Source of the DNA: Sipunculus nudus
Taxonomy: Eukaryota; Annelida; Sipuncula; Golfingiida; Sipunculidae
Assembly: GCA_026874595.1 (NCBI GenBank)
Contig: CM049313.1
Span: 24,486,008-24,550,007, forward strand
Reading direction: 5' to 3'
Length of the DNA stretch: 64,000 nt
A program made the translations under genes and the position numbers. Shown here piece after piece: positions 1 through 64,000 of this stretch. The notes below the pieces were generated by a model. It was not told where the DNA came from. It saw nothing but the letters and a program-made list of their open reading frames with translations, and did not search any database. How positions within the stretch are numbered: position 1 is the stretch's first letter; every line of letters begins with the position of its first letter.

Positions 1-1209
1 AAAGGCCTCCCTGCATGTCAAGAAAGAAGATTCTAGGTCCAGTCATTATGATTTGTGCCCTGTTAATATATGACCAAATCTTTATTCTGGGGGGTACTTC
101 AGAGCCCCATAGCTCACAGAATATGGGTAACAGGGACCTTATTTCGGGTTTCCATGTAGACCTTTTATGGGCTTCCCTGGAGGTGAGGACAGAAGATTCT
201 AGGTCCAGTCATTATGATTTGTGCCCTGTTAACAGATGGCCGCATCTTAAGAGGTCTCAAAAATAGAGAAAAATATTGGTAAAAATCGAAAAAATACAGG
301 TGGCGCCACCAGTCTGCAGAAACTGATGAAACACTCCATGATCAATATCCATGCAAAGAATCATGGTGATTAATGCATTAGTTGTTCAGATACTTGAGCT
401 TTTGTATTAAATTTTGCATTATTCTGGGGGGTACTTCAGAACCCCATAGCTCAAAGAATATAGGTCACAGTAACCTAATTTCAGGTTTACAAGGAGAATT
501 TCTATAGACCTCCCAGGATGTCAAGTAAGAAGATTCCAGGTCTAGCGGTTACGATTTGTGCCCTGTTAACAGACAGACGCCTGGATGGCCGGACAGACGG
601 ACAAAAGGTGATCCCTATAGCTCAGATGACTTTCAGTCAGCTGAGCTAAAAATTGAAAAAATACAGGTGGCGCCACCAGAATGCAGAAACTGATGAAACA
701 TTTCATGATCAATAATCATGCAAAGAATCATGGTGATCAATATAATAATTGTTCAGATACTTGAGCTTTTGTATCAAATTTTCCATTATTCTGGGGGGTA
801 CTTCGGAGCCCCATAGCTCAGAGGTTATGGGTAACAGAGACCTAATTTCAAGTTTTTAAGGAGACTTTTCATGGGCCTCTCAGCATGTCAAGAGAGAAGA
901 TTCTAGGTCCAGTTGTTACGATTTGTGCCATGTTAACAGATGACCGCATCTTATGAGGTCTCAAAAATATAGAAAAAAATTCGTAAAAATAAAAAAAATA
1001 CAGGTGGCGCCACCATACTGCAGAAACTGATGACACATTCCATGATCAATATCCATGCAAAGAATCATGGTGTTCACTGCAATAGTTGTTTAGATACTTG
1101 AGCTTTTGTATCAAATTTTCCATTATTCTGGGGGGTACTTCGGAGCCCCATAGCTCAAAGGTTATGGGTAACAGAGACCTAATTTCAGGTTTCCAAAGAG
1201 ACTTTTTAT
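1..1209 (+). repeat. Diverged tandem units of a ~340-365 bp repeat family
   Basis: Repeated units are recognisable by the palindrome GGTGGCGCCACC followed by AGTCTGCAGAAACTGATGA, at about 300, 665, 1002 and 1342 (spacing 365, 337, 340 bp). Each unit also has a 'TTCCATTATTCTGGGGGGTAC' type block and a 'GATTTGTGCCCTGTTAACAGA' type block. The same family recurs at 46881-47700 (inverted) and 59896-62126. One unit ends near 590-655 in a GGACGGACAAAAGG tract and AGTCAGCTGAGCT, the apparent right end of the family. Short open frames here are non-coding, since they follow the repeat period. Confidence 0.85.
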
Positions 1210-2910
1210 GGGCCTCCCTGCATGTCAAGAGAGAAGATTCTAGGTGTAGTCCTTACGATTTGTGCCCTGTTAACAGATGGCCGCATCTTAAGAGGTCTCA
1301 AAAATAGAGAAAAATATAAGTAAAAAATGGAAAAAAAATACAGGTGGCGCCACCAGTCTGCAGAAACTGATGAAACACTCCATGATCAATATCCATGCAA
1401 AAAATCGTGATGATCAATGCATTAGTTGTTCAGATACTTGAGCTTTTGTATCAAATTTTCCATTATTCTGGGGGGTACTTCGGAACCCCATAGCTCGAAG
1501 AATATAGGTCACAGTGACCTAATTTCAGGTTTACAAGGAGAATTTCCATAGACCTACCAGGATGTCAAGTAAGAAGAGTCCAGTTCTAGCGGTTACGATT
1601 TGTGCCCTGTTAACGGACAGACGCCCGGACGGCCGGACGGACGACGGACAAAAGGTGATCCCTATAGCTCAGATGACTTACAGTCAGCTGAGCTAAAAAA
1701 TAACATTGGATAGCTAAATCCATACATGTCCTTCAGGTAAATGCTGACAGTATGCACAAGAATACAGGCCGTGTTCAAGCAGGGCCTCCCTGCATGTCAA
1801 GAGAGAAGATTCTAGGTGTAGTCCTTACGATTTGTGCCCTGTTAACAGATGGCCGCATCTTAAGAGGTCTCAAAAATAGAGAAAAATATTGGTAAAAATC
1901 GAAAAAATACAGGTGGCGCCACCAGTCTGCAGAAACTGATGAAACACTCCATGATCAATATCCATGCAAAAAATCATGATGATCAATGCATTAGTTGTTC
2001 AGATACTTGAGCTTTTGTATCAAATTTTCCATTATTCTGGGGGGTACTTCGGAACCCCATAGCTCGAAGAATATAGGTCACAGTGACCTAATTTCAGGTT
2101 TACAAGGAGAATTTCCATAGACCTCCCAGGATGTCAAGTTAGAAGATTCCAGTTCTAGCGGTTACGATTTGTGCCCTGTTAACGGACAGACGCCCGGACG
2201 GCCGGACGGACGACGGACAAAAGGTGATCCCTATAGCTCAGATGACTTACAGTCAGCTGAGCTAAAACATAACATTGGATAGCTACATCCATACATGTCC
2301 TTCAGGTTAATTGCTGAAAGTATGCACAAGAATACAGGCCGTGTTCAAGCAGGGCCTCCCTGCATGTCAAGAGAGAAGATTCTAGGTGTAGTCCTTTCGA
2401 TTTGTGCCCTGTTAACAGATGGCCGCATCTTAAGAGGACTCAAAAATAGAGAAAAATATTGGTAAAAATCGAAAAAATACAGGTGGCGCCACCAGTCTGC
2501 AGAAACTGATGAAACACTCCATGATCAATATCCATGCAAAAAATCATGATGATCAATGCATTAGTTGTTCAGATACTTGAGCTTTTGTATCAAATTTTCC
2601 ATTATTCTGGGGGGTACTTCGTAACCCCATAGCTCGAATAATATAGGTCACAGTGACCTAATTTCAGGTTTACAAGGAGAATTTTCATAGACCTCCCAGG
2701 ATGTCAAGTAAGAAGATTCCAGTTCTAGCGGTTACGATTTGTGCCCTGTTAACGGACAGACGGCCGGACGGACGACGGACAAAAGGTGATCCCTATAGCT
2801 CAGATGACTTACAGTCAGCTGAGCTAAAAAATAACATTGGATAGCTACATCCATACATGTCCTTCAGGTTAATGCTGAAAGTATGCACAAGAATACAGGC
2901 CGTGTTCAAG
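1210..2910 (+). repeat. Three-copy higher-order tandem repeat, ~570 bp units
   Basis: Three units start with GGGCCTCCCTGCATGTCAAG at 1210, 1782 and 2352 (periods 572 and 570 bp) and each ends with 'CAGGCCGTGTTCAAGC' near 1780, 2350 and 2910. Each unit contains one GGTGGCGCCACC core, the AGTCAGCTGAGCT end motif and about 100 bp of unrelated sequence, so the family's right end has been amplified together with flanking DNA. Near-identity between units implies recent expansion. Confidence 0.88.
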
Positions 2911-3409
2911 CAACGTTAAAGTATAAAAATTGGCAACTCATAATAAAATTGAGTACAGTGCCTAAAAACAGCGAGAGTGAAGTTATGATTTAATTGCGTA
3001 TCGTAAGCTTTGTCATACTCCCTACCATTAGTCGGCTTAAATATGAAACCTTGCAACATCAGTATCATTAAGCTGCTTTATTCATTGCTGTTAATTTCAT
3101 TTTGAAACAATATAGGTATCACTGTTAACACATAGTTGAGGGGTGCTTGTTTGGTCTGGTATACTTTACATACATTTTTGTTTCAGTCTCCCCACGCACC
3201 TACATGTTGCAATATTCTGTTTGACATCCATATCATTATTGTAAATATGATTGACAACCCTTGCCCAAAGTGTTTGTCATATGTCTTCATGAGGCAATTT
3301 AGCAAGATTCTCACATCATCTGCAGGTTCTCATGATGATTTGCTCTTCTGCATTACATAAATTAGATTATATAATTATCTTAAATTTTATAATCTATGTT
3401 GTCTAAACA

Positions 3410-3455
<46 letters not shown>

Positions 3456-4315
3456 CAGGATAATGATAAACTAAGAAGCCAACAGTCATGTACACCAAAA
3501 GGATAGAAAATCAATTACATATAATATGAACAGAAGGATGTCACATTAATACAGAAAAACAAGAGGAGAAAACGGCATGATTACACTTATTTCACACACT
3601 TGCTGAATGTATAAAGAAGGCCTACAGGCCTAATGCGAACCTGTGCAAATGGATATACATTACATATAATGCTTCCATGAAAACGTGCACAATGACTTCT
3701 CAAGTGTTTATCAGGCTTTGCCTAAGTACAAGGGGTCTGTACTCCAATACCAGTACTTCAGCTATTGAAGTATAAGTACTGAAATGATTAGATGTATTTG
3801 AGAACAAGTACAAGTATAGGAGTCGTTACTGATATTGTTTACTTCAGAATTTGCCCATAGTTCCGATTTTTTTTTATATTTTGCTAATATGCTTTTATCT
3901 GTAATTTTCTGGACTTTTTTTTAAAGTAACGACAATCCACCTTCATGATATTGTTTTATCGTAGGAGCTTTAAACGGGTTAATTATTCAAAGTTTACTAA
4001 TGCTATTTTTTAAACTGATGAATTATATACTATGTGGATAATCCAAAACTTGTTAATAACTATGAAAGTTTCATATAATGTATAAAACTAGAATCTGCTG
4101 AAATTGAAAATTCAAATTTTAGGTATTCTGGAGTATTTTGTTTTATACAGCGTCTTTCTCTGAACTTTTGGGACGTGCCTTTGATTGGTTTCGGCCGAAT
4201 TTTCTTTATTTTGAATACACTGACAATTGGCTCAACCTGATTGACTAATTCTATATTCTTTTCTTGTAGAATCTATTTCAGTTTTGTTCTGCAAATTCTG
4301 CTTTGACACTATAGC
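2911..4315. other. No gene seen; AT-rich spacer
   Basis: I see no convincing coding exon, RNA gene or repeat family here apart from the TA microsatellite at 3411-3447. Short open frames lack codon structure or recognisable motifs. Confidence 0.6.
3411..3447. repeat. (TA)n microsatellite
   Basis: An uninterrupted TA dinucleotide run of about 37 bases. Confidence 0.95.
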
Positions 4316-4500
4316 CTGTCCATTTGAAATAGAGCATTTGAAATAGAGCATTTGGAATAAGAGCCTTTAAATAAGAGCATTTGAATAAGGGCATTTGAAA
4401 TACAGCATTTGGAACACAGCATTTGAAATAACAGCATTTTAAATAGAGCATTTGGAATAAGAGCATTTCTAATTTCGACCATTTGAAACAGACATTTTGC
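4316..4500. repeat. Minisatellite of ~14-16 bp units
   Basis: The motif CATTTGAAATAGAG and variants (CATTTGGAATAAGAG, CATTTGAATAAGGG) are repeated about a dozen times in tandem. The minus-strand open frames here read as repeated 'NALFQML' type peptides and are a by-product of the repeat, not a gene. Confidence 0.9.
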
Positions 4501-4619
4501 GATCATAAAAGTGATTACTAAACTTGTAAATCACAAAAGTGATTACCAAACTCGCAAAATACGAAATCACAAAAGTGGTTAACAAACTTGCACAGTACGA
4601 AATTTTGGTGAATTCGAAA

Positions 4620-5587
4620 TGCAACAATTCCACAAGAGTTTGAGTAAAATTGGATAAATTGATGAAAAGGGAAAATAGATTAGTGGAATCTGAAAAAAAA
4701 GACTTGAAAAAGGCCGGAAATATGCTGAAGATTAAAAGAAATCTGAGAGAAATGTTCCACCGTTAATTACGTGACTGTGAAACCCCTGAGGATAAAAGAT
4801 AAAGATTGTTTAGAAACGAAGCAACACAGTGAAGTACTTGAATAAGAAACCTCTGGAATAAAGCTACGGAGATAAGTGCCCAAAAGCAATGACAACATGA
4901 ATCGCGTGACTGTGAATCGTCTGAGGAAAAACGACGATTATGATCCGACAAGAAGCAACACAGAACTACGTAGAGGTTTACAACATCAGTTACGCGAATA
5001 TATTACTCTTGAGGTAAAGCAATAGAGATTCTGTGCCCAAAAGGAGCGACACCATGAATTTCGTGAATGTGAAACTTCTGAGGTGACTCAACGGAGATTA
5101 CATGCCCAAAAGTAACGACACATTGATTTACAGGAATCCGAAACCGCCCATGAAATGAAAGACAGGCTATTTTTCAGGCAAAACGTCAAAAAGAATTGAG
5201 GGTGAAAAACTGAACAAGAAATTGAAACACAGGCCAACTAAAGCTGCGGGTTTCTTCAGAAACCACAGACATGAATGTCGCAGTATCGTTCTTGAAAATG
5301 TGTTATTTCTGGATTCTAAGAAAAAGTATGCGATTCTGAAAATTGCGTGTGCTGTTCATGCTTGACGCATAGAACATCAGTTGTCCATAAGAAAGAAGGG
5401 ACATATGATAGAGTGCCGCAATCTTTGTTGCAAGATGTGTTAACGTTTCGCCATCCGTCTTTAAACGGTGATGAATTGATATATAGAACATGCAAAAAAA
5501 AAACCAGTATGAACTGTCACTCCTCACACTAATGCCACGTTCGACAAAACAATTTGGTCCGTCACTCCTCAAAAAAGAGACTGGGTC
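4620..5587 (+). pseudogene. Decayed Helitron-like ORF region (insertion site of copy A)
   Basis: Plus-strand translation, with many stops, shows repeated Arg/Glu/His-rich peptides of the type 'RHHEFRECETSE' and 'RLHAQK.RH', with a 66-bp DNA period between 5036 and 5102. It is followed at 5340-5530 by a Cys-rich stretch (C-x2-C, then 'VPQSLLQDV', 'NGDELIYRTC'). Such repeats followed by a Cys-pair region are what I recall upstream of the Helitron replication-initiator domain in invertebrate Helitron polyproteins. That comparison is from memory, and no Rep or helicase motif is present here. Copy A interrupts this region after 5587 and the target continues at 20361-20439 and after 35078. Confidence 0.4.
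5581..5587. repeat. Target-site duplication of copy A, left (CTGGGTC)
   Basis: CTGGGTC directly precedes CACAGG. The same seven bases directly follow CCTGTG at 20354-20360. The next base on either side does not match, so the duplication is exactly 7 bp. Confidence 0.93.
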
Positions 5588-5752
5588 CACAGGCGCTTGA
5601 ATCCCTATTTGTAATAAAGTCTTCATATCCCCAGTGTTCTTAAAAATACTTCGAAAGAATCAGTTAAAAAAAAAACAATAAAAAAAACGGTCATACCATA
5701 CTATCTATTATATTATGACTCAAGGTAGGTAACTCGGCAAAAACCCTTTCGA
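5588..5752 (+). repeat. Left terminal inverted repeat of copy A
   Basis: These 165 bp match the reverse complement of 20188-20353 nearly base for base. The differences lie in the A/T homopolymers and one or two neighbouring bases. The inner boundary is CCCTTTCGA. Confidence 0.93.
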
Positions 5753-5875
5753 CGGCGGCCATTCCAGATAAATTGCCTGATCCCGCACCGAATATTTTTC
5801 CTCCCTGTGATTGGTCTAGGGAGACTTGCGTTCAGAGGTGTCACCGTTACCAGTTGTTTACATAACAAACCGGTC

Positions 5876-5957
5876 CACGTGTGCCTTCGCGATCAGCTGA
5901 TCGTTCGTTCCGCTTCGTTTCCTAGCGGTTGAATCAATTTCTTTGATATTATAAAAG
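5876..5957 (+). promoter_or_regulatory. Putative promoter of the helicase gene, copy A
   Basis: A TATA box, TATAAAAG, lies at 5950-5957. Upstream are the 12-bp palindrome GATCAGCTGATC (5891-5902) and a CACGTG box (5876-5881). The ATG at 6118 is about 160 bp downstream. A strong donor-like site (CGCAG/GTAAGT, about 6065) lies between them, so an untranslated first exon is possible. Copy B has the same elements at 20573-20654. Confidence 0.5.
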
Positions 5958-6117
5958 AAGAAGAGAGTTGCAAACATCCCTTCAAAGAATACCGGACTTT
6001 TGCAAGAAGAAATGTAGATTCATCACTGCTGTCAGATGTCTGCCATTGAATAAGGTAGATCGCAGGTAAGTTTTATGAAACTTTATTTTTTCGTAACACC
6101 ATGTGTTGTGATGCAAG

Positions 6118-9100
6118 ATGGAGCTGAAGCTCAACGATGAGCAGAGGGGGGTGGCTGAAGCCTGTTATTCAGGGCACAGCCTGATTGTCACAGGCCAGTG
6201 TGGCACAGGAAAGACTGTTCTGTTAAGGTCTGTAAACTTTCCATTTAAATATGTGAGCAATTCCAAAAATATAGCATTATCTTAGGGTGGATTATGTGTG
6301 GGCTTATGTACAGGGCTTATGCCTTATCAGTACCATTTGTATGTTGTAAATGTAAATCAACTTTAAAAGTGATTAAGGCCGAGTCAAGGGGCTGAAGTGC
6401 TACCATGGCATACAAAGTGCCCTTAGCTTGGAATGTCCAAGACAGAAAACCTAAGGGCTTGTTATCAAATGACTGTCTGCTCACAAATGGCAGAATGGGC
6501 AGTGAAAGAGGAGGCTCTGTTTGCACAGTTTGATTTACAGTGTGATTACCCATGAGTCTGAAAATAAATGATAAAGCATGTGATAAAATAACATGTTGTG
6601 TTCGGACTATTATGAAGTAAGTTATAAGCATGTCTAGTATTGGAAGAGCTCCATAGTGTTTTCATTCATTGAATGCTTTCATTACATATGTAAAGTACAA
6701 GTAGTATGAATAATTATGCATAATTTGAATAAATGATGTGAATATACACCTGCAGTGTTCAAGATTCCTTTTCTGCAAAGAAAACAATCAGTGGAAATCT
6801 TTAGAAATTGATAACCTGTGTAAGGTACAAGTATATACATGGAACATTAAATGTGACAATGTTATACCTAATAAGTTTTAATTTAAGAAATATATAAAGG
6901 CTTCAGTGTGGAGGCTTCAGTGCTCCAGACTACTCAGATTACTTAACTACTCTGTAAACAGTTTCTAGAAGCCATTTTGCCCTGGGACCTCTGTCCTTCT
7001 GTCCAGCTGGCTGTTAGCAGGGCACAGATCATAACTGTTGGACCTAAAAACCAGTACTCAACATCCAGGGAGGTCCTAGGATTGCTCAAGAGAAACAACA
7101 AAATTTCACTGTGACAGGAGATTTTTTTTTTTTACATTTCATTTTTGTTACCCACTTTCACTCTCCCTCTATCTTTTCTGTATATATATATCACAGGCAC
7201 TTGAATCCCTATCTAAAATAACATCTTTTTTGTAGATAGGAATTCAAGCACCTGTGGGTAATATCTAAACAGATAATATTTGCCTGGTTTGGTGCTAGAA
7301 CATATTGGGAAATGTGCATTCATTCCCTGGAGTGCATATGCCTGAAATATAGAATAAAAATCATTGCAGCAAATTTTTATATGCTTTTTAGTAAGGAGAC
7401 CCAAAAAATAAAATATTGTCAAAACTATACTGATGCCTTTTTACTGTACTGTTAACAGTTAATTAGTGTGGGAAGTGTAATGGCATGAGTCATGTATGAA
7501 CCTATATTCTCTTAATTGGCACAGGCTTGAACTTGCATGACCACAGGAAAGAAAAATACATCAGATGCATCTATAATTATGGTGAATACATGCATGTAAT
7601 CAAAGTAAAATGTTGTACTTTTTGATAAAAACAAACATTATAGCTTATGACTCCTCAGACAAAAAATATTTCATTACAGTGTAAATTTGACCTCTCTGAA
7701 AATGTGGATAAAGCACCGCTTATGTAAACAATCCGGAAGACAATAGACACAAGCAATTTTTTCAGAGGTATGTTTCTTGTAAAGTTTGTGAAATTCACAG
7801 TCTGAGAAACTTTGGCAATTTTCTGCGGGCCTGAGGATTCAATGGCTTCTGTGTCATTGCATTATAAGGCAGAGCTTTTGTTCCAGAATTTGCTTTCCTA
7901 GAAACTGTTGTCTGTCCAAGGACAATTGAATTAATACCAGGACCATACTGTGATACAGTGGGGTTGGTATTCATGCCATTGCACAACCCTCTTTGTTGAC
8001 AAAAAAAATTTTCGATCACACCAGAGTTAAAGAATCCTGGTCTTACTGTGATATTGTCTGCTACCCAACGTTTACATAATTCACTGAAGCCAACTATGCA
8101 TGATTTGATGTCTGAGCGAGTCTCCTTAGTTATCAGATGCTTGGTACTGTCCAGTGAAGGATCTGCCATGACCTGACTCTCCCATTCACTGAAAAAGGTA
8201 AGAACTTTAGACAGTTTGTCTAGCCGTTGATCACCTGCATCAGCTATGGGCCTGTTTGTATCACAGAAAATATCTACAATGATGCTTGTGTTCTCAAGGA
8301 AGGTCAGTGTGCCAGACAATTGGTCTTCAAGCTGATTGGCTTTAGCATATGCCTGCATAAGATACAGCATATTCCGATCCAGGACTTCTAAAGCCAAATG
8401 ATTTCGCATTTTGTTGGTGGGGGTTAGATCCACATGCTGTCTAGTCAACTTATGATGGATGCTCATCGCACTGGTGAAGTTAAATTTAAATGCATCTTCC
8501 TAGTGTTCCCACTGGATTACTTTGTTGTGCCACATCAGAAACCTGCCTTTCTCTTTTTTGTGACTTGCTCTGCTTGATTCTACATTGTTGCGGATCTTTT
8601 TAAGCACATGTTTAGCATCTTGACATAGAGTTATTTTATGGTCCTCATTAAAAATATTTTGGACAGTGAAATTTTGATTCTCTGGATCTGGACACATGGC
8701 ATTTGCACAGGCTCTGTTAGTGGAGGCTCCATCCCACATCACATAATCCACTGTGAATCCCCGCTCCCCAACCTTATCAACTAAGTCCCAGATGATCCAC
8801 AAAAGTTGATGGGCGGTGGCTGTGGTAGAGGCAAAAAAGGCCACTGGCCATCGAAAACCACCTGACCCAACAAAGACACACTGAAGAGCATGTGTTGCCA
8901 TTTTCACTTCCTTCTTTCCAGCGATGACCACCTCAATGTTATTAAGTACAGTTCCCATATCATGGGCACCAATCACTTGCCAACTGTCTCCTTTCTTAAC
9001 AATCTGAATGTCATCCTGTAGAGACATCTCGTCAAGGATGAGACCTCCATGTCTCCCAGCCATGGATATTCCCTGCCTGTTTGCCTCTCCATGCATCCAA

Positions 9101-12100
9101 GAAATCATTTCCATGTTTGCCCCAGGGGTCTGATTTAGACAGTTTTTATAAAAACGCAAAAGTCTGTCTGATGGCAGCACAAGCATCTTGCTTTCCTTCA
9201 GGTCATTGTAGGCTTTGGGTGACCTGCAATATAATGATAAACAAACACTGATCACATCTTTACTCCATCTCCTATAGCGAAGATCTTTATCACAGTCACC
9301 ACTGAATTTCAATTGGTCTTGTAACAGACTGCTGAAAGAATCATATGTTGGTTGTTGAGATGGCTGTATATGTGGTTCCTGGGATGTCCTCTGCTTCTTT
9401 TGATCTTCTTGCTGTTCAATCTCAGCCTCTCTCTTTCTCTTGTTGTAGTATGCAGCATCTCTGAATTTCTTCTGACAAGGCTCACACAAGTTTTTGCCAC
9501 CATGTTTTGAAACCACACTCAAACATTTCTTGGACCACAAATGAACTGCTACACTGTTCTCATCACAAAGTCTGGACCAAGTGTCTGAAATGCAGAAATA
9601 CTCTTTAAGCATATTTCGCATGTCAGACTGAAATCAGTGATCAGACTAAATACCACAAAGCATGTATGTGAATTTCAAAATTGTAAATTGTTCACTTTTT
9701 TTAATCAGAATATTTTCTGGCTATTAACTAACATATCTGATTAAATATCTCAATTTACACCTGCTCTGTATATGTACCAGCAAAATTACCAAGGATCTTT
9801 TGTGTTGTATTTAGAAAGTAGAGCTTAAGCTACCATTTTGCTTCCAAAATGTCTTCATTTTCAAAGTGAAGGGGCATATACCATTCTAAAGAGCCCAACA
9901 AGGTGCAGCCTGCACCTGCCCCTCATAACCAGCCTTAATAATTAAGCCTGCAACTGCCTGTCATGTAGTTCCAAAACTTCCCTACCCACAACTATATAGA
10001 AAAAAACTTGCCCCATAAGGCCAAAAAACATAAAAGGTATGGTTCTCAGGCACTGCCCACATCAATTTCAAACCTCTGCATAAAAAATTGTTTTTACATG
10101 AAATGGGCAGAAGAATGTAGTCATTGTCTATTTCATGCAATGGGCAAATACCATTGAGGTGTAATATATATACCGATATGTATATAGTAAGTGTTTTCCT
10201 CACCAAAATTTAAAAGCTGCATGGGTCTCCTGATGGTAGGAATAAACATGTGACAGGAGAAATTTAAATCGCAGTAGATAGTATTTTTTTCTGTTGAAGA
10301 TAGGTAAAAACTGTAGAAATGGATAGAAATAGATTCTGCCATAAGCTTTAAGATTTTAGCCTGATATTTAAGAAAAGGCCTTTAGTTTTCTGTGAGCAAT
10401 TTTACTGCAATATAGGCAAATTATGAATGACAGAGAGAAAGAAGAACAGGTAAATATGAAAATTACAAAAAAATCCAGGAGTATACTGGGAAATAGTAAT
10501 TGAAAATACCATGTCATATCTTTGCTTATAGGTCTACAAAGTTATTTTTCCCAGTACATACTTTTGATGCAATATCAGTGTTAACCTGCTAATCAGCTAA
10601 AGCAGAGGGTTGCTGGAACAATATAAACTATTTAAGACTTATATCTGATTGTCTGGCTAGCTGGTATCACCCCAGGCGCTTGAATCTCTATTTATATCAA
10701 AGTCTATATCTTTTAATACTACGATGGAATCAGGTCATACGACCCAATAATAAAAAAATTATACTGAGTTATCACTTGTTATATAATACAAGTGATAGCA
10801 CGTTATGACTATTTTATTATAGGGGCGTAGTATTTCTAAGAATATTAGTGATATGAAGACTTTATTATAAATAGGGATTCAAGCACCTGTGTTATCACAG
10901 TCAGTGTGAATTTCGTAAGTACATCAGAAGGTTTGTTACATTAAAGCATTCCAGAAGCCTTTCTAGCTAGATGTAGCCATTAAGTGGCCAAAACTAGATC
11001 AAAGGTAATCTTGCTGGTGCTCAACTCAAAGGTATATGTAACTCTAAGGCATATATTTAACTCTAAGGCATATATGTAACTCTAAGGCATGTATGTATAG
11101 TAGGAGGCCTGAGCAGAGAGACCTCATCTGTTTTGACCGATTTATTTTAGTTTCTGATTAATAATTTTCTACTGAACTTTATTAATGAACAAAAATAGGA
11201 CTTATATTATGGATGAGATATGTGTTTAAACAAATCATTCTTAAAAATGCAACCCACCCACCCTGCACATCTAAGCTTTCTCCCACACCCACAATGCAGT
11301 TAAAAAAAAAATATGGTCTGCACCCCTGGCAAAATCATTTAAAATTGTTCCATTGGGGTGGGGGGGGGGGGGGCTTGCAGGGTGTTGTAGCAGAGGGTCC
11401 CCACAACCCTCTGTGTTAAGGCCAATGCAGGGCTTAAATACCCAGCCTCAGTTAATAACTAATGTCTAATCTTAAATGTTCTACAGGTAATTACCCATCC
11501 TTAATTTATAACAATTTATGTGATATTAATGTATTACCTTTGACAGTGCAGCTAGGAATGTGGCTTCCATTATTATGAAGGACACCCTCACACAGGGGAA
11601 TGGCTTGAACCATCCTGATAATGCCATCAAGGTGGTGTTGGTTTAAAGCTGTCAATGGTGAAATGCCATACTTTTGTAGGTCCAACGTACGAGTTACCTT
11701 TGTTCCAATCAGGTGTTTGACAGTTAGTGTTTTTCCTGATATAGAGATTTTAAAGGAGACATGTTTGCTTCCCATGATTATACCAAGAGGAAGCAAGAGT
11801 GACAAACATCCTGGCTCTTCTGATACTGCAGTGCAGAATTCAGGTACTTTAATTGAACATGCAGCATATCCATGATCAACTGGCAGAGATCTCCTGAGGC
11901 CAAGACCTTTATAGTGTACACATCTTGAACCTTGTTTCATAGGCTTCTCCCAGGTCCAATTCTTGAATAGCCTCTTTATACATATACCAATGGTGGCCTT
12001 GTTTGCAGGTACCTGGATCCCATTGCTGATACAGTAATGCTGGTATTCCTCATACAGGTCATTAATTGGCAGACTGCAGTTGATATTCTCTTCAACATTG

Positions 12101-15100
12101 TACACCAACCTGGGAATATGAAATATTTTTTTCAGAGAAATTATCTTGACTTAAACATAATATTTGTAAATGCTGTGCTCCATTTCTTATATATTGTACT
12201 AGTGTTAATTAATACCTAGGAATGGGGCACAGCATGGGAATGAATTGCTTAATATATATTAAAGGAATAAAAGGGTGTGGTTCATCTCAAAATATGTAGT
12301 ATTAAATTTTAATGTACATGTATATGCAGTTCATCATGTTCAGTACAGATCTGTAAAAAATTTTGCCCAAATGTAATCAGTGCTTTCTCTCATATTTGTA
12401 GGAAGGTAGTTCATCTTCTAAGAGAGAAGCCAAAAAGTAAGGTGGTTGCAATAACTGGCACAACAGGCATGGCAAGCTTGAACTATGATGGGGGCACAAC
12501 TATACACCACTGGATGGGCTTAGGCGATGGGAGGCACAGCAATCAGGAACTAGCAACCAGTATACTCAAAGAAGACAGATATTTAGAAGTTCGTACCCGT
12601 ATCAGGTCTTGCCATGTTCTTATTATTGATGAGATTGGAATGATGAGTAAAAAGCTGTTTGATCAAGCAGAATATGTATGCAGGATTGTCAGACAAAGTG
12701 ATGCAGTATTTGGTGGTCTGCAAGTCATTGGGGCTGGAGATTTCAGGCAACTCGCCCCAGTACCGAATCGAAGATATGGTGATGATGGTGACTATTGCTT
12801 CAAATCTGCTATGTTCCTGAAAACCTTTCCTCATCGATTTCACCTAACACAGGTTGGTTTACTAATTCACACCAAATTCCATCTGCACTGAATAAATTTA
12901 ACTTTGACAATGTAAGGCATATAAACATCCCCCTATCACCAAGTACTGAAATATAGCATCCTGTCAACCTTATGTTGTTTTTTATCATGATGTCATAATA
13001 ATTTTTCAGTTGTGTCATATTTTTGGATAGTTAACTGTAATTTGGTTCTAAGGCATAGTCCCAATGTAAAAAATAATTTATACATGTTTTATAAATGACA
13101 TTTCATTTTCTTATATTCTAATCTCATTTAAGGCTGCTCCAATTTATATATGTCAATGATCTGAACTTGTACACTGTAACTCTTTATGTATAGGTTTTAC
13201 GCCAACAGGAACAAGATCTGTCCTCAGCAGTCCATGAACTTTGTGTGGGACAACCATCTCCTAAGACAGAGGCCCTGTTGAAAAGCCTTGACAGACCATT
13301 ACCACCTGAGCTGGAAGTCATACAGTAAGTTAATATAGTAAAATTGACAGAAGGGAACTTTTCTTTTAAATTCACTGTGAATTCCTAATTTAGTAGGGTT
13401 GGAGATGGATGGGAACATTTTTAAAATCTTTTTAATCAAGTTTCAGATTGATTCTACTACTAACAGCTGACAGTCATGTCACAATTAAATTTTTTACACA
13501 TCTATCTGACTTTTGATAATAAAATGGACACAGAGTATATATGTCATTATTCATTATTCATACTGGAGGGCTTTAATGTTGATGTTTAATTAGCTAAATG
13601 AGTCACATTTTTTTGTTCATCATTATTACACAAGTTTAAGAGTGCCAACATTTATGTGAGAGGACCTATTTCTGAATGATTAATGCATGGATTGCCTTGA
13701 AATTTGTCATAAATGTTAATCTCTGATATCTTTCTAGATCATACCAGACTGACAAAACCTTCAAATGCATTATTTTCATGCAACTGGTTATTTTAAGCCT
13801 GGCAAATAGCAGTCATATTACATTATTTATTTATGCACTCTAATTTTGCTCTGGACTATCAACTCATATTTGCTTTAATCTGATATATATATATGCCTAT
13901 CATCCTGCACAGTTTCAAACATAAGGGCAAATAATTTCATAAAAATATGTTTAATAGTTTTGAATGTTAGGCTCAAAATTTGACAGGCCATACACGTCAG
14001 TTGAGCCTCTTGGCCAATTGTTCATTTGATCATAATTGTATTCATCTCAGAGATTCTCATGGTCTTCTCTTTTACATATTTGTTTAGATTACTTGGTACA
14101 AGATTCGAGGTAGATTTTATAAATCACATCAAGCTGCAGGGAGCAGAGGGCCATGTAAGGATGTACAAAGCAGAAGATACTGGTAAACTGAATTTGTTTT
14201 TTTGAGGAAGCCCCTTTTATCAGAGTCAATTGACATTCAAATTTCTGTCCGGTAGTATTGTTGCCACAACATCCATTCACATGTTTATACATACTGACAT
14301 TTTTTATATATAATGAGTTACTATTAAAGTTCATTCTTAGTGTATATTACTGAAATAATACTGATAATAATTAGATGAGTATACTAGTAATAATGAACAA
14401 TTCATTGCCTGTGTAAACTTCATGAAAATGTTGTATTGCAGTGATGTGTGCAAGAATGTATGCCAGATTAATAGCATGTTTTAATTTTTGGTTTTTAGTA
14501 TTTTGAATGATCTATTTCCAGGGAATGTACGGCAGCTATGTGGATGCACAGCTGAGAGGTATCTGCAACTTAAGCCAGGATGTCCAATAATTCTGTTGAA
14601 GAATCTGTATGGTAATCTGTGTAATGGCTTACGTGGAGTGGTTCAGGACTGCACAGAAACAGGGCCAACTGTCAACTTTGGAGGGAAATTGGTAACTCTA
14701 AAAAAATCAAAATTTCAGATCTGCAGCCAAGGTGGTCAGATACTTGCTGAGAGAAAACAGTATCCCATAAAGCTGGCATATGCTCTCACAGTACACCGTG
14801 CTCAGGGCCAGACTATACAACATCTGACTGTTGACTGTCATGGTTTTTTCAAAGCTGGTCAGTTAGGAGTGGCTGTTGGAAGAGCCATGACTAAGGAAGG
14901 GCTGCAAATATGTAATTACAATGCTGAAGTAGCCAGACTTAAGCACCCACCAGATGTAGATGCCTTCTATTTTGAGCCCACCCTGCCATTGTCTAACACA
15001 TTGGCAAACTGCTGTCAGCTACCTTCAGAGAAGAAAGAAATTAAAAAAAGTGTGAGTGTTTCACCAGCTGACAGTAACAACACAGAATCTGATGACTCAA

Positions 15101-16648
15101 GTGACTCACAAATAGAACCTCTTTATATGATGTCTGACATTCCAGAATTTACACATAATTGTTTTTTTTGTCTTGAGGCAGTGATACCACAAAAGGCAGA
15201 AACTGAGGAGCAAATTGCTCTGTGCAAGGCTGCAACTTATCTCAAACAGCATGGCCAGAACTTAGATGCCTTTCTTGCCTTGTCCATGGAAAAATGCAGG
15301 ACATTACTGGAAATACATGGAGGTGATAAAAAAAAACAGGTCCTGGTTAAAGTTCCTAGCAGCAGTCAATCAGTATCTAGTGAGTGATGACTATTTTGAG
15401 GTGCGGCAGAAATTGTTCCAGAAAGCTGAATTGGTTCCAGCAGAGAAAAAGATAAGTTCTAGGCTTGTTCTGCACTGTGTGCACCTTCTAACTGAAGAGA
15501 AAGCAGAAAGTATCATTAAGGAACAGGAAGACAAAGCTGTTCAACAAATGGTAGAACTAGATGTGACCACAATCCAACAAACTGTCAAGACCAAAATTCG
15601 ATATTTGGCAGGTGTATGTATTGCCAGGATTATTCAGATGTTAAGGTCAGCTATCCAAAATAAGGTCCACTGTGCAAGAAGCTATCTACTTATTCAGGCA
15701 CTCTATAAAAGACTTAACATTTTAAGTGTTCTCAGGATTCCAGAGGCACAAATTATTGCTGATACCAAAGTACCTGAAAGCCTTGAGGAAATTACCTGGA
15801 AGCAAGGAGACACAAGGGGCCTCTGTCATGTCAGTGACCAAGTGTACTACTTCTTTCTGTCTCTGCATTCCAGTTTGGCACCAATGCTTACACCAGAGTT
15901 TTTTCATTTGCATTTACATTCAATGCATGCATTTCTGAGACGAAACATTCATAAAGATCAAGAGCTAAAGGACAGGTGGTTCATGTTGTTTCAAAAAGAT
16001 GAATGTCCTGAAGCAAATGAAGAGTGGTTCAGCCTCAAGGAGTCCTGTTTACTTGATCTCTTTGAGATGATAAGTGACCATTTCATAAAGATTGTCTTGG
16101 CAGACAATTTGAAAATCCTGAAAGAGACATTGCCAAAAGTGAAAAAGCTTGCACTGAGAGCCTCTCTTCACACTAGCAGTAAAAAGGCAAAAGAGTTAGC
16201 TACGGCTAGTATTTCAAAGCAGACTGAAGATGTAGATGAAAAACCACAGAAAACATCCAGCAGAAAGAGGAAAAGAAAAACTGAAGCAGTAGTTGAAGCA
16301 GACACCAGACCGGTAAGTCCATCACAAAGAGGATCTCGAAGCAAGCAGAAAGGCAGAAAACAAAGTCAGTCATGTGACAAAGAAGCAGAATCTGAGGGGG
16401 CTGGAGGAAGTGAAGTCTTCCCATGTGGTGTCTGTGATGATCCCTGTGTGGATGAACCAGAAACAACAGCTGAGTGCAGCATGGAATGTGATGGTTGCCA
16501 GGTTTGGTGCCACTATGGGTGTGTAGGTATCAAAGGCAAGCTTGTGCAACGCAAATGGTTTTGTCCAGTTTGTGTTGAAGCAGGAGTAGGCAAGAATGTG
16601 TCAAAGAGGGGCAAAGGTCAAGGAAAAACTTCTAAAAAAAGATTGTGA
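6118..16648 (+). CDS. Pif1-like SF1 DNA helicase with C-terminal PHD finger, 5 exons (copy A)
   Basis: Exons inferred from GT/AG sites that keep phase: 6118-6227, 12402-12852, 13194-13324, 14088-14182, 14522-16648. Exon 1 gives Walker A GQCGTGKT (residues 26-33). Exon 2 gives DEIGM (113-117) and GDFRQLAPV (about 149). Exon 5 gives TVHRAQGQT (about 352) and GVAVGRAM with the arginine finger near 383. These are the Pif1/RecD2-type helicase motifs in order, so an ATP-driven 5'-3' DNA helicase is expected. A frame break lies in a run of nine A (15328-15336, about codon 531): the upstream frame stops at 15387, while the downstream frame continues to 16648. The downstream part has a basic Lys/Arg stretch, likely a nuclear signal, and a PHD finger (C-x2-C, C-x2-C, H-x2-C, C-x2-C) at about residues 892-945. 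Total about 970 residues if read through. A donor-like ACCG/GTAAGT at about 16313 could allow alternative splicing. Intron 1 contains the minus-strand genes. Confidence 0.8.
7192..7256. mobile_element. 65-bp minimal inverted-repeat relative of the transposon (copy A)
   Basis: CACAGGCACTTGAATCCCT at the left and its near-complement ending AAGCACCTGTG at the right face each other with almost no interior. The ends match the giant element's termini. No target duplication is visible (the flanks are a TATA run and GGTAATA). It is present at the same place in copy B (21916-21980), so it predates their separation. Confidence 0.75.
7795..9621 (-). pseudogene. P-element/THAP9-type transposase, interrupted by one stop (copy A)
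   Basis: Same protein as 22519-24345 in copy B, but codon 374 (Trp in B, in 'QWEHWED') is TAG here, at about 8500-8502. It divides the frame into 8500-9621 (373 codons) and 7795-8466. Upstream of the stop are the first two acidic sites (LILDEMS, DGASTN) and the 'DAKHVLKKIRNN' block. The last acidic site (VIENFF) lies downstream, so a truncated product would lack the full catalytic set. It also carries D534G next to that glutamate. Otherwise it is nearly identical to B, so the inactivation is recent. Readthrough or a sequencing error cannot be excluded. Confidence 0.85.
10671..10891. mobile_element. 221-bp MITE of the same transposon family, nested in copy A
   Basis: Begins CCCAGGCGCTTGAATC and ends GGGATTCAAGCACCTGTG, with terminal repeats extending inward to 'TACTACG/CGTAGTA'. 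Flanked by GTATCAC (10664-10670) and TTATCAC (10892-10898), a 7-bp duplication with one mismatch. The inner TIR resembles the giant element's TIR (TATTTRTA..AAGTCTTCATATC). The equivalent in copy B is 25395-25615. Confidence 0.85.
11506..12109 (-). CDS. ORF with RFX-like winged-helix segment, probably an exon (copy A)
   Basis: A 200-codon frame. Residues ~17-70 read 'DLYEEYQHYCISNGI', 'PANKATIGICIKRLF' and 'HYKGLGLRR', which follow the order of an RFX-type DNA-binding winged helix (also used as the C-terminal domain of some viral and plasmid primase-helicases). It lies inside helicase intron 1 on the opposite strand. The 5' edge has an acceptor-like ATTCCCAG/GTTGG at 12109. A donor AAAG/GTAATA at 11538 would end the exon after 572 bp. 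If the donor is skipped, the frame ends at a stop at 11506. Its out-phase (1) does not fit an acceptor just upstream of the transposase ATG (phase 0), so I do not join the two. Function is inferred as DNA binding only. The copy B counterpart has one visible change (GLGL to GFGL). Confidence 0.55.
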
Positions 16649-18515
16649 TACCCATTGAAATATCTGGTCATTTGTTTCTGTCCAGGGATTGTGGTGAACT
16701 TGTGCACCTGAGTTGTGCTAAGTAGTTTTGTTAATATTTGAAGGGGTTTGATTATATTTTGCAGATTTATATTATTTCAGATTTTACAGATTACTTATAT
16801 GCAGAGTAGAACACTTTATTTTTTTATAAGGTAAATCATTTTTATTAGAAATGTGAGGATTCTTGTCTCTGTGAAAAGGAATGCACAGTATTAAGAGATT
16901 TACGTTTTGTATTCAAATGCGAGCAGACCTGGAGTATTAGTAGGAAAGTTGTCCAGCATCCATCATCTGTCGTTCGTATGTTAACCCATACTATTTAAAA
17001 AAAACAGTATCACCAATGTTTATGCCAATGTTGGTCACATGAGTCATATTTGAAATTGAGGTCTTGGTGGCGCCATCTGCATTTACCTTTTCTGTCCTGG
17101 GGTTATTGGTCATCAGTACGTTAACCCATGATTGCTCAAGAATAGCAGGAGCTAGCATCCCAAAATTTTACGCAAAAGTCAGTCACACATCAAATGTTGT
17201 GGGATTAAGCATTTTGTGGCACCACCTGCATAGCCTTACATTATATTGTGAAAAAACTTGGAAACTTTTGAAAATCTTCTCAGAAATCATTTAGCCAAAT
17301 TGTTTAGTATTAAACAGAAATGATCCCAGAGATGAGCTTTCTCAAGTGTGTTCAAATGGTTTAGGTTAAATGAATTTTGGCCAAGTTGCAGGAATTTGAA
17401 CTTTGTCATTTGGCCAAGTAAACACATTAACATAACAATAACAGAAATGACAGGAGCTACCATCACTAAGTTTAATGTAAATGTTGGTCACATGACCCAT
17501 ATTTGCAATTGTGGTTTTTGTGGCACATTGACCTGTTTTTTATGGGCAAAAAAACTCATAATTTTAGCCGCTTTCAGCTTAAAAAATGTTTTATGTTAAA
17601 ACCATAATGCTGAATGGTTTAATTTTTCATGAGAATTATCCTAGGGTGGGGTTCTATCAGTTGTATAAGAATGGATTGGGTTAATTGATTTTGGTAGAGT
17701 CACAGAAAGCTAAAGTTGGTCTTGTGGCCATAAGTAAGCCAATTTCACACTGAGTGCTGCAAAAGATGTTGTTTAAACATATGTAACACTGGATGAACAT
17801 TATTCCTAGGTTGCCTTTGTTTGAGTTTACTAAAATTATTTATATCATTATTGTACCTTTAACAATGAAAGGATTGTGAGATTTACAAAGCTAGTACATT
17901 TATTGTGTTAACAAACCAAGCTCTTTGGGTATATAAGCAAAGCTGTACAGGTGACATAAATAATTGGTGCCCATATCCAGCTTACATGTAAGATATATCT
18001 GTATTCTGATTTTATTTTTAATAGGCATCTGTTATTATTCTAAACATTTGATAAAAAATCTTATGAATATGCAGCTTAAAAAAAGCATTGTAGCCAAATT
18101 AAGTCCTCAGTATGTATGATCAAATTAGGCAATATGGCAAAGTTTCATTCTTGGAACTGTTTACAGCTTTGGCAGACTGCCATCTGTAACATATTATTCA
18201 ACAGGTCTAGAGTTTACTCTGTACAGCCAGGTACAGGTCAAGAGTTCATTCAGTGCTGTAGTGTCATCTTTGATGGCTTTCTCATAAACAAGACTGGTAT
18301 CGCCACCTACATTGATTTTAGCATAGTGTATGTACCTACTTATTCCTCAGACTGGATTTTATTTATCAGCCTGAAACTGTGCATATCTATACATAACAAA
18401 TATACAAGAATAGTGGCACCACTTAGAAAAATGTTTGCTCAGAGTATGTGCCTGCTTATTTCACAGGAGGGATTTGATATATCACCCTGAATTAATGTAA
18501 ATAATTCAGTAAATT
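16649..18515 (+). other. Non-coding 3' region of copy A with degenerate repeats
   Basis: No gene is seen. Three loosely similar blocks (about 17020-17110, 17140-17240 and 17450-17550) share 'TTTATGCCAATGTTGGTCACATG' type text followed by a GTGGCGCCAT / GTGGCACCACC / GTGGCACATTG core, recalling the palindromic core of the flanking repeat arrays. Short open frames here look incidental. Confidence 0.55.
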
Positions 18516-19080
18516 TTAATTCATTATGGTAGGTTGACATATATATTACATGTTTTGTAAGCAGAACAAATTCTATGTTCCAAGTCAATATAATTAATCT
18601 GTTTTATTTAATTATATTTGTAATTAATGCTGTGATGAGAATCAGGTTTTGATAGCATGTGTTTCATCCCAATTTAGTCAGCCTGAAATCATTAAAATTA
18701 TCAGTAAAGATTAATTCATTATGGTAGGTTGACAAATATATATACCATGTTTTGTATTGCAGAACAGATTCCATGTTCCAAGTCAATATAATTAATCAGT
18801 ATTATTTAATTATATTTGTCATTAATGTTGTGATGAGAATCAGGTTTTGATTGCATGTGTGTTCCATCCCAATTTTTTCAGCCTGAAACTGTTTGAATCA
18901 TGCCAGTAAAGTTTAATTCATTATGGTAGTTTGACAAGTATATTCCATGTTGTGTATTGTTGAACAGAATCTATGTTCAAAGTCAATATAATTTATCAGT
19001 ATTGTTTAATTATATTTGTAATTAATGTTGTGATTAGGATCAGTTTTTGATAGCATGCGTGTTCCATCCAAGTTTAGTAG
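18516..19080 (+). repeat. Three-unit ~200-bp tandem repeat (copy A)
   Basis: Units begin TTAATTCATTATGGTAG at 18516, 18711 and 18913 (195 and 202 bp). Each contains 'AAGTCAATATAATT', 'TGTGATGAGAATCAGG' and 'TTCCATCC' blocks. Copy B has the same array at 33237-33800. Confidence 0.88.
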
Positions 19081-19904
19081 CTCCATGGGTGCTAAATTTT
19101 ACATTTTATTGTAAGTAAACTTCACTAGCACATTTAAAATAAATAAAACAAGGTGTCATATTAATTTCTCTTAATTATCTCAACTAGAACTAAGTGTTAT
19201 GGTTTTTATGCATTTGTCCAGACAAATAATTTTATCGGTTCAATAAAACCTTCACTGGAATAAAAGTACTAGTACAATACTTATTGCTTTTTTAAACCAG
19301 TTTAAATTACACTGATTACTCTAATATATATGTTTCAAATAAATATATGTGAACTGTGATTTAAACATTGATTTTTTATGATATTCTGCCTTTTTACCAC
19401 TGTAAGCAACATTGGAAGTCTTTCCTGATGTGAACCATTTTTTATGTATTCTAATGTAATGTTATCAGTTAGGAACAATATTATTCAAGCACTTGTACAA
19501 GTACAATCCTTCCATACGTTATTGAAGAATGTGACAGAAAAAATAGCTGTTGGAATAAGTAATGGACATGACAACTGTATATAAGGATTTTTCTCATTAG
19601 ATATTTACCATGACAATATTTCTGTACCAGCACAAGACATTTCTTCTGAGAATATTTCGCCTAAATCGACCTTTTTCTTCAAACTGAGTGTGTTCTATCA
19701 CAGGCGCTTTAAAATAAAACAACGGTTTTTTGCACCATGTGCCTTTGTTTACGTTTTTGTTTTTAGTCAGATAAATGTTTATATTTCGACTTTGTTGATT
19801 ATTTTAGCAATAAATCCGTCAAATGTTCATCTTAACCCTATATGTGATTTAATTTTTTTTATTTGTGCTGTTTGTGTTAAATGTAAACATTTATTTGTAC
19901 AACA
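19081..19904. other. Spacer without a recognisable gene (copy A)
   Basis: AT-rich, no coding evidence. A partial match to the transposon terminus, CACAGGCGCTT, occurs at about 19699, with no partner nearby. Confidence 0.5.
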
Positions 19905-19911
19905 TTTTCAA

Positions 19912-19972
19912 CCAATGGCAACATGGGTCACGTAAGGTCATACCACTGCGGATCACTTACGTGTCAACCAAT
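19912..19972. promoter_or_regulatory. CCAAT / CACGTAAG dyad near the right end (copy A)
   Basis: Two CCAAT boxes (19912-19916, 19968-19972) bracket a perfect 8-bp dyad, CACGTAAG (19929-19936) and CTTACGTG (19956-19963). The arrangement looks promoter-like and is conserved in copy B (34629-34689). It could serve the ORF starting at 19971 or a minus-strand transcript. No direct evidence of use. Confidence 0.4.
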
Positions 19973-20249
19973 GCCGCTTCCCCCACCGTTTGGAATGGAC
20001 GACGTCGAAATTCAGACATCACTGCAAAACGTTATCCTGGAAGCTTGTATTGATGGTTGAAAACAATGGATATTGGATGGATTTGATTCTGTAACTCCCG
20101 GAGTATTGAACGGTCATATGGATTACGCAGAAAAAGAAGATAAAGCGAGTATAAGCGGGTCGAGACCGTTACTTGCCTTATTATCGCTCGAAAGGGTTTT
20201 TGCCGAGTTACCTACCTTGAGTCATAATATAATAGATAGTATGGTATGA
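19971..20249 (+). pseudogene. Short ORF running into the right TIR, with one stop (copy A)
   Basis: ATG at 19971, in-frame TGA at 20058-20060, then open to TGA at 20247-20249. The last ~20 codons lie within the right terminal inverted repeat. The composition looks protein-like ('GMDDVEIQTSLQNVILEACIDG', then 'KEDKASISGSRPLLALLSLERVF' in part), with no family I recognise. The same stop is in copy B (34688-34966). It may be a captured exon, a remnant or chance. Confidence 0.3.
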
Positions 20250-20353
20250 CCTTTTTTTTTTATTGTTTTTTTTTTAACTGATTCTTTCGAAGTATTTTTA
20301 AGAACACTGGGGATATGAAGACTTTATTACAAATAGGGATTCAAGCGCCTGTG
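20188..20353 (-). repeat. Right terminal inverted repeat of copy A
   Basis: 166 bp, reverse complement of 5588-5752, ending GGATTCAAGCGCCTGTG at 20353. Confidence 0.93.
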
Positions 20354-20446
20354 CTGGGTCCAATGTACACATGGATGTTATTGAGGTAATCTTAACCATG
20401 GATACGTTTGATGGAATTCAGGATGTCTTGAGCCCGTATCACACTG
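20354..20446. other. 93 bp of target DNA between the two copies
   Basis: Begins with copy A's right duplication CTGGGTC (20354-20360) and ends with copy B's left duplication CACACTG (20440-20446). Removing both elements and one copy of each duplication restores a continuous target: 5581-5587, then 20361-20439, then 35072 onward. Confidence 0.92.
20440..20446. repeat. Target-site duplication of copy B, left (CACACTG)
   Basis: CACACTG precedes CACAGGCG. The same seven bases follow CCTGTG at 35072-35078, and the flanking bases differ, so the length is 7 bp as for copy A. Confidence 0.93.
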
Positions 20447-20572
20447 CACAGGCGGCCATTCCAGATAAATTGCCTGATCCCGCACCGAATATTTTTCCTC
20501 CCTGTGATTGGTCTAGGGAGACTTGCGTTCAGAGGTGTCACGTTTACCAGTTGTTTACATAACAAACCGGTC

Positions 20573-20654
20573 CACGTGTGCCTTCGCGATCAGCTGATCG
20601 TTCGTTCCGCTTCGTTTCCTAGCGGTTGAATCAATTTCTTTGATATTATAAAAG
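20573..20654 (+). promoter_or_regulatory. Putative promoter of the helicase gene, copy B
   Basis: CACGTG at 20573-20578, the palindrome GATCAGCTGATC at 20588-20599, and TATAAAAG at 20647-20654, about 160 bp before the ATG at 20814. Unaffected by the TIR deletion. Confidence 0.5.
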
Positions 20655-21915
20655 AAGAAGAGAGTTGCAAACATCCCTTCAAAGAATACCGGACTTTTGC
20701 AAGAAGAAATGTAGATTCATCACTGCTGTCAGATGTCTGCCATTGAATAAGGTAGATCGCAGGTAAGTTTTATGAAACTTTATTTTTCGTAACACCATGT
20801 GTTGTGATGCAAGATGGAGCTGAAGCTCAACGATGAGCAGAGGGGGGTGGCTGAAGCCTGTTATTCAGGGCACAGCCTGATTGTCACAGGCCAGTGTGGC
20901 ACAGGAAAGACTGTTCTGTTAAGGTCTGTAAACTTTCCATTTAAATATGTGAGCAATTCCAAAAATATAGCATTATCTTAGGGTGGATTATGTGTGGGCT
21001 TATGTACAGGGCTTATGCCTTATCAGTACCATTTGTATGTTGTAAATGTAAATCAACTTTAAAAGTGATTAAGGCCGAGTCAAGGGGCTGAAGTGCTACC
21101 ATGGCATACATAGTGCCCTTAGCTTGGAATGTCCAAGACAGAAAACCTAAGGGCTTGTTATCAAATGACTGTCTGCTCACAAATGGCAGAATGGGCAGTG
21201 AAAGAGGAGGCTCTGTTTGCACAGTTTGATTTACAGTGTGATTACCCATGAGTCTGAAAATAAATGATAAAGCATGTGATAAAATAACATGTTGTGTTCG
21301 GCTTGATTATTACACACCATGTGAAAGGACTATTATGAAGTAAGTTATAAGCATGTCTAGTATTGGAAGAGCTCCATAGTGTTTTCATTCATTGAATGCT
21401 TTCATTACATATGTAAAGTACAAGTAGTATGAATAATTATGCATAATTTGAATAAATGATGTGAATATACACCTGCAGTGTTCAAGATTCCTTTTCTGCA
21501 AAGAAAACAATCAGTGGAAATCTTTAGAAATTGATAACCTGTGTAAGGTACAAGTATATACATGGAACATTAAATGTGACAATGTTATACCTAATAAGTT
21601 TTAATTTAAGAAATATATAAAGGCTTCAGTGTGGAGGCTTCAGAGCTCCAGACTACTCAGATTACTTAACTACTCTGTAAACAGTTTCTAGAAGCCATTT
21701 TGCCCTGGGACCTCTGTCCTTCTGTCCAGCTGGCTGTTAGCAGGGCACAGATCATAACTGTTGGACCTAAAAACCAGTACTTAACATCCAGGGAGGTCCT
21801 AGGATTGCTCAAGAGAAACAACAAAATTTCACTGTGACAGGAGATTTTTTTTTTTACATTTCATTTTTGTTACCCACTTTCACTCTCCCTCTATCTTTTC
21901 TGTATATATATATAT

Positions 21916-21980
21916 CACAGGCACTTGAATCCCTATCTAAAAAAACATCTTTTTTGTAGATAGGAATTCAAGCACCTGTG
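21916..21980. mobile_element. 65-bp minimal inverted-repeat relative (copy B)
   Basis: Counterpart of 7192-7256, with the same inverted termini CACAGGCACTTGAATCC and AAGCACCTGTG. Confidence 0.75.
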
Positions 21981-22518
21981 GGTAATATCTAAACAGATAA
22001 TATTTGCCTGGTTTGGTGCTAGAACATATTGGGAAATGTGCATTCATTCCCTGGAGTGCATATGCCTGAAATATAGAATAAAAATCATTGCAGCAAATTT
22101 TTATATGCTTTTTAGTAAGGAGACCCAAAAAATAAAATATTGTCAAAACTATACTGATGCCTTTTTACTGTACTGTTAACAGTTAATTAGTGTGGGAAGT
22201 GTAATGGCATGAGTCATGTATGAACCTATATTCTCTTAATTGGCACAGGCTTGAACTTGCATGACCACAGGAAAGAAAAATACATCAGATGCATCTATAA
22301 TTATGGTGAATACATGCATGTAATCAAAGTAAAATGTTGTACTTTTTGATAAAAACAAACATTATAGCTTATGACTCCTCAGACAAAAAATATTTCATTA
22401 CAGTGTAAATTTGACCTCTCTGAAAATGTGGATAAAGCACCGCTTATGTAAACAATCCGGAAGACAATAGACACAAGCAATTTTTTCAGAGGTATGTTTC
22501 TTGTAAAGTTTGTGAAAT

Positions 22519-24345
22519 TCACAGTCTGAGAAACTTTGGCAATTTTCTGCGGGCCTGAGGATTCAATGGCTTCTGTGTCATTGCATTATAAGGCAGAGCT
22601 TTTGTTCCAGAATTTGCTTTCCTAGAAACTGTTGTCTGTCCGAGGACAATTGAATTAATACCAGGACCATACTGTGATACAGTGGGGTTGGTATTCATGC
22701 CATTGCACAACCCTCTTTGTTGACAAAAAAAATTTTCGATCACATCAGAGTTAAAGAATCCTGGTCTTACTGTGATATTGTCTGCTACCCAACGTTTACA
22801 TAATTCACTGAAGCCAACTATGCATGATTTGATGTCTGAGCGAGTCTCCTTAGTTATCAGATGCTTGGTACTGTCCAGTGAAGGATCTGCCATGACCTGA
22901 CTCTCCCATTCACTGAAAAAGGTAAGAACTTTAGACAGTTTGTCTAGCCGTTGATCACCTGCATCAGCTATGGGCCTGTTTGTATCACAGAAAATATCTA
23001 CAATGATGCTTGTGTTCTCAAGGAAGGTCAGTGTGCCAGACAATTGGTCTTCAAGCTGATTGGCTTTAGCATATGCCTGCATAAGATACAGCATATTCCG
23101 ATCCAGGACTTCTAAAGCCAAATGATTTCGCATTTTGTTGGTGGGGGTTAGATCCACATGCTGTCTAGTCAACTTATGATGGATGCTCATCGCACTGGTG
23201 AAGTTAAATTTAAATGCATCTTCCCAGTGTTCCCACTGGATTACTTTGTTGTGCCACATCAGAAACCTGCCTTTCTCTTTTTTGTGACTTGCTCTGCTTG
23301 ATTCTACATTGTTGCGGATCTTTTTAAGCACATGTTTAGCATCTTGACATAGAGTTATTTTATGGTCCTCATTAAAAATATTTTGGACAGTGAAATTTTG
23401 ATTCTCTGGATCTGGACACATGGCATTTGCACAGGCTCTGTTAGTGGAGGCTCCATCCCACATCACATAATCCACTGTGAATCCCCGCTCCCCAACCTTA
23501 TCAACTAAGTCCCAGATGATCCACAAAAGTTGATGGGCAGTGGCTGTGGTAGAGGCAAAAAAGGCCACTGGCCATCGAAAACCACCTGACCCAACAAAGA
23601 CACACTGAAGAGCATGTGTTGCCATTTTCACTTCCTTCTTTCCAGCGATGACCACCTCAATGTTATTAAGTACAGTTCCCATATCATGGGCACCAATCAC
23701 TTGCCAACTGTCTCCTTTCTTAACAATCTGAATGTCATCCTGTAGAGACATCTCGTCAAGGATGAGACCTCCATGTCTCCCAGCCATGGATATTCCCTGC
23801 CTGTTTGCCTCTCCATGCATCCAAGAAATCATTTCCATGTTTGCCCCAGGGGTCTGATTTAGACAGTTTTTATAAAAACGCAAAAGTCTGTCTGATGGCA
23901 GCACAAGCATCTTGCTTTCCTTCAGGTCATTGTAGGCTTTGGGTGACCTGCAATATAATGATAAACAAACACTGATCACATCTTTACTCCATCTCCTATA
24001 GCGAAGATCTTTATCACAGTCACCACTGAATTTCAATTGGTCTTGTAACAGACTGCTGAAAGAATCATATGTTGGTTGTTGAGATGGCTGTATATGTGGT
24101 TCCTGGGATGTCCTCTGCTTCTTTTGATCTTCTTGCTGTTCAATCTCAGCCTCTCTCTTTCTCTTGTTGTAGTATGCAGCATCTCTGAATTTCTTCTGAC
24201 AAGGCTCACACAAGTTTTTGCCACCATGTTTTGAAACCACACTCAAACATTTCTTGGACCACAAATGAACTGCTACACTGTTCTCATCACAAAGTCTGGA
24301 CCAAGTGTCTGAAATGCAGAAATACTCTTTAAGCATATTTCGCAT
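22519..24345 (-). CDS. P-element/THAP9-type transposase, intact 608 aa (copy B)
   Basis: Would bind the element ends and catalyse DNA cutting and joining in the nucleus. The N-terminal ~55 residues have a Cys-rich part (C33, C46-x2-C49 in 'LCEPCQKKF') followed by a basic Lys/Arg helix, a possible DNA-binding region, though not a canonical THAP domain. The RNase H-like core shows the motif order I associate with P/THAP9 transposases: LILDEMS (D197), WDGASTNR (D297), CQDAKHVLKKIRNN (D335-H338) and VIENFFCQQRG (E537) followed by 'NTNPTVSQYG'. The ATG at 24343-24345 has an in-frame stop six codons upstream. An acceptor-like TTTCAG lies between them, so an extra 5' exon is possible. It lies antisense inside helicase intron 1. 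Family placement is by motif recognition only; a more distant RNase H-like transposase family is the alternative. Confidence 0.82.
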   Translation of the reverse strand: MRNMLKEYFCISDTWSRLCDENSVAVHLWSKKCLSVVSKHGGKNLCEPCQKKFRDAAYYNKRKREAEIEQQEDQKKQRTSQEPHIQPSQQPTYDSFSSLLQDQLKFSGDCDKDLRYRRWSKDVISVCLSLYCRSPKAYNDLKESKMLVLPSDRLLRFYKNCLNQTPGANMEMISWMHGEANRQGISMAGRHGGLILDEMSLQDDIQIVKKGDSWQVIGAHDMGTVLNNIEVVIAGKKEVKMATHALQCVFVGSGGFRWPVAFFASTTATAHQLLWIIWDLVDKVGERGFTVDYVMWDGASTNRACANAMCPDPENQNFTVQNIFNEDHKITLCQDAKHVLKKIRNNVESSRASHKKEKGRFLMWHNKVIQWEHWEDAFKFNFTSAMSIHHKLTRQHVDLTPTNKMRNHLALEVLDRNMLYLMQAYAKANQLEDQLSGTLTFLENTSIIVDIFCDTNRPIADAGDQRLDKLSKVLTFFSEWESQVMADPSLDSTKHLITKETRSDIKSCIVGFSELCKRWVADNITVRPGFFNSDVIENFFCQQRGLCNGMNTNPTVSQYGPGINSIVLGQTTVSRKANSGTKALPYNAMTQKPLNPQARRKLPKFLRL

Positions 24346-25394
24346 GTCAGACTGAAATCAGTGATCAGACTAAATACCACAAAGCATGTATGTGAATTTC
24401 AAAATTGTAAATTGTTCACTTTTTTTAATCAGAATATTTTCTGGCTATTAACTAACATATCTGATTAAATATCTCAATTTACACCTGCTCTGTATATGTA
24501 CCAGCAAAATTACCAAGGATCTTTTGTGTTGTATTTAGAAAGTAGAGCTTAAGCTGCCATTTTGCTTCCAAAATGTCTTCATTTTCAAAGTGAAGGGGCA
24601 TATACCATTCTAAAGAGCCCAACAAGGTGCAGCCTGCACCTGCCCCTCATAACCAGCCTTAATAATTAAGCCTGCAACTGCCTGTCATGTAGTTCCAAAA
24701 CTTCCCTACCCACAACTATATAGAAAAAAACTTGCCCCATAAGGCCAAAAAACATAAAAGGTATGGTTCTCAGGCACTGCCCACATCAATTTCAAACCTC
24801 TGCATAAAAAATTGTTTTTACATGAAATGGGCAGAAGAATGTAGTCATTGTCTATTTCATGCAATGGGCAAATACCATTGAGGTGTAATATATATACCGA
24901 TATGTATATAGTAAGTGTTTTCCTCACCAAAATTTAAAAGCTGCATGGGTCTCCTGATGGTAGGAATAAACATGTGACAGGAGAAATTTAAATCGCAGTA
25001 GATAGTATTTTTTTCTGTTGAAGATAGGTAAAAACTGTAGAAATGGATAGAAATAGATTCTGCCATAAGCTTTAAGATTTTAGCCTGATATTTAAGAAAA
25101 GGCCTTTAGTTTTCTGTGAGCAATTTTACTGCAATATAGGCAAATTATGAATGACAGAGAGAAAGAAGAACAGGTAAATATGAAAATTACAAAAAAATCC
25201 AGGAGTATACTGGGAAATAGTAATTGAAAATACCATGTCATATCTTTGCTTATAGGTCTACAAAGTTATTTTTCCCAGTACATACTTTTGATGCAATATC
25301 AGTGTTAACCTGCTAATCAGCTAAAGCAGAGGGTTGCTGGAACAATATAAACTATTTAAGACTTATATCTGATTGTCTGGCTAGCTGGTATCAC

Positions 25395-25615
25395 CAAAGG
25401 CGCTTGAATCTCTATTTATAATCAAGTCTATATCTTTTAATACTACGATGGAATCAGGTCATACGACCCAATAATAAAAAAATTATACTGAGTTATCACT
25501 TGTTATATAATACAAGTGATAGCACGTTATGACTATTTTATTATAGGGGCGTAGTATTTCTAAGAATATTAGTGATATGAAGACTTTATTATAAATAGGG
25601 ATTCAAGCACCTGTG
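25395..25615. mobile_element. 221-bp MITE of the same family, nested in copy B
   Basis: Begins CAAAGGCGCTTGAATC and ends GGATTCAAGCACCTGTG. Flanks are GTATCAC (25388-25394) and TTATCAC (25616-25622). Same insertion as 10671-10891. Confidence 0.85.
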
Positions 25616-26226
25616 TTATCACAGTCAGTGTGAATTTCGTAAGTACATCAGAAGGTTTGTTACATTAAAGCATTCCAGAAGCCTTTCTAGCTAGATGTAG
25701 CCATTAAGTGGCCAAAACTAGATCAAAGGTAATCTTGCTGGTGCTCAACTCAAAGGTATATGTAACTCTAAGGCATATATTTAACTCTAAGGCATATATG
25801 TAACTCTAAGGCATGTATGTATAGTAGGAGGCCTGAGCAGAGAGACCTCATCTGTTTTGACCGATTTATTTTAGTTTCTGATTAATAATTTTCTACTGAA
25901 CTTTATTAATGAACAAAAATAGGACTTATATTATGGATGAGATATGTGTTTAAACAAATCATTCTTAAAAATGCAACCCACCCACCCTGCACATCTAAGC
26001 TTTCTCCCACACCCACAATGCAGTTAAAAAAAACAATATGGTCTGCACCCCTGGCAAAATCATTTAAAATTGTTCCATTGGGGTGGGGGGGGGGCTTGCA
26101 GGGTGTTGTAGCAGAGGGTCCCCACAACCCTCTGTGTTAAGGCCAATGCAGGGCTTAAATACCCAGCCTCAGTTAATAACTAATGTCTAATCTTAAATGT
26201 TCTACAGGTAATTACCCATCCTTAAT

Positions 26227-26830
26227 TTATAACAATTTATGTGATATTAATGTATTACCTTTGACAGTGCAGCTAGGAATGTGGCTTCCATTATTATGAA
26301 GGACACCCTCACACAGGGGAATGGCTTGAACCATCCTGATAATGCCATCAAGGTGGTGTTGGTTTAAAGCTGTCAATGGTGAAATGCCATACTTTTGTAG
26401 GTCCAACGTACGAGTTACCTTTGTTCCAATCAGGTGTTTGACAGTTAGTGTTTTTCCTGATATAGAGATTTTAAAGGAGACATGTTTGCTTCCCATGATT
26501 ATACCAAGAGGAAGCAAGAGTGACAAACATCCTGGCTCTTCTGATACTGCAGTGCAGAATTCAGGTACTTTAATTGAACATGCAGCATATCCATGATCAA
26601 CTGGCAGAGATCTCCTGAGGCCAAAACCTTTATAGTGTACACATCTTGAACCTTGTTTCATAGGCTTCTCCCAGGTCCAATTCTTGAATAGCCTCTTTAT
26701 ACATATACCAATGGTGGCCTTGTTTGCAGGTACCTGGATCCCATTGCTGATACAGTAATGCTGGTATTCCTCATACAGGTCATTAATTGGCAGACTGCAG
26801 TTGATATTCTCTTCAACATTGTACACCAAC
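26227..26830 (-). CDS. ORF with RFX-like winged-helix segment, probably an exon (copy B)
   Basis: Counterpart of 11506-12109: same 200-codon frame, acceptor-like edge at 26830 and donor-like AAAG/GTAATA at 26259. One visible replacement (GLGL to GFGL) lies in the RFX-like segment. Frame integrity in both copies, despite damage to their neighbours, supports a real coding segment, but the copies are so similar that this is weak evidence of selection. Confidence 0.55.
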
Positions 26831-29800
26831 CTGGGAATATGAAATATTTTTTTCAGAGAAATTATCTTGACTTAAACATAATATTTGTAAATGCTGTGCT
26901 CCATTTCTTATATATTGTACTAGTGTTAATTAATACCTAGGAATGGGGCACAGCATGGGAATGAATTGCTTAATATATATTAAAGGAATAAAAGGGTGTG
27001 GTTCATCTCAAAATATGTAGTATTAAATTTTAATGTACATGTATATGCAGTTCATCATGTTCAGTACAGATCTGTAAAAAATTTTGCCCAAATGTAATCA
27101 GTGCTTTCTCTCATATTTGTAGGAAGGTAGTTCATCTTCTAAGAGAGAAGCCAAAAAGTAAGGTGGTTGCAATAACTGGCACAACAGGCATGGCAAGCTT
27201 GAACTATGATGGGGGCACAACTATACACCACTGGATGGGCTTAGGCGATGGGAGGCACAGCAATCAGGAACTAGCAACCAGTATACTCAAAGAAGACAGA
27301 TATTTAGAAGTTCGTACCCGTATCAGGTCTTGCCATGTTCTTATTATTGATGAGATTGGAATGATGAGTAAAAAGCTGTTTGATCAAGCAGAATATGTAT
27401 GCAGGATTGTCAGACAAAGTGATGCAGTATTTGGTGGTCTGCAAGTCATTGGGGCTGGAGATTTCAGGCAACTCGCCCCAGTACCGAATCGAAGATATGG
27501 TGATGATGGTGACTATTGCTTCAAATCTGCTATGTTCCTGAAAACCTTTCCTCATCGATTTCACCTAACACAGGTTGGTTTACTAATTCACACCAAATTC
27601 CATCTGCACTGAATAAATTTAACTTTGACAATGTAAGGCATATAAACATCCCCCTATCACCAAGTACTGAAATATAGCATCCTGTCAACCTTATGTTGTT
27701 TTTTATCATGATGTCATAATAATTTTTCAGTTGTGTCATATTTTTGGATAGTTAACTGTAATTTGGTTCTAAGGCATAGTCCCAATGTAAAAAATAATTT
27801 ATACATGTTTTATAAATGACATTTCATTTTCTTATATTCTAATCTCATTTAAGGCTGCTCCAATTTATATATGTCAATGATCTGAACTTGTACACTGTAA
27901 CTCTTTATGTATAGGTTTTACGCCAACAGGAACAAGATCTGTCCTCAGCAGTCCATGAACTTTGTGTGGGACAACCATCTCCTAAGACAGAGGCCCTGTT
28001 GAAAAGCCTTGACAGACCATTACCACCTGAGCTGGAAGTCATACAGTAAGTTAATATAGTAAAATTGACAAGAGGGAACTTTTCTTTTAAATTCACTGTG
28101 AATTCCTAATTTAGTAGGGTTGGAGATGGATGGGAACATTTTTAAAATCTTTTTAATCAAGTTTCAGATTGATTCTACTACTAACAGCTGACAGTCATGT
28201 CACAATTAAATTTTTTACACATCTATCTGACTTTTGATAATAAAATGGACACAGAGTATATATGTCATTATTCATTATTCATACTGGAGGGCTTTAATGT
28301 TGATGTTTAATTAGCTAAATGAGTCACATTTTTTTGTTCATCATTATTACACAAGTTTAAGAGTGCCAACATTTATGTGAGAGGACCTATTTCTGAATGA
28401 TTAATGCATGGATTGCCTTGAAATTTGTCATAAATGCTAATCTCTGATATCTTTCTAGATCATACCAGACTGACAAAACCTTCAAATGCATTATTTTCAT
28501 GCAACTGGTTATTTTAAGCCTGGCAAATAGCAGTCATATTACATTATTTATTTATGCACTCTAATTTTGCTCTGGACTATCAACTCATATTTGCTTTAAT
28601 CTGATATATATATATGCCTATCATCCTGCACAGTTTCAAACATAAGGGCAAATAATTTCATAAAAATATGTTTAATAGTTTTGAATGTTAGGCTCAAAAT
28701 TTGACAGGCCATACACGTCAGTTGAGCCTCTTGGCCCATTGTTCATTTGATCATAATTGTATTCATCTCAGAGATTCTCATGGTCTTCTCTTTTACATAT
28801 TTGTTTAGATTACTTGGTACAAGATTCGAGGTAGATTTTATAAATCACATCAAGCTGCAGGGAGCAGAGGGCCATGTAAGGATGTACAAAGCAGAAGATA
28901 CTGGTAAACTGAATTTGTTTTTTTGAGGAAGCCCCTTTTATCAGAGTCAATTGACATTCAAATTTCTGTCCGGTAGTATTGTTGCCACAACATCCATTCA
29001 CATGTTTATACATACTGACATTTTTTATATATAATGAGTTACTATTAAAGTTCATTCTTAGTGTATATTACTGAAATAATACTGATAATAATTAGATGAG
29101 TATACTAGTAATAATGAACAATTCATTGCCTGTGTAAACTTCATGAAAATGTTGTATTGCAGTGATGTGTGCAAGAATGTATGCCAGATTAATAGCATGT
29201 TTTAATTTTTGGTTTTTAGTATTTTGAATGATCTATTTCCAGGGAATGTACGGCAGCTATGTGGATGCACAGCTGAGAGGTATCTGCAACTTAAGCCAGG
29301 ATGTCCAATAATTCTGTTGAAGAATCTGTATGGTAATCTGTGTAATGGCTTACGTGGAGTGGTTCAGGACTGCACAGAAACAGGGCCAACTGTCAACTTT
29401 GGAGGGAAATTGGTAACTCTAAAAAAATCAAAATTTCAGATCTGCAGCCAAGGTGGTCAGATACTTGCTGAGAGAAAACAGTATCCCATAAAGCTGGCAT
29501 ATGCTCTCACAGTACACCGTGCTCAGGGCCAGACTATACAACATCTGACTGTTGACTGTCATGGTTTTTTCAAAGCTGGTCAGTTAGGAGTGGCTGTTGG
29601 AAGAGCCATGACTAAGGAAGGGCTGCAAATATGTAATTACAATGCTGAAGTAGCCAGACTTAAGCACCCACCAGATGTAGATGCCTTCTATTTTGAGCCC
29701 ACCCTGCCATTGTCTAACACATTGGCAAACTGCTGTCAGCTACCTTCAGAGAAGAAATAAATTAAAAAAAGTGTGAGTGTTTCACCAGCTGACAGTAACA

Positions 29801-31369
29801 ACACAGAATCTGATGACTCAAGTGACTCACAAATAGAACCTCTTTATATGATGTCTGACATTCCAGAATTTACACATAATTGTTTTTTTTGTCTTGAGGC
29901 AGTGATACCACAAAAGGCAGAAACTGAGGAGCAAATTGCTCTGTGCAAGGCTGCAACTTATCTCAAACAGCATGGCCAGAACTTAGATGCCTTTCTTGCC
30001 TTGTCCATGGAAAAATGCAGGACATTACTGGAAATACATGGAGGTGATAAAAAAAAACAGGTCCTGGTTAAAGTTCCTAGCAGCAGTCAATCAGTATCTA
30101 GTGAGTGATGACTATTTTGAGGTGCGGCAGAAATTGTTCCAGAAAGCTGAATTGGTTCCAGCAGAGAAAAAGATAAGTTCTAGGCTTGTTCTGCACTGTG
30201 TGCACCTTCTAACTGAAGAGAAAGCAGAAAGTATCATTAAGGAACAGGAAGACAAAGCTGTTCAACAAATGGTAGAACTAGATGTGACCACAATCCAACA
30301 AACTGTCAAGACCAAAATTCGATATTTGGCAGGTGTATGTATTGCCAGGATTATTCAGATGTTAAGGTCAGCTATCCAAAATAAGGTCCACTGTGCAAGA
30401 AGCTATCTACTTATTCAGGCACTCTATAAAAGACTTAACATTTTAAGTGTTCTCAGGATTCCAGAGGCACAAATTATTGCTGATACCAAAGTACCTGAAA
30501 GCCTTGAGGAAATTACCTGGAAGCAAGGAGACACAAGGGGCCTCTGTCATGTCAGTGACCAAGTGTACTACTTCTTTCTGTCTCTGCATTCCAGTTTGGC
30601 ACCAATGCTTACACCAGAGTTTTTTCATTTGCATTTACATTCAATGCATGCATTTCTGAGACGAAACATTCATAAAGATCAAGAGCTAAAGGACAGGTGG
30701 TTCATGTTGTTTCAAAAAGATGAATGTCCTGAAGCAAATGAAGAGTGGTTCAGCCTCAAGGAGTCCTGTTTACTTGATCTCTTTGAGATGATAAGTGACC
30801 ATTTCATAAAGATTGTCTTGGCAGACAATTTGAAAATCCTGAAAGAGACATTGCCAAAAGTGAAAAAGCTTGCACTGAGAGCCTCTCTTCACACTAGCAG
30901 TAAAAAGGCAAAAGAGTTAGCTACGGCTAGTATTTCAAAGCAGACTGAAGATGTAGATGAAAAACCACAGAAAACATCCAGCAGAAAGAGGAAAAGAAAA
31001 ACTGAAGCAGTAGTTGAAGCAGACACCAGACCGGTAAGTCCATCACAAAGAGGATCTCGAAGCAAGCAGAAAGGCAGAAAACAAAGTCAGTCATGTGACA
31101 AAGAAGCAGAATCTGAGGGGGCTGGAGGAAGTGAAGTCTTCCCATGTGGTGTCTGTGATGATCCCTGTGTGGATGAACCAGAAACAACAGCTGAGTGCAG
31201 CATGGAATGTGATGGTTGCCAGGTTTGGTGCCACTATGGGTGTGTAGGTATCAAAGGCAAGCTTGTGCAACGCAAATGGTTTTGTCCAGTTTGTGTTGAA
31301 GCAGGAGTAGGCAAGAATGTGTCAAAGAGGGGCAAAGGTCAAGGAAAAACTTCTAAAAAAAGATTGTGA

Positions 31370-33236
31370 TACCCATTGAAATATCTAGTCATTTGTTTCT
31401 GTCCAGGGATTGTGGTGAACTTGTGCACCTGAGTTGTGCTAAGTAGTTTTGTTAATATTTGAAGGGGTTTGATTATATTTTGCAGATTTATATTATTTCA
31501 GATTTTACAGATTACTTATATGCAGAGTAGAACACTTTATTTTTTTATAAGGTAAATCATTTTTATTAGAAATGTGAGGATTCTTGTCTCTGTGAAAAGG
31601 AATGCACAGTATTAAGAGATTTACGTTTTGTATTCAAATGCGAGCAGACCTGGAGTATTAGTAGGAAAGTTGTCCAGCATCCATCATCTGTCGTTCGTAT
31701 GTTAACCCATACTATTTAAAAAAAACAGTATCACCAATGTTTATGCCAATGTTGGTCACATGAGTCATATTTGAAATTGAGGTCTTGGTGGCGCCATCTG
31801 CATTGACCTTTTCTGTCCTGGGGTTATTGGTCATCAGTACGTTAACCCATGATTGCTCAAGAATAGCAGGAGCTAGCATCCCAAAATTTTACGCAAAAGT
31901 CAGTCACACATCAAATGTTGTGGGATTAAGCATTTTGTGGCACCACCTGCATAGCCTTACATTATATTGTGAAAAAACTTGGAAACTTTTGAAAATCTTC
32001 TCAGAAATCATTTAGCCAAATTGTTTAGTATTAAACAGAAATGATCCCAGAGATGAGCTTTCTCAAGTGTGTTCAAATGGTTTAGGTTAAATGAATTTTG
32101 GCCAAGTTGCAGGAATTTGAACTTTGTCATTTGGCCAAGTAAACACATTAACATAACAATAACAGAAATGACAGGAGCTACCATCACTAAGTTTAATGTA
32201 AATGTTGGTCACATGACCCATATTTGCAATTGTGGTTTTTGTGGCACATTGACCTGTTTTTTATGGGCAAAAAAACTCATAATTTTAGCCGCTTTCAGCT
32301 TAAAAAATGTTTTATGTTAAAACCATAATGCTGAATGGTTTAATTTTTCATGAGAATTATCCTAGGGTGGGGTTCTATCAGTTGTATAAGAATGGATTGG
32401 GTTAATTGATTTTGGTAGAGTCACAGAAAGCTAAAGTTGGTCTTGTGGCCATAAGTAAGCCAATTTCACACTGAGTGCTGCAAAAGATGTTGTTTAAACA
32501 TATGTAACACTGGATGAACATTATTCCTAGGTTGCCTTTGTTTGAGTTTACTAAAATTATTTATATCATTATTGTACCTTTAACAATGAAAGGATTGTGA
32601 GATTTACAAAGCTAGTACATTTATTGTGTTAACAAACCAAGCTCTTTGGGTATATAAGCAAAGCTGTACAGGTGACATAAATAATTGGTGCCCATATCCA
32701 GCTTACATGTAAGATATATCTGTATTCTGATTTTATTTTTAATAGGCATCTGTTATTATTCTAAACATTTGATAAAAAATCTTATGAATATGCAGCTTAA
32801 AAAAAGCATTGTAGCCAAATTAAGTCCTCAGTATGTATGATCAAATTAGGCAATATGGCAAAGTTTCATTCTTGGAACTGTTTACAGCTTTGGCAGACTG
32901 CCATCTGTAACATATTATTCAACAGGTCTAGAGTTTACTCTGTACAGCCAGGTACAGGTCAAGAGTTCATTCAGTGCTGTAGTGTCATCTTTGATGGCTT
33001 TCTCATAAACAAGACTGGTATCGCCACCTACATTGATTTTAGCATAGTGTATGTACCTACTTATTCCTCAGACTGGATTTTATTTATCAGCCTGAAACTG
33101 TGCATATCTATACATAACAAATATACAAGAATAGTGGCACCACTTAGAAAAATGTTTGCTCAGAGTATGTGCCTGCTTATTTCACAGGAGGGATTTGATA
33201 TATCACCCTGAATTAATGTAAATAATTCAGTAAATT
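31370..33236 (+). other. Non-coding 3' region of copy B with degenerate repeats
   Basis: Counterpart of 16649-18515, with the same three GGTGGCGCCAT-like blocks and no recognised gene. Confidence 0.55.
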
Positions 33237-33800
33237 TTAATTCATTATGGTAGGTTGACATATATATTACATGTTTTGTAAGCAGAACAAATTCTATGTT
33301 CCAAGTCAATATAATTAATCTGTTTTATTTAATTATATTTGTAATTAATGCTGTGATGAGAATCAGGTTTTGATAGCATGTGTTTCATCCCAATTTAGTC
33401 AGCCTGAAATCATTAAAATTATCAGTAAAGATTAATTCATTATGGTAGGTTGACAAATATATATACCATGTTTTGTATTGCAGAACAGATTCCATGTTCC
33501 AAGTCAATATAATTAATCAGTATTATTTAATTATATTTGTCATTAATGTTGTGATGAGAATCAGGTTTTGATTGCATGTGTGTTCCATCCCAATTTTTTC
33601 AGCCTGAAACTGTTTGAATCATGCCAGTAAAGTTTAATTCATTATGGTAGTTTGACAAGTATATTCCATGTTGTGTATTGTTGAACAGAATCTATGTTCA
33701 AAGTCAATATAATTTATCAGTATTGTTTAATTATATTTGTAATTAATGTTGTGATGAGGATCAGGTTTTGATAGCATGCGTGTTCCATCCAAGTTTAGTA
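33237..33800 (+). repeat. Three-unit ~200-bp tandem repeat (copy B)
   Basis: Units begin TTAATTCATTATGGTAG at 33237, 33432 and 33634, matching copy A's array. Confidence 0.88.
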
Positions 33801-34628
33801 GCTGGGTGCTAAATTTTACATTTTATTGTAAGTAAACTTCACTAGCACATTTAAAATAAATAAAACAAGGTGTCATATTAATTTCTCTTAATTATCTCAA
33901 CTAGAACTAAGTGTTATGGTTTTTATGCATTTGTCCAGACAAATAATTTTATCGGTTCAATAAAACCTTCACTGGAATAAAAGTACTAGTACAATACTTA
34001 TTGCTTTTTTAAACCAGTTTAAATTACACTGATTACTCTAATATATATGTTTCAAATAAATATATGTGAACTGTGATTTAAACATTGATTTTTTATGATA
34101 TTCTGCCTTTTTACCACTGTAAGCAACATTGGAAGTCTTTCCTGATGTGAACCATTTTTTATGTATTCTAATGTAATGTTATCAGTTAGGAACAATATTA
34201 TTCAAGCACTTGTACAAGTACAATCCTTCCATACGTTATTGAAGAATGTGACAGAAAAAATAGCTGTTGGAATAAGTAATGGACATGACAACTGTATATA
34301 AGGATTTTTCTCATTAGATATTTACCATGACAATATTTCTGTACCAGCACAAGACATTTCTTCTGAGAATATTTCGCCTAAATCGACCTTTTTCTTCAAA
34401 CTGAGTGTGTTCTATCACAGGCGCTTTAAAATAAAACAACGGTTTTTTGCACCATGTGCCTTTGTTTACGTTTTTGTTTTTAGTCAGATAAATGTTTATA
34501 TTTCGACTTTGTTGATTATTTTAGCAATAAATCCGTCAAATGTTCATCTTAACCCTATATGTGATTTAATTTTTTTTATTTGTGCTGTTTGTGTTAAATG
34601 TAAACATTTATTTGTACAACATTTTCAA

Positions 34629-34689
34629 CCAATGGCAACATGGGTCACGTAAGGTCATACCACTGCGGATCACTTACGTGTCAACCAAT
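34629..34689. promoter_or_regulatory. CCAAT / CACGTAAG dyad near the right end (copy B)
   Basis: Same arrangement as 19912-19972, with dyad arms at 34646-34653 and 34673-34680. Confidence 0.4.
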
Positions 34690-34966
34690 GCCGCTTCCCC
34701 CACCGTTTGGAATGGACGACGTCGAAATTCAGACATCACTGCAAAACGTTATCCTGGAAGCTTGTATTGATGGTTGAAAACATTGGATATTGGATGGATT
34801 TGATTCTGTAACTCCCGGAGTATTGAACGGTCATATGGATTACGCAGAAAAAGAAGATAAAGCGAGTATAAGCGGGTCGAGACCGTTACTTGCCTTATTA
34901 TCGCTCGAAAGGGTTTTTGCCGAGTTACCTACCTTGAGTCATAATATAATAGATAGTATGGTATGA
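34688..34966 (+). pseudogene. Short ORF running into the right TIR, with one stop (copy B)
   Basis: Counterpart of 19971-20249 with the same internal TGA and one visible replacement (Q to H just after the stop). No recognised family. Confidence 0.3.
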
Positions 34967-35071
34967 CCTTTTTTTTTTTATTGTTTTTTTTTTAACTGAT
35001 TCTTTCGAAGTATTTTTAAGAACACTGGGGATATGAAGACTTTATTACAAATAGGGATTCAAGCGCCTGTG
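34905..35071 (-). repeat. Right terminal inverted repeat of copy B
   Basis: 167 bp ending GGATTCAAGCGCCTGTG. Its left partner in copy B is reduced to CACAGGCG (20447-20454). Confidence 0.92.
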
Positions 35072-35078
35072 CACACTG

Positions 35079-37290
35079 AGACTTATTCCACCATTCCCAT
35101 AGAAATGGAAAATGGCAATTTGCAACTACTCTGGAGACCAAAATAAAGAGTGTTTGTCAAATACAGTCGCAAAGATATCAAAACCAGTCATTAGGAAGAA
35201 AGCTGAAATAAAAGATGGCTGTAAGCATGTATATGATACGTCTACTTATTGCACCTAATCTGTGAAACCACAGTAGGACGTGCTGTTAGAAAGTTTCATG
35301 AAACTGTTCCAGAAGAAGAAACCAATGAATCGACATCATTACTTACCAATAGTTTGAGGATTGGCGAAGTTTGCCTGTCAGTACTCTGATGACAAGTGAA
35401 GATTCACACTTGCATATGCTGTTTGACCGTATGCAGGATTGTCTTGTGTAGCACAAGGTGATGAAGGAACATCGGTCACTTGATGAACCATGTGATTTCA
35501 GTGAAGTCAGAGTAAACAATGTACAGAGGGAATTCAATGAAAAAGAAAGAGAGATCCCGGTGAAATCCCGAGTGAAAACTCGTGTTCCAAAGTTACCTAA
35601 GATGTACCGTAGCAGTGTTCGGGCTGAGAGAACCCATGCCTCTTTGACCAGCTTTATTAGTACAGCATCTGCCAATTAAATCTAAGTCACAACCTGCAAC
35701 AGTTTCTGGTGAAACCATACCTGTGCCAGATCATTCTTATAGTAAACAGTAGTGAAATTGCTAAAAGATTTCTAAGGTACATTTAGAACATGGAAAACTT
35801 CTCACATTTTCAGAAAAGGAGCGATGGAAGACAAAGATAAACAAGAAGGAAATGTCTTATCCATGGCTATTACTGAATTTGTAAAAATATCGGTCCCTCA
35901 AACGTGATATCAGAAAATGACCTAATTGGAAACTCCTTTTTTAAAAGATAACATGGGTACATCTCAATATTGCGAAGTGCCCAGACAGATGTCTCAACAT
36001 ACGAGTATTTACTAGGCTTTCTATGGGAAAAATAGCAGACGAGTTGGTGAATAAATTCCCGGGCTTAGTGGAAAATATTGACTGGGTTAATGTTGAACAA
36101 AAAATCAAGATGTAAGGCCTCCGAAGTACAAAAGATTTTACCCAGGCTTGGTTTAATTTATAGAATTATAATGGAGTCCAGTTGAAAGTCTCTGAGTCTG
36201 GTTCAAAGAATGATATAAACAATGAATGACAGTTTAGTGGAACTGAAGGTAAGAATTCCATTATAAAAGTATCTGGATGTCCTTATTCAGATAGACAATC
36301 CCATTTTAAAATTAGGGGGAAAACAGAATAGCCACAAAAATAAAAAATTATAACAAAATTTTAATACGAAATAAAAAAAAACAAAATTCAAATAATACAC
36401 AAAATGAGATCTCAGACATACTCTTGAGGTATATATCCATTTAGATTCTGTTCTTAGCGCCAGTTAAGTCCTGTTTATGGAAAAATGAGCTCAAAGCAAC
36501 AGTAAAGTTCAGTTTATAAAATTATGTGACCGGTCGACAACATCCTGGATAGCCTGTGTGAGCCTCTAACGACCCTCATGACACTTATGACTCCATGGTC
36601 TCCTGGGATGGCAACGACAATTATCCTGACAGCTGCCGACACCCGTCCTGGAAACGATCCTTGTAGACAATTAAAGGATCCACAGTTTTGGATACTTATT
36701 CATCCTCACGGCGAGCATCTTCGTTTTACACCTAAATCTTAACTACCTGGTACGAGAACTTTTACATTCCATCAATGATATAATGTACGTGTCGTCATAC
36801 ATTTAAGTATCTACACAATTATAGCATTTTCTTTGTGACATTCATAACGCACTACTGTTTTTTTTAATAAATCATTTTCGTTACTGAACAGACTTTTATA
36901 TGGCTCATTTTCTGGTTACACTTTTTATAGGAACATCAAATATTATTCTTTGAATAAATTTCATTGGTCAACATAATGTACGCATGTAGTCTAAAACATC
37001 AGCATTGACATACCTTCGGACAGATTATATTAATATTACTGCGACTGGAACCAATTATAATAATATAAACACTGTTAACAATGTCAAATTACTAAAATTA
37101 CTAAAATCACATCTTTATTCCTGACATAACCCCCTTCTTAAGATTATTTACAAGCATCGTTCTTTGAAAAAATAAGTCTTTAAATAACCTCAGATTGGTC
37201 AGGTGAATCACTGTATTTTAATTATTATATATTTTTTTGAGAACCATTAGATTGTTTATCCATAAAGTTAGACTAATGGCCAGTGATACG
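35079..37290. other. Target DNA right of copy B; decayed coding-like start, then nothing recognised
   Basis: At 35458-35680 a plus frame rich in Arg/Lys/Glu ('VNNVQREFNEKEREIPVKS' and following) ends at a stop. It may continue the decayed Helitron-like region left of copy A, but I cannot join the frames. From 35,700 to 37,290 I see no gene or repeat. Confidence 0.4.
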
Positions 37291-37299
37291 CCGTAAGCC

Positions 37300-37441
37300 C
37301 AAAACACACTAACGCACGCGTGAAGCGTCAAATTTGGAAAACGTCGCTCCACTCTATTATTCAATGACAAAACACACTAACGCGAGCGTCACGCGTCAAG
37401 CCTATGCTATCGCTCCTGGTGTGATTTTTGACGCGTGACGC
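37300..37441. repeat. Short direct and inverted repeats, CpG-rich
   Basis: CAAAACACACTAACGC occurs at 37300-37315 and 37368-37383. GCGTCACGCGTCAA (37386-37399) is the perfect inverse of TTGACGCGTGACGC (37428-37441). Possibly a MITE relic or part of a CpG-rich promoter. Confidence 0.6.
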
Positions 37442-37867
37442 GCATGCCGCGTGGGGGTTCCTGATAATGACATAACTGTAGAGAGGGGTTCCCTCACCAG
37501 CACTCGCATTAGATATTAAACTGCGGGTGAAACGTTTGTTATAATTCATTGAACTTTAATTACTGATTTGTATCTGGATGGAAAACGTGAAACGAAGCAA
37601 AAGAAATATGAAGACTGTAAAATGATTTTTCAAATGATGTTTCAAAATGATGGTACATGTTTCATTAGAAAACATGTATTCAAATAAACATGTTTTGAAA
37701 CGTTATATTTAATATCTGACAGACTTTCTAGTTTGAAACATCCTTCTTTTCGATACATGTTTCATATGCATGTTTGAGTCATGTCTCATGTTTCACGAAG
37801 CAGCTGGTATGGAATAACTGGTAAACAATTATGGTAAAGCAGGCGAAATATTCCGTTGTCTTATACG

Positions 37868-38078
37868 CCGGAAGTAGCAAACGGAACGCGCGGGAGCGTC
37901 CCTGGTCAGTAAGTTTAGGGACCTGAAAACGTATATTCAAAGAAGACGTACGACGGTCAAAGTATGTCCGAACCACTAGAAACAGAACATCCTCGGGTAG
38001 TAAACAAACAGTCCTCCCTGGAAGGCATATATGCAAGAGAGAAATGTCCTCATGAAGTTGTTGCTAAGCGCTTTGCTG
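37868..38078 (+). CDS. Candidate first coding exon of an unidentified host gene
   Basis: A CpG-rich stretch with an ETS-type CCGGAAGT site (37868-37875) precedes an ATG at 37964. The frame runs 38 codons ('MSEPLETEHPRVVNKQ', ending 'HEVVAKRFA') to a strong donor CTTTGCTG/GTAAGT at 38078, phase 1. The combination of CpG, ETS site, ATG and good donor is typical of a first exon. No downstream exon was identified. A hAT-like relic lies 1.5 kb downstream and could be unrelated. Confidence 0.35.
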
Positions 38079-38481
38079 GTAAGTTTCAATTAAATTGTTA
38101 AACGAGCTGACTAGATTTCAGCATAATTGAAGTGCTCAACCTCAGAAATCAATTAAATTTAGATTTATTTGGCGTCCTTCCCCTAGTAAATAAAATAGAA
38201 TTCAAATAAATTAAATAAAATCTATATTTTGTTATTAATAATTTAAATGTGAACCCTCTCCCCCTCGCCTTTTGGCTCAGCTGACCAAAAGTAGTTCATC
38301 CGCAGCCAGTTTAATCCAGAGGTTTTATTCAGATCAGCTAAAACAGATTTTAAGTTTGATCCCGTTTTATCCGAAGTTTGGTCATGTACCATCTATGAGG
38401 AAGAAAGTTTAATAAGTAATAAATTTAGCTTTCAATTTTAAAATTAAAAGTAATAAGAAACTGATTGTATTTAGTTAACAG

Positions 38482-38511
38482 AATATATATATATATAGAT
38501 ATATATATATA
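38482..38511. repeat. (AT)n microsatellite
   Basis: AT dinucleotide run with one interruption. Confidence 0.9.
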
Positions 38512-39586
38512 CTGAGTCTTACTCAATTCACCTGAGGATCAGGTCTCATCCCATGAAATCTGTCGTGAATTCAAGGTGTTTTTTTTTTCTTCATCGTTTT
38601 ATATTAACAATGAAGAAAAATTACATTCATTACAGTCGGGATGAGACCCGTGTGAAAGTTGTTATATAAACCTACGTTATCATAACCCATTATTGAAGGT
38701 TATGAGTTGATCTTACTTATTTTAAGTTTGAAACTTTGTATTACTTCTGAATCTCTTCTGCAGAAAGAGATTTTTGTGACTTACTAACCCAAAATCAAAA
38801 CTAAAAGTCTTTATGCTTTGAGAAGTCTGTATGATTATCAATGAACGTCCTCCCCTAACTGTATTCCCATTTGTTTCACTCTGTGTTATGGAACCCCCTT
38901 TAGAGCTTGCTCAGTCTCAGTGGGGTCTGAAAGGGGCCCAGTCACCCATCTGTCCTGTATAAGCTAAAGGTCATCCCATAGAGCTTATTTAAGAAAATGC
39001 CAGAAGACGTGGATATCACCACACACAGGCTGCTTGTTTTGTTTATATTAACGTGTTTATAATGTTGGGTGCGTGCAAAAATAAAACAAAATTCAACATG
39101 GGCATCTGACAGAAAATCCAATAAACCAGAGCTTTGCAAATAGCGTTTTGATACAACTGGCCTTTCTGCCTCTGCACATATGAAACCAACCACCTTTAAT
39201 TACATGTTTTCCAGATCGTCAACATTGGTGTGTTTACAAACATTATGTTGATAAACACATTCATACATCATTCACTAAGGCCTGATAATAACTTTTTAAA
39301 GCCAAATTACCGTTACTCTTAGATCATTAATATATACACAGAGGAAGCCAGAAATCACATACATTCTTTTGCGAAAGGTAGGTGGATGGGCACCTTTAGT
39401 TTCGGAGTAAAAACTCAGGTTCAGCCAAACATTCAGCGAAAACTGGTGTGAGAGTAGGCTTCCAAGGGTCATTTGTGTTCAAGATAGTTAGTGCCCATTG
39501 TAGGGGTTTCAGGTAATCACCTAACAGTACATAATTTATTGAGATGTGTGCAGTGAAACATTTATCACATTCTAATCACAGCTATT

Positions 39587-39874
39587 GCCTTTGAAGCCAA
39601 ATCAACACCATTCCCCCATTCATTCTTCACTGTCCCAAATATGGATTCCAAAGCTTGGTGAAAAGCTATGTCAAAATATAAAGTTCCTTATGGCTTTATA
39701 GAATCAGTGGTCAAAATACACCAAGCATGTGATTCCTCAGGATCAATTGAACGTGTATTTTCAAATTTTAGCTTCATACGCTCAAAGCTAAGAAACAAAC
39801 TTGGTGTAACAAAGGCTGCAGGCATGGTGTTCTGTTGTTGTATGCTGAGGAGACTTAAGAAGTTGGATTACTGA
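39587..39874 (+). pseudogene. hAT transposase C-terminal dimerisation-domain relic
   Basis: The frame reads 'FPHSFFTVPNMDSKAW', an in-frame TGA at 39659-39661, then 'SSGSIERVFSNFSFIRSKLRNKLG' (in part) and 'KAAGMVF' to a stop at 39872-39874. The SSGSIERVFS..RSKLRNKLG signature is the conserved hAT C-terminal block. The TGA falls where hAT proteins often have a second Trp. No DDE core was recognised. Possible weaker remnants lie at 38940-39190. A decayed fragment, not a functional gene. Confidence 0.75.
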
Positions 39875-41313
39875 AGGATCTTTCAGAGAACTGTCAAACA
39901 GTGAATAAATGTTGAACTCCGTGTGTACATCTTTTAACTGTATTATATAGATAACCAGCACTGATTAAATCAATACTGGAGACAAATTTGATGCATTAAA
40001 AACTGACATGACCTTTAAACTAATACATGCTACCTGGTAACTGAGATCAGAAGAGATTTCTGAAGGACATTTTTCATATGAAGCAGTAAATCATGGGCTC
40101 TGAATGTACATATTTTATGTATTTTGTGTTTATGTTATACTATTTCATATAGTATTAATAAATCTGATGAAGTTGTTCATCCAGATTTTCATTATTGTTA
40201 ATGTAATATAATTTTACAGAGTGAGTGTTAGTTTAATCCAGTTATAATCCAGTTTTATTCGGATAAAAATGGATTAAACTTGATTTAACCAAGTTAAGCA
40301 TAAACCTCCGCTTGGCACTCGAAACCTGTTGTTACACCTCACGACTGCCTGATGTCAAAACCACTGGTGATATTTTTTTTATTTGGCATGTAGGTTCTTC
40401 AATATATTTACTATGTACAGGCAGGGAATTAGGTCACATTAGGTCACAGGCATGGATACTTTGACGAGGTCTTACAAAAAGAAGCAAGATTGTATATGTC
40501 CATAGAAACAATCTACATCCTAAGAAACTGAAAAACTGTTCAGTTATTGTGTAAACTTAATTGTATCCTTAAACTGAAGGTGGAAATACTTTGTTTTTCG
40601 TGCAGATCAACTGAGGCATCTTTTATATATGGCCAAGCAAAGTAGCCCAAGATACATTTGGTAATCAAAATATATATTAATTTACAAATGATAATGTATG
40701 CCAAGGATCTTTACCAGGGTAGCATCACCATCAGGGTTCGAATTTACCCAGGGTAAAACCTATTTTCCCAGCCCAGGAGGTGAACCCCAAGTAAAAGGTC
40801 TTGCCATTTGAATTATCCGGGTTTTTCACATCTATTTGCTTTGATCATACATGAGGATCACACCTTAGTTACTTCCTGATTGTTAAGCAGTCATGGTCCA
40901 TATAAACATCATCCCAGTCAAGAAGCAGCCTTTTTCCAGGCACACTGGAATTCATGTTTGGCTATACAGAGCACCTCGCTAATCAACAGGCTCGCTCAGA
41001 GTCTTGTATCTCTCAGACCTGAACTCATATTAAGATATACACACACACTGTGCAAAGCACGTCACTAATTGTTATGTATCAGTAATCCTCAACATCAGAA
41101 AACTCATACATATGATCATGATTTTACAGTATTTTTCTCCTTTCATTTTACATCTTGTTTTGTATTTGTATAGAGCACATGCCAAGAAAGACATATTTAT
41201 TTCTATAAAATCTGTGTTTTCATTCCCATATTGATATCCAAACAAAATCAGTCTCCATTCAAATTTTTTTTTTCAAATGTATTCCACAGAAATTTTTTAG
41301 CCTTACAACTATA
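39875..41313. other. No gene seen
   Basis: AT-rich; no exon, RNA gene or defined repeat recognised. The part from about 41150 may be the decayed 3' end of the LINE below. Confidence 0.5.
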
Positions 41314-41719
41314 TCAGTAATGTTCGATATCTTCCTCTAGCTTACAAAGGGAACAGAGAGGTGAAATGGTTCTATCATTTCTACTTAACATACTGTTTGT
41401 TAGAATCAAATTATGTATTAATCGGTAATTAAATTCGGATACTCTACTTATTTGTTGATGCTTTATTTTATTCTTATACAGGCCCTTGAAATCAAACCCA
41501 ATCATGTTGTATTTCCTTTCAATATTTTACAGAAACAGGCTCTTGAAATTTTTGCTTGATTAATTTTGAATAAAATATTTTACACTTAATTTCTGATAAG
41601 CTATATATCTGACCATCTATCTGGAAATGCAAGTCTCGCTGGTTCTTTTTAACATGGCCACCAATAAGGTCATTTTTATAGATGGATTTATATCTTTTTA
41701 TCGTACCTTTTGTTACCAT
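41314..41719 (-). pseudogene. LINE-type reverse transcriptase 3' relic
   Basis: Two minus-strand frames (41519-41719 and 41314-41505) together read like the C-terminal end of a non-LTR retrotransposon ORF2: 'SEFNYRLIHNLILTNSMLSR' then a C-x2-C...H zinc-knuckle-like 'CSLCKLEEDIEHY'. Stops and frame changes interrupt it, and decayed sequence continues toward 41150. No polymerase core is present, so the clade cannot be assigned. Confidence 0.65.
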
Positions 41720-42191
41720 ATATTCACATAACCAGTTTCTCTTACATTTAAGACGCTTAAAATTAATTCTTCAGGCTCAAAATTTCCTTTTTCTGAAATG
41801 AAATCTTTAACATATACAAAACCACTATCACTAATTGTTTTTACTAGGAATTAGCAAGCCATTAACTACTCACACATGATCTTATGTTGGGCCATGCAGG
41901 GCACAGCACTAATATATAAACAAGTCATTTTGCCTTCATTTGGTTTTTATGACTCTTTCACAGGGACAGCTGCTATCTGATCACTTTTAAGGTACTGCAA
42001 GCATGATGCACTGAATTATAACTATATTTAATTGTATAGAATAAAACTGTTTAAAATTATGCAATTTTTACATTAACTCTATGTTAAATACTAGAGAAAA
42101 TGTGAGACTGAAGAGAAAGCCTTTGTACAACCCGGATATAACCTAGGTAAAACCTATTTACCTAACCCGGGTAAAACCAGGGTTAAACCAG

Positions 42192-43393
42192 TATAGCCCT
42201 GGACCGTCCCGGCAGAGCCCCCAAGAAAAAAGCTCACTGTGGCCCTACCTAGCAAGAGGGGAGGGCCAACGAAAAGCAGCCGCACGAAAACTCAAGAACA
42301 CGAAGAAGAAGCCTCAGCTGTCGGGGATTCCGATGACCAGTCGGTGGCTTCATCTGTAGCTGCTGTTGCTGTTGGAAGATCAGAGTCCCCTACAGAGGTC
42401 TGAGCCAAGAGGAAGAAGAACAAGGGTCTTGTTTTGACTGATTAAAAAGAATTGGCCGTAGCTGAGTGGTTGCAGGATCACCCTGAATTGTATAACAAGG
42501 GAATGAAAAGTTACAAAAACACTGCAATGAAGAATCGTCTTTGATGAGAAGGCAGCAGAATTGCAGTTGGAATCGGGTGCCCTGCTCGTGTCTGGTACCA
42601 GAGCATCCGGACAAAGGTGGGGAAGCTGACGAAAGGCAAATCGGGGTCCTCGCGCAAAGACATGACTGACCGGGAGATGTTTATTATGGCCAACTTCACC
42701 TTTCTCAAAGACCACATCGCGAGGATAAAAGACAAAGCAGCACGCAGTGTTAGTAGATGTGTTCTATGGATTCCAATGAAACTTTATTTGTCGTTCACAT
42801 TAATTTACCTGAAATGTATTTTTATGGTTTATATATTATTGCTTTATATTTTGTAACGAAAAAAAACTTATGGCACTTATACCTTGTATATTTGGAGTTG
42901 AAGCCTTTCGACGACGATTACATGCCGCCCCAATTTTTGTCCGGATCCCATGAAGAGGAGGTACGACGACAACAACTCAATGTGGCCTTGTCCGCTGTCT
43001 GAGTCCATGAACGAGGTTGCCAACATCATCGAACAACTGAAATCGCAGCAAGTCGAGAGTCAAGAGATGCAGAGTCAGATTTTCCACCTCTTTCGAGAAA
43101 AATCCGGTGGCGAACATAAACTGTGGGGCTCGTTCTTGGGTTCGTTATGTTCCAAGATCAGCCCTGACCTGATCCATAAAAACTACAGGGAAAGTCTTGA
43201 CCAAGTGCTCCGCTCCATCGAACAATCAAGGACCCGACCTCTTCCTCCTGCACCCCAGACGAAAGTAAATCTAGGGGGGTATGCTTACGACCCGCAATGG
43301 CAGCAGCAACAGCAACCACAACAGCAGCAGTATAAGCAGCAATCTGACGGTGGGCAACAAACATATACACAGCTACTGCCTCCTTGGCCCTAG
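42192..43393 (+). pseudogene. MADF/SANT-type DNA-binding protein relic (Harbinger-like accessory protein)
   Basis: Plus-strand translation, switching frame, gives a low-complexity acidic N-terminus, then 'AEWLQDHPELYNKGMKSYKN' and 'VGKLTKGKSGSSRKDMTDRE', the pattern of a MADF domain. After a ~150-bp non-coding gap (42745-42905, perhaps an intron) comes 'KLWGSFLGSLCSKISPDLI', a C-terminal helix pair of the type often paired with MADF, then a Gln-rich CAG/CAA tail. Stops at about 42401, 42443 and 42540 break the first half. The second half (42950-43393) is open. The second protein of PIF/Harbinger transposons has this architecture, but no Harbinger transposase is seen here. Confidence 0.6.
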
Positions 43394-43533
43394 TCAAACA
43401 GGGGGACTTGGCATGAGTCTCAGCAGCGCACCAGCTGCAACAACAATAACATCAACAAGTACATGAACAAGTCTGGGACACACTGTCTCCACCACCGCCG
43501 CAACAGCCACGACCCTACTCTAATTAAATAATA

Positions 43534-44097
43534 GGTCGAATTCTGCTCCCACTTTGTTCCCGCTACATCGACCTCTTATGACACTAGGACTATTTTATCG
43601 TAGCCATGAAAGCGTTTTCAGAAAAACGCATACCGGCCCAGGCAGCGAATAGTGTTCAGGACCAATGTTGTTACATTTCCATGATTGACAGCTAACCGGT
43701 CCGATATCCTGCGTGTGTGCCAACATGCTCATGATAAGAATTTCAACACCCACCCGACTCAGAGACCTGTGAACGTGGGTTACTGGACAGGATAGCTGTC
43801 AATCAAAACAAATGTAACAACAGGCTAAGATAGATTGGCCTGATACCCCGCAAGGTGCGTACACAAGGCTCCAAGCTGGCAGGGTTTCGTACCTGTTTGT
43901 CTGAGCCTGTGGTCAATGTACGCAAGCTGCTAGGGCGGTTAGCTGTCAATCAAATCATATGTAACAGCATTGGCGCTGGACACTCTTCGCTGGGCTGGTA
44001 TGCGTTTTTCTGGAAACGCATACATGGCTACGATAAAATAGTCCTAACGTTATAAGAGGTCGATGGAGCGGGATTAAAGTGGGAGCAGAATTTGACT
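43534..44097. mobile_element. Foldback element with ~165-bp arms
   Basis: The left arm 43534-43698 (GGTCGAATTCTGCTCCCAC... to GCTAACCG) is the imperfect inverse (about 85%) of the right arm 43936-44097. The 237-bp loop contains a third short copy of the 'AGCTGTCAATCAAA..TGTAAC' block. It lies directly after the MADF relic, so it may be the end structure of the same transposon or a separate MITE. No target duplication is obvious. Confidence 0.75.
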
Positions 44098-45534
44098 CCC
44101 CTTAACCCTCCTGACGCACCACACACTCCCTAAGATATGGACTCGTACATAATATCAGTGTTATTTGATTAACAGGGACACTTTGCATTTTTTTCACATT
44201 TCCTTGTTGATGTTGTTGTTGTTTGTGATATTAAATGTGCCAATATTAGCATGTGGTAAGAAAGATACCGGCTTGGTAAATTGAGCATGTGTCTTATTCA
44301 TTATTGTGTTGAAAAATGTAAACAAAGTTTGAGAAATGGGAATCTGACAAAACATAAGTAGTACAAGTAAATAAATGGATAATTGACAAAAACATTGGTA
44401 TAATTGTAGATATACATACATGAAACTGGTTATTTGTGACATTTGAGAAAAAATGAGGATGGAATGAATAAGGCAGTTATCAATAAAAGTATCTGTTTCA
44501 GCTCCTAACAAGGTTGTTATATTAAAGTAAGGAATGTATTAGGAGTTGTTGATGTCATAGACCTGAAAAGAAGAAAAACCCAGTTTATAAGTACTGTTGT
44601 GTTTATCTGTATTTATGTATTTACATGTCCGTAAAGAAGTGTGATAACAACAGTGTTGGGGGCAACTTGTGACAGAGAGTATGTTAGATATTTATTTAAT
44701 GCTATACATGATGGATATATCAAAGGAACAGTGAGATTTCCATGGAAATATAGAGTGTGCATGGGTAGTGTTGTCTTCCTCTCTTTTATAAATACAGTAG
44801 TCAGTACAGACTATAAGAAAAGAAAGTGTTCACTGACTGACCCGACTCAGATACGTTCCAATCAGATGTGAACCTTATACACATCAACAACTTTTGTATG
44901 AACAGCATATAATGGGAACTGTGTCCCTGGCATTGGTATGGGAGTGGCCGTTCCTGAACGTAATGGTTTCTGTATGTGCCACGAGGCTGAATGACGGCAT
45001 AAATGGGTCAATTTATGTAATCTTTGTGCCAATGCGAAATGGTGAATTCCAGGTTACATACCATGTCATGTGGCCCGACTGTTTCATATGAAAGGAGTGT
45101 ACTGTTGTTTTCAAATAAGCGGGGGGGGGGGGGGGGGGTAGTGCAGACAAGTTGCATATAAATTGGTTTCTTAGATCTTACAAATATTTTGTACTGTATA
45201 TTTTAGACTGCAGTTTACAACTACTTTCAAATATCAGATACACACTGTAAAGAAGACAGCATGACTCGAAAACTAGCCCACTATGAAGTCATGAAAAAAA
45301 TTTTCTATAGTCAACAGGGTACAAATTATAACTGTTTGGGCGATAGCAAACTGTTAAGGGGGCAAGCATTTCATGTGGGAAATAAACATACCAGGTATTC
45401 AAATTTATTCCACTTTAAATAACCACGCATTGTTGAACAATTATTACGTCTGACTATAACACACACACGGTGATAAAATCTGTCCAGTTGTACAATTTTT
45501 ATTTTCCAGAGTGAAGAACATTAACATAAGGTGT
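44098..45534. other. No gene seen; G-run at about 45121-45138
   Basis: Short open frames without recognisable motifs. The poly-G run is a simple repeat. Confidence 0.5.
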
Positions 45535-45767
45535 GTTTCCATGTGCGCGTATATGCGTGAACTGCCAGACGTATATATTTGTACAGTGGATCGAGCAGGC
45601 CTTCCACAGTAAGATGGTTAAATGACGTCATTTTACCCTGAATCGCTGAGTTCACGCAGACCCTATGCGTGGAAATCGCTCCTGTGGCGATTTTCACTGA
45701 CGGACACATTGAAACAGTCACAAAATCAAATGAGCGATTTTTCACGCATATACGCGCACATGGAAAC
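45535..45767. mobile_element. MITE-like element, 233 bp
   Basis: The outer ends GTTTCCATGTGCGCGTATATGCGTGAA and the inverse ending TACGCGCACATGGAAAC form near-perfect ~27-bp inverted repeats. The interior is non-coding. No clear target duplication is seen. Confidence 0.7.
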
Positions 45768-46880
45768 GCTGCTTTATTTCGTGTCGCCTTACTATCGTTG
45801 AAACTTCGTCATTCTGATTTAATATCGATTTCATCCCCCCATTCTTGAGAATCAAATGATTTATCAGATTCACGAAATATAGAATTATTAAAAGTCATTT
45901 TTACTCTCATACTGGATATCAGCCTCTATCCTAATAAAAATTTCTATTCACCTGCATAATGCAAAACCTACAAACTAGAATATCAGCAAAAGCAGGTAAC
46001 AGCACTCCGCAAAAACAAGTGTGAGAATGGGTGGTATCGGTCACAATGACATAAAGGCGGGCAAAAAAAATTATATATCAATCAGTATATCGATGGTCTG
46101 ATACAATTATCGTAGTCCATCTCTGGACCCTTGTGTCCTATGTTAGACCTGATGGACGGACACGTACCTACAATTATCGATGAGACTGTGGACGATATCA
46201 TGAACTGAACCCATTTTTAGGAACATATATACCAAACTTGGACTGCCAATGTTATTGATTTTATACAGCTATTTTAGAGATATCTTGAGTAAATTTAATT
46301 TTTGCATCTTGTTAAGTTAGGAGGACATGGCCATAATAACCAGTTTGTCGAAACAAAAATGTATGGAAAACAAATTTATGGAATAAGCAGAATTCCACCT
46401 CCTAACAACACATGGCCTATGGCATGATATACATTAACACTAGGAAAATTCATATACAAATCGTTAATAACAGAAGAAGAAACCCTAAAAAAGATAACAC
46501 AAGATAACCAACAAAGATAAGTGTGCAACTGCAGACTCCTCCGAATATGCTAAGATGATCTACAATGAGCACCACGCTGCTCAATTTCAGATAAATAAGC
46601 CATACCTTTTGAGGAACTTTAAAGTGGACACAAGGAACATATTTGTCAACAAGTCAACTGTCATGATACGTACTGCAGACATAGACATTCCCAGTGATAT
46701 CAGGTCAGCTGCAGCTAGTTTGGTAAATCCGACTACACCACCCAGAACGACTTTTATAATAATGCACTGACAGGTCCAAGACATAATTATATCAACATAT
46801 AATGATTACTGTCACTGCACGTTTTATGAAAACATTATAGGGGAGGCTAAATGACAGGTTGGTCATTCAGTTCCCTTTTT
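45768..46880. other. No gene confidently recognised
   Basis: A minus frame at 46587-46784 is open for 65 codons and ends near a donor-like AAAAG/GTATGG, but matches no family I know. The rest is AT-rich. Confidence 0.4.
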
Positions 46881-47700
46881 AGCTCAGCTGACTGTAAGTC
46901 ATTCTCACTTACCATCCACAGAGGTCCATGAAAAATCTACTTGGAAACATGGAATAAGGTCTTTGCTACCCATATTCTTTGAGCTTTGGGGCTCCGAAGT
47001 ACCCAGAATAATGGAAAATTTGATACAAAAGCTCAAATATCTCAACATCTGATGCATTGATCACCATAATTTTTTGCATGGATTTTGATCATGGAGTGTT
47101 TCATCAGTTTCTGCAGACTGGGTGCGCCACCTTTATTTTTTCCTTTTTTCTTACGATTTTATTTCTCTATTTTGAGACCTTTAAAGATGTGGTCATTTGT
47201 AAACAGGGAACAAATTTTAATGACTGAACCTAGAATATTTTTTCTTGACATAGAGGGAGGCCCATGAAAAGACTCTTTAAGAAACCTAAAATTAGGTCTC
47301 TGTTACCCAAAACCCCTGAGCTATTGGGCTTCGAAGTACACCCCAGAATAATGGAAAATTTGATACAAAAGCTCAAGTATCTGAACAACTAATGCATGGA
47401 TCACCATGATTCTTTGTATGCTACTTTATCAAGGAGTGTTTCATCAGTTTCTGCAGACTGGTGGCGCCAACTGTACTTTTTCGATTTATTCAATTTTTCC
47501 CTGTTTTTATACCTTTAAAGAAGCGGTCATCTGTTAACAGGGCACACATCCAGGAAGGTCCATCAAGGACTCCTAGGAAACTTTAAATTAGGTGTCTGTT
47601 ACCCATATCATCCGAGCTATGGGGCTCAGCAGTACTCCTAGAATAATTTAAAGCTCTGTACAAAAGCTCCAGTATCTAAAAAACTAATGCATTGATCATC
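46881..47700 (-). repeat. Inverted copy of the GGTGGCGCCACC repeat family
   Basis: Starts AGCTCAGCTGACTGTAAGTCA, the inverse of the family's right end at 2240 and 62110. Units follow with the core at about 47124 (degenerate) and 47462, and the 'GTACCCAGAATAATGGAAAA' type block at about 47000, 47342 and 47630, in reverse orientation. More diverged than the array at 1-2910. Confidence 0.85.
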
Positions 47701-50700
47701 ATGACATAACCACATGTATGGCAACTGAGAAATAAAGGGTATATAGATAGACTGAATATATCTTAAGCGTCTGAATGACTTTTTTTATTCTTCCTTTTGA
47801 TATACCAGAAGGAGCGCTACAAGATTTCTTAAGACCATATTCAAGGCCGAGTATGAAACCCGGGTTCTCCGGTATGTAATTCTCAGCCTGTACCAAGGCA
47901 AGTTTTCTACGTTACTGACAACGCAACATCTGGATACTTAATCCGCATAGTACTTAAAATAAATAGCTAGGGCCTAACCAAAAATTGGTATAAATAGACT
48001 AGTTGACAATGTTAATATAACCAACATGTACAAAGGCCGTATATCTCCGAGCCTACGGTAATGATATATATTTCAAAACAAACAGCATGAATCATTTGAT
48101 TATCAACTATAACCCCAGAAAGTTTTGAATATTTATTTATGTAAAATTAACTTTTCCAAACTCCATTGATTCTTAAATGGTTGACAACAGGATCCAAAAA
48201 GCAAGATATTAAAACTGTACCTTAAACTGCCGGGGTTATCTGGGTACATGCATGAATATGTTGTTTCAAATGCACGATACCACCCTTCAGTACAGCTGTT
48301 CTTTTAACAACCAGGGAACTGAAATGTACAGCAACATCAGGAGTCATTTTGTACATTTCAGTGTCACAGCTGGTCTTGTTTTCCTGACAGTGCTTTTAGT
48401 AACGTATACCAAGGGGTGAGTTCAGCTTAGATTATCCATCAATTTCGAAAAACCTGCTCGATCGGTTATTATAAGTAGTATTATAAATAACACGTACATA
48501 TCTGTTCCTCCATTAATTAATGAAATAGATTGATCAATTACAAACCCTGCATATATTTCAAAACAAATTAACACCGATAGTAATCAGAATAAATTGTATC
48601 TTTCTAGGACAAAGGCAATTGACCAAAATAAGCTCAAAATGCAGGTAATTACAAAATGGAGACAGGTGGTCTTATATATTTAATTCTTCAACGAACTATT
48701 TGTTTTTTTCTGTTGCTGTATGGAATAAAACCTATATATGACATATAGAATAACGATTACACCTCTGATTGCATCCACTCTATTGCATCGCAGATCCTAA
48801 ATAAAAAAGACATTGGTGCATTGTGCCAGCCGGAGAATATGTAAAGCTTGCATTTAAGAATATTTTGCGATGACTGTACTCTCCCAATGTACGCCGGAAA
48901 ATTTGCTACCACCTCCAAATCAACAGACTTTTATTTAAGTGATGTTAAGTATGGATTGGCAGACCCTGTTACCAGAAACATTGGTAATGTTAAGTACTGC
49001 GTAGCAGAGTTACTGTTAGTCTGACGACAGTCGCAAGCTCAATCGAGACCCTTGTGATTAACTAATATGCAAATATCAGCGTTTCACTCATCCACTTTTT
49101 CGACTAATCACTATGCAGGTTCTGGATTACACTTTTTTATTTTAGTTTTTTTTATTATAGGGAGTGATGAAGCTACCCTTAAAAAAGTTATTCTCTCGAG
49201 AGGACTACTTCATTGGGAAGTATATTATGGAGAAAATTGTCTACATATGATTATTGTACAAAAAACAAAAAAAAACACGCAATTTATAACTTACTATTTG
49301 ATTTAACTATTTGATGCGCTTTTACTATGAACTCGTAAGAATGTACTTTGTCAGAAAACTTTGCAATACTCAACTTTAAATTGGATACTGGAATAATGAA
49401 AGTGTTAACGTTTATAAACACAAGATTATCCCCTCTTTTGTTCCAGGCGATGTCGAAGATATAAAGAACGACAAAAAAGTAATGTTCAGGTGATACCGTG
49501 GAAAACAAAATTAAAAAAAAGTGGCATCAACTTTTCAGCTGTGAACTACAGGTTCTGTCACTAGCATACCGTTCGTTAATAATGCCCCCACTGGCACTAA
49601 TCCACTGACTGGATCCTAGCAGAATGGCTACCCAAAAATACGATTCATCTTGGCCTCCGCAAAAGAAAAAGAGGACAAAAACTTTGTTTGTACACATTAA
49701 TGCCAAGGAATCCCATTCATGCTCACATTACTGTATTTATACCAACGTACAACTTATAAAACAAATACAAAGGCTTTATTGAGTGGCAAAAAGCGTGTTA
49801 CATTACAATTTTGTACTTTGACTTCAGAACAAGCTACCCTTAATAAAGATTGGGAAATATATAATAAAATAAATAAACTATAAATTTGCACTCGGAGATG
49901 CAGACCTCAACCAAGGCAGCTCATTCCCCATATTGTATTGTCAGGAATGTGTGTAACACAGCAGGACAATCACTGAAAATTATGGGATACTGACACTGAG
50001 CGCCTTCTGCTGGTAATAAAGTTAACAATGCAGTAAATTTCTCCATATGACATAAAACTGTAGTATTTTCTTCAATAAATTCCTGGATTCAAGCTTTACT
50101 AGGAGGGCTACTTTTTATATCGCAGTTTAGAGCCATTCCAGCAGGGTCTATAGTCTATTATATAAATGTTCAAAGGGAGTTCTAAAATGATTTCATTTTT
50201 TTTATCCTTAGCATTCCTTGCTAACGTTGTTCATTGAGTGTTTTCCACTCAGATCTGTGTTGTGGTAAACGTGCTGTAAAGGTCGAAATTCTTGCTGTCT
50301 ATTTTATGTAAATGAGGTTATTTCTATCTGAGACTCAGAGGAAACGTAAATAATTTTCTGGAATTATTTCTCCGATGGTTACTTGTATAGCCACTGTTTC
50401 CAATTATGGGCACAAGAATGAGCATCGCGTTATCATCGCTTGTTTTCATTGATCAACTTTGCTCTTGTCTTATGAAGATAACCAGCTCCCAAGATTTGAA
50501 GTGGTGGGTTTCAAAATTGTTTTGTACAATAAATTTAGTTATTCCTTACATTTTTGCATGTAATGTTTTGCCCGCTTATAAAGTCTATGAGTCAGTGTCA
50601 ATCACCAGTATAATTAACCGTAGAATAAACAATATGATTTACAATATCATTAACAATTGGTTGCTGTGGTGATACCTGAAATCCCCAAATCGTATATGAT

Positions 50701-51323
50701 TCACGGGTTTTATTCAATGCATATAATTAACATTTACAAGATTTATGATTTAGCTAAATCACTGAGGAAGGAGGGTTTATATTATCAACACAGGAGTAAC
50801 CTGAAATACCCTTCAACCTTCCCTGAGAGTAATCGACTTAAGAATTCTTTGGAATAACCTGAAATGGAACAGAGGTTCAGTTTGTTAGATGTAATATATT
50901 TGTTTGCCGGCTTTCTCAGATATCATTGTTTGTCATCTAGTGGCATCAGCCAACCTATAAGAACTATATATTTATAATTTTCAATAGTAACTAGTGCTTT
51001 CTTAAAAATGCTTGATCGACTAATAGTTTTGTAAACAATTACACCGCATATTCGGAATTTTGTCCAATAATTCTGTGTGAAAAAATAATTACATTTGTTT
51101 AAATATGTTGTACTTTGTCATTATTCATATTAGAACAAATAAAATAAATATATTATGTATACAGAGATTTTAAGGTATAAACTTGAAATTAGAAACTGAT
51201 TATAGGCACTTTAGACATTAACAGATTATTACTTTTGAGTTTAAGGTTGAATTGAAGGCCTGGTTAAGTTTGTAAGTGTAATATGTCATATCGTGTAATA
51301 TATATTGAGTAATAATTAGGTAC
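47701..51323. other. No gene seen; small hairpin at about 48330-48362
   Basis: ACTGAAATGTACA and TGTACATTTCAGT face each other across about 20 bp. Otherwise AT-rich. A C-terminal exon of the SLC22-like pseudogene would be expected here, but I did not find one. Confidence 0.45.
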
Positions 51324-54300
51324 TAGTAACCCCATGAATGGTGACACGATGCCTCCAAGCAAACCAAGAGTGTTCACGAATCCATATATGGTGCCTCTGG
51401 AAAACCATTGACAAACTCAGATATTTAATACATTTACAAATCTTAATATACTGTTAAAGTTCATTTTCGTATTATTCAATCAGTGCTTATATTAATTTTT
51501 CATGACCAGATTGCGACGGGTCATTTTGCTCAATAGGACAAAAATTAACATGATGATGTCTTCTTCCGCAGTCATTTCATATAACTGTAAGATTATTGTG
51601 CGGACCCTAAATTTGTTGGGAACAACTATGGGGTATAAACAACGAACACCGAGAACGCCCAAGTGATGACAGATTTACCATGAAGAGCCAGAGTCAGAAT
51701 TATTGGTGTGAGATTAACTCAAGTGCCTTAAAAACAAAATGAATCAGCACTTTATGCAATGTGTACTTAGACTTACATGACAGCAGAGTTTTTCAACTTT
51801 ATTTAAACAAAAGAAATTATATTACCCGCGATTCATTTTGTTGGAATGCAGATGCTCTTAAAAATGCATTTAATAAGCAATCTTGATAGGATTGAAGATT
51901 TTCATCGATATTATCCGCTATATGGCAAGATTTAAGTCAGAGTTATATTAGGATTTTACTTGGCTATTTAAGACAAACATTGTTTTTATATAATCTTAAT
52001 TTGATATAATATTACAAACGTACCCGTATCAGAAAATTAAATAAGAGTGCACGCAAACTGTCACACATACATGATGAGTAAATACATGATCATCCAGCTG
52101 TTGGGATTCGTGTAAACTCTCTCTGACTTTCTCCACAAACAGGACGATCAGTAAATATGTACTTTTCAGATATTTAATTTATTTTAACAGAATTCCCGAC
52201 AAAACTGTTCCTTTTGTCGAGGGGCCAGCGGACAGCCACCAAAAGCAATTTCCTAAAGATCACTCTATATGAGAATATTTTACAGATTATCCATAATATA
52301 ATATTTTACATATTTTGAAAGCTGAACTGTTTGGATACCTCATAAACATGATCTCTTTCTGGATATCATATTTTTTTTTATTCCGTCCCAATCCAATGGG
52401 ACATTTTAATATTGTAGTATTTCTTTTGGTCACGTCTTTGTTTTAAACGGCACAATCTTCAGTAATATTATTGACACACAGGCTGTTATGTAGAATGAAA
52501 TCAGCATAATTTTTCTTCCAGACCTAAAGTGTGCTTAATGGGTTTCTTAGTGATATTTATTAGCATGGGTACAGTATACCGTTACATCTGATTAATGTGA
52601 TATAAAACGTACCGTATAATCCAAGTATGTAACATACTTAACATTATGTATTTCATGTATCATTTCCTGTTATTGTACAAAATGATATTTTGTATAATTA
52701 TACAATATGGCAAGAAAATAAAGGTATGGCTCTCAGGCACCGCCCGCAAAAAATTAACCAACCCCCCCCCCATCAAACATTTTATTTTTATTTTTATCTT
52801 TACGAAGATTAAATAATACAATTTTGGTAAGATTTCTTTGTTATGCAGTGCGTTAACCTTTTAAAGAAATTTTTATCGAAACATACAAAAAAGTAAAAAA
52901 AGATATATCACCCGCCCGCACTGATTTATGAATTTATGATTTATGCTATTTCCGCGAGACTCATCAAGAAAAAGCTCAGGTAAATGTTCTAAGAGAGTGC
53001 GGAAGGATTGTACATCAACCCATTGTATACAAGATGATTAACAAACTGTACGAACAAGACACCATATTTCAGTACTGGTCACACTAAAAAAATATACCTG
53101 AACGAAACAACAAAATATGTGGAGAAAAATAGCCCTCAAGCAGATTTCCACTTTAACAAAGTGTGATATACGTATTAAGAAAATATAGACCCAAGCATGT
53201 GGAATGTCAAATAAACATGGTATTTGGCCCTTATTTCTAATTTACTGTCAGACACTAGAAACGCTCCACTGTCAGAATACTTTCACATCACATTCGATGT
53301 CATTTTGAAAAATGTTCCCGACCGTTGCTTCAGTAACAACTCAAACCCTTGCTTTCCAAATAAGATCCGTTCCTTGAACAGTTAGGCAGTTTTACAAATT
53401 ATTTGTTGAACAGTTACGCTTTTTCTCCCATATGCAATGGATATAGTTATATACCTATAAAATGTTTTACAAAAAGTATTGTAGTTGGATGTTTATTTAT
53501 CGGCTGATGTTTACATAATACTGGTTTCCAGTCCATGTGTTCTATGGCATTTTATGTGTTCATGAAAATATGCTCTGAAGTACACCTATTCAATATTTTT
53601 TTCAATGCATGGCATTAAGATTGCTTAAATATTTCATTGAATAAATGTGTTTCACAGGGTTTTTTTTCAAATTATTGACTATATCCTGATTGATTAATTA
53701 TTGACTTTATACTCAATCTGCTTTATATCTCTTGGAAGTTTATTTTTTTCCAATGTATGGTGGAGAATACACTGAGATGAGTTAATGTCTTCCTGTCACA
53801 TGCAGATGGAATATTCAGATGGCTTTGGAATGTTTTAATTTGTATGTTAAAGTGTTAACCTACCACATAACAGACATAATAAGAGTGTGTCGTCGAACCT
53901 TGCTGCCCATAAACAACTCCATAACTTGAATGTACTGATCCACTTGCTACCTGCACGCGTGTTTGTTTTCCTTCCTTCCAGTAGCTGAATCTGTAGTGCC
54001 CCATCGCCGGATGACGGCGTAATTTGGAATCGAGTACGATCTGAAATAAAGTCGTCGATGTAGCATGGCCTAAAGATGTGGTATGATTTGAGATACTGAC
54101 GCAGACTAAATGCAACCAGCATGTATTAGGACAATCCTGTCTTATTCACGATTCTTTCTGTCAAAGATGGTCTAATATTTACTGAGATAGCACAAAAATC
54201 CTTTGTCTTTCAAATCATTAAATTGATACCCTATTATATCACCATGAGGAAGAAGTTAATGTGATCACAGAGTAATGCTAAGTGGAATTTGTTTGGTTAT

Positions 54301-54350
54301 ATATGTGTGCCCTTAGCGCCTGTGTTGCCAACAGTTTTCTTTATCAGGAA

Positions 54351-54408
54351 GGGGGGGGGGGGGGGGGGTAATATGTAAAAACTGCATTGAGTTGACGGGG
54401 GGGGGGGC
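54351..54408. repeat. Two poly-G runs
   Basis: Homopolymer G tracts of about 18 and 10 bases separated by about 30 bp. Similar runs occur near 57062 and 61216. Confidence 0.85.
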
Positions 54409-55826
54409 TATTTCAGAGAATCAGATAACAGATAGTCTATATATTCCACAGATGGGTATGGACTGTCAAGATTTGTATTCGCACTTATTTTATATATATT
54501 TTATTTAATGTGTTATAATGTATGCAGGTTATACGACACCCCGGTGTAACAAGGAGATTTGTGGAGGAAAAGTAGTCATGAGCATGTTATTATGTAGACA
54601 CGTTTCCGTTCATGGCAGTATTTCAAAGGTAGGGCTAGACCTAAACATGTATAGCTACATTGCACATGGGAATCCGATTTTCTATGAGCTGTTGAGTAGA
54701 AGATAAACTGGACTGAGCGATGTGTTTCTACGTCCAGGTGAATCAGTGCAAAGCCATGCAGTATCTTGATACAGTATAGTGATCGCTGAGGATACATGAG
54801 AGAATTGTATAATTACGTTATATAAGTTGATTATCACATGTATGAGCACAGCATATCACAGGTTACGGACCCAGTAGGCTCAACACGAACATTGATCGTG
54901 CGCACAGCGAAATTCAGAGGCCTCAGGTACTGAGGGCAGAACAACCAAGTACAGGCAAGGTTGGTAACAAGATGATTGGACTTCATTGGATTTTCGTGTT
55001 GAGTAAAGGGATATCATAACATTAGGTTTAGATTCGGTCGAAGTCAGGATATCTGTTGTGAATATTAAGTGCCACTACATGTCACCCGGGGTCAAAGTTT
55101 TTCCATGTAAATACTTTTGATAGTTGTATGATGATGCAGTTCAGTCGTTAACCTTATTTCTGTTTGCAAGGAGATATTGACATCTTCAGCTTCGTTTTCC
55201 TGATTGTTTGCTACCAATCAGACGTGCGATTCAGGCAGAAAACTAAGAACTAGACAGCAGGGAACCAAGTCCTTGTATTAACATGCAGAGAGATTTATAT
55301 TACTTTTTTAACATATTACAAAAGAAAGCATGGGCAGTCATCATCATTATAATTTGAAAAAGTCCTATGCCTGTCAATTGCGTTTTTTTATTACAACAGC
55401 ATTACATCCCAACTGTATTATAAATTTCGATAAAGCGTAGTATTTTTAAACGAAAGCTTACGGTATGTATAAAACCCCGATAACCGGAACGGCCAAGAGC
55501 ACTCCGTCTAGGTAGCGCCACTGTCAAATAGAACCACAGTCATACCGATACATGGCCATTGAAGCAGGAAAAGCACGCCGACATCCCGACGTAGCTTTGG
55601 GGTGAACAGTTCTGAGATCAAAGTTTGACCAGAGTGTGCTGTCGCCTGAAATATTTTTTTTATTTTAACCCTTTGGTGCGTTTCTGGTTTCTAAATGTTA
55701 TTATAAATATATTGCTAAAGGCATATTGATATTAAAAATGATAGTTTCGTTAAAATCAAGAATCCTCCGTCATTGGATAATTATAATATTACTTTTAAAA
55801 GAATGTGATAAAAAAAGTTATAACCG

Positions 55827-55829
<3 letters not shown>

Positions 55830-55868
<39 letters not shown>

Positions 55869-55880
55869 TATATTATATTA
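55830..55880. repeat. (AT)n / (TATTA)n microsatellite
   Basis: AT run followed by TATTA units. Confidence 0.93.
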
Positions 55881-57200
55881 GGTGTTTAATAATAAATAAT
55901 AATGATAACCTCGTGTATTATTTAGCTAACGCAACATCACAGAAGTAACATATAACAGTCACAGCAATAGTGACATATTATTATTGAAATAATTTTGAAT
56001 AGATTATTTTTTACACAATAAATATCAAACGTTCTTTACAAATTTGTCAATTCTTATATAAAAGAGTAAACTTACTAGTACAAAAATCCGACGATTAATC
56101 GCAGAACTAGGAACATGATGTGACTTGTTCAAAACGAGGAGAGAACACTGGGAGCAGCAAAATCAAACAAAAGTCCAATATGAGTTGTTTTTCTACCAAA
56201 GTAGTCTATAATCATTCGGTATAACAACTCGCCTATTATTGCCACAACTCTTTCGGTGGACACAGAGAGACTAGCCAGGTAAGTGCTGAAATATTTCAGT
56301 AAGAAATTCATCTTAGATAGCACGCATTCAAAACACTTTCTCGACTGTAGTTTCTAACTTCTATCGTTATAAACATTTGTTACATGCATAATATACACAG
56401 CACAAAAAATGTTCTTAATCAGAATTAATACTTTCAAACTAAATCACGTGGGGCTTGTTGGCAATATAGCAAACCATTATTACCTTTCCGATGGACACTT
56501 TCATTCTAAAAATTATTTTAAAAATAAATTTTTATCAGCATACTTAGTGTTTATACCGATATTTTGCAAATCTTTGTTCAAAATTAAAGTTACCTCAGTT
56601 ACAATGGACTCCCCAGGATTTTTTTGATAATTCCAAACTCCAACGCAAGGCAAAGTATAATTGTGTGTCTGATTATACACGTTTATTACCAGGTACATGT
56701 AATCCATCAGACGTAGAGAAATTGTCAAAATTGCACAGATGCCTTGACTCCAGAATAGAATTTATTAACATTTTCTTAAGCAAATTCACATGATGGTATA
56801 AATGTAGACTGTAAATTGTTTACTTTGTTCAATTAATACTTGAAACATTACAATAAAATACAGTGAAGTTTCTGAAAAACAAATATAATAACTTTGTTAC
56901 ATACTTTTCAGCAATTTACCAATCCATGATCTTTTCAACATTTCCACGTTTACACAGACCGGAGGGAAAATGTTAGATTTCCAGTTTAATAATGACATAA
57001 CCAAAGCAGTCCAATATAAAGTAGAGTATTTTCAGCATATGTTTCAGACCAGGAGGGAGATGGGGGGGGGGGGGGGTGCGGAGTAATATTAAGTAATTAC
57101 CATTGACGATAATGGCGAGAATATTGATGTATGCAGGGAAAGACGTGCTAAATCCAAGTGAAAGCAACATGGCCATACTCCACGGTGTCACCGTACCATT

Positions 57201-58379
57201 TTTTTTTATAAAGCTTTCATGCACACCTATTGCTGACAAGAGTATGAGTCAGTACTTCAGTACTGAAACAGCTGAATTTGCCATCGCTTTCTTAGCCCAA
57301 GAGCCTGTTGAACATATTCAATAATTATAACGCAGCAAGGGAGGGGATAATTATGATGTTTGTTTCATGTTGCAGGTGGTTTCGTAAATTTCAAATATTG
57401 TGGAATTTTAATCATGTTACTTACAATCTCTTTGATGTGGCAAACACTATTAGGGAAATTGAACTAAAATACCGCTCTATGCAATTAGGGTGTCGATTCA
57501 TTTGAATGAACCTATTCAATATGATGAACTGATAACGGCTGGTTAAAACGTACCATAGATGAATGTACGTGATTGTGTTTTTTAGGATTCTCTCTCAGGC
57601 TCTGAATTTAAATAAAACTAGTTGAAAAAGACAGTATAGCACTATCATCAATAAAATATTTGCAGAATGCGTCCATTTGAGACTTGATCTGCTTCGTGAC
57701 AATAAGAACTAAATAAAAAGTTTATGTCGCTGCAATGGAAGAAGTTAACAACTTAATATTGTTTAAGAAACTGCTGTCAAATTGTCAATACATGTTAACA
57801 CACAGAACGAACTGACATCCATAACAAAGCAAAACGCAGCCGTGTCATTGTCGCCAGCACCCCCTGGTGGCCACAATCGTATTGCAAACAACAGCATGCT
57901 AATGTGGCCCCTACATGATAAAATGACTAAATTTTTAGTCTGTGCATTAAGACGTCTTAGAGGTAAGTAAGAGATTGTTACAGGTACCCCTTTTATTGTG
58001 TGCAGCGGTCTTACAGATGAGTGTTTTATTGTGCACACGGATGTTCCATGTGTTGTTGGCATTTTATTGTGTGACACGGGCGTAACTCGTGTTGTAGCGG
58101 CCTCGCCTGGCCGGGTGTTGCACTCTCAGTTTAATCCGTACTTGTTGAACTCTCGCGGAGTGTAACAGCTCGCTGCCGTGCCTGTCTCGAATGTTCGCGT
58201 CTGTTCTTTTCAATTGTTCTTAAAAGGGAATTTTCTAGAGTTTTCGGATGAAATGTTATAAAATTGGGGGCTCGTCGGGATGCTTAATAGTTTTTACAAT
58301 TTATAAGGCCTTGACCTGGACATTGTTTTATCATATTGGTTACAGTACATTGTTTACAGGATTTATCTCAGTGGTTTTT
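57201..58379. other. No gene seen
   Basis: Short frames only. A CpG-containing stretch at 58060-58200 has no supporting exon. Confidence 0.45.
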
Positions 58380-59082
58380 AGCCCTCAGCCCTTAGGCTGA
58401 TGGGCTATTGTCGTCACCCAAGCTGTTCGTCCGTCCGTCCGTCCGTCCGACGTCCGTTCACTTTTACCTTGTGAGCGGGATATCTTGAACAGGATCCACC
58501 GTCAGAATTTTATATCCTCGGTAAAGATGTATATCGACAAAATCTCGGTCAAGTTCGAAGATGGGTGACCTTGACCTATTTTCTACATTTTAGAGCTGAT
58601 TATAGAAAAACACTTAGATGCTTATTAATCAGGAACCATTTGGTGGATTTTCACAAAACTTACTATGATTATTGGGACTGATAGTCTGTCTCTACTTCAC
58701 AAGTTTGGTGGCGCCACCTACAATTTCTGATTTTTAATGAATTTTTCTTGGATTTTTCAACTTTGGGCTTGTGAGCGGGATATCTCTAAAAGGATTCACC
58801 GTAGGAATTTAATTTTTCAGTGAAGATGTATATTGACAAAATCTAGTTCAAGTTCGAAGATGGGTGACCTTGACCTACTTTTCAAGATCACAGAGCTTAT
58901 AATAGAATAAAACTTAGAAGCTTGTTTTTCAGGAAGCATTTGGATTGTTATGAATCATGATACATACCTCTCCATTTTAAATTTATAACTGAGACATGTA
59001 CAGATATACATCCATGTGAGAACAGATATTTAGTACTTGTTTCTATTACCACCTCCAAACACTGTTCTTTTGGCTGAGGGCT
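58380..59082. mobile_element. 703-bp inverted-repeat-ended element with internal 300-bp duplication
   Basis: AGCCCTCAGCC (58380-58390) and GGCTGAGGGCT (59072-59082) are perfect inverted ends. A GTCC-rich tract (about 58428-58460) follows the left end. Two units beginning CTTGTGAGCGGGATATCT at 58468 and 58768 (period 300) continue through 'AAGTTCGAAGATGGGTGACC'. No coding capacity. Confidence 0.75.
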
Positions 59083-59435
59083 TTTGTCAGCTTCTGCTGA
59101 TATTCTAGTTGTTATTGTTTTAACATCTTAACATGACAGATTTCAAACCTGAGACACCGATTTTATTAACTTTATTATTTTTTATCAGCAATCTTCTATT
59201 GCCATTTATTTTAAGAAATGAGGATCATGTCAGTTATAGATTTATGTTCAAATAAAGCCCATAAATACATGGTAAACATTGAACGTACTGATGGAACATG
59301 CATGGCATCACAAGGATAGATCAGTTATTCCAGCGATTAAACAAAGGCGGTCAAAGGTGTGCCCAAAGGGAGGGGGAGGCGACCAGTGCGTGCGGATACA
59401 CAAAATGCACATCGAAAAATGTGTGCCTGCACGAA

Positions 59436-59438
<3 letters not shown>

Positions 59439-59472
<34 letters not shown>
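59439..59472. repeat. (AT)n microsatellite
   Basis: Uninterrupted TA/AT run. Open frames across it are incidental. Confidence 0.95.
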
Positions 59473-59473
<1 letters not shown>

Positions 59474-59895
59474 CTCATGCTAGACATTTTGAACATCACT
59501 CATATATAGATTGAATCTGTGTTTAGTTGCAGCTTGTGAAGCAGGTATAATCAGATTCTCTGAATGGTATTAACCCCAGGTCACTGTTTGACTAAAAATA
59601 AAAGCAAACTGGCAAAACTAAACTGACCAAATTCCAACAGGAGGGGAACTCGTGTCCTGGTCCGAGAACAAAAAAAAAGAGAGAAATTAGTGCGGTAGCA
59701 GTTTTTTTTTTAAATTTATTTGCAGGATTACTTAGTTATTTCTAGCATGTTTGTATGGCAGGTGTTTTGCGTTTGGTAAGTCCATGAGTCAATATAAAAA
59801 TGTTATAAATAATATTAATAAATTATATAAGAAACAAAATGATAGGTAATGTACAGTTTAATACAAAATAAAACAAGTGACCCATGGGTCATGAC

Positions 59896-62126
59896 GCTCA
59901 GCTGACTGGGAAGAAATTCGTAAAAAAAGAAATTCTATCATCTGAATGGCAGTATATACCCATTCAACTGAAGCATCAAACAGATTAACCAACAGGCCAA
60001 AATTGTGTTTGTATTTATATATACAAAAAAAGAGAAAAAATGCCTAAACTTTAAAAAAAATACAGGTGGCTCCACCAGTCTGCAGAAACTAATAAAAACA
60101 TATGGTCAAGATCCATGCAAAGAATCATGGTGATCTCTACATTAGTTGTTTAGATACTTCAGCTTTTGTATCAAATTTTCCATTATTTTTGGGGGTACTT
60201 CTGAGTCCTATAGCTTGAAGGATACAAGTAACAGAGACCTTTTTTCAGGTTTCCACAGACACTTTTCATGGACCTCCTTGTATTACAAGAATGAATAATC
60301 TAGGTCCAGTTGTTAGGATTTGTACCCTGTTGACAGATAACAACATCTTTAAAGGTCTAAAAAAATAGAGAAAAAAATTCGTAAAAAATTGAAAAAAAAT
60401 TGTGGTGGCACACCCAGTCTGCAGAAACTGATGTAACACCTCATGATCAATATGTATGGCAAATTAATGGACATCAGTGTTGTTGTTATCGAGATACAGC
60501 AGTTTTTGTATCAAATTTTTCATTATTCTGGGGGGTATTTTGGAGCCATACAGCTTGAAGGATATGGGTAACAGAGACCTAATTTCAGGTTTCCATGGAA
60601 ACTTTTTCATGGGTCTCCCTGTGTGTCAAGCATAAAGATTCTTGGTCGAGTTGTTATGATTTGTACCCTGTTAACAGATGTTCATATCTTTAAGGTCTCA
60701 AAAATTGAGAAAAAAAAAATTCGTAAAAACACCAGAACAAATACAGATGGTGCCACCAGTCTGCAGAAACTGATGAAACACTTAATGATCAATATCCATG
60801 CAAAAATTATGGTGATCTCTGCATTAGTTGTTCAGATACTTGAGCTTTTGTATCAAATTTTCCATTATTCTGAGCTGTACTTTGGAATGCCATAACTCAA
60901 AGGATATGTATAACAGAGACCTAATTTCAGGTTTCTATGGAGACTTTTCATGGGTCTCCCTGTATGTCAAGAATGAAGATTCTAGGTTTAGTCGTTACGA
61001 TTTGTACCCTGTTGACAGATATCTATATCCTTAAAGGTCTAAAAAAATAGAGAAAAAATTTCGTAAAAATTTGAAAAAAAAACCAGGTGGCGCCACCAGT
61101 CTGCAGGAACTGATGGAACACCTCTTCAGCAATATGTATGCCAAAAATTATGACCATCAGTGTTGTAGTCATTGAGATGTTGCAGTTTTTTTTTTTATCA
61201 AATTTTCCATTATTCGGGGGGGGGGGGGGTAATTGGGAGCCCCACAGCTCAAAGGATATGGGTAACAGAGACCTTATTTCTGGTTTCCATGGAGACTTTT
61301 CATAGGACTCTCACTGTGACAAGAATAAAGATTCTCGGTCCAGTCTTTACGATTTGTGCCCTGTTAACAGATGTTCATATTTTTAAAGGTCTCAAAAATA
61401 GAGAAAATAATTCGTAAAAAATTGAAAAATACAGGTGGCGCCACCAGTCTGCAGAAACTGATGAAACATCTCATGATCAATATGTATGGCAAAAATCATG
61501 ACCATCAGTGATGTAGTTAATGAAATATTGAAGTTTTTGTATGAAATTTTTGACTATTCTGAGGGGGTACTTTGGGGCCCCATAACTTAAATGATATGGG
61601 TAACAGAGACCTTATTTCTGGTTTCCATGGAGACTTTTTATAGGTCTCTTAGTGTGTCAAGAATAAAGATTCTAGGTCCAGTCTTAACGATTTGTGCCCT
61701 GTTAACAGATGTTCACATTTTTAAAGGTCTCAAAAATAGAGAAAAAAATTCGTAAAAAATCGAAAAATACAGGTGGCGCCATCAGTCTGCAGAAACTGAT
61801 GGAACATCTCATGATCAATATGTATGCTAAAAATCATGACCATCAGTGGTGTAGTTAATGAGATATTAAAGTTTTTGTATGAAATTTTTGACTATTCTTG
61901 GGGGTACTTTGGGGCCCCATAGCTCGAAGAATATGGGTAACAGACACCTCATTTCTGGTTTTCAAGGAGAATTTCATGGACCTCTCAGAATGCCAAGTTA
62001 CAAGTTTCTAGGTCCAGCGGTTACGATTTGTGCCAGGTTAACGGACGGACAGATGGACAGACAGACGGACGACGGACAATGGGTGATCGCTATAGCTCAG
62101 ATGACTTACAGTCAGCTGAGCTAAAA
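59896..62126 (+). repeat. Six-unit array of the GGTGGCGCCACC family with inverted ends
   Basis: Cores occur at about 60064, 60402, 60747, 61086, 61433 and 61770 (spacing 338-347 bp). The array starts with GCTCAGCTGACT (59896-59907) and ends with AGTCAGCTGAGC (62110-62121), an exact inverse pair, preceded by a GGACGGACAGATGG tract. This is the same terminal motif as at 46881 and in 1-2910. Units are more diverged than at 1210-2910. Confidence 0.85.
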
Positions 62127-62599
62127 ATGAGCTTTTAGCTTAAGGGGAGAGGGCATATGAACGATGCAAGGGTACCTCAAATCAAGTTTCTCAGGGGTTA
62201 TTTGGAATTTATTGAGTTTAATTGGGGAAAACCTGAAATGGGGGCGCTTTTAGGGATAGTTTAGGGTTTATACCTGCAATCTGTTGTGAGCTAGATTTTA
62301 CAGATATTAATTGTTTGGTATTTTACTATTAGATGGCAGCTTATGTGTAGTCAGCTAAAATTGCTAGACCTAAAATCAGATTCAGTCTTTCCTGGAGGAG
62401 TATTCGAATTGATTTATAATCAACAGGAGATAACCAGAAACCCAGATACAGGGGTAGTTTGTAGGTTAATACATGTAATCTGTTTGTTTACAAATTTTAC
62501 ATGTTGGAGAATTTGGCATCTGTATAGCACTGTCGCCTTATGCTCTCTTAACTGATATAAACTTATTTATTTTACATGGATTGTACAAATAGTTATTAT

Positions 62600-62796
62600 A
62601 ACTAATCGAGGCACTCTCAATGGCTCAGGTGATGGCGTTCGGTAGTCTGCAGGGGTGGAGGAAACCGGAGTACCCGGAGAAAACCACCGGCCTTGGACGG
62701 GCAACTACAACCCACTCTCATAGCCACGCCGGGGATCGAACCCGGGTCGCCAGCGGAGAGAGCCAAGCGTTTACAACTCAGCTGTCCAGGCCCCTA
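62600..62796 (-). repeat. tRNA-derived SINE
   Basis: On minus, the head contains an A-box-like GGACAGCTGAGTTGTAAACGC and a B-box GGGTTCGATCCCC about 40 bp later. It is followed by a body with 'TTTTCTCCGGGTACTCCGG' and 'TTTCCTCCACCCC', a segment I recall as widespread in SINEs of marine invertebrates. The tail near 62600 is AT-rich. The head does not fold into a full tRNA gene, so this is a retroposon rather than a tRNA. Confidence 0.7.
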
Positions 62797-64000
62797 ATTC
62801 TTCATCTAAGTATATACATCTGTATAGTTCCATTTCGGTTTGGTACTGCGTGACATGGAGATAGCACTCGCTTCCTAGAATACTATTTTGTATCCTGGTG
62901 TCACCAAGCCCGGTGTCTACATTACATGCTGGTCTTAGGTGTGTAATCATCCCCATTACTATGTCATAATAAAGGGAAACCACCCAAAGACGCACTCGTG
63001 AGTGTGACACAACTGTGGGACGCAGCCTTCCAATTATAGCATGAAGAGCGCTCTTCCTGGGTCGGGTCAGTATTATGAACTGCCTGTTGTAAGCTATGTA
63101 AGCATTTACCTTGATCATGCATTTGATATCGACAACCAACTCTATTTGGTTAATCTTTAACCTTTCTAATACCATATTATTTCAAAGTTTCACATCATCA
63201 TATCGTCTCCAACCTGGATGATTCCTTTGTAGGTATATGTTATATAAAATATTATAAATATTTCATTTGCTTGCCTATCTCCATTAATGGAGGTCAATGT
63301 TAATCTATATTTTTTTCTAATTGTGATTGATCATCCTTATTATTTAGTAAAATAATATTATCGCATCCATAGCCTTCATTCAGCTATAGAAAGAAAAAAG
63401 GCTTAAAGCTGGCGATTTCGCGAATTTTGAAATATAGCCGAATAAGATGCCCCGTCAATTATGACGAGCAAGAGGGGCTGATGCATCTGCACAAAGGTGT
63501 AGTTATCGGAACTCTAGAACCATGGTTCGTTAATCATATATACCTATACTGGTATTAAAATCGACCTATGCAAACACGCATTTATTGGTGACAAACACTA
63601 GGAAATTACGGGGCTATATCACCAGTGACACAGGTTATAACATAACGAATGTGACACACATAAGTTATTGTAAAATGTATTCTTATTTTAGAAAAATACA
63701 AATGCTGGTGTATTAAGACTATAGATTTTGGTGCACTCATGAGTATGAAACACTCGCAGAATGTATAAAAATGAAATTTCAGCCTCGCGAATATGAAACC
63801 AATCCCAGTTTATTATCAGTTCCATGGAATAGGAAATGCTATATAAATCGTCCAAGAGTAGACATCCTCATCGGAATGTTCTGACACACATTAATATTTA
63901 AATAGACAAAAAATAAATACACAAATTATAATTTTAACTGGACAACGAAACACTTTGTAATAATTAATGGAGTAACAACAAATGTGATCACAGAAAAAAA
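62797..64000. other. No gene seen
   Basis: A minus open frame at 62771-63175 overlaps the SINE and shows no recognisable domain. The rest is AT-rich without repeats I can name. Confidence 0.45.

Follow-up and report, generated by a model that had tools for sequence, protein, structure and literature searches.

A ~15-kb two-gene transposon from Sipunculus nudus that probably represents a distinct P-superfamily clade

Copies of the element and their termini

The window, a 64,000-nucleotide stretch of the Sipunculus nudus genome, contains two copies of one element in direct orientation, which are 99.5% identical across 14,632 bp (14,631 alignment columns with 27 substitutions and 41 gap columns). 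The original prediction of a single element present twice was correct, and the coordinates that it gave, 5588-35071, were exact. Copy 1 (5588..20353; 14,766 bp) has kept both terminal inverted repeats (TIRs). The left one lies at 5588..5752 (+ strand, 165 bp) and begins CACAGGCGCTTGAA, the right one lies at 20188..20353 (- strand), and the two are 98.8% identical. This copy is flanked by the target-site duplication CTGGGTC at 5581..5587 and 20354..20360 (both + strand). Copy 2 (20447..35071) has a right TIR at 34905..35071 (- strand) and lies between the duplicated CACACTG at 20440..20446 and 35072..35078 (both + strand). Its left TIR is gone except for 8 bp, CACAGGCG, which are fused to the sequence lying inward of the TIR, with a GGCG common to both at the join. 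Thus, the ~165-bp TIRs claimed earlier are present at both ends of copy 1 and at one end of copy 2, but not at the left end of the latter. The 7-bp target duplications, also claimed, are exact at both copies and were seen again at further loci of the host genome. Among 20 insertions for which both ends were examined, 16 had exact 7-bp and two had exact 8-bp duplications.

We observed a further full-length element at another locus of the same genome, C3, which shares the terminal bases, is flanked by a 7-bp duplication and carries both genes described below; such an element had been named in advance as support for the prediction. Since its 168-bp TIRs are identical to each other, recent activity of this copy is likely. 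In a third copy of the window element, C1, the left TIR is reduced to its first 121 bp and helicase exon 1 is missing. In L159, a stretch of C15, we could recognise no long repeats in terminal inverted arrangement.

Internally deleted copies with 7- or 8-bp duplications were also found, five of which still have helicase exon 1 at their left end. Two shorter derivatives that share the terminal sequence of the element lie inside copy 1. One is a 221-bp MITE (10671..10891), nested in the transposase intron, flanked by GTATCAC and TTATCAC and repeated in copy 2 at 25395-25615. The other is a 65-bp MITE-like remnant (7192..7256; repeated at 21916-21980), for which no target duplication was seen. 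We also considered a composite of two P elements with a common inner TIR at 10826-10891. This reading was rejected because the inner TIR is part of the 221-bp MITE, whose left end lies at 10671 and whose flanks are near-duplicates of each other.

Transposase and helicase genes

The catalytic exon of the transposase lies on the - strand at 7795..9584 in copy 1, where it is interrupted by one internal TAG stop, and at 22519..24308 in copy 2, where it is open end to end and encodes 608 aa. For the transposase gene of the window, no start exon could be located. Reading the alignment of the profile with 6p5a by eye, we observed that D197, D297, D335 and E537 align with D230, D303, D339 and E531 of the Drosophila P transposase, DmTNP. 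The P/THAP9 motif order noted in the original prediction therefore falls on the signature residues of DmTNP, listed in PMC8230255 as D230, D303, [C/D](2)H at D339, and E531; the context of D335, D-A-K-H, agrees with the [C/D](2)H signature. By alignment reading, the GTP contacts K385, D444 and D528 are kept, while others listed in PMC7776569 differ. The GTP-binding insertion domain (PF21788) scored above cut-off in the homologues P0008, P0011 and P0144; the window protein was not listed. Among the structures listed, DmTNP was the one most similar to this RNase H-fold transposase, and in a relative the predicted fold matched both the P transposase and an RFX domain. Hermes and Transib are also present, lower down the fold list, and this is what could be said for an origin from another RNase H-core DDE superfamily (hAT or Transib), to which we give next to no credence. 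The catalytic core thus supports placing the transposase in the P superfamily. Neither the transposase profile nor the TIR pattern had a confirmed match in the viral or the prokaryotic contig collections (0 in each).

A second, internal exon of this gene (11538..12109 in copy 1 and 26259..26830 in copy 2, both - strand) encodes an RFX-type winged helix. The window sequence matched RFX above the Pfam cut-off, the fold predicted for a relative was also that of a winged helix, and the structural matches of the domain were 1dp7 and 8zjr. In most relatives the sequence resembles RFX weakly: of 20 homologues scanned, two had a match, in both cases sub-threshold. THAP domains gave no match in the window proteins (E up to 0.1), nor in the 20 homologues or L159 (E up to 1).

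The helicase gene is encoded on the + strand in five exons. In copy 1, these are exon 1 (6118..6227), with Walker A; exon 2 (12402..12852), with Walker B and motif III; exon 3 (13194..13324); exon 4 (14088..14182); and exon 5 (14522..16648), with the 2B domain, motifs V/VI, a middle domain and a PHD-like finger. The gene of copy 2 (20814..31369, + strand) has the same five-exon layout. The transposase exons lie wholly within helicase intron 1, on the opposite strand. In both window copies the reading frame of exon 5 changes at a homopolymer (near 15330 in copy 1 numbering), and exon 5 of copy 2 has an additional stop at ~29758-29760. Each window copy therefore carries a damaged gene, with the transposase stop in copy 1 and the helicase stop in copy 2.

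The joined helicase protein matched the PIF1 core (PF05970, 2.5e-32) and the 2B domain (PF21530, 3.1e-7), the PIF1 match exceeding the Pfam cut-off. Against the PDB, the helicase profile matched PIF1 structures at E 3.5e-106 and Helraiser at E 2.6e-33. No HUH Rep domain was listed for the helicase, whose model begins at the PIF1 domain. The spliced PHD helicase of the original prediction was thus borne out for its PIF1 part; the PHD finger of the window scored below the Pfam cut-off (18.0 bits vs 24), as did that of L159 (18.1 bits vs 24), and the joined protein had no PHD match at E 0.01. We nevertheless assigned a PHD-like finger to the window protein because of its alignment with relatives, of which 11 of 16 aligned sequences match PHD at E 0.01, and because the helicase profile of these relatives also matches PHD structures in the PDB. 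In viral contigs, the helicase profile had 115 confirmed matches, of which 80 were kept; the alignments of these 80 extend to about residue 459 of 971 at most, and hence cover the helicase core only.

Linkage of the two genes and alternative readings

Next to 12 of the 16 helicase loci in the genome there is a transposase match within 12 kb, and at four there is none. Conversely, 33 of 45 merged transposase loci, many being fragments, lack a helicase match. The linked loci reach down to relatives with 36-42% transposase identity and 21-30% helicase identity and have two gene arrangements. Since repeats of one element are included, the 12 loci amount to about eight lineages: the two window copies and C1 repeat one element, C2:79.84 and C10 are probably one element, and so are, probably, C16 and C8:5.07, where the helicase matches are weak (E 1.7e-4 and 3.7e-4). 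Long open helicase frames were found at C3 (761 aa), C15 (965 aa), C2 (991 aa) and C16 (976 aa). For Haliotis rufescens, a contig of equal size (8,980,177) occurs in the transposase matches and in the best 120 of 350 helicase matches; no equal-size contigs were seen for Tegillarca, Mytilus trossulus, M. coruscus, M. edulis or Pinctada among the best 120 of 350 helicase matches.

The RFX-like ORF had been predicted as cargo, that is, as a gene separate from the transposase. The RFX assignment itself held. It is true that the domain has its own ORF and that a 2-kb intron lies between it and the catalytic exon, but with the splice sites and phase observed the exons can be joined stop-free, and homologous predicted proteins align across the junction. 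In addition, L159 carries the RFX and catalytic parts in a single stop-to-stop ORF, and the fold predicted for a relative places the RFX domain at the N-terminus. A separate RFX gene is therefore very unlikely. The location of the transposase exons wholly within helicase intron 1 could suggest that two unrelated elements overlap, a P-type transposon having inserted into an intron of a helicase element or host gene. However, no pair of TIRs encloses just the transposase, the inner pairs being the 221-bp MITE and the 65-bp remnant; the outer TIRs enclose the whole unit in copy 1, in C3 and, with a partial left TIR, in C1; and helicase exon 1 is still present on the left side of five deleted copies. 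We regard such an overlap as extremely improbable.

Gene structures, fold matches, separate insertion events marked by 7-bp duplications, the MITEs and the internally deleted derivatives, and the recurrent two-gene linkage together argue at the sequence level for one explanation, in which we have high confidence. The element would belong to a P-superfamily clade of its own and would be a cut-and-paste DNA transposon of the autonomous type, encoding two proteins. One is a P-type RNase H (DDE) transposase whose N-terminal RFX-type winged helix would be its DNA-binding domain, in place of the THAP finger; the other is a PIF1 helicase with a PHD-like finger at its C-terminus. The large P-superfamily lineage with a PIF1/PHD helicase envisaged in the original prediction is thereby upheld.

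Relation to known transposons and possible role of the helicase

Few eukaryotic transposons have been studied as well as the P element, whose DNA-binding module is the THAP finger. The element described here shares with the Drosophila P element and THAP9 (Pdre2 in zebrafish) the catalytic core, the D-D-E plus D339 motif and the occurrence of internally deleted derivatives, but it has an RFX-type winged helix for the THAP domain and a second gene, the helicase. By the figures in PMC7776569 and PMC10983969, it also differs in size (~15 kb vs 2.9 kb for the P element), in TIR length (165-168 bp vs 31 bp for P and 13 bp for Pdre2) and in target duplications (mostly 7-bp vs 8 bp in P and Pdre2). 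The last difference, implied earlier to be a departure, is not one from the P superfamily, because its Drosophila member Galileo makes mostly 7-bp and a few 8-bp duplications (PMC4168063). Galileo also resembles the element in its long TIRs and many non-autonomous copies; it has a THAP domain (title of PMC3688188), and the available text of PMC4168063 mentions no helicase.

Acquisition of a helicase by a cut-and-paste transposon is described for KolobokH and AcademH in PMC9587614 and PMC10799480, respectively, and one Kolobok has its helicase on the complementary strand, as here (PMC9587614). In these elements, however, the transposase is of the Kolobok or Academ rather than the P type, and the KolobokH helicase is a RecQ and not a PIF1. 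Helitrons are eukaryotic transposons with a PIF1-family helicase; unlike them, the present element has TIRs, target duplications and a putative PHD-like finger, its helicase has no HUH Rep domain listed, and its helicase profile is nearer to PIF1 structures than to Helraiser. With RFX transcription factors it shares the winged-helix DNA-binding domain, which is fused here to a transposase. The RFX X-box was rejected as a binding site in the element, being not enriched relative to 10 mononucleotide shuffles (one site vs 1.4 expected at one mismatch; 17 vs 23.7 at two). Among the matches listed from openly accessible literature, judged by titles and abstract openings, no member of the P superfamily carried a helicase or an RFX domain.

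We suggest that the winged helix may tether the transposase to the element ends, and that the catalytic core would cut and insert with a stagger of mostly 7 bp. The helicase might aid strand processing at the ends or, as we judge likelier, support long templated repair synthesis restoring the 15-kb element at the vacated gap, while the PHD finger could bind histone H3 tails. It is possible, though we place it a little below even chances, that this is an old animal clade in which the THAP finger was swapped for an RFX winged helix and the PIF1-PHD helicase is a working part of transposition or copy restoration, letting ~15-kb elements persist. Alternatively, the helicase may have been picked up from the host, or from a different transposon, and be carried along as a passenger that plays no part in transposition. 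The gene is broken in both window copies and lacks exon 1 in the third, and derivatives that lost it by deletion have still spread, with 7- or 8-bp duplications, as would be expected if the transposase in trans alone suffices. Recent capture would not produce linkage at 12 of 16 helicase loci over deep divergence and in two gene arrangements, and long helicase frames are still open at four loci. We therefore consider a passenger helicase unlikely.

A P-superfamily clade with another DNA-binding module shows that the module of the P element is exchangeable, and makes the clade a source of RFX-type domains among transposons, or a sink for them. That a helicase has stayed next to the transposase across deep divergence suggests that cut-and-paste elements of large size depend on assistance which the host provides to small ones. 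As recent activity of the C3 element is likely, the system is open to testing in cells.

Copies of the element in the window and in the genome

Copies 1 (5588-20353) and 2 (20447-35071) lie in the same orientation with 93 bp between them. They are 99.5% identical across 14,632 bp, and their alignment of 14,631 columns contains 27 substitutions and 41 gap columns. Copy 1 has TIRs of 165 and 166 bp (98.8% mutual identity) and CTGGGTC at either flank. Copy 2 has its own duplication, CACACTG, at either flank and is therefore an independent insertion rather than a tandem duplication. Only CACAGGCG is left of its left TIR, fused at a common GGCG to the post-TIR sequence. We also observed ~2.9 tandem units of 200 bp in the noncoding right portion of both copies (18506-19078 and 33227-33799); this array is also present in deleted derivatives.

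When the TIR was searched against the organism's own genome (1.43 Gb, 153 contigs), at least 59 matches were obtained. A third near-full copy, on contig C1, is 14,103 bp long, has the ATTCGAC duplication at both flanks and has lost ~680 bp beyond its first 121 bp; its transposase ORF of 608 aa is open and 100% identical. In five internally deleted elements (stretches L111-L114 and L116; 4.5-9.1 kb), the left end still includes helicase exon 1 and 3.0-3.4 kb survive at the right end; none of them gave a transposase match. Compared with the three long copies over the shared right part, L111 is ~1% divergent and L112, L113, L114 and L116 are ~3% divergent. The nine MITEs examined were 243-264 bp in size. 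On contig C5, two left ends 7.5 kb apart (C5:23039998 and C5:23047456, the latter belonging to the complete deleted element L116) have the identical flank CATGGGTCACGA, and this common flank suggests that flank and element were locally duplicated.

The original prediction had looked for a further element with the same termini, a 7-bp duplication and both genes, and the one at C3:37351023-37366799 (15,777 bp, starting CACAGGCGCTTGAATCGC; interior between the ends read in part) fits this description. Its 168-bp TIRs are 100% identical to one another and match the window TIR clearly only over the first 25 bp (96%), and GTCGAGA flanks it at both sides. The transposase frame is open, with 61% identity to the window transposase, and the helicase frame is also open (761 aa, 48% identity across the matched part).

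Next, we compared the target duplications. Both ends of one insertion were present in 14 of 16 selected genome stretches, and one end only in L115 and L117; 12 of the 14 two-ended insertions have exact 7-bp and two have exact 8-bp duplications. Together with copies 1 and 2, the C1 copy, the C3 element and two nested MITEs (6/7 matching in one, none in the other), exact 7-bp duplications were found in 16/20 insertions and exact 8-bp duplications in 2/20. Galileo is reported to make the same mixture of 7-bp and 8-bp duplications (PMC4168063).

Other repeats were also observed in the window. A satellite with a ~338-bp unit forms arrays at 1-2912 and 60056-62042, with two inverted units between them (47002-47498), and a minisatellite with a 14-bp unit lies at 4321-4468. 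The inverted repeat at 43535-44096 (107-bp arms, 90% complementary, 348-bp spacer), in a higher-GC region, is perhaps another MITE.

The transposase with its RFX domain and the helicase

In copy 1, the minus-strand RFX exon (12109-11538) is bounded by an acceptor and by the donor AAAG|GTAATA, and the catalytic exon begins at 9584, on the same strand, after ...TTTCAG. Joined, these exons give 786 residues, and the frame has a single stop in copy 1 and none in copy 2. We obtained 22 homologues of the joined protein, and several predicted proteins (for example P0003, P0008, P0009 and P0010) cover 92-98% of it. Among 26 aligned homologues, the RFX region is covered by 25 or more residues in 19; all of these except P0007 and P0020 cross the junction, as judged by eye. 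Pfam RFX_DNA_binding scored 33.8 bits in the window exon, above the cut-off of 27, and was sub-threshold in P0013 and P0152 among 20 homologues scanned; no THAP was found by the Pfam scan of the window proteins and these 20 homologues. An N-terminal-region profile from which the window and P0013 were left out still matched RFX5 (E 0.02), in second rank behind one designed repeat protein whose score was scattered over weak repeats. The RFX-like ORF had been predicted to be a separate cargo gene. From its sequence it is instead part of the transposase, because its splice sites join it to the catalytic exon, homologues span the junction, and in the genomic stretch L159 the RFX match and the catalytic domain lie within a single stop-to-stop ORF.

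Every animal named as a source of a transposase homologue is a mollusc, from which a mollusc host would be expected; one further name is a Sedimenticola MAG. Its records P0046 and P0159 name PIF1-like and P-transposase-like proteins of these two families, and are probably host DNA inside a symbiont bin.

The helicase gene has five plus-strand exons, whose splice joins are consistent with the alignment to Saccostrea P0023; its product is of the PIF1 type, contains a 2B domain and bears a PHD-like finger at the C terminus. The known transposase exons sit on the opposite strand within helicase intron 1 (6228-12401). From an alignment of 16 helicases (E 0.01), we observed PIF1 in 14, Pif1_2B in all 16 and PHD in 11; the window helicase's own PHD match is below the Pfam cut-off. 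The helicase profile matched PIF1 structures in PDB at E 3.5e-106 and the Helitron Helraiser at 2.6e-33, and its PDB matches include PHD fingers, H3K4 readers among them. Exon 5 has a frame change at a homopolymer in both window copies, with an additional stop in copy 2; in the C1 copy exon 5 is unbroken and exon 1 is absent.

Linkage of the two genes in divergent relatives

A genome search with the transposase ORF yielded 75 matches, merged into 45 loci, and one with the C-terminal 460 residues of the helicase yielded 27. Nine of the latter are PHD finger only, with no transposase match within 12 kb. The remaining 18 form 16 loci, 12 of which have a transposase match within 12 kb; ~0.08% of the genome lies this close to one. 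Helicase loci without a nearby transposase are at C7:80.70, C2:80.41, C15:58.59 (largely the PHD part) and C15:59.18 Mb, and 33/45 transposase loci have no helicase match. We also observed that broken transposase fragments of the same clade are crowded within ~1 Mb of C15 (~58.3-59.4 Mb).

Besides the single element represented by the two window copies and C1, linkage was found at C3, C6, C9 (broken), C15:37.48, C2:79.84, C10, C16, C8:5.07 and C2:86.67 Mb. As their figures are similar, C2:79.84 and C10 are perhaps copies of each other, and likewise C16 and C8:5.07; the 12 loci correspond to ~8 lineages. In the far group, identity drops to 36-42% for the transposase and 21-30% for the helicase; at C16 and C8:5.07 the helicase match is weak when taken alone (E 1.7e-4 and 3.7e-4). 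Judged from strand and order, the far group has its two genes tail to tail, and the near group, like the window, has them back to back. L132, a stretch of C3, matches the window in the order of its transposase, RFX exon (38%) and helicase exon 2 (67%), and the RFX exon was also found in L133 and L134. Two ORFs were seen in L159, from C15. That of the transposase (798 aa) begins with an RFX match that is below cut-off (E 0.001); the other (965 aa) has Pif1 2B above and PHD below cut-off.

Relation to known systems and a possible role of the helicase

Mobility of the unit as a whole, its gene structure, catalytic core and domain types, and the recurrent pairing of the two genes were established by sequence comparison. 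The element belongs with P by its catalytic core and lies outside classical P/THAP9, because THAP was searched for and not found in the proteins scanned. Among the matches listed by a literature search (titles and abstract openings), there was no P-superfamily element with a helicase or RFX domain. Other cut-and-paste transposons are reported to carry a helicase, KolobokH with RecQ (PMC9587614) and AcademH (PMC10799480).

P transposase is reported to cleave with an RNase H core of the DDE type and to use GTP (PMC7776569). In the present family, the RFX helix would tether the transposase to the element ends.

Donor gaps left by P elements undergo template-based repair, and internal deletions are failures of this repair. 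The deletions in L111-L114, L116, the C1 copy and copy 2 are compatible with a failure of restoration, and would be expected without the helicase too. A strict in-cis requirement for the helicase is disfavoured, as MITEs and deleted copies have been mobilized, presumably in trans. Since yeast PIF1 drives long-tract synthesis via D-loop migration, a PIF1 partner could permit the restoration of the 15-kb element at the donor gap.
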